A program made the position numbers and the translations under genes. The notes under the pieces were generated by a model that made no database searches, was not told where the DNA came from, and saw nothing but the letters and a program-made list of their open reading frames with translations. DNA of 64,000 bases, from the NCBI RefSeq assembly GCF_022385335.1, contig NZ_CP092431.1:4588001-4652000 (forward strand), written 5' to 3'. The DNA comes from Streptomyces deccanensis (GTDB lineage Bacteria > Actinomycetota > Actinomycetes > Streptomycetales > Streptomycetaceae). Positions 1 through 64,000 of the stretch are shown piece after piece; position 1 is the stretch's first letter, and every line of letters begins with the position of its first letter.

Positions 1-440
1 CGCTGTTGAACCATTTGACCTTGCCAGTCGGCAAAGCACACACTCCCTCGATCGCTCCCGGACGCCATCCGGACGCCGTTGACCTGGCGTCGCACCAGCC
101 TACCGGGGCCTACCCCAACCAAACACGCCCTTAACCACGACAGCGGCGAGACTGAGCCCCGCCTGTGCCAGCAGAGGCGCAAAGCAGTGCAGGAAGCGTG
201 GAGGAACAAGCCTTCTCTGACTTCCGCCCGTCTTCCCGCCATGTCCCGCTGGAGGCACGGACAGACGCAGGGCTCTGCTGGAAGGCGAGTTCACCTCACC
301 GAAAGCACCAGACAGCACGAGCGCTGTACTGGCACTCGGACCATCCCCGCGTCAATGGCCATCACGAGCAAAGCCCTCTTGCATGGCTCGCCGAAGCCTG
401 TCCGGAGAAGCTGCCTTCAGGACATCGGCGTCGGAAACTG
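1..440. other. Left-edge stretch without a convincing gene
   Basis: Several open frames cross this stretch on both strands, but none shows a recognisable domain, a good ribosome-binding site or a normal Streptomyces codon pattern. It lies downstream of tnpB and is probably chromosomal flank of the TnpB element, possibly a decayed gene. Confidence 0.4.
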
Positions 441-444
441 CGTG

Positions 445-620
445 TCAACTACCTGGAACCGAAGTTCCGGGCTTGCTGCTCGGATTCACCGATGGCTTCT
501 GTGAACCCGGCCGCATCCAGCTCTCGTATCTCAACCATGTCGCCGGTCAGGCTATGAGGGTGAGGGCAGGGACCTGTGACTCGGCCCCGCGGACCCACGC
601 GTACCAGCCACGGTGGCTGA
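445..620 (-). ncRNA. Candidate omega-RNA / right end of the TnpB element
   Basis: TnpB guide RNAs are made from the 3' end of tnpB and the element's right end. Just past the tnpB stop, 452-471 form a perfect 8-bp stem (CCCGGAAC with GTTCCAGG, one G-T pair) closed by a UUCG tetraloop on the minus strand. It is followed by GTAGTTGAC. A very stable hairpin close to the element end is what IS200/IS605-type right ends carry. The exact boundaries and the guide, which would lie just below 445, are inferred. The alternative is a plain terminator. Confidence 0.35.
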
Positions 621-1719
621 TGTTGTAGGACGCATTACGGTCGGCGTGCTCAGCGAAGCCACACGACCGACAGACGAACACGGCCTGCGAGGGCCGGTTG
701 GCTTTCCCAATGTGGTGGCAGCGGGAGCATTCCCGACTGCTGTATGCCGGATCGACGTGGACCACCGGAACCCCGGCGCGTTTCGCCTTGTAGACGATGA
801 ACCTGTCGAGCTGGTGGAACGACCAGGAGTGCAGCGTGACGCGCTGGGGCTTCCTCAGCCGTACCCGTTCGCGGATGCCCGTCAGATCTTCCAGGGCGAT
901 TCCGCGACCGGTGCGTTGAGCCTCCGCCACGATGCGCTTACTGATCTTGTGATTGATGTCGCGGGCCCGGCGCTTTTCCTTGCCCGCGCGCTTTTTCGCC
1001 CGCCGCTTGGCAGATTTGGTGTTCTTCTTCTGCAGGTTCGTGCGCAGATTCCGGTCCGCTTCGCGACGCCGGTTCAGGCGGCGCCCGCTGTACCGCTTGC
1101 CGGTGGAGGTGGTGGCGATATTGACGATGCCCAGGTCCACCCCGATGAACCCCACGGCGTGTGCGTTCTCCTCGGCCTCGGCGATATCGCAGGTCACCAG
1201 CAGATACCACTGCCCGTTCCGGCACAGCAGATCGGACTCACCCCTGCGGTGCGCGGCCACCACTGCCATCTGCCCCGCCTCGCCGGTGAACGCGACGTTC
1301 TTCATCCGCCCGGCCGTGGTCCAGATGGACACGGTGCGCCGCTTGTGCTGCCAGGACAGCATCCGGTCGTCATAGGGCTGGGCGGCGTCCGCACGGAAGG
1401 TGACCGGCTTGCCGGCCGCAGTCTCGTACCGCCTGGAGCCGGGCTTGCCGTGGGTTCCGTTACGGAGGTTGGCGCGCAACGTCGTGTAGGCGTCACAGGT
1501 CTTCTTGATCGCGTGCTGGGCGGCCTGAGCCCCCAAATTCCACTGGTCCTTGATCTGCTGATAGGTGTGCTTTCGCAGCGCCAGGGGTTTGGCCGCCTTC
1601 GCTTCGAAAGCGACATGGGCGGCCCACGTGGCGGCCTCGTTGCAGGCACGCAGGGTCGCCTCAAGCGCCGCCGCCTGGAGGGGCGTCGGCAGGAGTTTGA
1701 CCTGCACCACCAGCTTCAT
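547..1719 (-). CDS. tnpB: IS200/IS605-type TnpB RNA-guided nuclease (transposon accessory protein)
   Basis: A protein of about 390 residues. An N-terminal OrfB helix-turn-helix region is followed by a split RuvC nuclease with all three catalytic acids: D195 in GVDLGI, E277 in ALEDL and D360 in HADRNAS. Between the last two acids is a four-cysteine zinc ribbon (C331, C334, C350, C353), and a long Arg/Lys-rich helix spans about 210-260. TnpB proteins cut DNA next to a transposon-specific motif using an RNA from the element end. No TnpA transposase is present, so this looks like a stand-alone IS1341-type element. ATG at 1719 begins the family-typical MKLVVQVKL. An in-frame codon six residues upstream is possible, and neither has a clear ribosome-binding site. 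Confidence 0.9.
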   Translation of the reverse strand: MKLVVQVKLLPTPLQAAALEATLRACNEAATWAAHVAFEAKAAKPLALRKHTYQQIKDQWNLGAQAAQHAIKKTCDAYTTLRANLRNGTHGKPGSRRYETAAGKPVTFRADAAQPYDDRMLSWQHKRRTVSIWTTAGRMKNVAFTGEAGQMAVVAAHRRGESDLLCRNGQWYLLVTCDIAEAEENAHAVGFIGVDLGIVNIATTSTGKRYSGRRLNRRREADRNLRTNLQKKNTKSAKRRAKKRAGKEKRRARDINHKISKRIVAEAQRTGRGIALEDLTGIRERVRLRKPQRVTLHSWSFHQLDRFIVYKAKRAGVPVVHVDPAYSSRECSRCHHIGKANRPSQAVFVCRSCGFAEHADRNASYNISHRGWYAWVRGAESQVPALTLIA

Positions 1720-1845
1720 GAGCACGAACGTACACACCCGTACGAACAGCCAGCGTGCGTTCCCTTTCCTTCACCCGAACGAGCGACCAGCCCCGAGCCG
1801 CGACCACAGCGCCACCTCCCTCGCGCTGGGAACTACCCTGGTCGG

Positions 1846-2097
1846 GTGCGTGACAAAACCCAACCGAATTCCGCCGAACCCGGTGACCGACTGATCCGCG
1901 TCGGCGGCGTCGTCTTCATCGTCGGCGCCGTGGCCACACTCGTCACCGTGGCCCCGCTGTTCCTCGGAACGACTCCGTTCCCCACGTACATGTTCGTCCT
2001 GAGCATGCTCATGGGGGTCGGATTCCTCATCGCCGGCGCCGGAGTCCTCCAGTCCGTCGCGGCGGGGCGCCGAAGGGCCCGCGAGGCACGTTTCTAG
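1846..2097 (+). CDS. Small two-helix membrane protein, function unknown
   Basis: A GTG start gives an 83-residue protein beginning VRDKTQPNSAE. Two hydrophobic helices are visible at about residues 19-42 and 48-70, followed by a basic tail (AAGRRRAREARF), as in a hairpin inner-membrane protein with both ends in the cytoplasm. It resembles short conserved hypothetical membrane proteins of Streptomyces. The open frame extends far upstream, but only this part has membrane-protein composition and it starts after the tnpB promoter side. No function can be assigned. Confidence 0.65.
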   Translation: MRDKTQPNSAEPGDRLIRVGGVVFIVGAVATLVTVAPLFLGTTPFPTYMFVLSMLMGVGFLIAGAGVLQSVAAGRRRAREARF

Positions 2098-2119
2098 CGA
2101 CGGGCCCGCGAGGCACGTT

Positions 2120-2734
2120 CTAGCCCCGGTGCGCGGCGAGCCACGCGGGGAAGGCCGTCAGGTCCGCGAGGACGACGTCGGCGCCCGCCTCGCGCAGCTC
2201 GCGCTCGTCGCAGGGGCCGGTGGCGACGGCGACCGCGTACGCCTCGGCCGTGCGCGCGCCGCGTACGTCGCCGATGTGGTCGCCGACGTACACGCTCGCG
2301 CCGTACTCGCGCAGCGCGTCCGCCTTGGCCTCCGCCCACAGGTTTCCCACGAGGACGTCCGGCTCGATGCCGAGGTGCTCCAGGTGCAGCTTGGCGTTCG
2401 GCTCGTACTTGGCGGTGACCACGATCGCCCGGCCCCCGGCCGCCCGGACCGCCGCGATCGCCTCCGGCGCGCCGGGCATCGCGGGGGTCGCCGTGATCGC
2501 GATCGCCGGGTACATCTCCCGGTAGAGGTCCGCGATGGCCGGGATCTCCGCCGCCGGGAACCAGTGCGCCAGCTCCTCCGCCAGAGGCGGACCGAGCCGG
2601 GTGATCGCGAGATCGGCGTCTATGTACGCGCCCGTCCGTGCCGACAGCGCCACGTAGCAGGCGTGGATCCCCGGCCGGGAATCGATCAACGTCATATCGA
2701 GGTCGAACCCGACGGTCAGCATGCGAGAACTCAT
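2120..2734 (-). CDS. HAD-superfamily hydrolase (phosphatase-like)
   Basis: A cytoplasmic protein of about 204 residues with the HAD nucleophile motif DLDMT near the N terminus. Motif II/III elements follow (VVTAKYE about mid-protein), and a late acidic motif, VYVGDHIGDVRGA, binds magnesium. The length and helical cap fit class I HAD phosphatases of the Gph/phosphoglycolate type. The substrate cannot be told. It is transcribed towards the small membrane protein and ends 22 bp from it. The start is uncertain: ATG at 2734 (MSSRMLTV), one three codons upstream and one four codons downstream all lack strong ribosome-binding sites. Confidence 0.85.
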   Translation of the reverse strand: MSSRMLTVGFDLDMTLIDSRPGIHACYVALSARTGAYIDADLAITRLGPPLAEELAHWFPAAEIPAIADLYREMYPAIAITATPAMPGAPEAIAAVRAAGGRAIVVTAKYEPNAKLHLEHLGIEPDVLVGNLWAEAKADALREYGASVYVGDHIGDVRGARTAEAYAVAVATGPCDERELREAGADVVLADLTAFPAWLAAHRG

Positions 2735-2780
2735 GCGGTCCATTGTGGGGGCCGGGTGGGGGCGCGTTGTCGGGTGCGCT

Positions 2781-2933
2781 GTCGGGTGCGGCTCCGGTGG
2801 GGGTTGCTCGCGCAGTTCCCCGCGCCCCTGAAAAGCAGGGGCTGCGCCCCGTGCTTTTCAGGCCCGCAGGGGCCTGGTCTTTAGGGGCGCGGGGAACTGC
2901 GCGAGAAGCCCCACCGGAGCCGCACCCGCCGAC
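2781..2933. repeat. Long imperfect palindrome built from two copies of the dispersed repeat
   Basis: Two perfect 23-base arms, 2807-2829 and 2883-2905, face each other and share the core GGGGCGCGGGGAACTGCGCG. The similarity extends outwards through GGTGCGGCTCCGGTGGGG and its complement. Inside, 2828-2861 form a second near-perfect hairpin (CTGAAAAGCA facing TGCTTTTCAG). It lies between the start of the HAD gene and the 3' end of the next minus-strand gene, so it may act as a terminator for the latter. Confidence 0.85.
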
Positions 2934-2944
2934 GAAACCCCAGC

Positions 2945-4045
2945 TCACCGAACCCGCTGCGACCGCCACAACAGATAGACCGCGGACGACACGGCCGCGA
3001 CCCGCAGTACCCAGGGCCACGTCTCCGCCAGCGCCCCGCTCATCTGCCCCTGAGCGATCGGCTCGCCCCAGCGCCCGTCACTGCGCCCCCACAGCCACAC
3101 CACACCCCCCGCGGCCACCACCCCGGGCAACCCCATCACCGCCCACTTCGACTCCGCGGGCGTCAACCTCCGCGAGAGATAGGCGATCAACCACCCCAGC
3201 CCCAGCGGCACCAGACTCCCCATCACCGCCCCCGCGACCAGCAGCACGGCCGCCAGCAACAGCAGCGGATTGGTCCACCCCCCACCAGCCGGCCGCAACC
3301 GGGGCAACGGCACCCGCCGCCGAGCCGGGGCCCGACCCGAAGCCCCCTCCTCCGCCCCGCCCGCCGAAGCCGCCGCCTGCTTCTCGACGACGGCCCCGCG
3401 CTCCCCGCCCTTCGCCCGCTCCTCGGCCTCGTCCCCGTCCCTCTTCACCGGAGGCGGCTTCAGCAGTTCGGGGATCTCCACGCCGCCGACGAAACCCGGC
3501 ACGGAGTCCCCGACCCCGAACCCGATGTCACCGCCGGGCCCCCCGCCCCCGCCGACCCGCCACCAGTCGGGCTGGGCGCCCCCCTCCCCCAGCTCGTGCA
3601 GCGGAGCGAGATGCGGCGGAGCGGCACCGCCCACCACGGGCGGCGGCACGGCATCGGCGGAAGGGGAAGCGGAACGCGGTCGCGGCACGACCCGCCGCAG
3701 CCCCCTGGACACCCCCTTGGCCCGCTCCCCGGCGTCCCCGGTGTCCTCGTCGGCCGTGTCCCCGCCCGTCACCCGCTGCACGGGCACGGCGGCCGCCGGC
3801 GGCTCCGGTACGTCACCGGGCGCGCCCGCCGCCTCGACGACCTCGTCCGGCGTACCGAGGCGGGCGATGATGCGGCGCACGGCGGCCGGGCTGTCCACCG
3901 GCGCCTTGGCCCGCCGTCGGTCGATCTCGTCCCGCAGCCCCGACACCAGCCGCATCCGCGTCGACGACGGCAACTGCCGCTGCTGGGCCAGGTCGCCGAC
4001 CCGGCTCAGATACTCGTAGACGACCTGGTCGCTCTCAATCCCCAC
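2945..4045 (-). CDS. Membrane protein with HAAS-like N-terminal domain
   Basis: 366 residues from a GTG start behind GGAGGGG. Residues 1-70 form a charged helical segment (YEYLSRVGDLAQQ ... AAVRRIIARLGTPDEVVEAAG) like the HAAS domain found in sporulation and envelope regulators. A long Pro/Gly/Ala-rich disordered linker follows, and at least three hydrophobic helices lie in the last 110 residues. HAAS domains usually tether partner-binding helices to membrane segments. Target and role are unknown. It is divergent from the helicase-associated gene, with one copy of the dispersed repeat between them. The much longer open frame upstream is only the antisense of that gene. Confidence 0.6.
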   Translation of the reverse strand: MGIESDQVVYEYLSRVGDLAQQRQLPSSTRMRLVSGLRDEIDRRRAKAPVDSPAAVRRIIARLGTPDEVVEAAGAPGDVPEPPAAAVPVQRVTGGDTADEDTGDAGERAKGVSRGLRRVVPRPRSASPSADAVPPPVVGGAAPPHLAPLHELGEGGAQPDWWRVGGGGGPGGDIGFGVGDSVPGFVGGVEIPELLKPPPVKRDGDEAEERAKGGERGAVVEKQAAASAGGAEEGASGRAPARRRVPLPRLRPAGGGWTNPLLLLAAVLLVAGAVMGSLVPLGLGWLIAYLSRRLTPAESKWAVMGLPGVVAAGGVVWLWGRSDGRWGEPIAQGQMSGALAETWPWVLRVAAVSSAVYLLWRSQRVR

Positions 4046-4124
4046 GAAGCCCCTCCGGGGTTGGCGCGCGTACTTCCTCCCGACGGTATCGCTTCCGGGG
4101 AGGGCCCTCAGGTGCCGGACAGGC

Positions 4125-4146
4125 AAGGGGCGCGGGGAACTGCGCG
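4125..4146. repeat. Single copy of the dispersed GGGGCGCGGGGAACTGCGCGA repeat
   Basis: One arm of the same repeat as at 2781-2933, here unpaired, in the divergent intergenic region upstream of the helicase-associated gene. Confidence 0.85.
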
Positions 4147-4237
4147 ACCAGCCCCCACCCGCCCGCACCCGCCGACGAAACAGGCGCCCCCAAGCCAAGA
4201 GGCGCCCCCGCCCCACGCAGCCGCTACCGTTGGCCGG

Positions 4238-6901
4238 ATGAGCACCGAGGAGCAGTTCCCCACGGAGACGGCGCCCGCCGGTGGAGCCCCCCGTTCCCTG
4301 GCGGAAGCCCTGCGCGGGCGGGACGACCGCTCGCTCGCCGTGCTGCTCCGGGCGCGGCCGGACCTCATCACGCCCGTGCCCACCGACCTGACCCAGCTGG
4401 CGACCCGCGCCGGCACCCGCGCGTCGGTCGTCCGGGCCCTGGAGCGGCTGGACCGGTTCGCCCTGCAGACCGCCCAGGCCCTGGCCGTGGCGGCGGACCC
4501 GGCGTCGTACGACGAACTCGCCTCCCTGCTGGCAGGTGACGACGCGGACCCCGCCGTCACCGCCGCGCTGCCCCGCGCCCTCGGCACCCTGCGCGACCAG
4601 GCCCTCGTATGGGGCCCCGAGAACCGGCTGCGCCTCGTCCGCACGGCCCGTGAGCTGCTCGCGCCCTCGCCGCAGCATCCCTCCCCGACCGGTCTCGGCC
4701 CGACCGTCGCGGAGGCCACGGCGGGCATGTCGCCGGGGCGGGTCCAGGAGATCGTCGCGGCGGCCGGTCTGCCGAGCACCCACGACTCGGTGTCGGCGGT
4801 CACGGCCCTCGCGGCGCTCTTCACCGACCGCCGCCGCATGGCCGCGCTCCTCGCCACCGCGCCCCCCGAGTCGCTCGACGTGCTGACCCGGCTCGTGTGG
4901 GGGCCGCCGTACGGCCAGGTCACCGCCAACCCGGCGCCCCATCTGCGCTGGCTGCTGGACCGGGGGCTGCTCCTGCCGACCGCCCCCGGCACGGTCGTCA
5001 TCCCCCGCGAGGTCGCCCTGCGGCTGCGGTCGGGCCGGGCACATCGGGAGGTCCAGCCGGTGCCGCCGCCCGTCGAGGCGTCGGGCACGCACCGTCCACA
5101 GGTTGTGGACGCGACGGCGGCCGGACAGGCGTACACCGCGCTGGCGACCGTGGAGGAGCTGCTGAAGGACTGGGACGAGGGCGGCCCCGGTGTCCTGCGC
5201 GCGGGCGGGCTGAGCGTGCGGGATCTGAAACGGACGGCGGTGGCGCTCGACCTGCCCGAGCCGGTCGCCGCCTTCTGGGTCGAACTCGCCTACGCCGCCG
5301 GGCTGTTGGCCTCCGACGGCGAGGCCGACGAGCGGTACGCCGCGACGCCCGCGTACGACGAGTGGCTGGAGCTGCCCGCCGCCGAGCGCTGGGCGCGGCT
5401 CGCCACGGCCTGGCTGACGGCGACCCGTACGCCCGGCGTGATCGGGGAGCGGGACGCCAAGGACCGTACGTTGTCGGCGCTTGGCCCGGGGCTGGACCGT
5501 TCGGCCGCGCCCGAGGTGCGCCACCGGGTCCTCGCCCTGCTCGCCGGGCTCCCCGAGGGCACCTCGGCCACCCCTGACTCCGTCCTGGCCCGCCTGCACT
5601 GGGAACGCCCCACGCGCGGCGGCCAGCACCCCCAGCAGGCCCCCGCACAGCCCCCGCAGTCCCAGGCGGCCCCGGCCTCCCCCGCGAACCAACAACCCTC
5701 CGCCCGGTCGCGCCAGGGCGAGGACCTGCGGGCCCGGATCGCCCGGTGGACCCTCTCCGAGGCCGAGTCGCTCGGGATCACCGGACGCGGCGCGCTGTCC
5801 TCGCACGGCCGCGCGCTCCTCGGGCTCCCCGACGAGGCCCCCGCCCCGGCCGAACTGCCGGAGACCCCCGGCGACAAGCTCCCGGCCCACCACGTGCCCC
5901 TGCCGCACGCTCCCGCATCCGTGTCCGCCCCCGACCCCGTCGCCGAGCGGGCGGCCGCCGCCTCCCGGGCCGCCCGGCTGCTCGCGCCGCTGCTTCCCGA
6001 GCCGCTGGACCACGTCCTGCTCCAGGCGGACCTGACGGCCGTGGCGCCCGGTCCGCTGAAGCGTCCGCTGGCGGACATGCTGGGGGTGCTGGCGGACGTG
6101 GAGTCGAAGGGTGGCGCGACGGTGTACCGGTTCACGCCGGGGTCCGTACGCCGGGCGCTCGACGCGGGCCGCAGCGCGTCCGACCTGCACGACTTCCTGA
6201 CCGCGCACTCCCGCACGCCGGTCCCGCAGCCCCTCGCGTATCTGATCGACGACGTGGCCCGGCGCCACGGCCATCTGCGGATCGGCGCGGCGTCGGCGTA
6301 CGTCCGCTGCGACGACGACGCGATGCTCAGCGAGATCCTCGCCGACAAGCGGTCGCAGGGCCTCGGGCTGCGGCGGCTCGCGCCGACCGTCCTCGCCGCC
6401 CAGACCGACCCGGCGACGCTCCTCGACGGGCTGCGGGGGATGGGGTACGCGCCGGCCGCCGAGTCGGCGGAGGGCGATGTGCTGATCACCCGGGCGCACG
6501 CCCGCCGCACCCCGCCCCGTACGGCCCCGGAGCCCGTCCCGGACGGTCCCCCGGCCCCGGACGACACCCTGCTGGGCGCCGCGATCCGCGCCATCCGCGC
6601 CGGTGACCTCGCCTCCACGACGCCCCGCCGGGCGCCCGACGGTCCGGCCACTCCGCCGGGCACCCTGCCCCGCACCGGCTCCGCCGAGACCCTCGCGACG
6701 ATGCAGGCCGCCGTCCTCACCGGCGAGGCCCTCTGGATCGGCTACGTCAACGCCGAGGGCTCCGCCAGCCAGCGGGTCATCGCCCCGGTCCGCGTCGAGG
6801 GCGGCTTCGTGACGGCGTACGACCACACGGCGGACGAGGTCCGCACCTTCCCGCTCCACCGGATCACGGGCGTCGCGGAACTGGCGGACGACGCGACCTG
6901 A
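4238..6901 (+). CDS. Helicase-associated protein with C-terminal WYL-like domain
   Basis: 887 residues with no helicase ATP-binding motifs. The N-terminal third contains winged-helix-like repeats (SVVRALERLDRFALQTAQAL, LRTARELL). The centre resembles the helicase_C_3 domain seen in proteins encoded near bacterial XPB helicases. The last 65 residues look like a WYL ligand/nucleic-acid sensor domain (ALWIGYVNAEG ... VIAPVRVEGGFVTAYD). The XPB gene lies 2 kb downstream on the same strand, which supports a shared role, possibly in DNA repair. ATG at 4238 begins MSTEEQFPTE after a long non-coding stretch. The ribosome-binding site is weak (GGCCGG). Confidence 0.75.
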   Translation: MSTEEQFPTETAPAGGAPRSLAEALRGRDDRSLAVLLRARPDLITPVPTDLTQLATRAGTRASVVRALERLDRFALQTAQALAVAADPASYDELASLLAGDDADPAVTAALPRALGTLRDQALVWGPENRLRLVRTARELLAPSPQHPSPTGLGPTVAEATAGMSPGRVQEIVAAAGLPSTHDSVSAVTALAALFTDRRRMAALLATAPPESLDVLTRLVWGPPYGQVTANPAPHLRWLLDRGLLLPTAPGTVVIPREVALRLRSGRAHREVQPVPPPVEASGTHRPQVVDATAAGQAYTALATVEELLKDWDEGGPGVLRAGGLSVRDLKRTAVALDLPEPVAAFWVELAYAAGLLASDGEADERYAATPAYDEWLELPAAERWARLATAWLTATRTPGVIGERDAKDRTLSALGPGLDRSAAPEVRHRVLALLAGLPEGTSATPDSVLARLHWERPTRGGQHPQQAPAQPPQSQAAPASPANQQPSARSRQGEDLRARIARWTLSEAESLGITGRGALSSHGRALLGLPDEAPAPAELPETPGDKLPAHHVPLPHAPASVSAPDPVAERAAAASRAARLLAPLLPEPLDHVLLQADLTAVAPGPLKRPLADMLGVLADVESKGGATVYRFTPGSVRRALDAGRSASDLHDFLTAHSRTPVPQPLAYLIDDVARRHGHLRIGAASAYVRCDDDAMLSEILADKRSQGLGLRRLAPTVLAAQTDPATLLDGLRGMGYAPAAESAEGDVLITRAHARRTPPRTAPEPVPDGPPAPDDTLLGAAIRAIRAGDLASTTPRRAPDGPATPPGTLPRTGSAETLATMQAAVLTGEALWIGYVNAEGSASQRVIAPVRVEGGFVTAYDHTADEVRTFPLHRITGVAELADDAT

Positions 6902-7108
6902 CCCGCCGGGTCCGGGCGACGCCGTTGATCAAACCGCCTCCCGGAGATCACCCGTTCGGGTGTACGCCGGCTTTCATGCAGGCCACGCCCGGTTTTCCCT
7001 CGCACGGGCGAGCGCGGGTCCCCCGGCGCATCGACTCCCGTGACGTCGGGCAGCCACCCTGTGTCCGATCGAGATCGACTCCTGCGCTCGAAAGGCCCAT
7101 ACGTACGC

Positions 7109-7285
7109 ATGCGCCCTCTCTCCGCACTGCTCTCCGCAGCCGCCGTCGCCGTCGCCCTGGTGGGAGCGCTCGCCGCCCCGGCCGCCGCGAACCCGCCCCT
7201 GCCCCTCCCCGAACTCGGCACCCTCGTCGGCGAGGGCGTCGGCGTGGAGGGGCCGCTGATCCAGAACGTCAGCCTGCTGAAGTAG
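7109..7285 (+). CDS. Small secreted peptide precursor, function unknown
   Basis: 58 residues starting MRPLSALLSAAAVAVAL. A signal peptide ends at about AAPAAA-NPP, leaving a mature peptide of roughly 31 residues (PLPLPELGTLVGEGVGVEGP ... NVSLLK) without cysteine. GAAAGG lies about 12 bases before the ATG. Short secreted peptides of this kind are common next to housekeeping genes in Streptomyces, but their roles are mostly unknown. Its last 17 bases overlap the 3' end of the converging YqhA-IstB gene. Confidence 0.6.
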   Translation: MRPLSALLSAAAVAVALVGALAAPAAANPPLPLPELGTLVGEGVGVEGPLIQNVSLLK

Positions 7286-8765
7286 GGGCTCGGCGCAGGC
7301 GGTAGCTGTCGCCTTCGAGGAGGACGATCTCGGCGTGGTGCGCGAGGCGGTCGACCATCGCCGGGGCGGCCCCGCCGAAGATCTCCTCCCAGCGGCCGAG
7401 CGGGCGGTCACTGGTCACGATCAGTGAGCCCCGCTCGTAGCGGTGCGCGATCAGCCGGAAGAGGAGCCGGGCGGTGTCCGTGTCGAAGGGGAGGTAGCCG
7501 ACCTCGTCGACGATCAGCAGGGGGCAGGCGTCGAGCGCGGACAGTTCCTCGGCGAGCCTGCCCTCGGCCCGTGCCCCGGCCAGCCGTGCGGCCCACTCCG
7601 TGGCCGTGGCGAACAGCACCCGGTGCCCGGCCTGGCAGGCCCGTACGCCGAGCCCGATCGCCAGATGCGTCTTGCCGGTGCCGGGGGCGCCGACGAACAC
7701 CACGTTCCGCCCGGTGTCGACGAAGTCCAGCGTGCCCAGCCGGGCCAGCAGCCGCCGGTCGAAGGAGCGCGGGTGCCCCTCGTCGAACTCCTCCAGCAGC
7801 TTCCGCGCCGGGAACCCGGCCGCCCGCACCCGCCCCTCGACCCCGGCCCCGGCCCCGAGACCGACGCCGGGCGCGCGCCGGGTCTCGTACTGCACCAACC
7901 GGGTCCCGCCCCGCGTGAACCGGGTCTCGTACCGCTCGCGGCTGTCACCCCTCTCGCGCACCTCGTACCGCTCGCGGTTCTCGTACGACGTCGCCTGCGC
8001 CGGGATCGGCAGCGGGGTCCGGAACACCACGGGGGCGGCGGTCACCGTCGGCTCGCCGCGTTCCGTCGGTCCGCCGCGGTCCGTCGGTTCGGCCGGTCCG
8101 TGCGGGGGCTTCGGCGGCTTCGGGTCGTCGGACGGGTCGTGGTGAGTGCCGTGGCCCTTGTCCTCGCGCAGCATGGGCCCCGACATGTACGCCAGGAGCA
8201 CCGCCGAGGCGATGAAGGCCATGTGGATCACCGTGCCCCACAGCAGCGCGTGGTGGGAGGTGTGGTGGACGTCCACGAACATCTGGAGCAGATGCACCGA
8301 GGAGATGCCCACGATGGCGGTGGCCAGCTTGACCTTCAGCACGTTGGAATTGACGTGCGAGAGCCATTCGGGCTGGTCGCGGTGGCCCTGGAGGCCGATG
8401 CGGGAGACGAAGGTCTCATAGCCGCCGACGATGGTCATGATCAGCAGATTGGCGATCATGACGACGTCGACCAGTTTGAGCACCGCGAGCATCACATAGG
8501 TCTCGGTGGCGCTCCCGCTCACGCACCGGACGATTAACGTCCACAGCTCGTTGAAGAACTTGTAGACGTACACCCCCTGCGCCGCCACCAGACCGAAGTA
8601 CAGCGGCGCCTGGAGCCAGCGCGTGGCGAAGAGGGCGTAGCCGAGCGTGGTGCCCTGGGGGGAGACGGACGGGGTGACCGGGTCGGCGGCGTTTGCCGGG
8701 GTGGGTGGCTGCACGGTTCGCATTCTTCGGAACCACTGCCGCAAATCTGAATTCCAGCCACTCAT
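7269..8765 (-). CDS. Fusion: YqhA (UPF0114) membrane domain plus IstB-type ATPase
   Basis: 498 residues in one uninterrupted frame. Residues about 35-200 match the YqhA/UPF0114 membrane family (RWLQAPLYFGLVAAQGVYV, KLVDVVMIANLLIMTIVGG, SSVHLLQMFVDVHH), with four hydrophobic helices. A charged linker of about 120 residues follows, with repeated RERYE-type units. The C-terminal 200 residues form an IstB ATPase of IS21 transposons: Walker A GAPGTGKTHLAIGL, Walker B LLIVDEVGYLPF and sensor LIVTSDRPLGRWEEIFGG. No IstA gene is nearby. A second start at 8723 (MRTVQPP) is possible, and neither start has a strong ribosome-binding site. The function of the fusion is unknown. Confidence 0.8.
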   Translation of the reverse strand: MSGWNSDLRQWFRRMRTVQPPTPANAADPVTPSVSPQGTTLGYALFATRWLQAPLYFGLVAAQGVYVYKFFNELWTLIVRCVSGSATETYVMLAVLKLVDVVMIANLLIMTIVGGYETFVSRIGLQGHRDQPEWLSHVNSNVLKVKLATAIVGISSVHLLQMFVDVHHTSHHALLWGTVIHMAFIASAVLLAYMSGPMLREDKGHGTHHDPSDDPKPPKPPHGPAEPTDRGGPTERGEPTVTAAPVVFRTPLPIPAQATSYENRERYEVRERGDSRERYETRFTRGGTRLVQYETRRAPGVGLGAGAGVEGRVRAAGFPARKLLEEFDEGHPRSFDRRLLARLGTLDFVDTGRNVVFVGAPGTGKTHLAIGLGVRACQAGHRVLFATATEWAARLAGARAEGRLAEELSALDACPLLIVDEVGYLPFDTDTARLLFRLIAHRYERGSLIVTSDRPLGRWEEIFGGAAPAMVDRLAHHAEIVLLEGDSYRLRRAPTSAG

Positions 8766-8856
8766 CGGAATGAATAGACATCCAATAGGACTGGAGGCCT
8801 GTCAGGGGGAACGATCAGGCACACTGGACGTTTGGCCGAATCGAAAGGTGTCGCGC

Positions 8857-10500
8857 GTGAACGGTCCCCTCATCGTCCAATCCGACAAAACACTGCTCCT
8901 GGAAGTCGACCACGAGCAGGCGGACGAGTGCCGTCGGGCCATCGCGCCCTTCGCCGAGTTGGAGCGGGCGCCCGAGCACATCCACACCTACCGGGTGACA
9001 CCGCTCGGGCTGTGGAACGCGCGCGCCGCCGGCCACGACGCCGAGCAGGTCGTGGACGCGTTGGTGCAGTACAGCCGCTACCCGGTGCCGCACGCGCTGC
9101 TCGTGGACGTCGCCGAGACGATGGACCGCTACGGCCGCCTCACCCTCTCCAAGCACCCGACCCACGGTCTGGTGCTGACCACCACCGACCGGCCGGTGCT
9201 GGAGGAGATCCTGCGGTCGAAGAAGGTCGCCCCGCTCGTCGGGGCCCGGATCGACCCCGACACCGTCGCCGTGCACCCCTCGGAGCGCGGGCAGATCAAG
9301 CAGACCCTGCTGAAGCTGGGCTGGCCCGCCGAGGACCTCGCCGGGTACGTGGACGGTGAGGCGCACCCGATCGAGCTGGCCGAGGACGGCTGGGCGTTGC
9401 GGCCCTACCAGAAGCAGGCCGTGGAGAACTTCTGGCACGGCGGCAGCGGCGTCGTCGTCCTGCCCTGCGGGGCCGGGAAGACCCTCGTCGGCGCCGGGTC
9501 CATGGCCCAGGCCAAGTCGACGACCCTCATCCTCGTCACCAACACCGTCTCCGCGCGGCAGTGGAAGCACGAGCTGGTGAAGCGGACCTCGCTGACCGAG
9601 GAGGAGATCGGCGAGTACAGCGGGACCCGCAAGGAGATCCGCCCGGTCACCATCGCCACCTACCAGGTGCTGACGACCCGGCGGAAGGGCGTCTACCCGC
9701 ACCTGGAGCTGTTCGACTCCCGTGACTGGGGCCTCATCGTCTACGACGAGGTTCACCTGCTGCCCGCGCCGGTCTTCAAGTTCACCGCCGATCTCCAGGC
9801 CCGGCGGCGGCTGGGGCTGACGGCCACGCTCGTCCGGGAGGACGGGCGCGAGTCGGACGTGTTCTCGCTGATCGGGCCCAAGCGGTTCGACGCGCCCTGG
9901 AAGGAGATCGAGGCGCAGGGCTACATCGCGCCCGCCAACTGCGTCGAGGTCCGGGTGAACCTGACCGACTCCGAGCGGCTCGCGTACGCCACCGCCGAGC
10001 AGGAGGAGAAGTACCGCTTCTGTTCCACCACCGCGACCAAGCGGAAGGTGGCCGAGGCGATCGTCCGCCGGTTCGCGGGGCAGCAGATCCTCGTCATCGG
10101 GCAGTACATCGACCAGCTCGACGAGTTGGGCGCCCATCTGGACGCGCCGGTGATCAAGGGCGAGACCAGCAACGCGCAGCGCGAGAAGCTCTTCGACGCG
10201 TTCCGGCAGGGCGAGATCAACGTGCTCGTCGTGTCGAAGGTCGCGAACTTCTCCATCGACCTGCCCGAGGCCACCGTCGCCATCCAGGTCTCCGGCACCT
10301 TCGGCTCACGCCAGGAGGAGGCGCAGCGCCTCGGCCGGGTCCTGCGCCCGAAGGCCGACGGCCACCAGGCGCACTTCTACTCCGTGGTCGCCCGCGACAC
10401 CATCGACCAGGACTTCGCCGCCCACCGCCAGCGCTTCCTGGCCGAACAGGGCTACGCCTACCGGATCATGGACGCGGACGAACTCCTGTCGGAGGGCTGA
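8857..10500 (+). CDS. XPB/Rad25-type DNA repair helicase
   Basis: 547 residues from GTG, preceded by GAAAGGTG. An N-terminal damage-recognition-like region of about 170 residues precedes a superfamily 2 helicase core: ALRPYQKQAVENFW (Q-like motif), LPCGAGKT (Walker A), YDEVH (DEAH-box variant), LTATLVREDG (motif III with the RED motif of XPB) and a C-terminal helicase domain ending RLGRVLRPKADG (motif VI). Bacterial XPB proteins are 3'-5' helicases linked to DNA repair. The divergent YqhA-IstB gene starts 91 bp upstream. A far upstream extension of the frame is antisense to that gene and was rejected. Confidence 0.92.
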   Translation: MNGPLIVQSDKTLLLEVDHEQADECRRAIAPFAELERAPEHIHTYRVTPLGLWNARAAGHDAEQVVDALVQYSRYPVPHALLVDVAETMDRYGRLTLSKHPTHGLVLTTTDRPVLEEILRSKKVAPLVGARIDPDTVAVHPSERGQIKQTLLKLGWPAEDLAGYVDGEAHPIELAEDGWALRPYQKQAVENFWHGGSGVVVLPCGAGKTLVGAGSMAQAKSTTLILVTNTVSARQWKHELVKRTSLTEEEIGEYSGTRKEIRPVTIATYQVLTTRRKGVYPHLELFDSRDWGLIVYDEVHLLPAPVFKFTADLQARRRLGLTATLVREDGRESDVFSLIGPKRFDAPWKEIEAQGYIAPANCVEVRVNLTDSERLAYATAEQEEKYRFCSTTATKRKVAEAIVRRFAGQQILVIGQYIDQLDELGAHLDAPVIKGETSNAQREKLFDAFRQGEINVLVVSKVANFSIDLPEATVAIQVSGTFGSRQEEAQRLGRVLRPKADGHQAHFYSVVARDTIDQDFAAHRQRFLAEQGYAYRIMDADELLSEG

Positions 10501-10564
10501 GGACGGAGGCCGCCTTGAGTGCGGGCAGCGGGAACCACGTCGTCGGGCCCTGGAGTCGGGCGGC

Positions 10565-10656
10565 GCAGGGCGGTTGAGGCGTCGGTGCACACGGCTGAGG
10601 CGTCGGTGCAGGGCGGTTGAGGCGTCGGGGCAGGGCGGTCAGTCGTCGGGGCAGGG
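10565..10656. repeat. Tandem repeat, four degenerate 21-22-bp units
   Basis: Units starting at 10565, 10587, 10608 and 10630 follow the pattern GCAGGGCGGTTGAGGCGTCGG with small changes and a partial fifth unit. The array fills the gap between the XPB stop and the small minus-strand gene. Nothing in it looks coding. Confidence 0.8.
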
Positions 10657-10690
10657 GTGATCAACGGGTCGCGCACGGCGGCCCGGGGGA

Positions 10691-10888
10691 TCACCGGCGG
10701 CGTACGCCCGCTTCCTCCGCGTACTCGCCGAGGATGACGACGTTGAAGGCGGCGCTCGCGAAGACCTTGACGGCGCGCAGGGCGTCGCCGAGGCGGTGAC
10801 GGTGGTGGTGGTCGTCGAGGCCGGTCGCGCCGGGCGGCGGACCGGGTCGGCCGGAGGCCGAGGCTGGGATGAAGGTCGCTGCACTCAT
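10691..10888 (-). CDS. Small conserved hypothetical protein
   Basis: 65 residues beginning MSAATFIPASASG, with GGAG five bases upstream of the ATG. A His/Arg-rich stretch (DDHHHRHRLGD) precedes a helix ALRAVKVFASAAFNVVILGEYAE that is mildly hydrophobic. Short proteins ending in AFNVVILGEYAEEAG-like sequence recur in Streptomyces beside helicase genes, as far as I recall. No domain or function can be given. The tandem-repeat array lies at its 3' side. Confidence 0.5.
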   Translation of the reverse strand: MSAATFIPASASGRPGPPPGATGLDDHHHRHRLGDALRAVKVFASAAFNVVILGEYAEEAGVRRR

Positions 10889-11192
10889 GTCTCCATGGTG
10901 GAACGTCCGCCTGTGGAACGCGTCGGTCTGCGGGGTGAGTGCGCTGAGTCCCCGGCTCCCCCTCAGGGCCAGGCCTCCCGTAGTACCGGCGTCGTACGGA
11001 CCCCCTAGGGGTACGGCGGACGGGACCGGACAGGACCCGGAAAAAATCCGTTGGCATCCGCCCCCTCCCCTCACCTACACTCTCCGCTCTTGCCCGCCTC
11101 CCGTCCGTGGAGCGCCGCCGTCCGGACGGAAACCGGCCGGTCACCGCCGTCAGGCGTACCCCCAGCTCCCGTAGGCCCCCGGAGGCACTCCC
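10889..11192. promoter_or_regulatory. Upstream region of the HelR gene, with a possible promoter
   Basis: No gene is visible here. A TACACT hexamer at 11076-11081 could be a -10 element with a loose -35 (TTGGCA, 11051-11056) at a long 19-base spacing. A CCCCTAGGGG palindrome lies at about 11002-11011. The GGAGG ribosome-binding site of HelR is at the right end. I did not find the known rifamycin-associated element consensus by eye. Confidence 0.35.
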
Positions 11193-13262
11193 TTGTCCGC
11201 GCACCCCACCGCCGACCCCGCCGCCCCCACCGAGCCGGCCGACCCCCTCTCCCGCGAGCGCTCCCATCTCGCCGCCTCCCGTGCCGCGTTGCGGGCCATG
11301 CGGGAGGACGTGCAGGCGCTGGACATCAAGGACGTCACCGCGAACTGGGTGAACGCGGAGGTACTCGCCCGCCAGATCGAGGAGCGGATCAAGGCCCTCG
11401 CGGACCTGAGCCACACCCCGCTCTTCTTCGGCCGCCTCGACTATCTGCACGCGCCGGGCGCGGAGCAGGCCGAGGGGGCGGAGGGGGAGCGCTTCTACAT
11501 CGGGCGCCGGCACGTGCACGACGCGGACGGCGACCCGATGGTCATCGACTGGCGCGCCCCCGTCTCGCAGCCGTTCTACCGGGCGTCGAAGACCGACCCC
11601 ATGGACGTCGGCCTGCGCCGCCGCTTCGGGTACACCGGCGGCGACCTCACCGCGTACGAGGACGAGCACCTCTCCGACCCTGCCGAGGCGGCGGCCACCA
11701 GCAAGCTGCTCCAGCAGGAGATCGAGCGTCCGCGTGTCGGCCCGATGCGGGACATCGTGGCGACGATCCAGCCGGAGCAGGACGAGATCGTCCGCTCGGA
11801 CCTGTCCGGCAGCCTCTGCGTCCAGGGCGGCCCCGGCACCGGCAAGACCGCGGTCGGCCTGCACCGGGTCGCCTACCTCCTCTACGCCCACCGCGAGCGG
11901 CTGTCCCGCACCGGCACCCTCGTCATCGGGCCGAACCGCTCCTTCCTCCACTACATCGAGCAGGTCCTGCCCGCGCTGGGCGAGCTGGAGGTCAAGCAGG
12001 CGACCGTCGACGACCTCGTCGCCCATGTCGAGGTGCGGGGCGCGGACGACGCGGCGGCGGCCGTCGTGAAGGGCGACGCCCGCATGGCCGAGGTGCTCCG
12101 CCGGGCCGTACGGTCGCACGTCACGCTGCCCACCGAGCCCGTCGTGGTCGTCCGGGGTTCGCGTCGCTGGCGGGTGCCGGCGTACGAACTCGAAGGCATC
12201 GTGCGGGAGTTGCTGGACCGGGACATCCGCTACGGGGCCGCGCGGGACGCCCTGCCGCAGCGGATCGCGCACGCCGTGCTGGTGCAGATGGAGCGGGCGG
12301 GTGAGGCGCCCGACGACCGGGTGCAGGACGCGGTGGCGCGCAACGCGGCCGTGAAGGCGGCCGTCAAGGCGATCTGGCCGCCCGTGGACCCGGCGAAGCT
12401 CGTGATGCGGCTCCTCTCCGACGCCGACTTCCTCGCCGAGCACGCGGACGGGCTCCTGACCGAGGAGGAGCGCAAGACGATCCTGTGGGCGAAGCCGGCG
12501 CGGAGCGTGAAGTCGGTGAAGTGGTCGGCCGCCGACGCCGTGCTGATCGACGAGACCACGGACCTGGTGCAGCGCACGCATTCCCTCGGCCATGTCGTGC
12601 TCGACGAGGCGCAGGACCTCTCCCCCATGCAGTACCGGGCGGTGGGCCGCCGCTGCACCACCGGTTCGGCGACGGTCCTCGGCGACCTCGCGCAGGGCAC
12701 GACGCCCTGGGCGACGCGGAGTTGGGAGGAGGCGCTGACGCATCTCGGCAAGACGGAGGCGCATGTGGAGGAGCTGACGGCAGGTTTCCGCGTCCCGACC
12801 GACGTCATCACGTACGCCTCACGGCTCCTGCCGCACATCGCGCCCGGTCTGACGCCGGTCGCGTCCGTCCGGGAGAACCCGGGCTTCTTCGACGTACGGC
12901 CGAGCGCCGACGACTCCCAAGTGGTGGCCGCCTGCGAGGAGTTGCTCCGCAACGAGGGCTCGGTCGGCCTCATCGCCGCCGACGCCCGTGTCCCCGCGCT
13001 CGCCGAGGCGCTGACGGCGGCGGGGATCACCTACCTCGCGCCCGGCGAGGAGACCACGCACGAGACCCGCCTCACCCTCGTCCCGGCCTCGCTCGCCAAG
13101 GGCCTCGAGTACGACTACGTGGTGCTGGACGAGCCGCAGGCCGTCGTCGACGGGGAGCCCGACGAACGGACCGGCCTGCGCCGTCTGTACGTGGCCCTCA
13201 CCCGAGCGGTGTCGGGCCTGATCGTCACCCACGCGGCCCCGCTGCCCCCGCAGCTCGTCTAG
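11193..13262 (+). CDS. helR: HelD/HelR-type RNA polymerase-recycling ATPase (UvrD-like)
   Basis: 689 residues from TTG at a GGAGG-spaced start. The N-terminal coiled helices (SRERSHLAASRAALRAMRED) are the arm that HelD proteins push into RNA polymerase. A superfamily 1A motor follows: Walker A GGPGTGKTAVGLHR, motif II VLDEAQDLSP, motif III VLGDLAQGT and C-terminal YVALTRAVSGL. Actinobacterial members release stalled polymerase and can displace rifampicin. The arrangement and length fit HelR rather than UvrD/PcrA, which are longer and lack this arm. Its stop overlaps that of the converging reductase (shared CTAG). Confidence 0.85.
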   Translation: MSAHPTADPAAPTEPADPLSRERSHLAASRAALRAMREDVQALDIKDVTANWVNAEVLARQIEERIKALADLSHTPLFFGRLDYLHAPGAEQAEGAEGERFYIGRRHVHDADGDPMVIDWRAPVSQPFYRASKTDPMDVGLRRRFGYTGGDLTAYEDEHLSDPAEAAATSKLLQQEIERPRVGPMRDIVATIQPEQDEIVRSDLSGSLCVQGGPGTGKTAVGLHRVAYLLYAHRERLSRTGTLVIGPNRSFLHYIEQVLPALGELEVKQATVDDLVAHVEVRGADDAAAAVVKGDARMAEVLRRAVRSHVTLPTEPVVVVRGSRRWRVPAYELEGIVRELLDRDIRYGAARDALPQRIAHAVLVQMERAGEAPDDRVQDAVARNAAVKAAVKAIWPPVDPAKLVMRLLSDADFLAEHADGLLTEEERKTILWAKPARSVKSVKWSAADAVLIDETTDLVQRTHSLGHVVLDEAQDLSPMQYRAVGRRCTTGSATVLGDLAQGTTPWATRSWEEALTHLGKTEAHVEELTAGFRVPTDVITYASRLLPHIAPGLTPVASVRENPGFFDVRPSADDSQVVAACEELLRNEGSVGLIAADARVPALAEALTAAGITYLAPGEETTHETRLTLVPASLAKGLEYDYVVLDEPQAVVDGEPDERTGLRRLYVALTRAVSGLIVTHAAPLPPQLV

Positions 13263-13900
13263 CGTCGGCTGAACGTCAGGTGTGTGACCCCGCTGGGTGA
13301 GGAGACGGCCTCGATGTCGTAGTCCTTCTCCAGGCCCTCCAGCCCGTCCCAGAGGCGTTCGCCCCGGCCGAGCAGGACAGGGGTCACCACGACGTGCAGG
13401 TGGTCGATGAGCCCGGCGGCGAAGAAGTCCCGGACCACGGTGACCCCACCGCCGATGCGTACGTCCTGGCCGTCCGCCGCCTCGCGGGCCGCCTCCAGCG
13501 CCTCGGCGGGTGAGGCGTCGAGGAAGTGGAAGGTCGTCCCGCCCTCCATCCGGATCGACGGCCGGGGATGGTGGGTGAGGACGAAGGTCGGGGTGTGGAA
13601 GGGCGGGTTGGGCCCCCACCACCCCTTCCACTCCGGGTCCTCGTGCCATCCGGGGTAGCCGAACTTCCCCGCGCCCATGATCTCGGCCCCGACCCCGGGC
13701 TGGAACTTCCGCGCGAAGGCGTCGTCGAGGCCGGCTGTCCCGCCGGATCCGCCGGTCGCCTCGCTCCACCACCGGGTGGCAAACATCCACTCGTGCAGCC
13801 GTTCACCGGCGTGGCCGAACGGCGCGTCGCGGCTCAGGCCCTCACCGGTGCCGAAGCCGTCGAGCGAGACGGAGAAGTTGTGGACGCGGGCGAGTGACAT
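13259..13900 (-). CDS. RibD/dihydrofolate-reductase-fold oxidoreductase
   Basis: 213 residues from ATG at 13900 behind GGGAG. The fold signature is the N-terminal VHNFSVSLDGFGTG and the later FVLTHHPR, GGVTVVRDFFAAGLIDHL and TPVLLGRGERLWDGL, typical of small RibD C-terminal/DHFR-like reductases such as YyaP/YwjB. These use NADPH on unknown substrates. The protein is slightly longer than the usual 180-190 residues because of an insert around residues 45-75 (WWSEATGGSGGTAGLDDAF). It converges on helR with a four-base overlap of stop codons. Confidence 0.88.
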   Translation of the reverse strand: MSLARVHNFSVSLDGFGTGEGLSRDAPFGHAGERLHEWMFATRWWSEATGGSGGTAGLDDAFARKFQPGVGAEIMGAGKFGYPGWHEDPEWKGWWGPNPPFHTPTFVLTHHPRPSIRMEGGTTFHFLDASPAEALEAAREAADGQDVRIGGGVTVVRDFFAAGLIDHLHVVVTPVLLGRGERLWDGLEGLEKDYDIEAVSSPSGVTHLTFSRR

Positions 13901-14098
13901 GGCTGGTGACTCCCTTTCATCCGCTGGTCGAGCGTCGTGGGCCGGGACGACCGGCCCGGTCATGAGGGAGATGATGGCGGCCAGGACACGCCTCGCATAC
14001 TCCCGTGACGGCACAGCCGCCGCCGGGGGTCCGACGGCCACCCGGATGGGCGGTCCACGTGTTCACGCCACCCCAGGCAGGTGGCTGTGCACACGCGT

Positions 14099-14130
14099 CG
14101 GCCCCCGGCGACCGAGGTCGCCGGGGGCCG
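14099..14130. terminator. Strong hairpin terminator
   Basis: A perfect 15-bp stem (CGGCCCCCGGCGACC facing GGTCGCCGGGGGCCG) with a two-base nominal loop lies just beyond the stop of the protease lipoprotein gene. No U-run is present, as is usual in Streptomyces. Confidence 0.75.
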
Positions 14131-14148
14131 ATCAGGTGCGAGGGCGCT

Positions 14149-15405
14149 CTACTTGAACTTGTTGCTGGTCGCCAGGTAGACCTGCTTCGCGTTCTTGCCG
14201 AGGCGCGGCCCGGTGATGAACGTGGAGCGGTCGCTGAGGGAGTTGTTGGAGACCAGGTAGGTGCGGCCCTTGTGGGTCATGAACCAGGGGCCGCCGGAGG
14301 CGCCGCCGTTCATGGTGCAGCCGACCATGTACTGGGCCGGGTAGTCGCTCGGGTAGCTGTAGCCGAGGACGAAGCGCTTGGTGGCGCCCTGGCAGTGGTA
14401 CATCTTCGAGCCGTCGTACGGGGCCTCGGCCGGGTAGCCGCGCACCTTCATGTTCTTGACCTTGTTGGCGGCGGGCGCGTTGAACCACACCGGCAGTGCC
14501 GAACCGAGGCGCTCCTCAAGGGACTTGGAGCCCTTCTCCGGCTTCACGTGCAGCACCGCGTAGTCGTACGCGGCGGCCACGGTGCCCTGGCTCGCGGCGC
14601 CGCCCTTGATCCAGGTCCCGGAGGTGGTGGCCCAGTCGGCCCAGGCGACGCCGTACGGGGAGACGTTGCTGGCGCGGTAGTTGGCCGACGCCTGGCTGAT
14701 GTTCAGCTTGCCCGTGTTGTTGAAGGACGGGACGAAGGCGATGTTGCGGTACCAGCCGCCGCCCTTGCCCGCGTGCACACAGTGCCCGGCGGTCCACACG
14801 AGGTTGGACTTGCCCGGGTGCGCCGGGTCCTTCACGACCGCGGCGGAGCAGACGCTCGACCCCTGGGGGGTGGTGAAGAAGAGCTTGCCAACCGGGGGCG
14901 CGTACTTGTGGTAGGTCGCCTTGACGCGGCCGGCCTGCTGCTTCTTGACCTTGCCGTCGGGCAGCCAGACCTGGGTGGTCTTGCCGGCACCGGTGGCGGT
15001 GTTGCCGGCCTCGGCGATCGCCGGCAGGTCGGGCAGGTTCTCCTCGGCCTCGGCGATGCGCTCCGGCGTCCAGAAGTTCTCGATGTACGGGTTGGCGAAG
15101 TCCTCCGCCTTGGAGGCCCAGTCGCCGCTGAAGTCCTGCCAGCCACCGTCCTTCCACTTCCGCAGCGCGTCACCGGACAGCTCGGTCGGCACGCCCTTCG
15201 GGAGCTTGAAGCCGCCGACGGTCGTGTCACCGCCGCTCTCGTTCTCTCCGGTGTCGATGTTGTCGCCCGCGTCCGCCTGGGCGGTCGTGGAGTCGGAGGC
15301 CTTGGCCCCACTCTCCTCGGTCTTGCTGCAGGCAGTGGTAGTGACCATGACCGCGGCGATCACGGCGGCAGCGGCCGTGAGGCCGCGGCGGCGTATGAAT
15401 GGCAT
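14149..15405 (-). CDS. Secreted trypsin-like serine protease lipoprotein
   Basis: 418 residues. An N-terminal signal with twin-basic start (MPFIRRRGL) ends in a lipobox-like TTAC at about residue 26, so the protein is probably anchored to the outer membrane face. A Thr/Ser/Gly linker follows. The catalytic triad of the chymotrypsin fold is visible: His in WTAGHCV, Asp in AYDYAVL and Ser in NGGASGGPW. Cysteines near the active sites likely form disulfides. The family acts on extracellular peptides, and no inhibitor or pro-domain is obvious. The terminator at 14099-14130 follows. A longer upstream reading has no support. Confidence 0.88.
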   Translation of the reverse strand: MPFIRRRGLTAAAAVIAAVMVTTTACSKTEESGAKASDSTTAQADAGDNIDTGENESGGDTTVGGFKLPKGVPTELSGDALRKWKDGGWQDFSGDWASKAEDFANPYIENFWTPERIAEAEENLPDLPAIAEAGNTATGAGKTTQVWLPDGKVKKQQAGRVKATYHKYAPPVGKLFFTTPQGSSVCSAAVVKDPAHPGKSNLVWTAGHCVHAGKGGGWYRNIAFVPSFNNTGKLNISQASANYRASNVSPYGVAWADWATTSGTWIKGGAASQGTVAAAYDYAVLHVKPEKGSKSLEERLGSALPVWFNAPAANKVKNMKVRGYPAEAPYDGSKMYHCQGATKRFVLGYSYPSDYPAQYMVGCTMNGGASGGPWFMTHKGRTYLVSNNSLSDRSTFITGPRLGKNAKQVYLATSNKFK

Positions 15406-15719
15406 GGAGCCCGTCCCCGTGTGATGAAACTTGTCATGCCCCCGCTTGGCTGGGGCGAGACAACTATGCACGCGCGTGAGGGCCTGATGATCGCCAAGGC
15501 GCTCTTCACGTCGACTTCGCACACAACAACTACGCGGCGGATATCTACCTGTGATGTGGCGCGTCCGCATCCATCGGACAAGGCCGGGCCCAACTCACAA
15601 GTTCTTCACAATGATTGATTCTTCATCACTCCGACACCTCCCGCCTCTTGTGCACTACCCGCGAGTAGCGCCAATCTGACCTGCGCATGCCATCCCCCAG
15701 GCGGGCTCAGGAGGTCGCA
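15406..15719. promoter_or_regulatory. Divergent promoter region between the protease and NPP1 genes
   Basis: A 314-base region without a gene, with unusually AT-rich islands. At 15655-15668 is a 14-base near-palindrome, CTACCCGCGAGTAG, with one mismatched pair. It sits 52 bases before the NPP1 start and is a possible operator. No confident -35/-10 pair was found. Confidence 0.35.
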
Positions 15720-16505
15720 GTGAAGACAGGTTCACGCACGCGCGCATCGCGTCGTTTCCGCAGATCCGCCGTGGTGGTCGGCGCCGCCGTCGCGCTGGTG
15801 GTCGGCGTGGCCGGCAGTGCGTACGCGGCTCCGCCCGGCGCGCTGCCCGCCAACGCGGAGGCGCTGGAGACGACGTGGCAGCCGGCGTACGACTACGACA
15901 CCGACGGCTGTTACTCGACGCCCGCGATCGGCCCGACGGGCACGGTCAACGGCGGCCTGAAGCCCACCGGTTCACTGAGCGGCGACTGCCGCGATCGGTC
16001 CGACCTGGACAACACCAACGGCTACTCGCGCTACAAGTGCAACAACGGCTGGTGCGCGATCATGTACGACCTCTACTTCGAGAAGGACCAGGCGGTCGCG
16101 GGCAGCAGCATCGGCGGCCACCGGCACGACTGGGAGCACGTCGTGGTCTGGGTGCAGAACGGCACGGCCCAGTACGTCTCGACGTCCGCCCACGGCGGCT
16201 TCACCGTGCACGCCGCGTCGGCGGTCCGCTGGGACGGCACGCACCCGAAGATCGTCTACCACAAGGACGGCATCCGGACGCACTGCTTCCGCCTCGCGGG
16301 CTCCAACGACGAGCCGCCGGAGAACCACGAGGGCACCTGGCAGTACCCGCCGCTCGTCGGCTGGAACGGCTACCCGGCCGGCGTCCGCGACATCCTCGTC
16401 TCCCACGACTTCGGCAGCGCCAACTTCGGCCTCAAGGACGGCAGTTTCGCCTCGAACCTCACCAAGGCCAAGCCGTCGGGGATCTCCTTCGACCCCAACG
16501 CGTAG
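15720..16505 (+). CDS. NPP1-family secreted protein (necrosis-inducing-like)
   Basis: 261 residues from a GTG preceded by AGGAGG. A Sec signal peptide (KTGSRTRASRRFRRSAVVVG ... AGSAYA) is followed by the NPP1 fold with its hallmark heptapeptide GHRHDWE, the metal and phospholipid-binding core of Nep1-like proteins. Also seen are CYSTPAI near the start and CNNGWCAIMYDLYFEKD before the core, which could supply disulfides. NLPs are cytolytic to plant cells in pathogens, while Streptomyces homologues are of unknown role. Downstream lies a dispersed repeat and hairpin. Confidence 0.9.
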   Translation: MKTGSRTRASRRFRRSAVVVGAAVALVVGVAGSAYAAPPGALPANAEALETTWQPAYDYDTDGCYSTPAIGPTGTVNGGLKPTGSLSGDCRDRSDLDNTNGYSRYKCNNGWCAIMYDLYFEKDQAVAGSSIGGHRHDWEHVVVWVQNGTAQYVSTSAHGGFTVHAASAVRWDGTHPKIVYHKDGIRTHCFRLAGSNDEPPENHEGTWQYPPLVGWNGYPAGVRDILVSHDFGSANFGLKDGSFASNLTKAKPSGISFDPNA

Positions 16506-16594
16506 CCCTGCGGGCTGCCCTGCCGAGGGGGGTGCGCTGTGGGGTGGGTGCGCTGTGGGGTGGGTGCGTTTTCGGGTGCGGGTGCGCGGGGCTT

Positions 16595-16617
16595 CTCGCG
16601 CAGTTCCCCGCGCCCCT
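16595..16617. repeat. Copy of the dispersed inverted-repeat family
   Basis: A perfect copy of the 23-base arm also seen at 2807-2829, here read as CTCGCGCAGTTCCCCGCGCC and on. It lies in the convergent gap after the NPP1 gene and directly abuts the hairpin at 16618-16646. Confidence 0.85.
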
Positions 16618-16646
16618 GAAAGACAGGGGCTGCGCCCCGTGCTTTC
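16618..16646. terminator. Hairpin between convergent genes
   Basis: GAAAGACAGGGGC faces GCCCCGTGCTTTC with two mismatches and a three-base loop. It is the same inner hairpin as at 2828-2861 and probably serves both converging genes. Confidence 0.6.
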
Positions 16647-16664
16647 ATCCCGCGGCGGCCCCGG

Positions 16665-17180
16665 CTACGGCGCGTACGCCAGGGCCAGGAAGCCCACCAG
16701 GTAGGCGGCCACGAACAGGGGTGGCACCCACTGTTCCAGGCGGGTCAGCGGCACGTACCGGCGCCAGTCCTCGCCCTCTCCCAGCTCGGTCCATTCGGCG
16801 CGGGAGTAGGCGTAGGCCGGGAGCCGTTTCTCGAACGCGCCGATGACCGCCCACTTCGCGGTGTTCAGCTGGCGGTAGGAACGGACCATCAGGTACCAGG
16901 CAGCGCACTGCCCGACGAGAATCAGCAGACCGGCGAGGAGCAGCCACACCGACACCCGTCCCGGACGCGGCCCGAGCCCGCCGACCATGGCCGTGGCGAT
17001 GGCGCTGTTGAGCGACAGGAAGAAGGTGTTGGCAGCGCCTCGCCGCGCGCTGACGCGGTCGGCCGTCTCGACACAGAGCTTGTACTGCTCGAAGAGCACG
17101 CCCAGATAAGGGGTGTTGGCGGGCGTGTAACTGTCGGGCGCGACGTCGGAGTTCCACAGGGAGTGGTGGAGGTCTGCCAT
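16665..17180 (-). CDS. Small integral membrane protein, RipA-like
   Basis: 171 residues. An N-terminal soluble helix (YLGVLFEQYKLCVETADRVS) is followed by hydrophobic helices at about 55-75, 82-103 and 150-168. The pattern of an ADR(V/I)SxRRxxAN helix, then two membrane segments, then a short Tyr/Trp-rich loop recalls the family annotated as RipA-like octameric membrane proteins. It is divergent from the 2TM gene at 17311 across 130 bp, so the two could be co-regulated. ATG at 17180 (MADLHHSL) was preferred to an extension of eleven residues. The ribosome-binding site is weak. Family assignment is from memory and moderate. Confidence 0.55.
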   Translation of the reverse strand: MADLHHSLWNSDVAPDSYTPANTPYLGVLFEQYKLCVETADRVSARRGAANTFFLSLNSAIATAMVGGLGPRPGRVSVWLLLAGLLILVGQCAAWYLMVRSYRQLNTAKWAVIGAFEKRLPAYAYSRAEWTELGEGEDWRRYVPLTRLEQWVPPLFVAAYLVGFLALAYAP

Positions 17181-17310
17181 CCGCCCATCATGTCCGCCGC
17201 GCCGGAATCCCACCGGTACGGGCCGTCAGGTGCCACGAAAGAGCGAATCGGACCCGGTAATCCCCCTTGTTCGATTGCGCGTCGCGGCCGGCTCGGATCT
17301 GTTGCTGTTC

Positions 17311-18402
17311 ATGACTGATCCCACTCCCTTCGGTACCCCCCGGCGGCGCCAACGCCCGCTGTTCGGATGCGCGTTACGGCTCGTGGGCCTGGCGGGGACG
17401 ATCTGGGGCGGATTGCTGGTGATTTTCGCGGCCACCAGGAGCAACACGGTCTTCGTCCCGGTCAACGGCATCGGCCCCATGGTGCGGGATGTGCTGATCG
17501 TCGCGGGCGTCGGCCTCTGGGGCGCGCTGTCGCTCGTGGTGGGCCTGCGCATGCGGCGGCACGGGCGGCGCCATCACGTCCGGGTGGTCAGGACGATGGA
17601 GGAGGCGCGGCGGGAGCCGTACGTCCTCTACCTGCGCCCCTTCGCCGAGGACGCCACCGGCACCCTGATGCGGCACGCGTTCAGCCGGTGGATGGGGGTG
17701 GGCGGCTCGCTGGTGAGCGGCAGTTCGCTCACGCTGGAGGAGGGCGTGTGCCGGACGTTCAGCGCCTTCGGCCGCCCGCTCGCCGTGGGGGAACCCGACG
17801 AGGCGCTCCCCCTCGCCGGCTCCCGCCGCCTCTACCTCCCCCTCGACGACTGGCAGCCCACCGTCACCTCGCTCATCACCGACGCCCGCCTGGTCCTGCT
17901 GGTGGCCGGCACCAGCGAGGGCACCTTGTGGGAGCTGACCGAGGTGATGCGGCTGCGCCGCCCCCAGTCCGTACTGGTCCTGCTCTACGGCGACCGGCAG
18001 ACGGGCGACCTCGACGTCCGGGAGGCGTACGACGACTTCCGGGAGGCCGCCGAGCGTGAACTGACCGCGCGTGCCGAGGAGTTGCGGCAGGTGCACGGGC
18101 CCGACTGGCAGCCGCCCCGGTTCCCGCCCCTCCCCGGGTTCCACGACCCCGACCGCCTGAAGTGGACCACGCTGCTGCGGGCCGTCGTCCGCTTCCGCTC
18201 CGACTGGACCCCCGAGATCGTGCTCCTGGACCCCACGGCCGTCGACGCCTGGACCCACGAGGGACGCGTCCGCAAGATGACCCGGGCCCAGGTGCTCCCG
18301 CTGCTGACCCGACTGCACGACGACCTGAACGGCCTCGACGGCACCGCCGTCGGCGCGATCCGGCGGGCAGGGCTCCCGACGCTCCCGATGGACCCGCGCT
18401 GA
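17311..18402 (+). CDS. Two-helix membrane protein with cytosolic LYLRPF-type domain
   Basis: 363 residues. Two membrane helices (about 20-41 and 58-79) anchor a cytosolic part that opens with PYVLYLRPFAEDATG. It continues with alternating strand/helix segments (ARLVLLVAGTSEGTLWELTE, PQSVLVLLYGDR), suggesting a Rossmannoid TIR-like or nucleotide-related fold. Similar membrane-anchored LYLRPF proteins are widespread and uncharacterised. No catalytic residue can be named. A GTG start at 17230 would add 27 residues. ATG at 17311 was chosen because it precedes the first plausible folded segment. Neither has a good ribosome-binding site. Confidence 0.6.
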   Translation: MTDPTPFGTPRRRQRPLFGCALRLVGLAGTIWGGLLVIFAATRSNTVFVPVNGIGPMVRDVLIVAGVGLWGALSLVVGLRMRRHGRRHHVRVVRTMEEARREPYVLYLRPFAEDATGTLMRHAFSRWMGVGGSLVSGSSLTLEEGVCRTFSAFGRPLAVGEPDEALPLAGSRRLYLPLDDWQPTVTSLITDARLVLLVAGTSEGTLWELTEVMRLRRPQSVLVLLYGDRQTGDLDVREAYDDFREAAERELTARAEELRQVHGPDWQPPRFPPLPGFHDPDRLKWTTLLRAVVRFRSDWTPEIVLLDPTAVDAWTHEGRVRKMTRAQVLPLLTRLHDDLNGLDGTAVGAIRRAGLPTLPMDPR

Positions 18403-18434
18403 CCCACGCGCGGGCGCGAGTAGGCCCGTGCTCC

Positions 18435-18461
18435 GGCGCGGGGCGTCAGTCGCCCCGCGCC
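18435..18461. terminator. Bidirectional hairpin overlapping the cutC stop
   Basis: GGCGCGGGGCG and CGCCCCGCGCC pair perfectly around a five-base loop that contains the cutC stop codon. It sits between two converging genes. Confidence 0.7.
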
Positions 18462-19171
18462 CTCACTCCCGCGCGGGTGACACGTGCGTCCAGCGCCGCG
18501 CGCCACTCCCGTACGGCGTCGGCTGCGACCGGGGCGGTCCAGCCGTGCGGGCGGGCCGCGCCGCCGATGTGGAAGGCGTCTACGCGGGCGGCGCGCAGGC
18601 GGGGGATGTGGTCGAGGCGGAGACCGCCGCCGATCATCAGGCGTTGCGTGTAGCCGGGGTCCCCGCGTCTCGCGGCCTCCGCGAGCAGGACCGGCAGCCC
18701 GTCGTCCACGCCCTGCGCCGACCCCGCCGTCAGATACGTGTCCAGCCCCGGCAGGTCCGCGAGCTGCTTGCGCAGGGCGTCCCGGTCGGCGGCGCGGTCG
18801 ACCGCCCGGTGGAACGTCCACGGGCGCCCGTCCAACTCGGCGACCACCCGCTCCACGGCGTCCAGATCGGGCCCGCCGTCCTCCCCGAGGAACCCGAGCA
18901 CGAACTCCTCCGCCCCGGCCGCCCGCAGGTCACAGGCGACCCGCACGAGCGCGTCCACGTCACCCGCCGCGAACCCGTCCGCGAGCCGCAGCATGACGCG
19001 TACGGGGATGTCGACGGCGGCCTGCACGTCCACGAACGTCGCGACGGTCGGGGTGAGCCCGTCGGCCGCCATGTCCGCCACCAGCTCCAGCCGGTCGGCA
19101 CCTCCGGCCTGGGCGGCGACGGCGTCCTCGGCGTCGAGGGCGATCACCTCCAGAAGCGCGCGCGTGGTCAT
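18446..19171 (-). CDS. cutC: CutC-family protein (copper homeostasis-type TIM barrel)
   Basis: 241 residues, the usual family length. Diagnostic segments are AGGADRLELVADMAADGLTP near the N terminus, IPVRVMLR, the TFHRAVDRAAD motif and QRLMIGGGLRLDHI. CutC proteins form a TIM barrel and were linked to copper tolerance, although the biochemical activity is unsettled. The start follows GGGAAGGGG. A dre-like palindrome lies 34-49 bases upstream of the start codon (19205-19220). It converges on the 2TM gene. Confidence 0.9.
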   Translation of the reverse strand: MTTRALLEVIALDAEDAVAAQAGGADRLELVADMAADGLTPTVATFVDVQAAVDIPVRVMLRLADGFAAGDVDALVRVACDLRAAGAEEFVLGFLGEDGGPDLDAVERVVAELDGRPWTFHRAVDRAADRDALRKQLADLPGLDTYLTAGSAQGVDDGLPVLLAEAARRGDPGYTQRLMIGGGLRLDHIPRLRAARVDAFHIGGAARPHGWTAPVAADAVREWRAALDARVTRAGVRARGD

Positions 19172-19204
19172 GGGGCCCCTTCCCTCGGGCTTCGCGTGAC
19201 GACT

Positions 19205-19220
19205 ACAGGTCTAGTCCAAT
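19205..19220. promoter_or_regulatory. dre-like palindrome upstream of cutC
   Basis: ACAGGTCTAGTCCAAT matches about 13 of 16 positions of the DasR site family centred on GGTCTAGACC. It is shared by the divergent cutC and XRE genes. This is by-eye matching only. Confidence 0.3.
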
Positions 19221-19251
19221 TATGCAATCTACCAACAACGCGGACTGTTGG

Positions 19252-19295
19252 ATGCGGACGGTCACGGTTCGCATGCGTCCGACCACCGTCCGCAT
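19252..19295. promoter_or_regulatory. Inverted repeat upstream of the first XRE gene
   Basis: ATGCGGACGGT (19252-19262) and ACCGTCCGCAT (19285-19295) are perfect 11-base arms 22 bases apart, with a CGCATGCG palindrome between them. The position 56 bases before the XRE start suggests an autoregulatory operator. Confidence 0.5.
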
Positions 19296-19350
19296 CTACC
19301 CTCAATTGGGCGCCGTTCAACAAGACCGGCTGTGCGAGAGGGAGTTGTTC

Positions 19351-20214
19351 ATGCCGAAGCCGAAGACTCTCGACCCGTCCGAGTCGACCCGGGCGATGTA
19401 CGGCGCGGAGCTGCGACATCGGCGCGAGCGGGCGGGAATGTCCCAGGAGGAGCTGGGGGCTGCGATGTTCGTCAGCGGTTCGTTCGTGGGCCAGTTGGAA
19501 GCGGGCGTCCGACGCATGCGACTGGAGTACGCGAAGTCGGTCGACGAGATCCTGAAGACGGACGGGTTCTTCGTGCGGAACCTGGAGGCGGCGCGGCTGT
19601 CGCCCTACCGGGCCCACTTCGCGGATGTGGTGGAGCTGGAAGGCATGGCCTGCACGATCAAGGACTGGGCGCCGTCCTCCGTGCCTGGCCTCATTCAGAC
19701 CCCGTCGTACAACCGAGCCGTGATCCGCGCGTACGACCCGCTCGTCTCGGAGCAGGTCGTCGAGGAACGAATCGCGTTCCGAAAGGCCCGAGCCCACATC
19801 TTCGACAGCCCGACACCGCCCCTGTACTGGGCGGTCCTCGACGAGCTGATCGTACGACGTCAGGCTGGCAGCCCAGCGGTGATGGCCGAGCAGCTGCTCC
19901 ACATCGCGAGCATGATCCGAAGCAACCGGATCATCGTCCAGGTGCTGCCCATCAGCGCGGGGGTCCACGCAGGGAACGCCGGCATCTTCAAGCTGATGAC
20001 CTTCAGCGACGCTCCGCCGATGGTGTACTGCCAAGGGTCCGAATCCGGACGCTTGTTGGACGATCCAGCTGTATTCGCCCGCTCTGCGCTGACCTACGAT
20101 TTGTTGGGGGCCGCGGCGTTGTCGCCTGACGCGTCCCTCGCTCTGATCGAGCAGGCGGCCAAGGAGTACAAGGATGCGGACCGCACCCGATCTGAGGACC
20201 GCGACCTGGCGTAA
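19351..20214 (+). CDS. XRE-family HTH regulator with DUF5753 domain
   Basis: 287 residues. An N-terminal Cro/C1-type helix-turn-helix (LRHRRERAGMSQEELGAAMF, recognition helix SGSFVGQLEAG) is followed by the DUF5753 ligand/partner domain (VPGLIQTPSYNRAVI, RIIVQVLPISAGVHAG). This architecture is the abundant Streptomyces type whose members pair with a DUF397 protein. ATG at 19351 follows GAGGGAG. The DUF397 gene overlaps its end by 41 bp. The upstream inverted repeat is the likely own operator. Confidence 0.92.
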   Translation: MPKPKTLDPSESTRAMYGAELRHRRERAGMSQEELGAAMFVSGSFVGQLEAGVRRMRLEYAKSVDEILKTDGFFVRNLEAARLSPYRAHFADVVELEGMACTIKDWAPSSVPGLIQTPSYNRAVIRAYDPLVSEQVVEERIAFRKARAHIFDSPTPPLYWAVLDELIVRRQAGSPAVMAEQLLHIASMIRSNRIIVQVLPISAGVHAGNAGIFKLMTFSDAPPMVYCQGSESGRLLDDPAVFARSALTYDLLGAAALSPDASLALIEQAAKEYKDADRTRSEDRDLA

Positions 20215-20389
20215 GAGCAGCTACAGCGACGGCGCTGGAGACGAATGCCTGGAAGTCGCCGACGCCCTCCCCGGCCTCGTCCCCGTCCGCGACAGCAAAA
20301 ACCCCACCGGCAATGTCGTCGTATTCCGGGCCGCCGCCTGGACGTGCTTTATCGGGGCGGCGGCCCGGGAACTCCGCCCCGCTCAGTAA
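20174..20389 (+). CDS. DUF397 small protein
   Basis: 71 residues with the family pattern WRKSSYS...G...CLEVA...VPVRDSKNPTG and a hydrophobic VVFRAAAWTCFI end. DUF397 proteins are the partners (often antitoxin-like or co-regulators) of the preceding XRE/DUF5753 proteins. Its start lies inside the XRE gene (41-bp overlap), indicating coupled translation. The stop codon lies within the 3' end of the converging crystallin-like gene. Confidence 0.92.
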   Translation: MRTAPDLRTATWRKSSYSDGAGDECLEVADALPGLVPVRDSKNPTGNVVVFRAAAWTCFIGAAARELRPAQ

Positions 20390-20760
20390 ATGGTGATCTG
20401 CTCGATCTTGTGAACCGTGCCGCTGGGGGAACCGGAGGCGAGGCCGAGGTGGAAGGCGTACCACTTCGGGAGGCGGCCCGAGTCCCACTGAGGGCCGCCC
20501 AGGACCGTGCGGTACTTGAAGCTCACCTCGTTGTTGCCGGTGTTCATCCAGCCCACGCCGTAGATGGCGACATCGATCGTGCCGGCGTTGGCGAAGCAGG
20601 GGTTCACCCCGTCGACCTCGAAGTAGAGGAAGTCGCTCCTCTCTCCGCAGTCCACCCGGTTGATGGCGTGCGCGGGGAGCGCGGTGGCGACGGTGGCCGC
20701 CAGTGCCGCGCCGGTGACGCCGGCGAAGCGGAGCGCGCGGCGCGCGAGCGAACGGTTCAT
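20383..20760 (-). CDS. Secreted beta/gamma-crystallin-like protein
   Basis: 125 residues from ATG behind GAGGGG. A signal peptide (RRALRFAGVTGAALAATVA, cleavage after AHA) leaves a mature domain of about 92 residues beginning INRVDCGERSDFL. The pattern with CFANAGTIDVAIYGVGWMNTG resembles the single-domain beta/gamma-crystallin fold of Streptomyces killer-toxin-like protein and the metalloprotease inhibitor SMPI. Two cysteines (VDC and NPC) could form a disulfide. Activity (antifungal, inhibitor or structural) is not determinable here. Confidence 0.7.
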   Translation of the reverse strand: MNRSLARRALRFAGVTGAALAATVATALPAHAINRVDCGERSDFLYFEVDGVNPCFANAGTIDVAIYGVGWMNTGNNEVSFKYRTVLGGPQWDSGRLPKWYAFHLGLASGSPSGTVHKIEQITIY

Positions 20761-20980
20761 CCAGGACCCCTCTGACTCTCCCGACTGACTGGTATTCGGC
20801 GAGTGAGAGGGGAAGAAATGCCGCCAGGTTGCTCCGTGACGGCAAACCCGTCGCACGAATGCCCTTGAGGGCAGAGGCAGTTGCCCTCCCGTGCACAGTG
20901 AATTGCGAGATCGATTTCCCGCTGTACGCTCTGCGATCAATTCCGGCTCCACGCTTCAGAAATCGACGCAGAGGGAAGTC

Positions 20981-21781
20981 ATGCGCAGAATCACAGCGGC
21001 CGTCGCCGCAGGTCTGATGACGTTCGCGGGACTGGTCGCGGCGGGCGCCCCGGCCCAGGCGGCGGGGACCGCCGAGTACGTCGCGCTCGGCGACTCGTAC
21101 GCGTCCGGTGTCGGCGCGGGCTCGTACGACCCGGCGAGCGGCGACTGCAAGCGGAGCACGCTGAACTACCCCCACCTGTGGGCGGCGGCCAACCCGGAGT
21201 ACGCGCTGAAGGACGCCACGTGCAGCGGCGCGACCATCGCGGACGTACGGGCCGAGCAACTGTCGGCGCTGAGCGCGAACACCAACCTGGTCACCCTGAC
21301 CGTGGGCGGGAACGACGCCCAGTTCTCGACGGTCGTGCAGACCTGCCTCACCGACATCGAGAACGCCTGCGCGCTGGCCACCGGCTGGATGTCCACGTAC
21401 GCCAAGGGCCAGCTGGTGGGTGAACTGACCGGCCTCTACAAGGACATCAAGGCCCGTTCGCCGAAGGCCCTGATACTCGTCTTCGGCTACCCGCAGGCGC
21501 TGTCCACGACCGGCGCGTGCGCCCCGATCGAGCTGAGCGCCAAGAAGCGCGCCGGGATGAACGGGCTGGCCGACGCGCTCGCGGAGGGCGGGCGGAAGGC
21601 GGCGGCCGACGCCGGGGTCCACTTCGTCGACATGCGGGGGCAGTTCAACGGCCACGGGGCATGCGGCACCGACCCGTGGATCCACGGCCTCAACCTCACC
21701 GAGTCCGCCGCGACCTTCCACCCGAACGCGGCGGGCCAGGAGAAGGGCTACGCGACGAAGTTCAAGTCCCTCTGGGGCTGA
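20981..21781 (+). CDS. Secreted SGNH/GDSL hydrolase (lipase/esterase)
   Basis: 266 residues. Signal peptide MRRITAAVAAGLMTFAGLVA...AQA is followed by the SGNH blocks: GDSYASGVGAG (catalytic Ser), a Gly-containing turn at block II, GGND in block III (oxyanion Asn) and the block V His in TFHPNAAGQ. Several cysteines (GDCK, ATCSG, TCLTDIENAC, GACAP, GACGTD) match the three disulfides of Streptomyces coelicolor-type extracellular lipases. GAGGGAAG precedes the ATG. It is divergent from the crystallin-like gene, with a 220-bp AT-richer promoter region between them. Confidence 0.93.
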   Translation: MRRITAAVAAGLMTFAGLVAAGAPAQAAGTAEYVALGDSYASGVGAGSYDPASGDCKRSTLNYPHLWAAANPEYALKDATCSGATIADVRAEQLSALSANTNLVTLTVGGNDAQFSTVVQTCLTDIENACALATGWMSTYAKGQLVGELTGLYKDIKARSPKALILVFGYPQALSTTGACAPIELSAKKRAGMNGLADALAEGGRKAAADAGVHFVDMRGQFNGHGACGTDPWIHGLNLTESAATFHPNAAGQEKGYATKFKSLWG

Positions 21782-21791
21782 CCCCCGGTAC

Positions 21792-22469
21792 TCACGCGTA
21801 GAGGTTCAGCTCGGCCTCGGTGGCGCCCGCCAGCTCGTACGACGTGCCGGCCGGCGGGCGGCGCCCCGAGTAGAGGCGTACGAGGGTGGGGGCGTCGCCG
21901 ATGTAGCGGGCGGGCGGGGCGTCGCCGCTCGGGGCGCCGAGCAGCAGGGGCGTGTCGGTGTCGTCGAGGTCGGCGTGCAGCGGGCGGGTGCCGCGCACCC
22001 GGGTGAGGTGGGTCAACAGCTCGACCGCGAGGCCGAGTTGGGCGCCGCCGTACGCTCCCGGCAGGTCCCACGCCTCGCGTACGTCACCGGCGTGCACCCA
22101 CTCGCCGAGGGCGACGCCGTCCAGGGAGCCACCGGCGTCGGCGATGACCGGGCCCGCCTCGGTCATGCCCCGCTCCAGTTCGTCGACGATCCGCGCGACG
22201 GGCCACTCGCTCCGCTCGGCGATGTCCCGGTCGTTCGACTCCGGGCTGAACACGCCCTTCTCGAACCGGCCCTCCACCACCCGCGACAGCGCGGCGGAAC
22301 AGTGCGCCAGCACGTCCCGCACACTCCACCCCGGACAACAGGTCGCCGCCGCGAAGTCCCCCTCGGGCCTCCCCCGCAACAGCGGCACCAGCGCGTCCCG
22401 CTCCCCGGCCAGCAGCCGCGCGGGGAGTCCGGGGTCCCGTACATCGTGCGTATCAGCCACAGTCGTCAT
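21792..22469 (-). CDS. Maleylpyruvate isomerase-family (DinB-fold) protein
   Basis: 225 residues. The N-terminal four-helix DinB-like domain has the family motif CPGWSVRDVLAHCSAAL, with the metal-ligand histidine, and ELERGMTEAGPVI. The later GEWVHAGDVREAWD supplies a second His/Asp set. The C-terminal part looks like the SCP2-like domain of this family. Characterised members use mycothiol. Most, like this one, have no known substrate. The start follows GGAG. A perfect inverted repeat lies between it and the divergent HD gene. Confidence 0.85.
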   Translation of the reverse strand: MTTVADTHDVRDPGLPARLLAGERDALVPLLRGRPEGDFAAATCCPGWSVRDVLAHCSAALSRVVEGRFEKGVFSPESNDRDIAERSEWPVARIVDELERGMTEAGPVIADAGGSLDGVALGEWVHAGDVREAWDLPGAYGGAQLGLAVELLTHLTRVRGTRPLHADLDDTDTPLLLGAPSGDAPPARYIGDAPTLVRLYSGRRPPAGTSYELAGATEAELNLYA

Positions 22470-22500
22470 GCCCTCCACGCTAGGGGGAGAGGGCCGCCGG

Positions 22501-22526
22501 ATGCACGCACGGCACAATGCGTGCAT
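22501..22526. promoter_or_regulatory. Perfect 9-bp inverted repeat between divergent genes
   Basis: ATGCACGCA and TGCGTGCAT flank an eight-base centre. A CACAAT hexamer (22513-22518) inside it could be a -10 element six bases before the ATG at 22525, which would give a leaderless transcript. A repressor here would control both neighbours. Confidence 0.45.
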
Positions 22527-23247
22527 GCCCGACCCCGAGACCACGCCCGAGACCCCCGGCCCGCCCGGTGTCGACGAGAGCCGGCGTACGGCCCTTCGCC
22601 ACCGCTGGCTGCCCGCGCTGCTGTCGGCGCGGGACGGGGCCCGCGAGCCCGCTCCGCTCCCGTACGCCGACGCGCTGATCGCGCGGTGGTCGGAGCCGCA
22701 GCGGAAGTACCACACCCTGGACCACCTCACGGCGGTGCTGGACCGGATCGAGGTGCTGGAGGACCACGCGACGGACCCGGACCTCGTCCGGCTGGCCGCC
22801 TGGTTCCACGACGCGGTGTACCTCCCGGAGCGGTCGGAGAACGAGGAGCGGTCGGCCCGGCTCGCCGAGCGCGCGTTGCCGGAGGCGGGGGTGTCGGCGG
22901 AGCGGACGGCGGAGGTGGCACGGCTGGTGCGCCTCACCGTCACTCACGACCCGGCCGACGACGACCCGAACGGGCAGGTCCTGTGCGACGCGGACCTCGC
23001 GATCCTGGCGTCCCCGCCGGACACGTACGCCGCGTACGCCGCCGCCGTACGGGAGGAGTACGGCTTCGTCCCGGACGACGCGTTCCGCACGGGCCGCGCG
23101 GCGGTACTGCGCCAACTCCTCGACCTGCCAAGGCTGTTCAGGACACCGTACGGACAGCGGGAGTGGGAGTCCCGGGCCCGGGAGAACCTGCGGACGGAGC
23201 TGGCGGCCCTGACGGAGCAGACGGGGCGACCGGAAGCGGACGACTGA
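22525..23247 (+). CDS. HD-superfamily metal-dependent hydrolase-like protein
   Basis: About 240 residues. Conserved HD-type blocks are KYHTLDHL and WFHDAVY (metal-binding His and His-Asp), with LTVTHDP and CDADLAILA later. It resembles predicted metal-dependent HD phosphohydrolases of about 200-230 residues with unknown substrates, possibly nucleotides. ATG at 22525 was chosen because of the possible leaderless promoter. An in-frame ATG at 22501 adds eight residues and has GAGG upstream. The gene is divergent from the isomerase-family gene. Confidence 0.85.
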   Translation: MPDPETTPETPGPPGVDESRRTALRHRWLPALLSARDGAREPAPLPYADALIARWSEPQRKYHTLDHLTAVLDRIEVLEDHATDPDLVRLAAWFHDAVYLPERSENEERSARLAERALPEAGVSAERTAEVARLVRLTVTHDPADDDPNGQVLCDADLAILASPPDTYAAYAAAVREEYGFVPDDAFRTGRAAVLRQLLDLPRLFRTPYGQREWESRARENLRTELAALTEQTGRPEADD

Positions 23248-23268
23248 CGACCACGCCGTCGCCCCTTC

Positions 23269-23291
23269 AGGGGCGCGGGGAACTGCGCGAG
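23269..23291. repeat. Copy of the dispersed repeat family
   Basis: A perfect copy of the 23-base unit, followed by a short GGGGCGCAGCCCC hairpin at about 23324-23336. It sits between the HD and MFS genes. Confidence 0.85.
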
Positions 23292-23451
23292 AAGCCCCAC
23301 CGGGCAGACGTCTGGGGGTTGAAGGGGCGCAGCCCCTGGGGATGGGACGGGTAGGGGCGGCGGGGGCGAGGAACGCCTCACCACCTCGGCCGTTTCGGTC
23401 GGTGGGACGGCCGGCACGTGGGGAATGCGGCCCGGTGGCCGTCGGTTGCCC

Positions 23452-24735
23452 ATGGATATGCCCTCAGCCGCCGCTCCCGACCACGCCCCCAGCACCCGCA
23501 CCCGTTTCCGCATACCCCTCTCCGTCTACGTCCTCGGTCTCGCCGTCTTCGCGCTGGGGACCAGCGAGTTCATGCTCTCGGGGCTGTTGCCGCCCATCGC
23601 GGAGGACATGGACGTGTCCATCCCCCGGGCGGGTCTGCTGATCTCGGCGTTCGCGATCGGGATGGTGGTCGGGGCGCCCCTGCTGGCCGTGGCGACGTTG
23701 CGGCTTCCCCGCCGTACGACCCTCGTCACCCTGATCACGGTCTTCGGCCTCGGACAGGTCGCCGGAGCCCTCGCCCCCAACTACGCCGTCCTCTTCGCCT
23801 CCCGGATCGTGAGCGCCCTCGCCTGCGCGGGCTTCTGGGCGGTCGGCGCGGCCGTGGCCGTGGCCATGGTGCCCGTCAACGCCCGTGCCCGCGCCCTGGC
23901 CATCATGATCGGCGGCTTGTCGATCGCGAACGTGCTGGGCGTACCGGCGGGCGCGTTCCTCGGGGAGCACTTCGGATGGCGGTCGGCGTTCTGGGCGGTG
24001 GCGGTGGCCTCCGCGATCGCGCTGGTCGGCGTGGTGACGCTCGTCCCGGCGATCCCGCTGCCCGAGGAGCGGCCCCGGCTCGCCCAGGAGGCCCGGATCT
24101 ACCGCGACGGGCAGGTCTGGCTGTCCATCGCGATCGTGGCGCTCGCCGCAGGCGGCGTCTTCTGCGCGTTCAGCTATCTCGCGCCGCTGCTCACGGACGT
24201 GTCCGGCCTGGACGCCGGCTGGGTGCCGACCGTGCTCGCGCTGTTCGGGATCGGGGCGCTGATCGGCACGGCGATCGGAGGCCGGATCGCGGACGCGCAC
24301 CTCTTCGGGGTGCTGCTCAGCGGGACCGCCGCCTCCACGGTCCTGCTCGTCGCCCTGGCGCTGTTCGCCCAGTACGCCGTCGCCGCCGTCCTCCTCTCCT
24401 TCCTCCTCGGGGTGTCCGCCTTCTACACCGCCCCGGCGCTCAACGCCCGCCTGTTCAACGTCGCCGGCGCCGCCCCGACCCTGGCCGGCGCCACCACCAC
24501 CGCCGCGTTCAACCTCGGCAACACCGGTGGCCCCTGGATCGGCGGGGTCGTCATCGACGCGGGCCAGGGCTTCGCCGCCACGGCGTGGGCGGGCGGCGCC
24601 ATCACCGCGGCCGCCATCGGCACGACCGCCGTCTCGCTCCGTCTGCACCGGCGTACGCGGGCGTCGCGCAGGGTGGCCGGGAGCGGTGACAGCGCCGGCG
24701 CGGGCGCCGTAAATCCGGTACGTACGGACGCCTGA
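23452..24735 (+). CDS. MFS drug exporter, DHA1/Cmx-type
   Basis: 427 residues with twelve predicted membrane helices. Motif A is present in a modified form (GAPLLAVATLRLPRRTTL between helices 2 and 3). Motif C-like glycine-rich sequences typical of antiporters (GVPAGAFLGEHFGWRSAFW) are present, and the N terminus is VYVLGLAVFALGTSEFMLSG. This pattern matches the DHA1 arabinose-efflux/chloramphenicol-exporter subgroup. It exports small molecules by proton exchange, and the substrate is unknown. The start is one of three close Met codons, and ATG at 23452 (MDMPSAA) is a choice without a strong ribosome-binding site. Confidence 0.9.
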   Translation: MDMPSAAAPDHAPSTRTRFRIPLSVYVLGLAVFALGTSEFMLSGLLPPIAEDMDVSIPRAGLLISAFAIGMVVGAPLLAVATLRLPRRTTLVTLITVFGLGQVAGALAPNYAVLFASRIVSALACAGFWAVGAAVAVAMVPVNARARALAIMIGGLSIANVLGVPAGAFLGEHFGWRSAFWAVAVASAIALVGVVTLVPAIPLPEERPRLAQEARIYRDGQVWLSIAIVALAAGGVFCAFSYLAPLLTDVSGLDAGWVPTVLALFGIGALIGTAIGGRIADAHLFGVLLSGTAASTVLLVALALFAQYAVAAVLLSFLLGVSAFYTAPALNARLFNVAGAAPTLAGATTTAAFNLGNTGGPWIGGVVIDAGQGFAATAWAGGAITAAAIGTTAVSLRLHRRTRASRRVAGSGDSAGAGAVNPVRTDA

Positions 24736-24755
24736 CCCCGTCTATCCTCGCCGCC

Positions 24756-25874
24756 ATGCGACCAATGGGTGGGGAACAGGTACGGGAAGCCGTCGAGCAC
24801 TGTCTCGCGGTGCTGGGCGCGGTGGCCGAGCGGGACTGGAAGGGCGTCAAGGCCGGGCGGCTGGACTGGGACTGCCGTGAGACCGCCGAGCACGTCGCGT
24901 CGGACCTGATCGCGTACGCGGGGCAGTTGGCGGGGCGGCCGACGGCACGCTACGTACCGTTCGAGATCGACATGGCGGAGTGCGAGAACAACGCCGACCT
25001 GCTGGAGGTCATCAGGACGACCGGCGTCCTGCTGACCGCCGTCGTCCACACCACCCCGCGCTCGGTCCGCGCCTTCCACCCGTACCCGTTCCGCGCCGCC
25101 GACCGCGAGGGCTTCGCCGCGATGGGCGTCGCCGAGGTGCTGCTGCACACGCACGACATCGTCGAGGGCCTCGGGCTCCCGGTGGCCACGGCCGTGCCAC
25201 CCGCCGGGCTCGGCCTCTCGGAGTCCGTGCTCGCCCGCCTCTTCCCGCACGTCAGGCCCGGTGACGACCCCTGGGCGACGCTGCTGTGGGCCACCGGCCG
25301 GGGCGATCTGCCGGGCCGGGCGCCCGTCACCGCGTGGAAGTGGAGCAACCCGCTGCACATCGACGCCGACCGGCTCGTCCTCCAGGGCGTCCACCCGGCC
25401 GCCGCGGCCGATCTCGCCGAGGGCGGCACCGGCGGCTTCGACTGGATCGTGGGCGGCCCGGTCGAGGGGACCCGGACCGGCGCGGGCCTGGTGTTCCAGG
25501 CGTACGAGGCGGGGGTGCACCGGCCCGAGTGGGGCATGTTCGTGCTCGTCCGCAAGGAGGACGGGCTGGCCGTCGGCGCGCTCGGCTACCACGGGGCACC
25601 GGACGAGGAGGGCCGCGTCGAGATCGGCTACGACCTGGTGGAGGGGGCGCGCGGCCGCGGTTACATGACCGAGGCGGTGGGCGCGCTGGCCGCCTGGGCG
25701 CGGGAGCGGAGCCGGGAGCAGGGGGACGTACGGTCGTTGTTCGCGGTCGTCGAGAAGGCCAACACCCCTTCGCAGAACGTGGTTTCGCGCGCCGGATTCG
25801 ACAAGGTGAGCGACGACTGGGGGGACGGGGAGCACGGGGAGCAGTTCGCGTACGAACTCCGTCTGCGCGCCTGA
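24756..25874 (+). CDS. Two-domain protein: DinB-fold plus GNAT acetyltransferase
   Basis: 372 residues. The first about 200 form a maleylpyruvate-isomerase-type helical domain (LDWDCRETAEHVASDLIAYA; EVLLHTHDIVEGL with conserved His). The last about 170 form a RimJ-type GNAT domain (EIGYDLVEGARGRGYMTEA, the acetyl-CoA-binding loop, and NTPSQNVVSRAGFDKV). This suggests an acetyltransferase with an attached small-molecule or thiol domain. A TATCCT hexamer seven bases before the ATG could give a leaderless transcript. There is no internal stop or frameshift. Confidence 0.88.
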   Translation: MRPMGGEQVREAVEHCLAVLGAVAERDWKGVKAGRLDWDCRETAEHVASDLIAYAGQLAGRPTARYVPFEIDMAECENNADLLEVIRTTGVLLTAVVHTTPRSVRAFHPYPFRAADREGFAAMGVAEVLLHTHDIVEGLGLPVATAVPPAGLGLSESVLARLFPHVRPGDDPWATLLWATGRGDLPGRAPVTAWKWSNPLHIDADRLVLQGVHPAAAADLAEGGTGGFDWIVGGPVEGTRTGAGLVFQAYEAGVHRPEWGMFVLVRKEDGLAVGALGYHGAPDEEGRVEIGYDLVEGARGRGYMTEAVGALAAWARERSREQGDVRSLFAVVEKANTPSQNVVSRAGFDKVSDDWGDGEHGEQFAYELRLRA

Positions 25875-26040
25875 CGTACGCCGGGCCCAACCGCTCCGCT
25901 TTCTTGCCGTTTTCCCTGTCGGGGGCCCTGTCGCAGTCCCGATAATTCGGTCACGGCGGCGTGAATGCCGTCAACGCGGCGCGAAAGCGTCGTGCGCGCT
26001 CGCGCACGTCGGGGGCGCGTCGGGGGATCGGGGGATCGCG

Positions 26041-26904
26041 ATGAGTCAGCCCACACCGCCGCCGGGTCCGCCGCCGGGGCCTCCCGTGCCGGGCCCGGAC
26101 GGCGATCACGGCCGCCGGAGCGTCCGTATCGCCATGATCAGCCTGGTCGTCAGCAGCGTGCTCACGGTGATCGGTTTCGTGGTGACGGCGACGACGTCGG
26201 ACAGGGGCGGCGGCGGCACGACCGGCGGCACGACCTCCGGCAGCACCACGACGACGGGCGGGACGGACGGCGGCGACACGGGGGGCACCGACTCCGGCGG
26301 CACGGCGGGCGCGACCGCAGACGGCACGGACACGAGCGGTACGGACTCCGGCGGCACGGACACCGGTGCCGCCGGCGGCGGTGACGACAGCAGCGGCGGG
26401 AGCGACGACAGCAGTGGTGGGAGCGGCGACAGCAGTGGTGGGAGCGGCGACGACGACGGCCTCACCACCGCCGAACGCGACCTGCGCGACTCGCTCAACG
26501 ACAGTCAGTGGACGCGCGAGAGCTGTGTGAGCGAGATCGCGCCGGGTTCGGACGCCGCCGTGACCTGCACGGTGACCACGGACACCGTCACCATGGGCCA
26601 GGTCACGACGAAGGCGAGCGTCGCCGTGTACCCGTCCCGGAGCAAACAGCAGGAGGTCTACCTGGCCTACGGCGGCACCCTCCAGGAGGGCGACTGCTCA
26701 CAGATGTGGAACGTGCGCGGCTCCTGGTACGAGTCGGACTCCGGCGACCCCACCGGCGACATGTCCTGCTACACGCCGAACGGCACCCAGTACGTGATCG
26801 TCTGCACCTACTACGACCGGAACGCCGTCTTCCAGGTGATGGGAGGCGACCCCAGGACCCTGATCGCCTGGTGGAAGGGGCTGGAGCCGGTCTTCGTCGA
26901 CTGA
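26041..26904 (+). CDS. Membrane-anchored protein with Gly/Ser/Thr-rich stalk
   Basis: 287 residues. A Pro-rich cytoplasmic tail (about 1-27) and one membrane helix (about 28-50) are followed by a 100-residue low-complexity stalk of G, T, S and D. A folded C-terminal domain of about 130 residues contains four cysteines (ESCVSEI, VTCTVT, GDCSQMW, MSCYTP, with IVCTYYD adding a fifth). It is probably an extracytoplasmic sensor or surface protein. The stalk codons are repetitive GGC/ACG/AGC units. No known domain is recognised. Confidence 0.75.
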   Translation: MSQPTPPPGPPPGPPVPGPDGDHGRRSVRIAMISLVVSSVLTVIGFVVTATTSDRGGGGTTGGTTSGSTTTTGGTDGGDTGGTDSGGTAGATADGTDTSGTDSGGTDTGAAGGGDDSSGGSDDSSGGSGDSSGGSGDDDGLTTAERDLRDSLNDSQWTRESCVSEIAPGSDAAVTCTVTTDTVTMGQVTTKASVAVYPSRSKQQEVYLAYGGTLQEGDCSQMWNVRGSWYESDSGDPTGDMSCYTPNGTQYVIVCTYYDRNAVFQVMGGDPRTLIAWWKGLEPVFVD

Positions 26905-26919
26905 CGCCCACGCCCACCT

Positions 26920-27198
26920 TCAGGGCGAAGCCGAAGGCCCCCGGCGCTTCGGTCTGCGCAACCCCGCCGCCGTCAGCCTGCGCAGCAGCTCCTTCGAGCC
27001 CACCTCCACGGCGCCCGCCCGCACGACCTCCGCGTAGCGGTGGGACGGGATGTCGTAGTGGTCGCGCTCGAAGGCGCGCTCGGGGATGCCCGCCTCGCGG
27101 GCGAAGGCGTGCAGTTCGTCGAAGGACACATCGCTCACGAGGTGGGACCACATCCGCCCGTGCCCCGGCCAGGTGGGCGGATCGATGTAGAGGGTCAC
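26920..27198 (-). CDS. DUF4031 protein
   Basis: 92 residues from GTG. It starts with VTLYIDPPTWPGHGRMWSHL, the signature of DUF4031 proteins. It continues with DELHAFAREAG and HYDIPSHRY, then a basic C terminus. The family is small, cytoplasmic and uncharacterised. Its GTG overlaps the stop of the upstream gene by four bases, so the two are translationally coupled. Confidence 0.8.
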   Translation of the reverse strand: MTLYIDPPTWPGHGRMWSHLVSDVSFDELHAFAREAGIPERAFERDHYDIPSHRYAEVVRAGAVEVGSKELLRRLTAAGLRRPKRRGPSASP

Positions 27199-27578
27199 GA
27201 GGACGTCGCCCCGCCCAGCGCGCCCAGCGCCGCGACCCGCACCCCCGCCTTGTGGCACACCCAGTGCGGATCGGGCCCGAGCTCCGGCTCGACATCGAGC
27301 GCGTGCGGGTCGCCGGCCTCGCAGACCGGACACAGGGGCCAGCGGCCGTACCGTTCGAGCAGGGCGTCCTGGACGTCCTGGGCGACGAGCCCGGCGACGT
27401 ACGCCGCGCCGTCCGGCCACTGCTCGACCCACCAGCGGCGCTGCGCGACGGAGTCCTCGACCATCGAGACGATGTCCGCCTCGGCGACCTGCCCGGACAC
27501 CAGATCGGCGAGCACGAGGGCGCGGGCGGCGTGCAGCGTCTGCTCAAGGGTGCTCACGGGGTCACTGCCGGTACTCAT
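27195..27578 (-). CDS. Small hypothetical protein coupled to the DUF4031 gene
   Basis: 127 residues, helical N-terminal half (LEQTLHAARALVLADLVSG) and a CPVCEAG...WVCHKAG cysteine pattern near residue 85-110 that might bind zinc. No domain is recognised. An inner ATG is possible, but MSTGSDPVSTLEQ fits best. It forms a two-gene operon with the DUF4031 gene. Confidence 0.7.
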   Translation of the reverse strand: MSTGSDPVSTLEQTLHAARALVLADLVSGQVAEADIVSMVEDSVAQRRWWVEQWPDGAAYVAGLVAQDVQDALLERYGRWPLCPVCEAGDPHALDVEPELGPDPHWVCHKAGVRVAALGALGGATSS

Positions 27579-27615
27579 GCGTCCATTGTGCGGCCCTTGA
27601 CCATCGGACCCGGCA

Positions 27616-27632
27616 GAAAATATCTTTCAAGA
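27616..27632. promoter_or_regulatory. Candidate RpiR operator
   Basis: GAAAATATCTTTC has GAAA/TTTC arms and is followed by an overlapping ATCTTTCAAGAT repeat, immediately before the RpiR start. A further GGAAATTTTC lies just inside the gene at 27651-27660. Sites of this kind are plausible for autoregulation by an RpiR protein. Confidence 0.4.
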
Positions 27633-27633
27633 T

Positions 27634-28569
27634 GTGAGCGATGACGTGAAGGAAATTTTCTCACCGGCGTCCACCCCGGCCGCGCCGCCCGCCCCCGCCG
27701 CCCTCGCGGCGAAGGTGCGGACGCTGGCGCCCTCCATGACCCGCTCGATGCAGCGCGTCGCGGAGGCCGTGGCGAACGACCCGGCCGCGTGCGCGGCGCT
27801 CACGGTCACCGGCCTCGCGGAACTCACCGGCACCAGCGAGGCGACGGTCGTCCGCACCGCCCGCATCCTCGGCTACCCCGGCTACCGGGACCTGCGCCTC
27901 GCCCTCGCCGGTCTCGCCGCCCACCAGCAGTCCGGCCGCGCTCCCTCGGTCACGGCCGACATCGCGGTGGACGACCCGCTGCCCGACGTGGTGGCCAAGC
28001 TCGCCTACGACGAGCAGCAGACCCTCGCGGACACGGCGGCCGGACTCGACATGGGCCAGCTCGGCGCGGCGGTCGGAGCCCTCGCCGGGGCCCGGCGCAT
28101 CGATGTGTACGGGGTGGGGGCGTCCGGGCTGGTCGCCCAGGACCTCACCCAGAAACTGCTCCGCATAGGGCTGATAGCCCAGGCGCACAGCGACCCGCAC
28201 CTCGCCGTCACCAACGCGGTGCAGCTCCGGGCGAAGGACGTGGCCGTGGCGATCACCCACTCCGGCTCGACGGGGGACGTCATCGAGCCGCTGCGGGTGG
28301 CCTTCGACCACGGGGCCACGACGGTGGCCATCACCGGGCGCCCGGACGGGCCGGTGTCCCAGTACGCCGACCACGTCCTGACGACGTCCACGGCACGGGA
28401 GAGCGAGCTACGACCGGCGGCGATGTCGTCCCGGACGAGCCAACTCCTGGTCGTGGACTGCCTGTTCGTAGGAGTGGCCCAACGAACGTACGAGTCGGCG
28501 GCCCCGGCCCTGTCGGCGTCGTACGAGGCATTGGCCCACCGCCACAGGACGGGGGGCCCGTCGCGCTAG
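27634..28569 (+). CDS. MurR/RpiR-family transcriptional regulator
   Basis: 311 residues from GTG. The N-terminal HTH_6 domain (SMTRSMQRVAEAVANDP, LAELTGTSEATVVRTARILG) is followed by a SIS sugar-phosphate-binding domain (RRIDVYGVGASGLVAQDLTQ, AVAITHSGSTGDVIEPL). It precedes murQ by 100 bp on the same strand, so its effector is probably N-acetylmuramic acid 6-phosphate. The start has no ribosome-binding site and lies close to the presumed operator, which suggests a short or absent leader. Confidence 0.92.
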   Translation: MSDDVKEIFSPASTPAAPPAPAALAAKVRTLAPSMTRSMQRVAEAVANDPAACAALTVTGLAELTGTSEATVVRTARILGYPGYRDLRLALAGLAAHQQSGRAPSVTADIAVDDPLPDVVAKLAYDEQQTLADTAAGLDMGQLGAAVGALAGARRIDVYGVGASGLVAQDLTQKLLRIGLIAQAHSDPHLAVTNAVQLRAKDVAVAITHSGSTGDVIEPLRVAFDHGATTVAITGRPDGPVSQYADHVLTTSTARESELRPAAMSSRTSQLLVVDCLFVGVAQRTYESAAPALSASYEALAHRHRTGGPSR

Positions 28570-28669
28570 CCCTCGCGACAGCCGCGGCGCCACCGTCGCG
28601 ACAGCCCCGACTCACCACGGCACCCGCCCCGAAGGCACAGCCGCTCCACCCCGCACGGAATGAGTCCCC

Positions 28670-29701
28670 ATGCCCCCCATCTGCCCCAACGCCTCCGGCC
28701 TCCCCGACTCCTCCGGCCTCCCCCACACCCCCGGTCTCCCCAGCCCCTCCGCCCTCCCCCCAGCCCTCGCTCTCCCCAACCACCTCGCCGTCCGTGCCGA
28801 GTTGGAGTCGTTGACGACCGAGGCGTTCCGGCCGGAGCTCGCTGACATCGATCAGCTTCCGACACTCGACATCGCGAAGCTGATGAACACGGAGGACGCG
28901 GCGGTGCCGACGGCCGTCGCCGCGCAGTTGCCGCTGATCGCCGCCGCGATCGACGCGATCGCGGAGCGCATGGGCCGAGGCGGTCGGCTGATCTACGCGG
29001 GCGCGGGAACGGCGGGCCGCCTGGGCGTGCTGGACGCGTCCGAGTGCCCGCCGACCTTCAACACGGCCCCGACCCAGGTCGTGGGCCTGATCGCGGGCGG
29101 CCGGGACGCGATGGTCACCTCGATCGAGGGCGCGGAGGACTCGGCGGAGCTGGCCCGCACCGACCTCGACGCCCTCACCCTCACCCCCGACGACACGGTG
29201 GTCGGCGTCTCGGCCTCGGGCCGCACCCCGTACGCGGTGGGCGCCGTGGAACACGCCCGCGCGGCCGGCGCGCTCACCGTCGGCCTGTCCTGCAACGCGG
29301 CCAGCGCCCTCGCCGCCGCGGCCGACCACGGCATCGAGATCGTCGTGGGACCGGAGCTGGTCACCGGCTCCACCCGCCTCAAGGCGGGCACGGCCCAGAA
29401 GCTCGTCCTCAACATGCTCTCGACGATCACCATGATCCGCCTCGGCAAGACCTACGGAAACCTGATGGTCGACGTCCGTGCCACCAACGACAAGCTCCGC
29501 GCCCGCTCCCACCGCATCGTCGCCCTCGCCACCGGCGCCACGGACGACGAGATCGAAAAGGCCCTGACCACCTCGAACGGCCAGGTCAAGAACGCCATCC
29601 TCACCCTCCTGAGCGGCGTCGACGCCCCCACGGCCACCCGCCTCCTGACAGAGAACGAGGGCCACCTGAGGGCGGCCCTGGCGGCGGCGATGTCCCGCTG
29701 A
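28670..29701 (+). CDS. murQ: N-acetylmuramic acid 6-phosphate etherase
   Basis: 343 residues. MurQ splits the lactyl ether of MurNAc-6-phosphate to GlcNAc-6-phosphate and D-lactate in cell-wall recycling. The SIS core is intact: TEAFRPELADIDQLPTLDI, GAGTAGRLGVLDASECPPTF with the catalytic Glu, GISASGRTPY-like VGVSASGRTPYAVG, and AQKLVLNMLSTITMIRLGK. A Leu/Pro-rich N-terminal extension of about 35 residues (SGLP, PGLP, SALP, LALP units) is unusual for the family. The preceding RpiR gene likely controls it. Confidence 0.93.
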   Translation: MPPICPNASGLPDSSGLPHTPGLPSPSALPPALALPNHLAVRAELESLTTEAFRPELADIDQLPTLDIAKLMNTEDAAVPTAVAAQLPLIAAAIDAIAERMGRGGRLIYAGAGTAGRLGVLDASECPPTFNTAPTQVVGLIAGGRDAMVTSIEGAEDSAELARTDLDALTLTPDDTVVGVSASGRTPYAVGAVEHARAAGALTVGLSCNAASALAAAADHGIEIVVGPELVTGSTRLKAGTAQKLVLNMLSTITMIRLGKTYGNLMVDVRATNDKLRARSHRIVALATGATDDEIEKALTTSNGQVKNAILTLLSGVDAPTATRLLTENEGHLRAALAAAMSR

Positions 29702-29729
29702 GACCACGCTGAGACCCTCCGGCGCAGCC

Positions 29730-30146
29730 CTACAGCGGTCCTTGGTGCACGTTGAGCTGCCGCAGCTCGACCGCGAGGCGAGCAGCTGTCACGAAGTCCC
29801 TGTCGTCGTGCAGGACGACCAGGCCGTGGTGGGCGGCGGTGGCACAGATCTGGAGATCGACGGCGGACAGCGCCTGATGCTCACCCCGCTCGGCGGCCCT
29901 CAGCTGCAGGCCGCCGATCCAGTGGTGCGCGTTCTTCGGGACGGAGATGTCGTCGTAGAGCTCCGCGAACATCGCGCTGTACGCCTCGTACTCCTTGAGG
30001 CCGCGCGCCGACCGCAGGAACTCCGCCCGCTGCGGGTAGCACGACCGGATGTCGCCGTCCATGACGGTCGGGCGCCAGGCCTCGTGCAGCTGCCGATCCC
30101 GGAGCAGGCGCCACAGGGCCGACGAGTCCAGCAGGTAACCGCTCAC
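29730..30146 (-). CDS. vapC: VapC-type PIN-domain toxin ribonuclease
   Basis: 138 residues from GTG. It starts GYLLDSSALWRLL (first PIN acid), has a Glu in the central helix region and SAVDLQICATAAHHGLVVLHDDRDF with the distal acids. PIN toxins are Mg-dependent RNases usually cutting tRNA or rRNA. Its start overlaps the antitoxin stop by four bases, the standard vapBC layout. A longer N-terminal reading covers the antitoxin's coding strand in another frame and was rejected. Confidence 0.88.
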   Translation of the reverse strand: MSGYLLDSSALWRLLRDRQLHEAWRPTVMDGDIRSCYPQRAEFLRSARGLKEYEAYSAMFAELYDDISVPKNAHHWIGGLQLRAAERGEHQALSAVDLQICATAAHHGLVVLHDDRDFVTAARLAVELRQLNVHQGPL

Positions 30147-30367
30147 GTGCGGTGGGCCTCCTTGTCCGCGCGGTGCGCGGCCTCCGCCCCCTCGACGTCC
30201 CACTCCTGGGCGAGCTCGAAGTACTTGTCATAGGCGGTGGCACGCAGCAGCCGCAGGTTGTACTCCTCCAGCGCCTTCGCGACCGCGGCGGTCTTCGTCC
30301 GGTGCCCACCCAGACGCTTCGCGGTCTCCAGCGCCTCGTCGTCGATGTCGATGTGCGTCAGAGACAT
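30143..30367 (-). CDS. vapB: VapB-type antitoxin
   Basis: 74 residues from ATG behind GGAGGG. It starts MSLTHIDIDDEALETAKRLG with a ribbon-helix-helix-like fold (ALEEYNLRLL) and has a charged C-terminal tail that would fit the toxin groove. It neutralises the downstream PIN toxin and would repress the operon. Two TGTACAT copies lie upstream. Confidence 0.85.
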   Translation of the reverse strand: MSLTHIDIDDEALETAKRLGGHRTKTAAVAKALEEYNLRLLRATAYDKYFELAQEWDVEGAEAAHRADKEAHRT

Positions 30368-30380
30368 GCGACCCTCCACC

Positions 30381-30421
30381 CATGTACATGTATCCCATCC
30401 GCCCGCTCATCGAGTGTACAT
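30381..30421. promoter_or_regulatory. Candidate vapBC operator
   Basis: TGTACAT occurs at 30383-30389 (inside the palindrome ATGTACAT) and again at 30415-30421, 32 bases apart. The position just upstream of vapB fits autorepression by the toxin-antitoxin complex. Confidence 0.45.
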
Positions 30422-30546
30422 AGACTTCGCGCCCGAGCCGGCTGGGGAATCGGGGGATGTCAGTGCCTCATGGCACCCTGCATAGGTCAGAAGTCAGAGG
30501 ACCTGATGGGGTCCGCGAGCACACCACCCGGGGGGAGACCACCACC

Positions 30547-31125
30547 ATGAACCACGCCCAGCTCACCGCCCTCGGCCGCGCCCTGCGGGTCCTCGGGGAG
30601 CACGGTGAGGCGCTGACCGCCGACACGCCCGACGCCCGCCTCCACGAGGTCAAGGCCGACATCAAGCGAGCCCTGGAGCTGCTGGACGAGACGGTCACGA
30701 CGGCCGCGCCCACCACCCGCTGCGCCGAGCACCCGAACGGCCCGGTGGACGAGGAGGCCCCCGACCGCTGCCTGCTCTGCGAGACCCGCCGCCGGGCCGC
30801 CCGCCGCACCCAGCTGAACGACAGCTACGGCCCGCCCCGCCCCACCGGCCCCACCACCCCGGCCCCCTCCCGCTACGGCGTACGGGACGACCGCCCCGAA
30901 CCCCAGCAGCGCTGGCTCCCGGAGGCGTGGAACGGCCAGGTCTGGCAGCTCTGCGGCACCCCCCGCCGCGACCGCCGCGAGGCCGAGCTCTACCTCGCCG
31001 CCCAGCGCCGCGGCCCCCGCCCCGCCCTCGCCTACCGCCTGGTCCAGGAATTCACCGACTACGACGTCACCCGCATCTGGGGCGAGCCGGTCCGGGTTGA
31101 CATCGAACCCCTGGGGAACATGTGA
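30547..31125 (+). CDS. Hypothetical protein with cysteine motif
   Basis: 192 residues from ATG with GGGGGAG about ten bases upstream. The N-terminal helices (LGRALRVLGEHGEALTADT; VKADIKRALELLDETV) precede a TRCAEHPNG...DRCLLCETRR segment that could bind zinc. The C-terminal half is Arg/Pro/Trp-rich (WLPEAWNGQVWQLCGTPRRD). No known domain is recognised. Confidence 0.65.
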   Translation: MNHAQLTALGRALRVLGEHGEALTADTPDARLHEVKADIKRALELLDETVTTAAPTTRCAEHPNGPVDEEAPDRCLLCETRRRAARRTQLNDSYGPPRPTGPTTPAPSRYGVRDDRPEPQQRWLPEAWNGQVWQLCGTPRRDRREAELYLAAQRRGPRPALAYRLVQEFTDYDVTRIWGEPVRVDIEPLGNM

Positions 31126-31152
31126 ACGACCCCGGTCACCCGGAAGTCTCAC

Positions 31153-31371
31153 TCAGCACGGCAGCCGCCCCTCCGCGTTGACCCGTCGCACCCGGGCCCG
31201 CAGCACCTCCCCCGGCGTGGCCTCGCGCAGCGACCCCGGCGGGCAGTCCCACTCCCGCCCGCCCCCGACCGGCCGCAACTGCACGTAACCGCCCTCGCGC
31301 CCCATCACCTCACCGAGCCGCCCGTCCCGTACGTCCACGGCATACGACCGCGAGCCCTGCGGGGCGGTCAC
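31153..31371 (-). CDS. Small hypothetical protein
   Basis: 72 residues from GTG, overlapping the previous gene's stop by four bases. YAVDVRDGRLGEVMGREG and GREWDCPPGSLREAT suggest a small beta-barrel-like fold. It is commonly paired with the neighbour in Streptomyces, but no function can be given. Confidence 0.6.
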   Translation of the reverse strand: MTAPQGSRSYAVDVRDGRLGEVMGREGGYVQLRPVGGGREWDCPPGSLREATPGEVLRARVRRVNAEGRLPC

Positions 31372-31604
31372 GTCTCCGCCGCCTTGCGCAGCACGCCGGC
31401 TAGCTTGGCGGCGACCTGGAGGTTGCAGCGCCCCAACTCGACCAGCGGGTACGGCAGTTCACTGGCACCGGTGATCGGGTCGACACGCAGGGACGGCAGG
31501 ATGATCCCGACCGCGCGCAACGCCTGATCGAGCTGCTCCACGGCGTCCTCCGTCGAGAACGCGGAGTTGCGGCGCCGCCGCCCGTTCACCGCTCTGTTCT
31601 TCAC
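31368..31604 (-). CDS. Small hypothetical protein, first gene of a pair
   Basis: 78 residues from GTG with GGAGG nine bases upstream. An alternative ATG at 31613 would abut the ribosome-binding site. Helix EDAVEQLDQALRAVGIILP is followed by VELGRCNLQVAAKLAGVLRK. It is divergent from the second XRE gene across 116 bp containing a GTGTCCGACAC palindrome at 31648-31658. Confidence 0.65.
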   Translation of the reverse strand: MKNRAVNGRRRRNSAFSTEDAVEQLDQALRAVGIILPSLRVDPITGASELPYPLVELGRCNLQVAAKLAGVLRKAAET

Positions 31605-31720
31605 GTCGCCCATTCCTCCACGCTGGGTTCCCGATTCACCACACAGCGTGTCCGACACCGCCCTAACCTGGCCAGATACGACGCCCCAACAAGCGGACTG
31701 CTGCACAGGGAGTGACACCC

Positions 31721-32560
31721 ATGCCAGGACCGAAGGACCTCGACCCGTCGTCATCACCCCGAGCGATGCTGGGAGCGGAACTGCGCCACGCGCGGGAACG
31801 GGCAGGGCTCAGCCAGGAGGAGCTGGGTTTGCAGTTGTTCGTGAGCGGGTCGTTCGTGGGGCAGTTGGAGGCGGCGGTACGGCGGTTGCAGCCGGAGATC
31901 GCCCGCCTCATCGATGTCGCGCTGGACACGGGGGACTTCTTCCTGCGGAACTGCCAGGCCACCGCCAAGTCCAAGTACCCGGAACACTTCGCGGAAGCGG
32001 CGGACGCGGAGGCGGAGGCCACCGAGATCAGGGAGTACGCGCCGCTGCTGATCCCCGGGTTGCTCCAAGCGCCGTCCTACACACGTGCCGTGTGCCGCGC
32101 ATACCGGCCCACGGCACCGCAGAAGGCGATCGACGAACTGGTGACGGCACGAATGGAGAGGGCACGCATCCTCGATGATCCAACTGAACCGCTGTTGTGG
32201 GTGGTACTTGACGAGGCCGCCCTACGACGCGTGACTGGCGGACGCGAGGTGATGGCTGAAGCCTTGAGTCACATCGTCGCCCTGATCCGCCGGAGCCGAG
32301 TGGTCGTACAGGTCCTGCCGTTCGCGGCGGGGGCGCATGCGGCGATGCAAGGGGCGCTCAAGCTGATGGACTTCCAAGAGGCCCCATCGCTGGTCTACTA
32401 CGAAGGTGTCGGCACCGGGCGTCTGGAGGACGACCCAGCCACAGTCCGACGTCAGCGGCGCACCTACGACTTCCTCACCGCAGCGGCGCTCTCGCCTGAG
32501 AAGTCCCTGGTCATGCTCGAAGCCATGGCTCAGGATTACCCGCATGAGGAACATCCCTGA
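31721..32560 (+). CDS. XRE-family HTH regulator with DUF5753 domain (second copy)
   Basis: 279 residues, a clear paralogue of the protein at 19351: MPGPKDLDPSSSPRAMLGAE, HTH ARERAGLSQEELGLQLF with SGSFVGQLEAAVRR, then DUF5753 (IPGLLQAPSYTRAVCRAY, RSRVVVQVLPFAAGAHA). AGGGAG precedes ATG 31721. A DUF397 gene overlaps its end by 17 bp. A GTGTCCGACAC palindrome in the divergent promoter may be its site. Confidence 0.92.
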   Translation: MPGPKDLDPSSSPRAMLGAELRHARERAGLSQEELGLQLFVSGSFVGQLEAAVRRLQPEIARLIDVALDTGDFFLRNCQATAKSKYPEHFAEAADAEAEATEIREYAPLLIPGLLQAPSYTRAVCRAYRPTAPQKAIDELVTARMERARILDDPTEPLLWVVLDEAALRRVTGGREVMAEALSHIVALIRRSRVVVQVLPFAAGAHAAMQGALKLMDFQEAPSLVYYEGVGTGRLEDDPATVRRQRRTYDFLTAAALSPEKSLVMLEAMAQDYPHEEHP

Positions 32561-32747
32561 CTCCGCCACCTGGCACAAGTCGAGCTACAGCGGCGGTGAC
32601 GGCGGCAACTGCCTGGAAGTCGCCCTCACCCACCTGATCCACCCCACCCACATCCCCGTGCGCGACTCCAAGAACCCCCACGGCCCGAAGCTCGTGTTCC
32701 GGGCGGAGAGTTGGTCCCTGTTCATCGAAGAAATGAAGCGCGACTGA
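32544..32747 (+). CDS. DUF397 small protein (second copy)
   Basis: 67 residues with WHKSSYSGGDGGNCLEVA and PVRDSKNPHGPKLVF, the DUF397 signature. It is coupled to the upstream XRE gene by overlap, as in the first pair. Confidence 0.92.
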   Translation: MRNIPDSATWHKSSYSGGDGGNCLEVALTHLIHPTHIPVRDSKNPHGPKLVFRAESWSLFIEEMKRD

Positions 32748-32795
32748 CCGGCGAAGAGGTCAGGATCTGACCTACATGCTTCCTACTGTGAAGCC

Positions 32796-33341
32796 ATGAA
32801 CACAACGACGAACACCCCCGCCCCCACCCTGCCCACCGGCGAGCGCGCCGACCTGCTGGAAACCCTCGCCAAGCAGCGCCACTTCCTCCGGTTCACCACC
32901 CGTGACCTCACCGACGAGCAGGCCGGACAGCGCACCACGGCCAGCGAACTCTGTCTCGGCGGCCTGATCAAACACGTCACGTCGGTCGAACGGAACTGGG
33001 CGGCGTTCATCGTGGACGGCCCCTCGACGATGCCCGACTTCACCGCCATGACCGAGGCGGACTGGGCCAAGCGCGCCGACGAGTTCCGCATGCTGCCCGG
33101 CGAGACGCTGGCCGGCGTGCTCGCGGAGTACGCCGAGGTGGCCGACCGGACCGACGAACTCGTGGCGACGCTGCCCGACCTGAACGCGTCGCACCCGCTG
33201 CCGAAGGCCCCGTGGTTCGAGGGGGAGGCGAGCTGGTCGGCGCGCCGCGTGCTGCTGCACATCGCCGCCGAGACCGCCCAGCACGCCGGTCACGCGGACA
33301 TCATCCGGGAGTCCCTGGACGGCGCGAAGAGCATGGGCTGA
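32796..33341 (+). CDS. DinB-family protein (DUF664-like)
   Basis: 181 residues. Four-helix DinB fold with the motifs RHFLRFTTRDLTDEQA, GLIKHVTSVERNW (metal His) and HIAAETAQHAGHADIIRE (two further His). Such proteins are putative thiol-S-transferases of unknown substrate. The start lacks a strong ribosome-binding site. It is followed by the hairpin at 33505-33540. Confidence 0.9.
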   Translation: MNTTTNTPAPTLPTGERADLLETLAKQRHFLRFTTRDLTDEQAGQRTTASELCLGGLIKHVTSVERNWAAFIVDGPSTMPDFTAMTEADWAKRADEFRMLPGETLAGVLAEYAEVADRTDELVATLPDLNASHPLPKAPWFEGEASWSARRVLLHIAAETAQHAGHADIIRESLDGAKSMG

Positions 33342-33504
33342 CGCCCGGCGGGACCCGGCCCCGAAGCTCAAGCCATCAGCCCCGAGCGCTCTTTTTTCGG
33401 AACGGGAATGGGCCTCAACCCACCCTCCCACCCGGCAAGTTGACGGCACGCATTCGAGTTGCCACGCACCGTGACGATGCTGATACGGTGCCCGCAGACG
33501 AAAC

Positions 33505-33540
33505 AGCCCCCGCCAGGTGCTACCAACACCTGCGGGGGCT
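33505..33540. promoter_or_regulatory. Conserved-looking hairpin upstream of the HTH gene
   Basis: AGCCCCCG/CGGGGGCT and CAGGTG/CACCTG form a 14-bp stem with one bulged C and a CTACCAA loop. It is followed at once by TTGACC. It could be a terminator of the DinB gene or a leader structure for the HTH gene that starts 40 bases later. Confidence 0.55.
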
Positions 33541-33579
33541 TGACCTACGAGATCGAAGAAACGCGAGAGTTCGATCCCC

Positions 33580-34506
33580 ATGGCTGTTGCCAACTCTAGT
33601 GCTGCCCCCCTGCCCGCGCACGCGGACCCGCACCCTCCGCGCCCCCATCCCATGGCCTCCCCGGGCTACGGCAAGCGCGCCACCCCCGGCCAACATCCGC
33701 GCACGGCCCACGACTTCGCCGCCCTCCCGCCCCGCGAGGCAGCGATCGCCGCGTACATCGACCGGCTCCCCGACGGCGCCGACATCAGCGTGAAGACGAT
33801 GGCCAAGGAGCTGCCGTACGGCCAGTGCGCCCTGCGCACGGCCCTCAACAGGATCCAGGACGCGGGTCACTTGCGCCGGGGCCGCGAACACCTGACGACC
33901 AAGTCGGGGACGGCGCAGTGGATCACCCGAACGTGGTTCTCCCGTACCGCGCGCGACGACACCTGGTGGGCAAGGTTCACCCGGTGTGACGTACCGGAAG
34001 AGGAACCGGACCGAGCCCGCCCCACCCGGACCCGCGCCCACATCCTGCTCGCCGCCCTCGGCCGTACCGCCCCAGCCCTGTCCCTCTCCCAAGCCGACTG
34101 CGCGGCCCTGGCACCGCTCCTGACCCCGTGGTTCGAGCGCGGCGCCACCGACGAGTCCGTACGCCGGGCCCTCACCAGCGGCCTCCCCACCCCCGTCCAC
34201 AGCCCGGCCGCCCTCATCCGCACCCGCCTGCGCGACAAACTCCCCCCAGAGCCGGTACCGACCCCTGAACCGGCACCCGCACCCCCTCCCCTCCGCATGC
34301 TGGAATGCGCCCACTGCCGCACCCCGGGCCGCCCGGAAGCCCTACCGGGCGGCGTCTGCAGCGCCTGCCGGGGCGAACGCGCCCCCGCCCACCCCAAGGC
34401 GCCCCTGTCCGCCGCCGCGGTCCACACCCACGCGACTCAGATCCGTGCGGCGATGTCACAACGGCCGCGAGAAGGGACACCTGTTGGGGGGAAGCCGACA
34501 CCATGA
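33580..34506 (+). CDS. Winged-HTH protein with C-terminal zinc-ribbon-like motif
   Basis: 308 residues. A disordered start leads to a winged helix (SVKTMAKELPYGQCALRTAL and RIQDAGHLRRGREHL, like MarR/replication-type HTH). A Pro-rich linker leads to CAHCRTPGRPEALPGGVCSACRG, a probable four-cysteine zinc ribbon. Proteins of this kind are often followed by Uma2-type genes in Streptomyces, as here by a remnant. The function is unknown. Confidence 0.75.
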   Translation: MAVANSSAAPLPAHADPHPPRPHPMASPGYGKRATPGQHPRTAHDFAALPPREAAIAAYIDRLPDGADISVKTMAKELPYGQCALRTALNRIQDAGHLRRGREHLTTKSGTAQWITRTWFSRTARDDTWWARFTRCDVPEEEPDRARPTRTRAHILLAALGRTAPALSLSQADCAALAPLLTPWFERGATDESVRRALTSGLPTPVHSPAALIRTRLRDKLPPEPVPTPEPAPAPPPLRMLECAHCRTPGRPEALPGGVCSACRGERAPAHPKAPLSAAAVHTHATQIRAAMSQRPREGTPVGGKPTP

Positions 34507-34628
34507 CCCCTGACACCGCCGAGCACCCGCAGGTGTCCGTCGAGCACTTCGAGGAACTCATCCGCAGGGACCCAGGGAGTTGCGGAGCGGCTGTCCGCCG
34601 GGTGACCTCCGGAGGAACCGCAGGGTGA
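34503..34628 (+). pseudogene. N-terminal remnant of a Uma2-family gene
   Basis: ATG overlaps the HTH stop (ATGA). The first 23 residues (MTPDTAEHPQVSVEHFEELI and RDP) read like the start of Streptomyces Uma2/DUF820 nuclease-fold proteins, which are about 190 residues. After RDP the similarity stops and the frame ends after 41 residues. I infer that the gene was cut at about 34570, where the antibiotic cluster begins. Confidence 0.5.
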
Positions 34629-34650
34629 CGTCCCGCCGGGGATCGATCAA

Positions 34651-34691
34651 GCTTTGTATGCAACTCTGTGATTGCTTTGCCAATGCTTTGT
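34651..34691. promoter_or_regulatory. Direct repeats upstream of the SARP gene
   Basis: GCTTTG occurs at 34651, 34674 and 34685, spaced 23 and 11 bases. Heptamer direct repeats with an 11-base period are the usual SARP binding pattern, so this AT-richer patch may be an autoregulatory site. Confidence 0.45.
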
Positions 34692-34753
34692 GCGGCCAAC
34701 ACAATGGCCCTTGGATCTGCGAGGCTCAGGCTTATCGGATACGGGGGGACTGT

Positions 34754-37700
34754 ATGGCACATTCCTTATATTTCAGGGTGCTCGGGCCATTGGAAATACT
34801 CACAGGCGCGCAGCCCGTGGCCCTGAGAAGCGCCCGTCAGCGCACGGTACTCGCGATGCTCCTGCTGTTCGCGGACCGCACCGTCTCGGTCGACGCGCTG
34901 ACGGAAGCGGTGTGGCAGGGATCGCCCCCGGCCACGGCGCGCAACCAAATAGCCATCTGCATCACCGTCCTGCGCAAGATATTCCGCGGCGCCGGGGTGG
35001 CCGGCGACCTGATCGAGACTGTGCACCCGGGCTACCGGCTCAATGCCGACGGGCACCGCCTGGACCTTAGGGAGTTGGACGAGGCCGTCGCCGCCGCCCG
35101 GGCGGCCCTGGACGCCCGGCAGCACGCCGAGGCAGCCGAACGCTTCGAGCACGCGCTGTCGCTGTGGCGCGGCCCGGCCCTCGACGGCCTCAGGGGCGGT
35201 GGAATCGACGACGAGAAGGCCCGGCTGACCGAGTTCTGGCTCGACGTCAACGAGGAGTACGCGGGCCTGCAGCTGCAGCTGGGCCAGTACCGCTCGGTGG
35301 GTGCACGGCTCACCGCCCTGGTCGCGGAACACCCGCTGCGCGAACAGGCCAGGGCCCAGCTCATGCGGGCCCACCACCTGTCCGGGAGGCGGGCCGCCGC
35401 CCTGGAGGTCTACCGCGAGGGCCGACGGATCCTGGTGGAGGAACTGGGCGTCGAACCGGGCGCCCACCTGCAGGAGTTGCACTGCCAGATCCTCAAGGAC
35501 GCCCAGGCGGTGAAGGGACCCGCCGAGCTCGCGCCGGCCGTGGCCGAGCCGGAGCCGGTTCCGGCCGTGCCCGCGCAGCTTCCGCTCCCGCCGGCGCTGT
35601 TCACCGGACGGGCCGGCGAGTTGGCGGCCCTGGACCGGATGCTCCCCGGCTTCGCGGACCAGGGGACGCTGCCCATCGCGGTCATCTCTGGCGTGGGCGG
35701 TGTGGGCAAGAGCGCGTTGGCCGTGCACTGGGCGAACAAGGTCGCGCACCGGTTCCCCGACGGCCAGCTGTTCATGGACACCCGTGGCTACGGGGAGGGC
35801 GACGAGCCTCTGTGCGCCATGGCCCTGCTCGATCAGTCCCTGCGCGCCCTCGGTGTCCCCAGCGCGGAGATCCCCGCGAAACTGGAGGAGCGGGCCGCGC
35901 TGTACCGCAGCGTCCTAGACGGACGGCAGTTACTCGTCGTGCTGGACAACGTCCGTTCGTTCGCCCAGGTCAAGCCGCTGCTGCCGGGCCTAGGCGGCAG
36001 CTGTGTGGTGATCACGAGCAGGGAGCCGCTGGACGAACTGGCCGGTGACTACAAGGCCGTCCGGATCGACCTCAAGGTCCTGAGCCCCATCGAGGCCCAG
36101 GACATGCTCGCCTCCGTGATCGGGCGGGAGCGGGTCGCCGCGGAGCCGGAGGAGGCGGTACGGCTCGTCGAACTGTGCGACCGACTGCCCCTGGCGTTGC
36201 GTATAGCGGCCGCCCGGCCCGCCACACGGCCGCACTGGTCGCTGCGCCAGCTGACGTCCCGGCTGGAGGACCGGCGGCGCCGCCTGGACCTGCTCAGCCC
36301 GAACGACGGTGGCGTACGGGCGGGGTTCTGGCTCAGCTACCGGGAGCTGTCCCCGAAGGCCGCCCGGCTCTACCGGCGGCTCGGGCTGCTCACCGTGCCG
36401 GACTTCGCGGCCTGGGTCGCCGCGGCGGTGCTCGACGCAGACCTGCACGAGGCGGAGGACCTGATCGAGCAGCTCGTGGACGCCCGTCTGCTGGAGGTGC
36501 GCCCGGTACGGGCGGGCCAGCCCACCCGGTTCCGTTTCCAGGACCTGCTGCGGCTGTTCGCCTGGGAACGCGCGCAGGCGGAGGAGACCGAGGCTGACCG
36601 GGACTCCGTCCTGAGGCGCACCCTCGACACGCTGCTCTCGCTCGCCGACTCCGCCCATCAGCAGCTCTACGGGAAGCGGACCCTGCCCGGGCAGCGCATC
36701 CGCACCACCGCGGCACTGCCCCTCGGCTACCGGTCGGCGATCCTGGCCGATCCCATCGAGTGGTTCGAGTCGGAGCGAACCTCCATCGTCGCCATGGTCA
36801 GCCAGGCCGCGCACACCGACGGCTGCGCGGAACACGCCTGGGGCCTGACCTCCTGCGCCGTCCCCCTCTTCGAGGGGCGCAACTTCCTCGACGACTGGCG
36901 GCGGACGGCGGAGAAAGCACTGGAGGCGACGCGGCGGGAAGGCGACGACCTGGGCTCGGGGACCATGCTGCGTTCGCTCGGCACCCTGGCCATCTACCGG
37001 CGCCGCTACCCGGAGGCCGAAGCGCTCTTGACGTCGGCGATGGACTTCCTCGAACGGTGCGGCGACACCCTGGGCCAGGGCATCGCGCTGCGCAACCTCG
37101 CGGTGTGCGCGCGGTTCGCCGGCGAACTGGACAGCGCCGCCCGGCAGTGCCGCGCCGCCCTCGACGCCTTCGACCGCACCGGTGACCTGGCGGGCCGCTC
37201 GCACGCCCTGGGGCTGCTGGCGCAGATCGAACTGGAGCGGGGGAACAACGGCCTGGGCATCGACCTCAGCCTCCAGGCGATCGAGGCGAGTCACGAGGCC
37301 AGCTCGCTGCGCAGCAAGGCGCAGAACCTCTACCGGCTGGCCGAGGCGCTACTGCGCACGGGAGAGCTGCGGCAGGCGGAGGTGGTCTCCCTGGACGTCC
37401 TGGCGCTGACCCGCGGCCAGGGCGACCGTCTGGGGGTGGCCAACGGACTGCGGGCGCTGGGGGAGGTGCGGTGGCGGCAGAACCGGTTGGCGGAAGCCCA
37501 GGAGGCCCTGGCCGAGGCGCTCGCGATCTCCGAGGCCCTGGGGGACAGCTTCCTGCGGGCCCGGGTGGAGACCGATCTCGCCTGTGCCGAAGCCGTCGAC
37601 GGAGACCGGCGGGCCGCTGTGACCCGGCTGCACAAGGCTCAAGAAACCTTTCGGCAACTGGCGGCGCCGCTGTGGGAGAAGCGCACCAGCCACCTGCTGG

Positions 37701-37774
37701 ACGCCCTGAGCGTCCTGGCGGAGGGCCTGCCCGCCGAGGTGAACCAGCTGGTACAGCTGCGTGAAATCCGCTGA
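34754..37774 (+). CDS. SARP/AfsR-like pathway activator
   Basis: 1006 residues. An OmpR-type winged helix (about 1-95, FRVLGPLEILTGAQPV; SVDALTEAVWQ) and a BTAD domain (about 100-250) form the SARP unit. An NB-ARC ATPase follows (Walker A GVGGVGKSALA about 313-322; Walker B LLVVLDN about 394-400), then a C-terminal TPR region (about 740-980). Large SARPs of this kind activate type II polyketide clusters. Two TTA codons (residue 5, 34766-34768; residue 393, 35930-35932) make it dependent on the bldA tRNA. The ATG follows GGGGGG. A terminator follows the gene. Confidence 0.93.
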   Translation: MAHSLYFRVLGPLEILTGAQPVALRSARQRTVLAMLLLFADRTVSVDALTEAVWQGSPPATARNQIAICITVLRKIFRGAGVAGDLIETVHPGYRLNADGHRLDLRELDEAVAAARAALDARQHAEAAERFEHALSLWRGPALDGLRGGGIDDEKARLTEFWLDVNEEYAGLQLQLGQYRSVGARLTALVAEHPLREQARAQLMRAHHLSGRRAAALEVYREGRRILVEELGVEPGAHLQELHCQILKDAQAVKGPAELAPAVAEPEPVPAVPAQLPLPPALFTGRAGELAALDRMLPGFADQGTLPIAVISGVGGVGKSALAVHWANKVAHRFPDGQLFMDTRGYGEGDEPLCAMALLDQSLRALGVPSAEIPAKLEERAALYRSVLDGRQLLVVLDNVRSFAQVKPLLPGLGGSCVVITSREPLDELAGDYKAVRIDLKVLSPIEAQDMLASVIGRERVAAEPEEAVRLVELCDRLPLALRIAAARPATRPHWSLRQLTSRLEDRRRRLDLLSPNDGGVRAGFWLSYRELSPKAARLYRRLGLLTVPDFAAWVAAAVLDADLHEAEDLIEQLVDARLLEVRPVRAGQPTRFRFQDLLRLFAWERAQAEETEADRDSVLRRTLDTLLSLADSAHQQLYGKRTLPGQRIRTTAALPLGYRSAILADPIEWFESERTSIVAMVSQAAHTDGCAEHAWGLTSCAVPLFEGRNFLDDWRRTAEKALEATRREGDDLGSGTMLRSLGTLAIYRRRYPEAEALLTSAMDFLERCGDTLGQGIALRNLAVCARFAGELDSAARQCRAALDAFDRTGDLAGRSHALGLLAQIELERGNNGLGIDLSLQAIEASHEASSLRSKAQNLYRLAEALLRTGELRQAEVVSLDVLALTRGQGDRLGVANGLRALGEVRWRQNRLAEAQEALAEALAISEALGDSFLRARVETDLACAEAVDGDRRAAVTRLHKAQETFRQLAAPLWEKRTSHLLDALSVLAEGLPAEVNQLVQLREIR

Positions 37775-37806
37775 GTGCCGAGGCGCCGCGCAGGCCGTGA
37801 GCACGG

Positions 37807-37842
37807 CGGAGGGGGGCGCCCCCTAGAGGCCGCCCCCCTCCG
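37807..37842. terminator. Strong terminator after the SARP gene
   Basis: CGGAGGGGGGCG and CGCCCCCCTCCG form a perfect 12-bp stem with a 12-base loop, 33 bases after the SARP stop. It also lies downstream of the converging peptide gene. Confidence 0.75.
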
Positions 37843-37897
37843 TTCCGTCGTATGACCGGTCCGTTCCGCCGTAGCGGTGCCGGTATCCGTCTGTCCC

Positions 37898-38083
37898 CTA
37901 TCGGGTCCAGGGAAGGTCGTCTTCGGCCGCACCGCTTCCCTCGGTCGGCGAGATCGTCAGCGCGGCCAGGCCCGCCCTGGTCCAGGGCAGGTCGTTCGTG
38001 CCCGCGTGGGCCGCACCGGTGCACAGCAGGACAGTGGCACACGCTGCGACGACAGCGGACGCACGGGCGCCGGACTTACGCAT
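37898..38083 (-). CDS. Small secreted peptide with two DLPWTR units
   Basis: 61 residues from ATG with GGGAGAAG upstream. A signal peptide (MRKSGARASAVVAACATVLL...AHA) leaves a mature peptide of about 35 residues. It carries NDLPWTR near its start and DDLPWTR as its end, spaced by about 20 residues (AGLAALTISPTEGSGAAE). Repeated short Trp motifs recall secreted signalling or processed peptides, but nothing is known. It faces the SARP gene and is divergent from the response regulator. Confidence 0.7.
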   Translation of the reverse strand: MRKSGARASAVVAACATVLLCTGAAHAGTNDLPWTRAGLAALTISPTEGSGAAEDDLPWTR

Positions 38084-38299
38084 CGTTGATCTTCTCCCTA
38101 TCGATCGATAAAGGCGTGCGAGCCACACTCTAGAACAGGGTATTTTCTCGGCAATTTCTTGGCGATTTCGGGTGTCCACGAGCAGCGAAAAGGGACGGTA
38201 AAACCAATGGTGAAAAGCGGTGCTGAAATCGCCTCGAAAATCGACCGAAAACACCGGTGGTTAGAGTGGCGATCCGGTTTGAAGTCCGAGGGGGAAGCC

Positions 38300-39088
38300 A
38301 TGAAACTCGAAGTGGCACTGCAGCGAGCCGACCGCATACCGGCCCCGAGTGAGCAGGAGACGACGTACGGCGACCCGATCGGAACGGCGCCGGTCTGGGC
38401 CAGGCTCGACCGGACCGCCAGGACCGCGGCGTGGCGGGTCCTGGTGGTGGAGAACAACCCCTGTGACGCCGAGGCGCTGACCAAGGGGCTGAGGCGGCAC
38501 GGACACGAGGTGGAGCGGGTCGCGACGGGAGACGCCGCGCTCCGGGCCTACCGGGACGCCGACCTGGTACTGCTCGACCTGGAACTTCCGGACCTGGACG
38601 GGCTGGAGGTCTGCCGGGACATCCGGGCTGCGTGCGCTGTGCCGGTGATCGCCGTCACCGCACGCGACAGCGAGGTCGACCGGGTGCTCGGCCTCCAGGC
38701 GGGCGCGGACGACTACATCGCCAAGCCGTACGGCTTCCGCGAGCTGATGGCCCGTATGGAAGCCGTCATGCGCCGGGCCGCCCCGGCGGTGCCCGAGCCG
38801 CCCAAGGTCGTCTCGCACGGGCGGCTGCGGATCGACGCGTGCATGCGGGAGGTCCGGCTGGACGGGCGGCGCGTCGAGGTGACCCGCAAGGAGTTCGACC
38901 TGCTGTTCCTGCTGGCCTCGCACCCGGACACCGTCCTGCCGCGTAAACGGCTGATGCGGGAGGTGTGGGGGGACTCGTGGTCGCGCCGGACCGTCGACAC
39001 GCATGTCAGCAGCCTGCGGGGCAAGCTCGGGGCGAGCGATTGGATCATCACGGTGCGCGGGGTCGGCTTCCGGCTCGGGCGGGTCTGA
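38300..39088 (+). CDS. Atypical OmpR/PhoB-family response regulator, JadR1-like
   Basis: 262 residues behind GAGGGGGAAG. The receiver keeps the acceptor D93, T120 and K142. Where two acidic residues normally hold magnesium it has E51-N52 ([10 protein letters not shown]), so ordinary phosphorylation is doubtful. A winged-helix domain follows (about 165-260, [36 protein letters not shown]). JadR1-type regulators of angucycline clusters have the same lesion and respond to the end product. It precedes the carboxylase gene, as in the jadomycin cluster. No histidine kinase is adjacent. Confidence 0.9.
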
Positions 39089-39192
39089 GCGGGCGGGTGG
39101 TTCCGTGCGGGACGGGTGAGCCTGCGCGGGGCCTCTCGTATGACGTCTTCCATCCATGCGGCAGTAGGTCTGTTGAACGGGGAGTCTCCATC

Positions 39193-40965
39193 GTGCGCAA
39201 GGTGCTCATCGCCAATCGTGGTGAAGTCGCTGTCCGCGTTGCCCGGGCCTGCCGGGACGCGGGGATCGCGAGCGTGGCCGTCTACGCTGCCCCGGACCGG
39301 GACGCGCTGCACGTGCGTGCGGCGGACGAGGCGTTCGGCCTGGGCGGTGACACCCCCGCCACCAGCTACCTCGACATCGACAAGGTGCTGAAGGCCGCGT
39401 GTGAGTCAGGTGCGGACGCGGTCCATCCGGGTTACGGCTTCCTCTCGGAGAACGCGGAGTTCGCGCAGGCCGTGCTGGACGCGGGCCTGGTCTGGATCGG
39501 TCCGCCGCCGCAGGCGATCCGCGACCTGGGTGACAAGGTCGCCGCCCGGCACATCGCCCAGCGCGCGGGCGCCCCGCTGGTGGCCGGCACCCCGGACCCG
39601 GTGGCGGATGCGGAGGAGGTCGTGGCGTTCGCGCGGGAGCACGGTCTGCCGATCGCGATCAAGGCGGCCTTCGGGGGTGGCGGGCGTGGTCTCAAGGTCG
39701 CTCGCACTCTGGAGGAGGTGCCCGAGCTGTACGACTCGGCGGTGCGGGAGGCGGTGGCCGCCTTCGGCCGCGGCGAGTGCTTCGTGGAGCGCTACCTGGA
39801 CAAGCCCCGGCACGTGGAGACCCAGTGCCTGGCCGACACCCACGGCAACGTGGTCGTCGTCTCCACCCGTGACTGCTCGCTGCAGCGCCGGCACCAGAAA
39901 TTGGTCGAAGAGGCCCCGGCCCCGTTCCTGTCCGAGGAGCAGGTCGCCGAGCTGTACCGCGCCTCCAAAGCGATCCTGAAGGAGGCCGGCTATGTCGGGG
40001 CCGGCACGGTGGAGTTCCTGGTCGGGGCCGACGGCACGGTCTCCTTTCTGGAGGTCAACACCCGCCTGCAGGTCGAGCACCCGGTCACGGAGGAGGTCGC
40101 CGGGATCGACCTGGTGCGGGAGATGTTCCGCATCGCCGACGGCGAGGAGCTCGGCTACGACGACCCGGTGCCGCGCGGGCACTCCTTCGAGTTCCGCATC
40201 AACGGCGAGGACCCCGGCCGGGGCTTTTTGCCCGCGCCCGGCACGGTCACCACGTTCGCCCCGCCGTCCGGCCCAGGCGTGCGCCTCGACGCGGGCGTGG
40301 AGTCCGGCAGTGTGATCGGCCCCGCCTGGGACTCGCTGCTGGCCAAACTGATCGTCACCGGCGCCACCCGCGAGCAAAGCCTGCAGCGCGCCGCCCGCGC
40401 ACTAAAGGAGTTCACCGTCGAGGGCATGGCCACCGCCATCCCCTTCCACCGCGCGGTCGTCACCGACCCGGCCTTCGCCCCCGAACTGACCGGCTCCACC
40501 GAACCGTTCACCGTCCACACGCGCTGGATCGAGACCGAGTTCGTCAACGATATCAAGCCCTTCGCCGCCCCCGCCGGCACCGAAGCGGACGAGGAGCCCG
40601 GCCGGGAGACGGTCGTGGTCGAGGTGGGCGGCAAGCGCCTGGAGGTCTCCCTACCGGCTTCGCTGGGTATGTCCCTGGCCCGTACCGGTCTGGCGGCCGG
40701 CGCCAAGCCAAAGCGGCAGGCGGCGAAGAGGCCCGGGCCGGTGGCCTCCGGCGACTCCCTCGCCTCCCCGATGCAGGGCACCATCGTCAAGATCGCCGTG
40801 GAGGAGGGGCAGGAGGTCACGGAAGGCGACCTGGTCGTCGTCCTGGAGGCCATGAAGATGGAACAGCCCCTCAACGCCCACAAGTCCGGCACCATCAAGG
40901 GCCTGGCCGCCGAGGTCGGCGCCTCTCTCACCTCCGGCGCCCCGATCTGCGAGATCAGGGACTGA
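39193..40965 (+). CDS. Acetyl/propionyl-CoA carboxylase alpha subunit (biotin carboxylase + BCCP)
   Basis: 590 residues from GTG behind GGGGAG. The biotin carboxylase domain ([30 protein letters not shown] loop, [14 protein letters not shown]) is followed by a C-terminal biotinyl domain with K555 in EAMKMEQP. It makes malonyl-CoA (extender units) together with a beta subunit encoded elsewhere. In jadomycin-type clusters the homologue JadJ sits at this same position. A dedicated copy would raise malonyl-CoA supply. A very strong terminator follows. Confidence 0.93.
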
Positions 40966-40980
40966 CCCCGGCCGACACCA

Positions 40981-41025
40981 CCGAGCGCCCGGCGGACCGC
41001 GACAGCCAGCCCGCCGGGCGCTCGG
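40981..41025. terminator. Strong terminator after the carboxylase gene
   Basis: CCGAGCGCCCGGCGG and CCGCCGGGCGCTCGG form a perfect 15-bp stem with a 15-base loop, followed by CTTTCC. It separates the carboxylase from the polyketide synthase operon. Confidence 0.85.
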
Positions 41026-41068
41026 CTTTCCCGTCCTCTGTATTCCGTGTCATGCGCTTCGCAGACGC

Positions 41069-41096
41069 CTGACAGGTTCTGACACAAACCTGACTC
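41069..41096. promoter_or_regulatory. Three CTGAC direct repeats before the polyketide synthase operon
   Basis: CTGACA at 41069, CTGACA at 41079 and CTGACT at 41090 are spaced 10 and 11 bases on the same face of the helix. They lie about 74-100 bases before the first polyketide gene. SARPs and OmpR-type regulators both bind such repeats, so this is the likely switch of the operon. Confidence 0.55.
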
Positions 41097-41169
41097 AACA
41101 GGTGTCGAAATATGTGCCCCGACCGAAGAGGCTAGGTGTCGGATTTCGGTCGTGGAGGAGTTGGATTCC

Positions 41170-41499
41170 ATGCACAGCACCCTGATTGTGGCTCGGATGG
41201 ACCCCAGTGCGAGCCTCGACGTCGCAAAGATCTTCGGCGATTTCGACACCACGGAAATGCCTCATCTGATGGGAACGCGCCGGCGCCAGCTGTTCTTGTA
41301 CCGGGGTCTGTATTTCCACTTGCAGGACTTCGAGTCCGAGGACGGCGGCGAGCGCATAGAGCAGGCGAAGACCGACCCGCGCTTCGTCCGCGTCAGCGAG
41401 GACCTCAAGCCCTACATCGAGGCGTACGCCCCCGCGACGTGGCGCTCGCCCGCCGACGCGATGGCCACGCGCTTCTACAACTGGGAGGCGTCCGCGTGA
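41170..41499 (+). CDS. TcmI/JadI-type polyketide cyclase
   Basis: 109 residues behind GGAGGAG. It has the small alpha/beta-barrel cyclase fold with [40 protein letters not shown] and [12 protein letters not shown] at the end. JadI-type cyclases help set the fourth (angular) ring. It opens the operon, and its stop overlaps the KS-alpha start (GTGA). The name is left open because the product is not known. Confidence 0.9.
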
Positions 41500-42767
41500 G
41501 CGGCAGGCGCGTCGTCATCACGGGCATCGAGGTTCTGGCGCCCGGTGGTGTCGGGATAAAGAACTTCTGGAGCCTGCTGAGTGAGGGGAGGACCGCGACC
41601 CGCGGCATCACCTTCTTCGACCCGTCGCCCTTCCGTTCCCGGGTGGCCGCGGAGATCGACTTCGATCCGGAGATGCACGGCCTGAGCCCGCAGGAGGTCA
41701 GGCGCATGGACCGGGCCGCGCAGTTCGCGGTCGTCGCCGCGCGCGGGGCGGTCGCCGACAGCGGCATCGAGCTGGAGGAGTACGACCCGTACCGCGTCGG
41801 CGTCACCGTCGGCAGCGCGGTGGGGGCCACCATGGGGCTCGACCAGGAGTACCGGACTGTCAGCGACGGCGGTCGGCTGACCCTGGTCGACCACGTCTAC
41901 GCCGTACCGCACCTGTACAACTTCCTGGTGCCCAGCTCGTTCGCGGCCGAGGTGGCCTGGGCCGTGGGGGCCGAGGGGCCGAGCACGGTCGTGTCGACCG
42001 GCTGCACGTCGGGCATCGACTCCGTCGGCCACGCCGTCGAGCTGATCCGCGAAGGGTCCGCCGATGTCATGGTCGCGGGCTCCTCCGACGCGCCGATCTC
42101 CCCGATCACGATGGCGTGCTTCGACGCGATCAAGGCGACCACGCCTCGCCACGACGAGCCCGAGCGCGCCTCCCGGCCGTTCGACGCCACCCGCAACGGT
42201 TTCGTGCTCGGTGAGGGGGCGGCCGTCTTCGTGCTGGAGGAACTGGACAGCGCACGCCGACGGGGTGCGCACATCTACGCGGAGATCGCCGGCTACGCCA
42301 CGCGCAGCAACGCTTACCACATGACCGGTCTGCGGCCGGACGGCGTCGAGATGGCCGAGGCGATCCGGGTCGCGATGGACGAGGCGCGGATGAACCCGGA
42401 GGCCCTCGACTACATCAACGCGCACGGTTCGGGCACCAAGCAGAACGACCGCCACGAGACGGCCGCGTTCAAGCGGAGTCTGGGCGAGGCCGCCTACCGG
42501 ACGCCGGTGAGCTCCATCAAGTCGATGGTCGGGCACTCCCTGGGGGCGATCGGTTCGATCGAGATCGCGGCGTCCGCGCTCGCCATGGAGAACAACGTGG
42601 TGCCACCCACGGCCAACCTGCACACCCAGGACCCGGAGTGCGATCTCGACTACGTCCCCTTGACGGCGCGCGACCAACTGGTCGATGCGGTGCTCTCCGT
42701 CGGCAGTGGCTTCGGCGGATTCCAGAGCGCGATGGTGCTGGCCCGGCCCGAGAGGAGCGCGGCATGA
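41496..42767 (+). CDS. Type II polyketide ketosynthase alpha (KS-alpha)
   Basis: 423 residues from a GTG that overlaps the cyclase stop. The thiolase fold has the active-site C170 in STGCTSG, H310 in [10 protein letters not shown] and H347 in VGHSLGA. Together with KS-beta it builds the decaketide chain from malonyl-ACP. The in-frame open stretch upstream to 41136 overlaps the cyclase and was rejected. A four-base overlap couples it to KS-beta. Confidence 0.97.
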
Positions 42768-44005
42768 CCACGTCGGTGGTGGTGACGGGCCTGGGCGTGG
42801 CGGCGCCCAACGGCCTGGGCACGCAGGACTACTGGGCGGCCACCCGGGGCGGCAAGTGCGGCATCGGCCGGATCACGCACTTCGACCCCGCGCAGTACCC
42901 GGCCCGGCTGGCCGGGCAGGTGCCGGGCTTCGTGGCGGAGGAGCACCTGCCCAGCAGGCTGCTCCCGCAGACCGACCGGATGACCCGGCTCGCCCTGGTC
43001 GCCGCCGACTGGGCGCTCGCCGACGCGGGCGTGCGGCCCGACGAGCTGCCCGAGTTCGCCATGGGCGTCATCACGGCGAGCTCCTCCGGCGGCTTCGAGT
43101 TCGGCCAGCGCGAGCTGGAGAAGCTGTGGAGCCAGGGCAGCCAGTACGTCAGCGCCTACCAGTCGTTCGCGTGGTTCTACGCCGTCAACAGCGGCCAGAT
43201 CTCCATCCGCAACGGCATGAAGGGCCCCTGCGGGGTGGTCGTCGGCGACCAGGCCGGTGGCCTCGACGCGGTGGCGCAGGCACGCCGGCAGATCCGCAAG
43301 GGCACGCGGCTGGTGGTGTCGGGCGCGGTCGATGCCTCGATCTGCCCCTGGGGCTGGGTCGCCCAGCTGACCAGCGGGCGGGTGAGCACCAGCAACGAGG
43401 TGACCCGCGCCTATGTGCCGTTCGACGCGGAGGCCCGCGGGCACGTGCCCGGTGAGGGCGGCGCGATCCTGGTCCTGGAGGACGCGGTGGCCGCGCGCGG
43501 CCGTGGCGCCGAGGTGTACGGGGAGATCTCCGGGTACGGGACCACCTTCGACCCGGCGCCGGGCCGGGGCCGCAAGCCGGGGCTGCGCAAGGCCATGGAG
43601 ATCGCCCTGGCGGACGCGGGGGCCGTGCCCGGCGACATCGACGTGGTCTTCGCCGACGCCGCCGCCGTACCCGAGCTGGACCGGGCCGAGGCGGAGGCCA
43701 TCACCGCGGTCTTCGGCCCCCGGGGGGTGCCGGTCACCGCGCCCAAGACGATGACCGGCCGGCTGTACTCCGGTGGTGCCCCGCTGGATCTCGCGGCCGC
43801 GTTCCTCGCCATCCGGGAGGGACTCATCCCGCCCACCGTGCACGTGCAACAGGCGGAGGAGTACGCGCTCGACCTGGTGACGGCCCAGCCGCGCACCACC
43901 GAGGTGCGCACCGCCCTCGTCCTGGCCCGCGGCCACGGCGGCTTCAACTCCGCCATGGTCGTGCGGGCCGCCGACCAGACGACGGCCACCGACCGCGAAC
44001 GTTGA
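42764..44005 (+). CDS. Ketosynthase beta / chain length factor (CLF)
   Basis: 413 residues. It is a KS paralogue in which the active-site Cys is replaced by Q163 ([11 protein letters not shown]), the residue used for decarboxylative priming. It heterodimerises with KS-alpha and sets chain length. Its ATG overlaps the KS-alpha stop. Most clusters have the ACP gene directly behind. Here a 284-base non-coding gap follows. Confidence 0.96.
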
Positions 44006-44289
44006 CTGGCGGTGGCCGCCGACCGCCGATGAGATCTCGGCGGCTCACCAGATGGCTGCCGCCGACCTGGCGGTGGCACCGGTCGGACGCAGACCACCGA
44101 CCATCCGTCGAGCGCCGACGAGGATGCCGGCGGCCGACCAGACCGGTTCCCGCCGACCTGGGCATCGGCCGCCGGCCGGGCGCGGGTGGCCGATCAGGCG
44201 CCGACCGTCGCCCCGGCCGCCGGGGGCGGGCCCCGCGACCCGACCCGACACCGATCACGCACCGCGATCACGATCACGAAGGAGTCCGC
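44006..44289. other. Spacer between KS-beta and ACP genes, with GCCGACC repeats
   Basis: A 284-base gap without an open frame of its own. The motif GCCGACC or CACCGACC recurs at least six times, and a longer unit CTGGCGGTGGC occurs twice (44007 and 44079). The ACP ribosome-binding site AAGGAG is at its right end. It may hold a secondary promoter or RNA structure. Confidence 0.5.
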
Positions 44290-44556
44290 ATGTCCGACAA
44301 GAGCTTCACCCTCGACGACCTCAGGAGGATCCTCCTGGAGGGCGCCGGTGCCGGCGACGGCGTCGACCTGAACGGCGACATCCTCGACAAGGAGTTCGAG
44401 GAGCTCGGCTACGAATCGCTGGCGCTGCTGGAGACCGGCGGCCGCATCGAGCGCGAGTACGGCATCACCCTCGACGACTCGGTGCTCACCGACGCCGTCA
44501 CCCCGCGCGCCCTCATCGAGGCGGTCAACGCGCACCTGTCCGCCGTAGCCGCCTGA
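44290..44556 (+). CDS. Type II polyketide acyl carrier protein
   Basis: 88 residues behind AAGGAG. The phosphopantetheine Ser is S43 in ELGYESLALLE. The usual LGYDSLAL has Glu for Asp. The acidic helix II is typical. It carries the growing chain and needs a phosphopantetheinyl transferase from elsewhere, as none is in the window. Confidence 0.95.
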   Translation: MSDKSFTLDDLRRILLEGAGAGDGVDLNGDILDKEFEELGYESLALLETGGRIEREYGITLDDSVLTDAVTPRALIEAVNAHLSAVAA

Positions 44557-44624
44557 GCACCGTGCGCGCCGACGGGCGGGCCGCCCCCACCTCACCAGCC
44601 TCTACGCCATCAGGAGAAGAAACC

Positions 44625-45410
44625 ATGCCGCAGCAGGACGTGCGGGTCGCCCTCGTCACCGGAGCCACCAGCGGAATCGGTCTGGCCGTGGCCCGGCAGC
44701 TGGGCCGCAACGGCCACCGGGTGTTCATCGGGGCGCGTACCGCCGAGAACGTGGCCTCCACCGTCAAGGAGTTGCGCGAGGAGGGCCTCGACGTGGACGG
44801 CAGCGCCGTCGACGTGCGGTCCGGGGAGAGCATCGCCGCGTTCGTGGCCGCCGCGGTGGAGCGGTCCGGCACGATCGACGTGCTGGTCAACAACGCGGGC
44901 CGCAGCGGCGGCGGGGTGACGGCCGACCTCGCCGACGAGCTGTGGGACGACGTTATCGACACCAACCTCAACAGCGTCTTCCGGATGACCCGCGAGGTGC
45001 TCAACACCGGCGGCATGCGGGCCAAGGACCGCGGCCGGATCATCAACATCGCCTCCACCGCGGGCAAGCAGGGCGTGGTGCTGGGGGCGCCCTACTCGGC
45101 GTCGAAGCACGGCGTGGTCGGCTTCACCAAGGCCCTCGGCAACGAACTCGCGCCGACCGGGATCACCGTCAACGCCGTCTGCCCGGGCTACGTCGAGACG
45201 CCGATGGCACAGCGCGTGCGTCAGGGGTACGCCGCCGCCTACGACACCAGTGAGGACGCCATCCTCGAAAAGTTCCAGGCCAAAATCCCGCTCGGCCGCT
45301 ACTCCACGCCCGACGAGGTCGCCGGCCTGGTCGGCTACCTGGCCTCCGACACAGCCGCCTCCATCACCTCGCAGGCCCTGAACGTCTGCGGCGGCCTCGG
45401 CAACTTCTGA
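44625..45410 (+). CDS. ActIII-type polyketide C-9 ketoreductase
   Basis: 261 residues, the length of ActIII, behind AGGAGA. It is an SDR with TGATSGIG for NADPH, catalytic S144, Y157 and K161 at the same positions as ActIII, and a short C terminus, VCGGLGNF. It reduces the C-9 carbonyl of the chain and sets the first ring folding. It is followed by the aromatase with a 19-base gap. Confidence 0.96.
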   Translation: MPQQDVRVALVTGATSGIGLAVARQLGRNGHRVFIGARTAENVASTVKELREEGLDVDGSAVDVRSGESIAAFVAAAVERSGTIDVLVNNAGRSGGGVTADLADELWDDVIDTNLNSVFRMTREVLNTGGMRAKDRGRIINIASTAGKQGVVLGAPYSASKHGVVGFTKALGNELAPTGITVNAVCPGYVETPMAQRVRQGYAAAYDTSEDAILEKFQAKIPLGRYSTPDEVAGLVGYLASDTAASITSQALNVCGGLGNF

Positions 45411-45429
45411 CCTCCGGAGGAGAATTTAC

Positions 45430-46368
45430 ATGACGACCCGTCAGGTCGAGCACGAGATCACCGTCGCGGCACCGGCCGCCACCGTCTACGAGCTGATCGC
45501 CGAGGTCGAGAACTGGCCGCGGATCTTCCCGCCCACCATCTACGTCGACCACGTCGAGCGCGGCGCCGGAGAGGAGCGCATCCGGATCTGGGCCACCGCC
45601 AACGGCGAGGCCAAGAACTGGACCTCACGCCGCACCCTCGACCCGGCGGAGCTGCGGATCACCTTCCGGCAGGAGGTCTCCGCGCCGCCGGTCGCCGCCA
45701 TGGGGGGCACCTGGATCATCGAGCCGCTGTCCGAGACGGAGGCGAGGATCCGGCTGCTGCACGACTACCGGGCGGTCGACGACGATCCCGAGGGACTGAA
45801 CTGGATCGACGAGGCCGTCGACCGCAACTCCCGCGCGGAGCTCGCCGCACTGAAGACCAACGTCGAACTGGCCCGCGTCTCCGAGGAGCTGACGTTCTCC
45901 TTCGAGGACGGCGTGCGGATCGAAGGGCGCGCCAAGGACGTCTACGACTTCATCGACCAGGCCGGCCTGTGGGCCGAGCGGCTGCCGCACGTGGCGAAGG
46001 TGCGGCTGACCGAGGACACACCCGGTCTGCAGACCCTGGAGATGGACACGCGGGCCAAAGACGGCTCGGTGCACACCACCAAGTCGTACCGCGTGACCTT
46101 CCCGCACCGCAGGATCGCCTACAAGCAGGTCACGCTGCCCGCCCTGATGACGCTGCACACCGGCTACTGGACGTTCGACGAGGGCGACGACGGCGTTACC
46201 ACCGCGACCTCGCAGCACACGGTCGTGCTGAACGAGAGCAACATCGCGCGCGTCCTGGGCGCGGACGCGACGGTGGCGGACGCCCGCGCTTACGTGCAGG
46301 GTGCGCTGAGCACCAACAGCCGCGCCACCCTGGGCCGCGCCAAGGACTACGCGGAGAGCCGGCGCTGA
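45430..46368 (+). CDS. Didomain aromatase/cyclase
   Basis: 312 residues behind GGAGGAG. It contains two START/SRPBCC-fold domains (about 5-145, EHEITVAAPAATVYELIAEV; about 155-305, EDGVRIEGRAKDVYDFIDQ). Such tandem enzymes follow C-9-reduced chains in actinorhodin and angucycline clusters and aromatise the first ring. Each half has a VxxLIAEVExW-like pocket sequence. Confidence 0.95.
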   Translation: MTTRQVEHEITVAAPAATVYELIAEVENWPRIFPPTIYVDHVERGAGEERIRIWATANGEAKNWTSRRTLDPAELRITFRQEVSAPPVAAMGGTWIIEPLSETEARIRLLHDYRAVDDDPEGLNWIDEAVDRNSRAELAALKTNVELARVSEELTFSFEDGVRIEGRAKDVYDFIDQAGLWAERLPHVAKVRLTEDTPGLQTLEMDTRAKDGSVHTTKSYRVTFPHRRIAYKQVTLPALMTLHTGYWTFDEGDDGVTTATSQHTVVLNESNIARVLGADATVADARAYVQGALSTNSRATLGRAKDYAESRR

Positions 46369-46370
46369 TC

Positions 46371-47858
46371 ATGGCCATCCGCCGAATGGACACCGAGGTC
46401 GCCGTCGTGGGGGCGGGGCCGGTCGGGCTGATGCTCGCTGGTGAACTGCGCCTGGGCGGCGCCAAGGTGGTCGTACTGGAGAAGCGGCAGGCCCCGACGA
46501 CGGAGTCCCGGGCCTCCACGCTGCACGCCCGCACCATGGAGATCCTCGACAGCCGGGGCCTGCTCACCGTCCTCGGCACCCCGCCCGGCGAACCGCGCGG
46601 GCACTTCGGCGGCATCCCGCTCGACCTGACGCTGCCCAGTCCCTGGGCGGGACAGTGGAAGGTGCCGCAGACCGAGACCGAACGGCTGCTGCAGGACTGG
46701 GCCCGGGACCTGGGGGCCACGATCGCGCGGCGCCACGAACTGCGCGCCCTGCGGGCCTCGGAGGAGAGCTTGGAGGCGGTCGCCGCCGGTCCGGACGGGC
46801 CCGTCCGGGTGCGCTGCCGCTACCTGGTGGCGTGCGACGGCGAGGAGTCGGCCGTACGGCGTCTGCTCGGCGTGGGCTTCCCCGGCCAGGACGCGCAGCG
46901 CGAGCTGCTGCGCGCCGACATCGCCGGCCTCGACATCCCGAACCGGCGTTTCCAGCGCCTGGAGCAGGGCCTCGCCATCGCCGCCCGGCGCGGTGACGGC
47001 GTGACCCGCGTGATGGTGCACGCCCTCGGCACGTACGCCCGGCGCCGCACCGGTGAGCCCGGGTTCGGCGAGGTCGTGGAGGCGTGGAAGCGGGTCACCG
47101 GGGAGGACATCGGCCACGGCACCCCGCTGTGGGTCAACTCCTTCGGAGACGCAAACCGGCAGCTCACCCGCTACCGGCACGGCCGCGTCCTGTTCGCCGG
47201 GGACGCGGCGCACCGCCAGATGCCCATCGGCGGACAGGCCCTCAACCTCGGCCTCCAGGACGCCGTCAACCTCGGCTGGAAGCTGGCCGCCACCGTGCGC
47301 GGCCACGCTCCCGAGGCCCTGCTCGACACCTACCACGACGAGCGGCACGCGGTGGGCCGCCGGGTGCTCGCCAACATCCGCGCCCAGGCGCTGCTGCTGC
47401 TCGGCGGCCCGGAGGCGGAGGCGCCGCGCGCGCTGCTGGCGGAACTCATCGCCGCCGAGGACGTCCGTACCCACCTGGCCGGCATGATCTCCGGCCTCGA
47501 CATCCGCTACGACGTCGGCGGCACCGCCCACCCGCTGCTCGGCGCCCGCCTGCCGCACGCCACCCTCACGGTGGCCGGACGGCCCTGCGGCACGGCACAG
47601 GCGGCACGCCCCGGACGCGGCCTGCTGCTGGACCTCACCGGGTCCCGGGCCGGCGAGTCCGCCGCCCCGTGGGCGGACCGGGTCGACGCGGTGCGGGCCG
47701 GGCCCGTGCGCCAGGGGCCCCTGCGGGGTGTCGGCGTCGCCCTGGTGCGCCCGGACGGCCACGTCGTGTGGGCCGACTCCACCGAGACAGAGCTACTGGG
47801 CGCGCTGCGGCGCTGGTTCGGCGCGTCGGCCCCGCAGGCAGAGAGGCAGGGACAGTGA
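46371..47858 (+). CDS. FAD-dependent aromatic monooxygenase, first copy
   Basis: 495 residues. FAD-binding [17 protein letters not shown] at the N terminus, GD motif LFAGDAAHRQMPIGGQALNL and a C-terminal thioredoxin-like domain place it in the PgaE/JadF polyketide hydroxylase group. It differs from the second copy in having SRASTLHART where PgaE has [10 protein letters not shown]. Its position after the aromatase matches jadF, an oxygenase involved in B-ring oxidation in jadomycin, so a similar role is likely but unproven. GTGA overlap with the nucleotidyltransferase gene. Confidence 0.92.
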   Translation: MAIRRMDTEVAVVGAGPVGLMLAGELRLGGAKVVVLEKRQAPTTESRASTLHARTMEILDSRGLLTVLGTPPGEPRGHFGGIPLDLTLPSPWAGQWKVPQTETERLLQDWARDLGATIARRHELRALRASEESLEAVAAGPDGPVRVRCRYLVACDGEESAVRRLLGVGFPGQDAQRELLRADIAGLDIPNRRFQRLEQGLAIAARRGDGVTRVMVHALGTYARRRTGEPGFGEVVEAWKRVTGEDIGHGTPLWVNSFGDANRQLTRYRHGRVLFAGDAAHRQMPIGGQALNLGLQDAVNLGWKLAATVRGHAPEALLDTYHDERHAVGRRVLANIRAQALLLLGGPEAEAPRALLAELIAAEDVRTHLAGMISGLDIRYDVGGTAHPLLGARLPHATLTVAGRPCGTAQAARPGRGLLLDLTGSRAGESAAPWADRVDAVRAGPVRQGPLRGVGVALVRPDGHVVWADSTETELLGALRRWFGASAPQAERQGQ

Positions 47859-48724
47859 AGGGCATCATCCTGGCCGGCGGCCACGGCACCCGGCTGCACC
47901 CGATCACGCTGGCCACGTCCAAACAACTGCTGCCCGTCTACGACAAGCCGATGATCTACTACCCCCTGTCCGTGCTGATGCTGGCGGGGATCAGGGACAT
48001 CCTGATCATCACCTCCCCGGACGACGTCGGCGACTTCCAGCGGCTGCTCGGCACCGGCACGGAGCTCGGGCTGCGCCTCACCTACGCGGAGCAGGACAAG
48101 CCGAGGGGCCTGGCGGACGCGTTCCTCATCGGCGCCGAGCACATCGGCGACGACCAGGTGGCACTGGTCCTGGGCGACAACATCTTCCACGGGCCGGGAT
48201 TCGGCCGCGTCCTGCAGAAGTACGCGCGGGACGTCGACGGCTGCGTCCTGTTCGGCTACCCGGTGAGCGACCCGCAGCGCTACGGCGTCGGCGAGGTCGA
48301 CGGACAGGGCCGGCTGGTCTCCCTCGAGGAGAAACCGGCGCGGCCGCGCTCCAACCTGGCCATCACCGGCCTGTACTTCTACGACAACGACGTGGTGGAG
48401 ATCGCCCGGGCGTTGGAGCCCTCCGACCGGGGCGAGCTGGAGGTCACCGACATCAACAAGGTGTACCTGGAGCGGGGCAGGGCCGAACTCGTCCCGCTGG
48501 GGCGCGGCTTCGCCTGGCTCGACACCGGCACGCACGACGCGCTCACCGAGGCCAGCCTGTACGTGCAGCTCCTGGAGCACCGCCAGGGCATCCGGGTCGC
48601 CTGCCTGGAGGAGATCGCGCTGCGCATGGGGTTCATCGACCGCGACGCCTGCCACGCCCTGGGCCGCAGGCAGTCCAAGTCGTCGTACGGCCAGTACGTC
48701 ATGGACATCGCGGCCGCCGGCTGA
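47855..48724 (+). CDS. Glucose-1-phosphate thymidylyltransferase
   Basis: 289 residues from a GTG overlapping the oxygenase stop. It makes dTDP-glucose. Key blocks are ILAGGHGTRLHPIT, KQLLPVYDKPMIYYPL, LVLGDNIFHG and LDTGTHDALTEAS, matching the RmlA short form. It is the first step of the cluster's deoxysugar route. Confidence 0.96.
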   Translation: MKGIILAGGHGTRLHPITLATSKQLLPVYDKPMIYYPLSVLMLAGIRDILIITSPDDVGDFQRLLGTGTELGLRLTYAEQDKPRGLADAFLIGAEHIGDDQVALVLGDNIFHGPGFGRVLQKYARDVDGCVLFGYPVSDPQRYGVGEVDGQGRLVSLEEKPARPRSNLAITGLYFYDNDVVEIARALEPSDRGELEVTDINKVYLERGRAELVPLGRGFAWLDTGTHDALTEASLYVQLLEHRQGIRVACLEEIALRMGFIDRDACHALGRRQSKSSYGQYVMDIAAAG

Positions 48725-48764
48725 GCGGCGGCCCCACCCGACCACTCCCACTGGAGGACGAGGC

Positions 48765-49757
48765 ATGAGAATCCTGGTCACCGGCGGTGCCGGCTTCATC
48801 GGCTCGCACTACGTGCGCTCGCTGCTCGCGGGGGAGTACGGTCCGCGCGGCACCAGCGACGTCACCGTGCTCGACCTGCTGACCTACGCCGGCAACCGCG
48901 ACAACCTGCCCGCGGCGCACCCGCGGCTCACCTTCGTACGCGGGGACGTGAGTGATCTGGCGCTGCTGCTGGAGCTGTTGCCGGGCCACGACGCGGTGGT
49001 GCACTTCGCGGCAGAGTCGCACGTGGACCGATCACTGGACGCGGCGGCGGACTTCGTCCGCACCAACGTGCTGGGCACCCAGACCGTGCTGGAGGCGGCC
49101 CTGCGCACCGGGGTGTCTCGGGTCGTGCATGTCTCCACCGACGAGGTGTACGGCTCGATCGACACCGGCTCCTGGACGGAGGCGTCCCCGCTGCTGCCCA
49201 ACTCCCCCTACGCGGCGTCCAAGGCGTCCGCCGACCTCGTGGCCCGCTCCTACTGGCGCACCCACGGGCTGGACGTCTCCATCACCCGCTGCTCCAACAA
49301 CTACGGGCCGTACCAGCACCCCGAGAAGCTCATCCCGCGGTTCGTCACCAACCTGCTCGAAGGCCTTCCCGTGCCGGTCTACGGCGACGGCCGCAACGTA
49401 CGCGAGTGGCTGCACGTCGACGACCACTGCCGCGCGATCCAGCTGGTGCTCGAACGCGGCCGGGCGGGCGGCGTCTACAACATCGGGCGCGGCAACGAAC
49501 TGGAGAACCTGACGCTGACCGAGCGCATCCTGCATCTGGCCGGCGCCGACCGGTCCATGATCCGTTACGTCGCCGACCGCAAGGGCCACGACCTGCGCTA
49601 CTCCCTCGACGACACCCGCATCCGCAACGAACTGGACTACGCGCCCCGCATCGCCTTCGACGAGGGACTCGCCAGGACCGTCGCCTGGTACCGCGACAAC
49701 CCCCAGTGGTGGAAGCCGCTGAAACACCCCGGGACACGACCGACCCCGGCCGCGTAG
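48765..49757 (+). CDS. dTDP-glucose 4,6-dehydratase
   Basis: 330 residues behind GGAGG. It is an SDR with TGGAGFIGSHYV for NAD, STDEVYGS, and YAASKASAD (catalytic Tyr/Lys), with the DE pair of RmlB. It gives dTDP-4-keto-6-deoxyglucose. A 177-base gap with no gene follows before the second oxygenase. Confidence 0.96.
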   Translation: MRILVTGGAGFIGSHYVRSLLAGEYGPRGTSDVTVLDLLTYAGNRDNLPAAHPRLTFVRGDVSDLALLLELLPGHDAVVHFAAESHVDRSLDAAADFVRTNVLGTQTVLEAALRTGVSRVVHVSTDEVYGSIDTGSWTEASPLLPNSPYAASKASADLVARSYWRTHGLDVSITRCSNNYGPYQHPEKLIPRFVTNLLEGLPVPVYGDGRNVREWLHVDDHCRAIQLVLERGRAGGVYNIGRGNELENLTLTERILHLAGADRSMIRYVADRKGHDLRYSLDDTRIRNELDYAPRIAFDEGLARTVAWYRDNPQWWKPLKHPGTRPTPAA

Positions 49758-49934
49758 CGCGCTCGACGACAGACGCGGGTCCCTGCGGGGCGGTGCGCGG
49801 GGCCTCCGCGGGGAGCGCGCGGTTCTCGTACGGGTCATCCGACGCGAGGCGGAGCTCGCAGGGGTCGAGGGACCCGGCGGGACGGCTCGGTGCGGTCCTG
49901 ACATTCACGCTGTACAGACGAGAGGACGACAGGC

Positions 49935-51413
49935 ATGGAGACGGAGACGTTCGACGCGGACGTCGTGGTGGTGGGCGCCGGGCCGACCGGGCTGATGCTC
50001 GCCGGGGAGTTGCGGCTCGGCGGCGTGCGGGTGGTCGTGGCCGAGCGGCTCGCCGAGCCCACCGGGCAGTCGCGCGGACTGGGCTTCACCGCCCGGACCA
50101 TGGAGGTGTTCGACGAGCGGGGCCTGCTGCCGCGCTTCGGCCACCCGGAGACCAGCCCGATGGGCCACTTCGGCGGCATCCAGTTCGACTACACGGTCCT
50201 GGAGGGTGCCCACTTCGGGGCGCGCGGCATACCCCAGTCGCAGACCGAGGCCGTGCTGGAGGAGTGGGCGGTGGGCCTCGGGGCGGAGGTGCGGCGCGGG
50301 TGGGAGTTCCTGGAACTGGCCCAGGACGAGGACGGCGTGACGGTCACCGCCGCCACACCGGAGGGCGAACGGCGGCTCCGGGCGCGCTACCTGGTCGGAT
50401 GCGACGGCGGCCACAGCCCCGTCCGCAAGGCTGCCGGTTTTGACTTCCCCGGCACGGACGCGACCCGCGGGATGTACCTCGCCGACGTCGTCGGCTGTGA
50501 CCTGAAACCGCGGTTCCTGGGCGAGCGGCTGCCCGGCGGCATGGTGATGGCGGCCCCGCTCGCGGAGGGCGTGGACCGCATCATCGTGTGCGAGCACGGC
50601 ACGCCACCGCCCGACCGCAGCGAGACGCCGGAGTTCGCCGAGGTCGCCGACGCCTGGCAGCGCCTGACCGGGGAGGACATCAGCGGCGGCGGAGCGGAGT
50701 GGGTCAGCTCCTTCACAGACGCCACCCGCCAGGTCACCGAGTACCGCAGGGGACGCGTGCTGCTCGCCGGTGACGCCGCCCACATCCACCTGCCGGCCGG
50801 CGGACAGGGCCTGAGCACCGGGGTGCAGGACGCGGCCAACCTGGGCTGGAAGCTGGCCGCCGTGGTGCGCGGCTGGGCCCCGGCGGGTCTGCTGGACACC
50901 TATCACGACGAGCGCCATCCGGTCGGCGCGCGGCTGCTGCTGAACACCAGGACCCAGGGCACGGTGTTCCTCGGCGGCCCCGAGGCGGACCCGCTGCGCG
51001 CCCTGTTCACCGAGCTCATCGCCTACGACGACGTCAAGCGGCACCTCGCGGGCGCCGTCAGCCACATCGACATCCGCTACGAGGTCGGTGAGGGCGGTCA
51101 CCCGCTGCTCGGCCGCCGGATCGGCCATCACGCGCTGCGCACCGCCACGGGGGCGACCAGCACGACCGAACTGCTGCACGGCGCCCAGGGCGTACTGCTG
51201 GACCTGGCCGACGACCCTGCCCTGCGACAGGCGGGCGCGGGCCGGAAGGACCGGGTCGTGACCGTGACCGCCACGCCGGAGAGCGGGGACCCCTTCGCCG
51301 GAGCCGACGCCGTCCTGGTGCGGCCCGACGGGTACGTCGCCTGGACCTCGCGGGACGCCGGCCCGGCCGAGGACGCGCTGCACCGCTGGTTCGGCGCGCC
51401 CGAACGCGGCTGA
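49935..51413 (+). CDS. FAD-dependent aromatic monooxygenase, PgaE/UrdE-like
   Basis: 492 residues. [53 protein letters not shown] and [17 protein letters not shown] match PgaE/UrdE/JadH-type angucyclinone 12-hydroxylases closely. It likely hydroxylates the angucyclinone at C-12 or 12b with FAD, NADPH and oxygen. The RBS GAGAGGA precedes the ATG. Confidence 0.94.
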
Positions 51414-51462
51414 CGGCCCCACCGTCCCCGGAACCCCGCCGGCCTCACCCGAAGGAACCGCC

Positions 51463-52621
51463 ATGGCAACACGCCTGTTCACCTCCGAGTCCGTGACCGA
51501 GGGGCACCCCGACAAGATCGCCGACCAGGTCAGCGACACGATCCTCGACGCCCTGCTGCGCGAGGACCCGGCCTCGCGTCGCCGTGGAGACGCTGATCAC
51601 CACCGGGCTGGTGCACGTGGCCGGCGAGGTCACCACACGGGCCTACGCGCCGCCCAGTTGGTGCGGGAGAAGATCCTCGGCATCGGCTACGACTCCTCGA
51701 AGAAGGGTTTAGACGGCTCCTCCTGCGGTGTGTCGGTGTCGATCGGCGCCCAGTCCCCGGACATCGCCCAGGGCGTCGATACTGGGGGGCGCCGGGGACC
51801 AGGGGCTGTTGTTCGGATTCGCGTGTGACGAGACGCCCGAGTTGATGCCCCTGCCCATCCACCTGGCGCACCGGCTCGCCCGGCGCCTGACCGAGGTGCG
51901 CGCCGACGGCACGGTTCCCTACCTGCGCCCGGACGGCATGACACAGGTGACCGTCGAGTACGCCGGGGCCCGGCCGGTGCGGCTGGACACGGTGGTGGTG
52001 TCCTCGCAGCACGCGGCGAACGTCAGCCCGGACGGCCTGCTGGCCCCCGACATCCGGGAGCACGTCGTCGAGCCCGTGCTGGCCCAACTGGCCGAGGAGG
52101 GCGTGAAGCTGGAGACCGAGGAGCACCGTCTGCTGGTCAACCCCACCGGGCGCTTCGAGATCGGCGGCCCGATGAGCGACGCGGGCCTGACGGGCCGCAA
52201 AATCATTATCGACACCTACGGCGGCATGGCACGGCACGGCGGTGGCGCCTTCTCCGGCAAGGACCCGTCAAAGGTGGACCGCTCGGCGGCGTACGCGATG
52301 CGCTGGGTCGCCAAGCACGTCGCCGCCGCCGGGCCGGCTTCCCGCTGCGAGGGGCAGGTGGCGTACGCGATCGGCAGGGCGGAGCCGGTCGGGCTGTTCG
52401 TCGAGACCTTCGGTACGGAGACGGTGCCGGTGGACCGGATCCAGACAGCCGTGACCGAGGTCTTCGACCTGCGCCCGGCGGCCCTCATACGTGACCTCGA
52501 CCTGCTCCAGCCGATCTACGCCCGGACTGCGGCGTACGGCCACTTCGACCGTGAGCTTCCCGAGTTCACCTGGGAGCGCACGGACCGCGTGGAGCCGCTG
52601 CGCAGGGCCGCCGCCGCCTGA
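51463..52621 (+). pseudogene. metK: Broken S-adenosylmethionine synthetase gene
   Basis: The start [20 protein letters not shown] and the C terminus WERTDRV are clearly MetK. The reading frame shifts after DPASR (near 51580), returns at [17 protein letters not shown] (about 51660), then shifts again with loss of about 17 codons after AQGVD (near 51782). The second half runs on as one frame to 52621 and keeps [15 protein letters not shown]. If the sequence is right, no full-length enzyme is made. Otherwise there are assembly errors. GAAGGAA precedes the ATG, and an intact housekeeping metK is expected elsewhere. Confidence 0.85.
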
Positions 52622-52745
52622 CCGCGGCCCGAACCGCCTCTTGCCCCCCCCGTGCCCCGTACGGACCCGTGCGGGGCACCGGCATGTGCATCTCTCAGCC
52701 TCCGCCCTCAGCCAGCCGACCGCCGTATCCGAAAGGGGACCGCAC

Positions 52746-53762
52746 ATGCCGCGCATCGTGGTGTCCGGCTCCATCGCCACCGACCATCTGATGGCCTTTC
52801 CGGGGAGTTTCACCGACCAGTTGATCGCCGACCGGCTCGACCGGGTCTCGCTGTCCTTCCTGGCCGACAGCCTGCACATCAGGCGCGGGGGTGTGGCCGC
52901 GAACATCGCCTTCGGCCTGGCCTCGCTCGGGTTCGCCCCCGTGCTGGTCGGCGCGGCGGGCAAGGACTTCGCCGCGTACGGGGACCGGCTGCGCACGCAC
53001 AGCGTGGACACGGCCTCGGTGTGGATCAGCGAGAACCTGCACACCGCCCGGTTCGTGTGCACGACCGACGCCCGGCAGAACCAGATCGCGACGTTCTACG
53101 CGGGCGCGATGGCCGAGGCGCGGGAGATCTCGCTGGCCGCGGTGGTGGAACGGCACGGCGTGCCCGGGCTCGTCGTCGTGGCGGCCAACGACCCCGAGGC
53201 CATGCTGCGCCACAGCGACGAGTGCCGCCGTGCGAGCATCCCGTTCGCGGCCGACCCCTCGCAGCAGCTCGCGCGGCTCGGCCGGGAGGAGACCCGCCGG
53301 CTCGTGGAGGGTGCCCGGTACCTGTTCACGAACGAGTACGAGGCGGCCCTGCTGATGGAGCGGACGGGATGGACGCGGGAGCAGGTGCTGCGTCGCACGG
53401 CCACCTGGATCACCACCCGGGGGCCCGCCGGTGTGGAGATCGTGACTGCCGAGGGGCCGCCGCTGCGCGTCCCGGCCGTGCCGGCCGACGAGACCCTCGA
53501 CCCGACGGGCGTCGGCGACGCCTTTCGGGCCGGCTACCTCGCCGGCATCTCCTGGCGCTGGCCCCAAGCCCGCGCGGCCCGGCTCGGCTGCGCGCTGGCC
53601 ACGGTGGTCCTGCAGACCACGGGGACCCAGGAGTACGCCCTCACCGCCGACGCCCTGCTGGACGGCGTGGAGCAGGCGTACGGCCCGACCGAGGCCCGCG
53701 CGATGGCCCGGCCCCTCACCACCGCGGTGCGGCCCGGGGACCCCGCGAAGGTGGGTGGCTGA
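52746..53762 (+). CDS. adoK: Adenosine kinase, actinobacterial PfkB type
   Basis: 338 residues behind AAAGGGGA. It matches the mycobacterial/Streptomyces adenosine kinase pattern: VSGSIATDHLMAFPG start, RRGGVAANIAFGLASLG, LHTARFVCTTDA, AADPSQQLARLG and the PfkB signature DPTGVGDAFRAGYLAG with catalytic Asp. It turns adenosine from S-adenosylhomocysteine into AMP. Next to metK this suggests a methyl-cycle pair, although metK is broken and no methyltransferase is in view. Confidence 0.9.
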   Translation: MPRIVVSGSIATDHLMAFPGSFTDQLIADRLDRVSLSFLADSLHIRRGGVAANIAFGLASLGFAPVLVGAAGKDFAAYGDRLRTHSVDTASVWISENLHTARFVCTTDARQNQIATFYAGAMAEAREISLAAVVERHGVPGLVVVAANDPEAMLRHSDECRRASIPFAADPSQQLARLGREETRRLVEGARYLFTNEYEAALLMERTGWTREQVLRRTATWITTRGPAGVEIVTAEGPPLRVPAVPADETLDPTGVGDAFRAGYLAGISWRWPQARAARLGCALATVVLQTTGTQEYALTADALLDGVEQAYGPTEARAMARPLTTAVRPGDPAKVGG

Positions 53763-54209
53763 GGGGCGCCCGCCTTCGAGGTGGGGTGAGCCGGCTTGCG
53801 GGGCCGACGGTGCGTTGTCGGCCCGGGGGGCGCGGCGTGGTGCTCGCTGTCCTATGGGGGGGTGATAGCCGCGGTCCTGGCGGGTCCCGCCCACCCGTCC
53901 GGTGCGGCGGCGCCTGGCCACCCGGGTCGGGGTGCGCCTGGCTTGCGGGGGCGGGTGCCTGTTGAGCCCGGGGGGCTGGGGGTGTGGCGCGCTCTCCGGT
54001 GGCCGGGCGACGGCCCCGGTCCCCGCAGGGCCTGGTCGCGCGCCCACCCAGTACACCGGCGCCGGGTGGGCGACATGGGGCGAGGCCCGGCTCGCGTGGG
54101 CGAGCCGGGCCTCTGGTGTGGGCCGGCCGGAGGCCCGGTGGGCTCGGCCTTGCGGTCGGGGCCGACGGGGGAGACGGCCCGTTGCCGAGAGGCCCACAGC
54201 CGGAAGGGC
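53763..54209. other. Convergent intergenic region, GC-rich, with terminator
   Basis: A 447-base gap with no believable gene. At 54082-54113 GAGGCCCGGCTCGC and GCGAGCCGGGCCTC form a perfect 14-bp stem with a GTGG loop, a strong terminator for the two converging units. The rest is GC-rich with short G-runs. Confidence 0.6.
54082..54113. terminator. Perfect 14-bp hairpin terminator
   Basis: The stem described above, in the gap between adoK and the FMN reductase gene. Confidence 0.8.
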
Positions 54210-54812
54210 TCAGGCGAACTGGGGAGCCTCGGCCGGGGGCTCGGCCTTCAGGCGAGCGGCCTCCGGCACGAGCGCGTCGAGCACGGCGAGCACCTGCTTC
54301 TCCTGCGACTCGCGCGGCGTGAACACGGAAAAGTTCTCGAAGTCGTCGGGGAGGGTCAGTTCGACGGTCGGCTGCACGTCGCTGACCTTCAGGTCACTGA
54401 GGACGACCCGCAGGTGGGCGACGGCGCGCACGCCGCCCTCCATGCCGTAGCCGACGAAGCCGACGGCCTTGCCGCCCCACTCGGCGCCCAGGTAGTCGAT
54501 GGCGTTCTTGAGCACGCCGGGGATGGAGGCGTTGTACTCCGGCGTCACGAAGACGTACGCGTCGAAGGAGCCCACCTTGTCCGCCCACGCACGGGTGTGC
54601 GGCTGGGAGTACTCACCGGTGAGGGCCGGCATGGGCTCGTCGAGGTGGGGCAGGGCGAACTCGGCGATGTCCACGACCTCGTAGGCCGCGTCCTCGCGCT
54701 TCACGGCGATGTCGTGCACCCAGCGGGCCACGGTGTCGGCCTTGCGGCCGGGACGGGTGGTGCCGACGATGATCGCGACCTTGAGCGGGGTCTGCGCGGC
54801 CGATGCGGTCAT
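54210..54812 (-). CDS. NAD(P)H-dependent FMN reductase
   Basis: 200 residues from ATG at 54812 (GGAGAGG upstream). Flavodoxin-like fold: GTTRPGRKADTVARWV for the FMN phosphate, FVTPEYNASIPGVLKNAIDYL and KAVGFVGYGMEGGVRAV. It could supply reduced flavin to cluster oxygenases or reduce quinone intermediates. It lies 81 bp behind the small monooxygenase-like gene and is probably co-transcribed with it. Confidence 0.9.
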   Translation of the reverse strand: MTASAAQTPLKVAIIVGTTRPGRKADTVARWVHDIAVKREDAAYEVVDIAEFALPHLDEPMPALTGEYSQPHTRAWADKVGSFDAYVFVTPEYNASIPGVLKNAIDYLGAEWGGKAVGFVGYGMEGGVRAVAHLRVVLSDLKVSDVQPTVELTLPDDFENFSVFTPRESQEKQVLAVLDALVPEAARLKAEPPAEAPQFA

Positions 54813-54893
54813 GGTGATACTGCCTCTCCGTAAACGGGTGTCTGTCATTGCCTGGGTCTGTCTCGATGTCACTCGGTGTCGCGGCGCCGCCGG

Positions 54894-55196
54894 TCAACTC
54901 GGCGACACGTACTCACCGGCGCTGTGGAGCACGATGACCTCCGGAGGCTCCACGCACAGGGCGTCGAGGGCCGCCCGGTAGCTCTGGAAGGCGTTCAGGC
55001 CCCCGAGCACGCCCGGGCCGTCCGCCATCTCGACGAAGGACACGAAGGTGACCTTGTCGTCGAGCTGGTACGTGTCGTAGCGCAGGCCCTGCGGCCGGAC
55101 CGAGTCCAGCTCCTCGTACACGGTCCGGAGCATCCCCTCGTGGCGCTCCAACGCGTCGGGGCCGAGCTTCCACCGGATCATCACTTGCGCGGTCAC
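54894..55196 (-). CDS. Small ABM-like (dimeric alpha/beta barrel) protein
   Basis: 100 residues. MIRWKLGPDALERHEGMLRT, YDTYQLDDKVTFVSFVEM and AFQSYRAALDALC fit the ferredoxin-like antibiotic biosynthesis monooxygenase fold. Members either oxidise anthrones or act as accessory cyclase-like proteins. It is divergent from the TetR gene and followed by the FMN reductase. It might be the JadG-type partner of a ring-opening oxygenase, but the sequence does not settle this. Confidence 0.75.
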   Translation of the reverse strand: MTAQVMIRWKLGPDALERHEGMLRTVYEELDSVRPQGLRYDTYQLDDKVTFVSFVEMADGPGVLGGLNAFQSYRAALDALCVEPPEVIVLHSAGEYVSPS

Positions 55197-55259
55197 TCTT
55201 CTCCCTCATCCCACAGCCCGGGCGCCGTCGCGGACTCTTGCGTGCGCCACTTTCATACA

Positions 55260-55288
55260 ACACTCTGTCTTTCAGAATACACACTGTC
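55260..55288. promoter_or_regulatory. Direct repeat in the TetR promoter region
   Basis: ACACTCTGTC (55260-55269) and ACACACTGTC (55279-55288) repeat with one mismatch. The AT-rich patch lies between divergent genes. TAGGAT (55297-55302) six bases before the TetR ATG could be a -10 giving a leaderless transcript. Probable TetR site. Confidence 0.4.
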
Positions 55289-55308
55289 AAGTGAACTAGG
55301 ATGGTGCC

Positions 55309-55923
55309 ATGGCAACCCGGAAGTACGAGCAGCGCCAGCGCGCCGAGGCGGCACAGGAGACCCGGCGCCGCATCCTCGACGCGGTCTACGACCAGCTCCG
55401 AACCGCGCCGTCCAAGCCGGTCAGCGTCGACCGGATCGCCCAGGCGGCGAAGGTCGCGCGGCCCACCGTGTATCTGGTCTTCGGCTCGCGCGCGGGCCTG
55501 TTCGACGCCGTCGGGGCGGACCTGCTGCAGCGCGGCGGGTTCGATTCGATGATCGAGAAGTCGGACCATCCCGACGCCCGCGAGGCCCTGCGCGGCGGCA
55601 TCCGCGGTGTGGTCGAGATGTACGCGGCCCACCGGGACGTGCTGCGCGTGCTGTCCTCCATGGCCCTGCTGGACTCCGCTGCCGTCGGCGGCGCGGTCGA
55701 GCGGATGGAACAGCGCCGGGCGGCCGGCATGGCCCACCTCGCCGGACGCCTGGCCGAGCAGGACCTGCTGCGCCCGGACACCACCGTCGACCGGGCCACC
55801 GACGTGCTCTGGCTGCTGAGCGGTTTCGACAGCTTCGACCTGCTGTACGCGGGCCGCGGTGCCCCCGTCGACGAGGTCGCCGACCTCCTGGTGACGACCG
55901 CCGAGCGCAGCCTGTGCCGGTGA
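55309..55923 (+). CDS. TetR-family regulator
   Basis: 204 residues. The N-terminal HTH is ETRRRILDAVYDQL with AQAAKVARPTVYLVFGSRAG, followed by an all-helical ligand domain. It is divergent from the ABM-like and FMN reductase genes, so it likely represses them until a cluster intermediate binds. The gene ends 16 bp before the stop of the minus-strand sugar operon. Confidence 0.92.
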   Translation: MATRKYEQRQRAEAAQETRRRILDAVYDQLRTAPSKPVSVDRIAQAAKVARPTVYLVFGSRAGLFDAVGADLLQRGGFDSMIEKSDHPDAREALRGGIRGVVEMYAAHRDVLRVLSSMALLDSAAVGGAVERMEQRRAAGMAHLAGRLAEQDLLRPDTTVDRATDVLWLLSGFDSFDLLYAGRGAPVDEVADLLVTTAERSLCR

Positions 55924-55939
55924 CCGGGCGGCCGTGCGG

Positions 55940-56902
55940 TCAGCCGGTCGCACGGCGTCGTACGGCGTCCAGCAGCGCCGCTTGGGCCAGTACGGCGTCC
56001 GCGTCGACCGGCCGACCCTCGGCGACGGCTCCGGCGAACGCGGCGACGGTGGCCGTGACCTGGTCGGCCTCCGCCAGCTCCACGTGCTCGACGGCCGTCC
56101 CGCGCTCCAGGCGCAGCACCGGGCGGTGCCCGGCCGGCGGGGTGAAGGCCCGTTCGACGGTGAGCCGCCCCTCGGTGCCGCACAGCTCGTACGCCGAGCG
56201 GTAGCCGTCGTCCAGGCCGAACCGGAGCTGTGCGGTGACACCACCGGGAGAGCGCAGCAGCACCGCTCCCCCGGTGTCCACCGGCCGGCCCGGGTCACTG
56301 GTCAGGACCGCGCCCTCCACCGTCAGGCCGTCGCCCAGCACGAGCTGGGCGGCCCGGACCGGATAGACCCCCGTGTCCCACAGGGCACCGCCGCCCAGGT
56401 CCGCCCGGTACCGGATGTCGTCGGCGGGCCGCGCGGGGACGGTGAACGAGGCGTGGAAGGACCGCAGTCGTCCGATCGCTCCGTCGGCCAGCAGCTTGCG
56501 CACCGCCGTGTGCTGGGGGTGGTGGACGAACATCACGTTCTCGCACAGGGCCAGCCGCCGTGCCTGGGCGAGCGCCACGAGTTCCCGGGTGCGCGCCGCG
56601 TCGGTGGTGAGCGGCTTCTCCGCGAGCACGTGCTTGTCCGCCCGCAGCGCGGCCTCGGTCCACTCGGCGTGCAGCGCCGCCGGGAGCGGCAGGTAGACGG
56701 CGTCGACATCGGGGCGGCGCAGCAGCTCGGCGTAGCCGTGCACCGGCGCCGCGCCGAACCGCCCGGCCACGGCCCGTGCCCGGGCCGGGTCACGGCTGGC
56801 CACGGCCGTGATCTCGACCTCCGACGTGGCGGCCATCGCCGGGAGCATCCGGCGCAGCGCGATGTCCGCACAGCCCATGACGCCCATGCGTACGGCCGTC
56901 AT
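55940..56902 (-). CDS. NDP-hexose 3-ketoreductase (Gfo/Idh/MocA family)
   Basis: 320 residues. N-terminal Rossmann domain MGVMGCADIALRRMLPAMA, catalytic-type EKPLTTDAARTRELV and a C-terminal beta-sheet domain. In 2-deoxysugar clusters this family (UrdT/TylC1-like) reduces the 3-keto group left by the 2,3-dehydratase. Here it is coupled by ATGA overlap to exactly that enzyme and is last in its operon. Confidence 0.88.
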   Translation of the reverse strand: MTAVRMGVMGCADIALRRMLPAMAATSEVEITAVASRDPARARAVAGRFGAAPVHGYAELLRRPDVDAVYLPLPAALHAEWTEAALRADKHVLAEKPLTTDAARTRELVALAQARRLALCENVMFVHHPQHTAVRKLLADGAIGRLRSFHASFTVPARPADDIRYRADLGGGALWDTGVYPVRAAQLVLGDGLTVEGAVLTSDPGRPVDTGGAVLLRSPGGVTAQLRFGLDDGYRSAYELCGTEGRLTVERAFTPPAGHRPVLRLERGTAVEHVELAEADQVTATVAAFAGAVAEGRPVDADAVLAQAALLDAVRRRATG

Positions 56903-58314
56903 CGGTCGTGCACCCCCGCCGCGTTGAGGCAGGCGAGCAGTGTCCGGGCCTGGACGTTTACGTAGTGCCCGTGCCTGACCAGGGAGGTGAGCTGGCCGGG
57001 GGTCACCCAGCGGTACCCGAGCGGGGGGTCGAGCGGGACATCGGCCCAGCCGTCCGCGTCGATCAGCAGATAGCGGCTCTCGGCGTTGAGGAAGCGGCCC
57101 CCCTCCTCCGCGTGCACGGCTTCGTAGCGGACCCGGGAGGCGGGTGCGGACAGCACGAGGTCCAGGAAGCGCGGCCGCTGCCCGCCCGTCAGGTGGGCGT
57201 AGTTCTCCGGGGTGTACTGGACGGTGGGGCCGAGTTCCAGCGGGTGGACGAAGCCCGCCTCGGGCCTGGCGTGCACGAGCACATGGGGCACGCCGTCGAT
57301 GCGCCGGACCAGGAACGCTGTGACCCCGAGCCCGTGCGGCTCGAACAGCGGCTGAGTCCAGCCGCTCACCTCGCGGTTGCCGGCCTCGACGGAGACCACC
57401 ACGACGCTGAAGTACCGTCCGTCCTCGTGGTCGATGGAGGAGCCGCCCGACTTCCAGCCGCGGGCCTCGGTGAGCGGGATGCGCTCGACGCGCACGTCAC
57501 GCACCGACCGCTCGGCGGTGAGCCAGGACAGCAGCTCGGTGTCCGTGTGGCGGGCGCCCGACTCGGTCCGCGGGAAGGGCGCGCAGGCCAGCACCGTACG
57601 GGCGTCCATGTTGACCACGTTGTCCCGGTGCAGCAGCTCCGCGATCTGGCCGAAGGTCAGCCAGCAGAAGTCGTCGTCGAGTGGCACCTCGCCCACCGTC
57701 TCGACGATCATGTTCCGGTTCGCCTTGCGCAGGAACCAGGAGCCGTGCTCCGACTGCAGGGCGTCGGCGAGCACCCTCCCGCGACCCGGCTGGGTGAAGT
57801 ACTCGATGTACTTCACGTCCGCGCCCCGGTGCACCTTGGTGTAGTTGCTCCGCGTGGCCTGCACGGTGGGGGAGAGCTGGAGGAGGTTGGGATTTCCCGG
57901 CTCCATCTTGGCCTGCATCAGGCAGTGCAGCACCCCGTCGAACTCCTTGACCAGGATGCCCAGGATGCCGACCTCGGGCTGCTTTATGATCGGCTGGTCC
58001 CAGGAGCGGAACGGCCCGCGGTCCATGGTCACGCGCAGGCCCTCCACGGTGAAGAACCGCCCGCTGCGGTGACCGAGGTTGCCGGTGCCCGCGTCGAACG
58101 ACCAGCCGTCGAGCTCGTCGAAGGGGATCCGCCGCACCCGGAAGCGATGCGCGCGGCGCCGCTCGGCCAGCCAGGCCGAGAAGTCGTCGGTGCGCAGCTG
58201 CACACCGCCGGTCTCGGCCGCCGACCGGGCCAGCCGCTCCGGGATCGAGGGATCGTGGCGCGGCCGCAGCAGAGGAGGAGTGGCCACGGGGGACGTTCCT
58301 ACGGGCGAGGGCAT
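56899..58314 (-). CDS. NDP-4-keto-6-deoxyhexose 2,3-dehydratase
   Basis: 471 residues from ATG with GGGAGA upstream. It consists of two related halves, as in EvaA/TylX3/UrdS: PIIKQPEVGILGILVKEF with LLQLSPTVQATRSNY, and PLFEPHGLGVTAFLVRRI with PLELGPTVQYTPENY. It removes water across C2-C3 of the dTDP-4-keto sugar, the first step to a 2-deoxysugar. The stop overlaps the start of the 3-ketoreductase. Confidence 0.95.
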   Translation of the reverse strand: MPSPVGTSPVATPPLLRPRHDPSIPERLARSAAETGGVQLRTDDFSAWLAERRRAHRFRVRRIPFDELDGWSFDAGTGNLGHRSGRFFTVEGLRVTMDRGPFRSWDQPIIKQPEVGILGILVKEFDGVLHCLMQAKMEPGNPNLLQLSPTVQATRSNYTKVHRGADVKYIEYFTQPGRGRVLADALQSEHGSWFLRKANRNMIVETVGEVPLDDDFCWLTFGQIAELLHRDNVVNMDARTVLACAPFPRTESGARHTDTELLSWLTAERSVRDVRVERIPLTEARGWKSGGSSIDHEDGRYFSVVVVSVEAGNREVSGWTQPLFEPHGLGVTAFLVRRIDGVPHVLVHARPEAGFVHPLELGPTVQYTPENYAHLTGGQRPRFLDLVLSAPASRVRYEAVHAEEGGRFLNAESRYLLIDADGWADVPLDPPLGYRWVTPGQLTSLVRHGHYVNVQARTLLACLNAAGVHDR

Positions 58315-58348
58315 CACTGTCTCCCAATGCGTCGATGGGGGCGGGTGG

Positions 58349-59653
58349 TCAGGTGCGGCTCGCCACGAAGGTCCGGACCGAGGAGACGACGTAGTCGAGC
58401 ATCTCGTCGGTGAGCCCCGGGTAGACGCCCACCCAGAACGTCTGGTCGGTGATGATGTCGCTGTTGGCGAGGTCACCGACGACGCGGTGCGGCTGGTCGA
58501 TGTAGGCGGGGTGCCGGGTGAGGTTGCCGGCGAACAGCCGCCGCGTGCCGATCTTGCGGTCCTCCAGGAACTGCACCAGTTCGGCCCGGTGGAAGGGCGC
58601 CTCGGGGTCCACTGTGATCACGAAGCCGAACCAACTCGGGTCGCTGCGGTCGGTTGCCTCGGGCAGCAGCAGGTGCGGTACGCCGTCCAGGCCCTCGCGC
58701 AGCCGCTTCCAGTTGCGTCGCCGTGCCGCGCAGAAGTCGTCGAGCTTGTCGAGCTGGGTCAGGCCGAGCGCCGCCTGCAGATCGGTCGCCTTCAGGTTGT
58801 AACCGACGTGCGAGAAGATGTACTTGTGGTCGTATCCGGCGGGCAGGGTGCCCATCTGGTAGTCGAACCGCTTCAGGCACTTGTTGCTCTCGCCCGGCTC
58901 GCACCAGCAGTCCCGGCCCCAGTCACGCAGCGACTCCACGATCCGCGCCAGCGCCAGGTTCGAGGTGAGGACGCAACCGCCCTCACCCATCGTCAGGTGG
59001 TGCGCCGGGTAGAAGCTGACGGTGGTCAGGTCGCCGAAGGTGCCGGTGAGCCGGTCGTCGTAGCGCGAGCCGACCGCGTCGCAGTTGTCCTCGATGAGGA
59101 AGAGGTCGTGCTCGTCGGCGAGTTGGGCGATCTCCGTGACCGGGAACGGGTTGCCGAGCGCGTGCGCGATCACGATGGCCCTGGTCCGGGGACCGATGGC
59201 CTGCGCCACCCGGTCGGCGGTCGTGTTGTAGGTCCCGAGGTCGACGTCGACGAAGACAGGCACCAGCCCGTTCTGCAGGATCGGGTTGACGGTCGTGGGG
59301 AAACCGGCCGCGACCGTGATCACCTCGTCGCCGGGCCGCAGCCTGCGGTCCTCCAGGAGGGGCGAGGTGAGGGCCGTCGTCGCAAGGAGGTTGGCCGAGG
59401 AGCCGGAGTTGGTCAGGTGCGCCTTGCGGCGCTTGAGCTTGCGGGCGAAGGCCGACTCGAACCTCCGCGAACTGCGGCCCGCCGCGATCCGCATCTCCAG
59501 GGCCGCCTCCACCAGGGCCACCCGGTCCTCCTCGTCCAGGACCGCGCCGGAGGGCCAGATCTCTGTGGTTCCCGGGACGAACGGTCCATCGTCGTGGACT
59601 TCGTGGTGGTACTTGCGCACCGCCTCCAGCACGAGCTCCTTGCGCGTGGTCAT
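58349..59653 (-). CDS. E1-type PLP/[2Fe-2S] NDP-hexose 3-dehydratase (DegT fold)
   Basis: 434 residues. It is a DegT/RfbH-type PLP fold (TNSGSSANLLATTALTS; EDNCDAVGS) with His-His at 218-219 in SFYPAHHLTMGEGG where aminotransferases have the PLP lysine. The iron-sulfur motif C191-X57-C249-X1-C251-X7-C259 is complete. This is the E1/SpnQ/UrdQ pattern for removing the C-3 hydroxyl, which predicts a 2,3,6-trideoxy sugar. It needs an electron donor encoded elsewhere. It overlaps the 4-ketoreductase stop. Confidence 0.95.
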   Translation of the reverse strand: MTTRKELVLEAVRKYHHEVHDDGPFVPGTTEIWPSGAVLDEEDRVALVEAALEMRIAAGRSSRRFESAFARKLKRRKAHLTNSGSSANLLATTALTSPLLEDRRLRPGDEVITVAAGFPTTVNPILQNGLVPVFVDVDLGTYNTTADRVAQAIGPRTRAIVIAHALGNPFPVTEIAQLADEHDLFLIEDNCDAVGSRYDDRLTGTFGDLTTVSFYPAHHLTMGEGGCVLTSNLALARIVESLRDWGRDCWCEPGESNKCLKRFDYQMGTLPAGYDHKYIFSHVGYNLKATDLQAALGLTQLDKLDDFCAARRRNWKRLREGLDGVPHLLLPEATDRSDPSWFGFVITVDPEAPFHRAELVQFLEDRKIGTRRLFAGNLTRHPAYIDQPHRVVGDLANSDIITDQTFWVGVYPGLTDEMLDYVVSSVRTFVASRT

Positions 59654-60906
59654 CTCAACCCCTCTGTCGTTGCCTGCCGTTGCGTCGCGAGCAGATCGCG
59701 CAGTGAAGCGTCCGGGTCGCGCCGCGGCCGCCAGTGAAGGAGGCGGCGGGCCCGGCCGGTGTCCAGTTGCTGCCACTCCACGTCGACGCGCCGCGGGTCC
59801 TGGGGCGCCGCCGGCTCGATGAGCACGGGGACGGCGCTGAGCGCGATCAGGCGGTCGACGACGTCCCGCATGGGCACCGCCGTGCCGCTGCCGACGTTGA
59901 TCACGGGATCAACGCGACGCGTCCGGCCCGCGTCCGCGGCGGCAGCCGTCCTCGTCGTGTCCCGCGCGGGTGCCGGGGCGGTGGTGTCCGTCCTGCCCCG
60001 CGTGTGTGCTGTGGTGGTGTGCGCGGTGTCCCGGGGGTGTGCGGCGGTGGCGAGGTCTGCGGTGTCCGCACTGTCTCGCCGGTGTGCCGGGCCGGTCGTG
60101 GCGGTCGTGTGCCGCGTCGGCGCCGCGGTGGCGGTGTCCGCCATGCCCAGGGTGCCCGTGGCATCCCCCTCATGGGGCGCGGGAGCCTCCGTCACGGTCC
60201 GCACGCGTGCAACCGCGACGACGGCGTCCGCCACGTCCCGTACGTCCACGAAGTCGCGCCGAGCCCGCAGCGGTGCCAGCCGCAGCCGCAGCGGCGGGTC
60301 GTCGCGGTTGCGGCCCCGCTCCGCCCGCGCCAGCCGCTCGGCCACGCCGCCGAGGAGGCTGCTGGGCGACATACCCGGCCCGAAGACGTTGGCCACGCGC
60401 AGCACGACCGCGTCCAGGCCCTGGTCGCGCACGGCCTCCAGCACCGCCCGGGTGCCGCCCAGCTTGGCGCGCCCGTACGGGGTGACCGGTGCAGGCGCAC
60501 GGTTCTCGCCGATGCCGGTGCCGGGCTCTCCTGGTCCGTACTCGTGCACGCTGCCCAGGTGGACCAGCCGGGGCCGCCAGGGCAGCGCGGCCATCACCCC
60601 GGCGAGCCGGGCCACCGCCTCGGCGTTCACGGCCCACAGCTCTTCCTCGGTCGCGTGCCAGATCCGGCCGGAGGCGTTGACCACGACGTCGGGCCGGTAC
60701 CGGTGCAGCAGGTCGGCGAGTTCGTCGGGGGCGGTCGTGGTGAGGTCGAGAGGATCCGGTCCGCCGCGGGACAGGGGCGTCACGGCGTCGCCCGCGGCGC
60801 GCAGGGCCGCGGTGACGTGGCGGCCGAGGGTGCCCGTGGCACCCAGCACCAACAGGCTGCGGGGAACGGCCCCCGCTCCCGCCGCGGCCGGGTACGAGCG
60901 GTTCAC
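59650..60906 (-). CDS. NDP-hexose 4-ketoreductase with large low-complexity insert
   Basis: 418 residues from GTG. It is an extended-SDR of the UrdR/TylCIV kind: GATGTLG (22-28), SVHEYGPG and catalytic Y144-x3-K148. After residue about 235 comes a stretch of about 95 residues (to about 330; DNA 59917-60201) rich in Thr, Ala, Asp, Arg and His that is absent from this family. The conserved fold resumes at VDPVINVGSG. Overlaps with both neighbours show coupled translation. The reduction at C-4 finishes the sugar. Confidence 0.88.
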   Translation of the reverse strand: MNRSYPAAAGAGAVPRSLLVLGATGTLGRHVTAALRAAGDAVTPLSRGGPDPLDLTTTAPDELADLLHRYRPDVVVNASGRIWHATEEELWAVNAEAVARLAGVMAALPWRPRLVHLGSVHEYGPGEPGTGIGENRAPAPVTPYGRAKLGGTRAVLEAVRDQGLDAVVLRVANVFGPGMSPSSLLGGVAERLARAERGRNRDDPPLRLRLAPLRARRDFVDVRDVADAVVAVARVRTVTEAPAPHEGDATGTLGMADTATAAPTRHTTATTGPAHRRDSADTADLATAAHPRDTAHTTTAHTRGRTDTTAPAPARDTTRTAAAADAGRTRRVDPVINVGSGTAVPMRDVVDRLIALSAVPVLIEPAAPQDPRRVDVEWQQLDTGRARRLLHWRPRRDPDASLRDLLATQRQATTEGLR

Positions 60907-62045
60907 CGGGACGCCAACTCCTCGAGCGCGGAAACGAGTTCCGCCGGTACGGGCAGGCTGTGGATCTCCCCGGCGAGCTCGCCCGCCCGCTCCCGGTACG
61001 CCGTCCCGGTCAGCAGCTCCCGGCAGGCCTCGGCAACCCGGTCATCTGACTGCTCGGCGGGCATCAGGACGGTCCCGGCCCCGCTCTTCGCCAGCCGGGT
61101 CCAGGACTCCTCGAACAGCTCGAAGGACGGCAGGACCAGTTGGGGCACCCCTGCGTGCAGCGCGGTCAGCGCCGTCACCCCGCCGCCGTGGTGCACGATC
61201 ACGGAACAGGTGGGGGCCAGGACGTCGAGCGGCACCCAGCCTGCCCGGATACCGGGGAACGCGGCCCGCAGTTCCGGTGCCACCTCCTCGGGGGCGGGGA
61301 CGACGATCTCCACGTCGAGGTCGGAGAGTCGGCGGGTTAGCCGGCGCAGGAACTCCTGGTTCTCGGTGACGGCGACTCGGCTGCCGGAGGTGACGCACAC
61401 CCGCGGCCGTACGGGCCGGGTCAGCATCCAGGGCTCCAGCTGCCGCTGGGAGTTGCCGGGAATCCAGCGCATCGTGCGGGAAGGGATGCCGTCCTCGTCC
61501 GGTGCCCGCAGGCTCGGCGGGCAGATGTCGAGGAACAGGTCCGGCCGGGGCAGTGCGGTCAGGCCCAGCGGCGCCAGCTCCGGGGCCAGTTCCTCGTCAG
61601 CGTGCCGGTCCACCACCTCGCCGGTGGCCAGTGTGTCCCAGGCCTGGCGCACCTGCGGGATCCCGAGGTGCGCGGCGACCAGTCCGGCGGCGTACGAGCT
61701 CGTACCGCCGACCACGAGGTCCGGGCGCCAGCTCCGGGACAGCTCCAGGAGGCTGTTTATGCTGAAGGCCGCGAGCCGGGCGAACCAAGTGCCGGCGAAG
61801 CGCCGCTGCTCCGCCATGGTCACGGGCCTGGGCACCGGCTCACCCGCGCGGTCCGTGGAGAGCAGGCTCGCGAGCGTCCGGTCGGTGACGGCGACGAAGG
61901 GCACCGCGAGCCGTTCGGCGACCGGCACCATCTCCTGCGTCGACGCGAGGATCACCTCGTGCCCCGCGCCGCGCAGCGCCTGTGCCAGGGGCGTGAGCGC
62001 GAAGAGGGTGGCCGCACTCGCGCCGGCGACAAAGAGAACTTTCAC
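60903..62045 (-). CDS. Glycosyltransferase, UrdGT2-like (GT-B)
   Basis: 380 residues from a GTG behind AGGAGG. It starts VKVLFVAGASAATLFALTPL, has DLVVGGTSSYAAGLVAAHLG and the donor-site HHGGGVTALTALHAGVPQLV, all typical of angucycline glycosyltransferases such as UrdGT2/LanGT2. It moves the deoxysugar to the angucyclinone. Whether it forms a C- or O-glycoside cannot be told. It opens the minus-strand sugar operon. Confidence 0.92.
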   Translation of the reverse strand: MKVLFVAGASAATLFALTPLAQALRGAGHEVILASTQEMVPVAERLAVPFVAVTDRTLASLLSTDRAGEPVPRPVTMAEQRRFAGTWFARLAAFSINSLLELSRSWRPDLVVGGTSSYAAGLVAAHLGIPQVRQAWDTLATGEVVDRHADEELAPELAPLGLTALPRPDLFLDICPPSLRAPDEDGIPSRTMRWIPGNSQRQLEPWMLTRPVRPRVCVTSGSRVAVTENQEFLRRLTRRLSDLDVEIVVPAPEEVAPELRAAFPGIRAGWVPLDVLAPTCSVIVHHGGGVTALTALHAGVPQLVLPSFELFEESWTRLAKSGAGTVLMPAEQSDDRVAEACRELLTGTAYRERAGELAGEIHSLPVPAELVSALEELASR

Positions 62046-62366
62046 AGTGGGGCCTCCTCGTTCGGGCACGCATTTCTCGGGACGCAGGATGAATCGCGTG
62101 GGAACGGACCGGAACAATTCGTTTTCGGGCAGGCGGTGACGGCCGCCGCCACGGAATTCGCGGTAATTCCGGCGCCGCAGGGGCTACGCTGAAGACTTGT
62201 CGCCGGGCCACGGGATTTCAATGGCCGTTCGGTCAGACCAGTGTCAAGTTGCGTCAGAGCTTGGTGGTCGCACGTCATGTCCGTCTTGCCGGGCAGGGTG
62301 GCGGATGACAGCCTGCGACGTGTGCCCGTGCGACGGGACGACACGACCCACCGATGGAGGTAACAG

Positions 62367-63161
62367 ATGGGCACCCGAGCCGACGCGCCGATAGCGGCGC
62401 TGCGCTCCGGCCACGACGAACTCGCGTCCTTCGTGGCGGGGTTGACGGAGGCGGACCTGAACCGCCGCTCCGGCTCCCACGAGTGGACCGTCGCCCAGGT
62501 CCTCAGCCATCTCGGCAGCGGCGCCGAGATCGGCCTCGCGATGCTGGAGGCGGCGCTCACCGTCTCGCCGGCGCCCGGCGGGGGGTTCAACGAGCGGGTG
62601 TGGGACCGCTGGAACGCCATGACGGCCCGGCAGCAGGCCGACTCCTTCCGCAAGGCGGACGAGGCCCTGGTGCAGCGGTACGAAGGCCTCGACGAGGCCA
62701 CCCGCTCCGGCCTCACCATCGACCTCGGCTTCCTGCCCGCGCCGCTCGACGTCGTCGGCGTCACGGGGCTGCGGCTGGGCGAGTTCACCTACCACGCCTG
62801 GGACGTCCACGTGGCGTTCGACCCGGGCGCGAACCTCGCCCCGCAAGCCGTGGAGCACCTCTTCGAACCGCTGGACATGCTCATCGGCTTCCTGGGCCGC
62901 ACCGAGGCACTCGACGGCAGGAAGCTCTCCCTCGCCGTGCGCACCACCGCCCCCGAGCGCCTCCTCGGCCTCGAACTGGGGGATTCGGTCTCCTTCTCTG
63001 AGACCCCGCAGCATCCCGACGGCGAACTGGAACTGCCCGCCGAGGCGCTGCTGCGCCTGACGGTGGGCCGTCTCGATCCCGAACACACGCCCGCGCAGGT
63101 CCGGTTGACCAGTGACCGGGTCACGCTCGACGACCTGCGGAGGGTCTTCCCGGGGTTCTGA
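62367..63161 (+). CDS. Maleylpyruvate isomerase-family (DinB-fold) protein
   Basis: 264 residues behind GGAGG. The N-terminal domain has SGSHEWTVAQVLSHLGSGAE and later GEFTYHAWDVHVAFDPG with metal His residues. The C-terminal part fits the SCP2-like half. It is the third member of this family in the window. Its place between sugar and P450 genes may mean a tailoring or thiol-adduct role, but there is no proof. A 249-bp divergent region separates it from the glycosyltransferase. Confidence 0.85.
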   Translation: MGTRADAPIAALRSGHDELASFVAGLTEADLNRRSGSHEWTVAQVLSHLGSGAEIGLAMLEAALTVSPAPGGGFNERVWDRWNAMTARQQADSFRKADEALVQRYEGLDEATRSGLTIDLGFLPAPLDVVGVTGLRLGEFTYHAWDVHVAFDPGANLAPQAVEHLFEPLDMLIGFLGRTEALDGRKLSLAVRTTAPERLLGLELGDSVSFSETPQHPDGELELPAEALLRLTVGRLDPEHTPAQVRLTSDRVTLDDLRRVFPGF

Positions 63162-63180
63162 CCCCTCCTCCAGCTCCCTC

Positions 63181-63211
63181 AGAACCGGCGGACACCTTGT
63201 CCGCCGGTTCT
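63181..63211. terminator. Terminator after the isomerase-family gene
   Basis: AGAACCGGCGGACA and TGTCCGCCGGTTCT form a perfect 14-bp stem with a three-base loop, followed by GCTTTT. Confidence 0.85.
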
Positions 63212-63282
63212 GCTTTTCCCGGCCCGGAGGAATCTCTGACATCGGCGCAACACAAGTTTGCACAGCTCTGTAAGAGCAGTTC

Positions 63283-63312
63283 TTGACCGTCCTGTCGGCG
63301 CCGGCAAAGAAT
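63283..63312 (+). promoter_or_regulatory. Candidate promoter of the P450 gene
   Basis: TTGACC (63283-63288) and AAGAAT (63307-63312) are 18 bases apart, in an AT-richer stretch 130 bases before the P450 start. Confidence 0.4.
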
Positions 63313-63443
63313 GACAGGGCGTTCTTCGCGGACTGCATAACGGCGTTTTCGCCCCGCTGCGTTCGGGCGGTCCGAAAGGGAATTCACCCCTCTCGTGTGT
63401 CGTGGAAAGCCTCAGCAAAAACCGACGAGAAAGGCTGCCTGCC

Positions 63444-64000
63444 GTGACAGTGACGACTCCCGCAACCGACCTGGACCTGTATACCGACGAGGCTGTGCTG
63501 GAGCCGTACGAGAACTACCGCACGCTGCGGGGCACGGGGCCGGCGGTCTGGATGGAGAAGTACGGAGCCTTCGCCGTACCCCGCTACCGCGAGGTGTACG
63601 ACGCCCTGCACGACCACGGCACCTTCTCCTCCGCGTCGGGCGTGGGGATGAGCGAGGAACTCAACCGCGTCATGGCCGGCGGCACCATCGCCAGCGACCC
63701 GCCCGAGCACGACCGGATCCGCCGGGTCCTCGGGCGGCAACTGACGCCGAAGGCACTGCGTCAGCACGAGCAGCACGTCCAGGAGCGGGCGGCCGCCCTC
63801 GTGGACGAACTCGTCGAGCGCCGCACCTTCGACGCCGTCGCCGACTTCGCCCAGCGCTTCCCCGTGTCCCTGGTGCCCGACCTGCTCGGCTGGCCGGAGG
63901 CCGAACGCGGCAACCTCCTGGACTGGGCGGCCGCCGGCTTCAACGCCCTGGGCCCGATGAACGAGCGGACGCTGGCCGGGATGCCGGTCCTGCAGGGACT
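63444..64000 (+). CDS. Cytochrome P450, N-terminal part (cut by the window edge)
   Basis: 185 codons are visible from GTG behind GAAAGG. The N-terminal P450 pattern is clear: LYTDEAVLEPYENYRTLRGT, YREVYDALHDHGTFSSASG, IASDPPEHDRIRRVLGRQLT (the C-helix block around PPEHDRIR) and VADFAQRFPVSLVPDLLGWP. The I helix, ExxR and heme Cys lie beyond the edge. It probably hydroxylates or couples the polyketide or sugar. Confidence 0.9.
   Translation, partial: MTVTTPATDLDLYTDEAVLEPYENYRTLRGTGPAVWMEKYGAFAVPRYREVYDALHDHGTFSSASGVGMSEELNRVMAGGTIASDPPEHDRIRRVLGRQLTPKALRQHEQHVQERAAALVDELVERRTFDAVADFAQRFPVSLVPDLLGWPEAERGNLLDWAAAGFNALGPMNERTLAGMPVLQG

Follow-up and report, generated by a model that had tools for sequence, protein, structure and literature searches.

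The question raised by this locus of Streptomyces deccanensis (GCF_022385335.1, NZ_CP092431.1, positions 4,588,001-4,652,000 of the forward strand) is what kind of angucycline it could make. The stretch analysed, 64,000 nt in length, is referred to as the window, and gene coordinates are given in window numbering with starts estimated from family matches. Judged from its genes, the whole locus is a type II PKS cluster of the angucycline class of about 43 kb. The original prediction had placed its right part outside the window, and the cluster indeed runs on to about 77.9 kb, about 14 kb beyond the window. The GC3 coding pattern and the family matches together indicate that the gene set is real and not due to chance. 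With about even confidence, the product is predicted to be an atypical, B-ring-opened angucycline that probably contains nitrogen and bears one 2,3,6-trideoxy-D-hexose; a double aminotransferase, AT3, would aminate the ring-opened aldehyde.

PKS genes of the angucycline class

A run of nine genes from response regulator to oxygenase had been predicted, and all were identified by Pfam in the order named. The regulators and PKS genes are as follows.

34580..37774, +, SARP/AfsR-like regulator (BTAD, NB-ARC and TPR by Pfam; true start uncertain)
38429..39088, +, OmpR-type response regulator (Response_reg and Trans_reg_C)
39175..40965, +, acyl-CoA carboxylase alpha (biotin carboxylase plus biotinyl domain by Pfam; 67-74% identical in three relatives)
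41167..41499, +, TcmI/JadI-type polyketide cyclase (Cyclase_polyket PF04673, E 4e-43)
41496..42767, +, ketosynthase (KS) alpha (Pfam; Cys in TGCTSG)
42740..44005, +, KS-beta or chain length factor (Pfam; Gln in GDQAGG)
44290..44556, +, acyl carrier protein (PF00550; Ser in GYESL)
44634..45410, +, ketoreductase (SDR by Pfam), presumably for C9
45430..46368, +, aromatase/cyclase (two Polyketide_cyc2 stretches by Pfam)
46365..47858, +, FAD oxygenase OXY1 (Pfam; CabE 470 bits)
49935..51413, +, FAD oxygenase OXY2, PgaE/CabE type (PgaE 656 bits)

The SARP/AfsR-like regulator scored 554 bits against NCBIfam AfsR, under the cut-off of 1430. KS-alpha is up to 94% identical to homologs in Streptomyces loci, the Gln of KS-beta is presumably the usual sign of a chain length factor, and OXY1 sits in what we take to be the JadF position. 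Among the best 80 of 456 KS-alpha-related loci in genome contigs, partner genes were found for the cyclase in 77, KS-beta in 80, the acyl carrier protein in 79, the ketoreductase in 78, the aromatase in 78, OXY1 in 68 and OXY2 in 68. The locus thus contains both KS subunits, acyl carrier protein, ketoreductase, aromatase, JadI-type cyclase and PgaE/JadH-type oxygenase, the set by which a type II PKS is assigned to the angucyclines. The minimal PKS together with the ketoreductase, aromatase and JadI-type cyclase would form an angucyclinone, which the PgaE/JadH-type oxygenase would then hydroxylate, and this predicted assembly is strongly supported by homology; OXY2 probably acts as the 12-hydroxylase in the role of JadH.

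The following genes were identified to the right of OXY2.

51463..52621, +, SAM synthetase gene metK, broken (frame changes three times; linker shortened)
52791..53762, +, PfkB-family kinase, ribokinase or nucleoside kinase type (NCBIfam matches all under cut-off)
54210..54872, -, NADPH-dependent flavin reductase (PF03358)
54894..55196, -, 100-aa protein with no Pfam match (relative in Paractinoplanes at 48%)
55309..55923, +, TetR regulator (58% relative in Paractinoplanes)

A MetK-PfkB pair was considered as a part of the core and dropped since metK is broken here; among the three relatives described below, metK was found in the fetched stretch of Paractinoplanes only. Scans of the whole window for Rfam families (at the gathering threshold) and tRNA genes gave no match.

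Trideoxysugar genes and the glycosyltransferase

The PKS and sugar gene families support the prediction of an angucycline type with a trideoxysugar branch. The claim of a full route to a 2,3,6-trideoxyhexose also holds by gene content, which consists of six pathway genes and one glycosyltransferase.

47855..48724, +, glucose-1-phosphate thymidylyltransferase, RfbA type (TIGR01207, 438 bits, cut-off 361)
48765..49757, +, dTDP-glucose 4,6-dehydratase (TIGR01181, 426 bits, cut-off 365)
55940..56902, -, NDP-hexose 3-ketoreductase (Gfo/Idh/MocA by Pfam)
56899..58476, -, NDP-hexose 2,3-dehydratase (PF03559, E 2e-163, two stretches; true start probably later)
58349..59656, -, NDP-4-keto-6-deoxyhexose 3,4-dehydratase, RfbH/E1/SpnQ type (NF011936, 680 bits, cut-off 423)
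59650..60906, -, NDP-hexose 4-ketoreductase (Pfam; in-frame low-complexity insertion of about 80 aa)
60903..62048, -, glycosyltransferase, UrdGT2/LanGT2 family (PDB 4rig 398, 4rie 387 and 2p6p 381 bits)

The 3,4-dehydratase matched PDB 3bcx and 3bb8 with 515 and 511 bits, and its YPAHH motif, aligned with 3bcx, places His at the position of the PLP Lys as in 3bcx. It also carries the pattern C-x57-C-x-C-x7-C, presumably the four Cys of the [2Fe-2S] site, so that both marks of an E1/SpnQ-type 3,4-dehydratase are present. This DegT gene had also been considered for an aminosugar, a reading dropped because it encodes the RfbH/E1-type dehydratase with His in place of Lys. The 4-ketoreductase is 418 aa in length, compared with 347 aa in its nearest homolog.

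No match to dTDP-sugar 3,5-epimerase (PF00908) was found across the genome, while the control search with the same family gave matches in 11 of 14 genomes. D-amicetose or D-rhodinose is therefore predicted, the assignment to the D series being supported by this genome search, and an L-sugar (L-rhodinose) was dropped on the same ground. The six sugar genes would supply the dTDP-activated form of either sugar, for attachment by the UrdGT2/LanGT2-like transferase. UrdGT2 and LanGT2, which we take to be the proteins of 4rig, 4rie and 2p6p, are the nearest glycosyltransferases with solved structure. The loop VAVTD resembles VATTD of 2p6p and residue 8 is Gly, whereas the remaining loop differs from UrdGT2. 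A UrdGT2-like 51-82 loop and a non-Ser residue 8 are the presumed determinants of C-glycosylation. The enzyme probably leans toward making a C-glycoside.

A conserved module with a double aminotransferase

The distinctive part of the locus, which lies almost entirely beyond the right edge of the window, the ring-opening oxygenase included, is a module composed of cytochrome P450, ferredoxin (Fdx), AT3, AlpH-like methyltransferase (OMT), AlpJ/JadG-family ring-opening oxygenase (ABM), SnoaL and the reductase for the P450 (FdR). Two genes of this region begin within the window.

62367..63161, +, mycothiol-dependent maleylpyruvate-isomerase-family protein (TIGR03083, over cut-off)
63402..64000, continuing to 64622 outside the window, +, cytochrome P450, CYP199-like (72-77% in three relatives)

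The order P450-Fdx-AT3-OMT-ABM-SnoaL-FdR beside an angucycline PKS was found in all three other actinobacterial genomes examined that carry close AT3 homologs, these three relatives coming from one family search. With the present cluster included, AT3 lies between P450/ferredoxin and OMT/ring-opening oxygenase in 4/4 clusters. The maleylpyruvate-isomerase-family protein has relatives in two of the three (57% and 44%), and a flavin-reductase match at 34-37% adjoins the module in all three, the flavin reductase being a possible partner of the ring-opening oxygenase. ABM matched PDB 9kdp (343 bits) and 5f9p (189 bits), which by their names and the full-length match probably belong to the AlpJ family; its presence marks a cluster of the atypical, B-ring-opened kind. 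Homologs of ABM at 39% or more were present in 35 of the best 80 KS-related loci, and SnoaL plus FdR within the stored flanks in only one of these 80, that of Micromonospora sp. KC606.

None of the three relatives with the same core showed this sugar route, which therefore looks like an addition specific to the lineage. In Micromonospora KC606, however, genes for a sugar C-methyltransferase and a 2,3-dehydratase, together with one of DegT type, lie about 5-13 kb left of the P450. Further left, a KS-bearing locus holds a glycosyltransferase-like gene, and two additional KS genes are present. These may belong to a neighbouring cluster; on account of the other deoxysugar genes, sugar attachment may be less strain-specific.

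AT3 (728 aa) is a fusion of two halves. The N-terminal one is a Lys-less pseudo-aminotransferase, and the C-terminal one is an intact aminotransferase of class III with its catalytic residues preserved (PF00202, E 3e-31; fold type I with Lys and Asp); K522 and D492 are kept in 35/35 sequences. Profile comparison of the two halves gave E 6.7e-5 with a probability of just 36%. Because the structural alignment rows (VIA-align) mainly span residues 265-689, the N-terminal half was folded alone and subjected to Foldseek search, and its predicted fold gave matches with TM of about 0.4-0.5 and rmsd of 8-15. The top solved structure for the catalytic half, with others less than 1 Z away, was PigE of the prodigiosin pathway, an enzyme that converts an aldehyde to an amine prone to cyclisation; its pathway is unrelated, its identity to AT3 is 21%, and AT3 scored 118 bits against the PigE equivalog NF053554 with its cut-off of 850. 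AT3 is unlikely to be a sugar aminotransferase, given that the three relatives keep it without this sugar route.

Relatives of AT3 at 36-39% identity were located in a non-angucycline context in all five loci extended to twenty kb (three further distant loci were left out), indicating that the AT3 family has other substrates. Wider hunts for AT3 were positive for 0 of 198 further relatives at E<=1e-100, which came in part from genomes already covered, and in one other family for 1 of 35, the already known G300. In plasmid records, no AT3 match of at least 60% identity was detected by tblastn and no match by megablast.

Predicted product, alternatives and known systems

The AlpJ/JadG-family oxygenase would open ring B to an aldehyde/acid, with reduced flavin possibly supplied by the flavin reductase; this opening is supported by homology and the published chemistry of the family. 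AT3 would then transfer an amino group to the ring-opened aldehyde. Ring closure of the resulting amine onto the quinone would yield a benzo[b]phenanthridine, a phenanthridine-type aza-angucycline. The nitrogen would thus be placed by an enzyme, in contrast to jadomycin, in which reaction with an added amino acid after JadG ring opening is not known to need an enzyme. The P450/Fdx/FdR set and OMT probably tailor the core.

AT3 could, however, have a different carbonyl as its substrate or have no transaminase activity. In an ordinary ring-opened angucycline of jadomycin, gilvocarcin or WS-5995 kind, AT3 would make an accessory amine, such as a small amino donor for a subsequent spontaneous reaction, or serve supply or resistance. 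In the JadG reactions described in PMC11181247, an added amino acid, which reacts with the ring-opened aldehyde/acid, is the nitrogen source. This and the non-angucycline loci of distant AT3 relatives speak for the ordinary product, but the fixed position of AT3 within the module argues against it, and we regard it as rather unlikely. A benzofluorene of kinamycin, fluostatin or lomaiviticin type, with ABM contracting ring B like AlpJ and the OMT-like protein acting like AlpH, is less probable again: OMT matches AlpH (8h3t, 246 bits), and five of the best 80 loci (L048, L052, L062, L069 and L092), presumably of the kind of kinamycin clusters, carry OMT at 59-62% and ABM at 54-55%, but the closest relatives by gene content are the AT3 clusters. 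Moreover, Pfam analysis of 48 translated stretches between 34.2 and 82.1 kb revealed neither a glutamine-synthetase-like, amidase or lyase family nor kinamycin-type hydrazine-forming genes.

The 4-ketoreductase insertion and the broken metK suggest that parts of the cluster may be decaying, and together with the three relatives devoid of this sugar route they are consistent with a silent cluster that is losing its sugar branch and SAM supply and makes no glycoside. This is very improbable, as the other cluster genes are open across the family matches, the insertion is in frame, and another metK, whose frame is open over 430 aa, is located at 1.887 Mb (G000:C1:1887000).

The prediction of a new glycosylated angucycline is plausible and yet understates the chemistry, since the AT3 module is kept with the PKS in the three relatives. 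Somewhat short of even confidence, we propose an apparently undescribed actinobacterial cluster family in which a fused pseudo/active aminotransferase would lead to an enzyme-made phenanthridine core, here also C-glycosylated with a trideoxy-D-sugar. If this is true, the conserved module of AlpJ-family oxygenase plus aminotransferase would amount to an enzymatic way of making aza-angucyclines and would help in finding more of them, for which AT3 at 60% identity or above is a clean query. Whether the dead half of AT3 serves the live half as a built-in dimer partner is a direct structural question.

Among known systems, auricin, considered by description only, is a spiroketal pyranonaphthoquinone with D-forosamine. 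To our knowledge, no deoxysugar is expected in WS-5995. Its cluster (wsm/wsd) is described as that of an atypical angucycline with a JadG-type enzyme, as here, and the main text of that report does not contain the word aminotransferase (PMC11122949). A literature search that took in PMC11122949, PMC11181247 and PMC11766693 gave no paper linking an aminotransferase with a cluster of this type. The kinamycin, fluostatin and lomaiviticin clusters share the AlpJ-family oxygenase and AlpH-like OMT, but differ by the AT3, SnoaL and FdR present here and by the hydrazine/diazo families not seen in the scanned stretches.

Jadomycin carries L-digitoxose, whose route uses a 3,5-epimerase, and we know of no aminotransferase in its scheme. 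The locus accordingly appears to depart from a jadomycin cluster in the sugar, with no PF00908 match in the genome and an RfbH/SpnQ-type 3,4-dehydratase present, and in its aminotransferase and P450 set. The predicted jadomycin type stands for the ring-opening chemistry and the PKS gene order: the cluster shares with jad of Streptomyces venezuelae this order, the JadI/F/H/G-type enzymes and a hydrolase-transporter-PPTase-carboxylase run.

Gene content and extent of the cluster

The window covers bases 4588001-4652000 of a 10.1-Mb genome assembled as a single contig and, judging from its nearest relatives, probably Streptomyces-like. All the genes listed in the original prediction of a jadomycin-type angucycline cluster were identified in the predicted order by family matches and carry the expected signatures: Cys in KS-alpha, Gln in KS-beta and Ser in ACP. 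When the flanking DNA was examined, the cluster was found to run on past the right edge of the window, with the following genes (window numbering).

Genes at and beyond the right edge of the window
63402-64622, P450
64656-64853, ferredoxin
64858-67044, AT3 (pseudo-aminotransferase/class III aminotransferase fusion)
67136-68167, methyltransferase (OMT)
68233-68919, ABM oxygenase
68956-69381, SnoaL
69417-70652, ferredoxin reductase (FdR)
~70790-72295, MFS (first)
72525-73019, SnoaL_4
73053-73973, hydrolase
~73970-75244, MFS (second)
~75390-76073, PPTase
76136-77713, carboxyltransferase
after the carboxyltransferase, to 77948: 73-aa frame

Beyond 77948, superoxide dismutase (SOD), FMN oxidoreductase and Cpn60 chaperonin are found among genes apparently unrelated to the cluster. 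Two genes of the mycothiol/DinB type were also noted near the cluster, a mycothiol S-transferase (32796-33341) and a maleylpyruvate-isomerase-family protein (62367-63161), relatives of which adjoin two of the three AT3 clusters in other genomes. Elsewhere in the same genome (G000:C1:5460123-5462758), there is a second type II PKS pair like KS-alpha/KS-beta, whose members are 60% and 34% identical with the KS-alpha used as query.

Polyketide core and predicted ring-opening chemistry

The closest PDB entries are PgaE for OXY2 (656 bits) and CabE for OXY1 (470 bits). The angucycline core is common to the best 80 of 456 KS-alpha loci from the genome_contigs database, many of which end at contig ends (at least 20 kb in 47 of 80): KS-beta was found in 80, ACP in 79, KR and aromatase (ARO) each in 78, cyclase (CYC) in 77, and OXY1 and OXY2 each in 68. 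Within the stored flanks of these 80 loci, ABM was detected in 35, FdR and SnoaL in one, that of Micromonospora sp. KC606, and AT3 in none; in KC606, AT3 is located just beyond the stored flanks.

The ABM protein aligned along its length with PDB 9kdp (anthrone monooxygenase, 343 bits) and 5f9p (anthrone oxidase-like protein, 189 bits). In one report (PMC11181247), AlpJ, JadG and GilOII are described as opening ring B of dehydrorabelomycin by way of a lactone, which yields an aldehyde/acid. A flavin reductase supplies the reduced flavin for this reaction, and a more reduced substrate is reported to be cleaved without cofactor. A flavin reductase gene is located inside the window (54210-54872).

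The trideoxysugar branch

Six enzymes of the 2,3,6-trideoxyhexose route are encoded. The DegT-type gene was identified as a 3,4-dehydratase, with 680 bits to the RfbH model, His in place of Lys and a four-cysteine motif. Since no match to the PF00908 epimerase was detected in the genome, the sugar is expected to belong to the D series; the 4-ketoreductase would decide whether it is D-amicetose or D-rhodinose. This enzyme (59650-60906, - strand) carries a low-complexity insertion of about 80 aa, absent in its closest homolog (84% identity over half of the query; 347 versus 418 aa). The insertion is in frame at 59900-60170 and rich in Ala, Thr, Asp, Arg and His; only two short repeat arrays (score 32) lie around it.

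The glycosyltransferase aligned best with 4rig, followed by 4rie and 2p6p, which we take to be a chimera, LanGT2 and UrdGT2, respectively. In the loop that decides between O- and C-transfer, its VAVTD resembles VATTD of 2p6p more than LSIAP of 4rie, and position 8 is occupied by Gly instead of Ser; this leans toward C-glycosylation, short of proof.

The cluster metK (51463-52621) is pseudogene-like: its reading frame changes three times and its linker is shortened. Another copy is located at 1.887 Mb. The sugar branch may be silent. In two related loci (L026 and L077), metK is open through the linker, and the pair of metK and PfkB kinase is also present in L077 and L079.

Distribution and setting of AT3

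AT3 is rare among the genomes searched. At E<=1e-80, with the own genome or centre included in each count, matches came from 6 of 392 genomes of the genus (the remaining five at 38-39% identity), 3 of 394 class genomes (the remaining two at 41-42%) and 4 of 300 genomes of the KC606 family. Three of these last, at 67-69%, are KC606 and genomes matching Paractinoplanes rishiriensis and Natronosporangium hydrolyticum; further close relatives include one in Streptomyces monticola (83%). Eight distant loci show 38-42% identity, and no angucycline PKS was detected in the five examined over 20 kb. Five distant relatives (L115-L119, 36-39%) adjoin very long open frames of >2000 codons, with a P450-like match in three, and another (P0117, 35%) is listed with extra glycine-cleavage T-protein domains (PF01571, PF08669).

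The window's sugar route was not detected in the three close AT3 relatives, within stretches of 40, 60 and 80 kb. In KC606, genes for a 2,3-dehydratase, a sugar-type C-methyltransferase and a DegT protein lie 5-13 kb to the left of the P450, and two additional KS genes and one resembling a GT are located still farther left. Together these genes (L103:1361-9040 and L122:10024-19375) may form a separate locus or may extend the cluster with a different sugar. The argument on AT3 is unaffected, because it does not rest on sugar genes of the relatives.

The original prediction is correct as an observation and about half correct in its interpretation. Its trideoxysugar branch stands, as common chemistry; the more interesting part of the cluster is the AT3 module, nearly all of which lies outside the window. 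No paper on such a cluster was found among the open-access literature searched. In all three close relatives the gene order is P450-Fdx-AT3-OMT-ABM-SnoaL-FdR-MFS-SnoaL4-ACCA-CYC-KSa-KSb-ACP-KR-ARO-OXY1-OXY2-(hydrolase)-ACCB, with the hydrolase in two of three and SnoaL4 on the opposite strand. Adjoining the cluster are genes for a flavin reductase and a response regulator. The window's cluster differs from these in that the same genes are organized in two blocks, the PKS block and then the AT3 block, with the sugar genes mostly in between.
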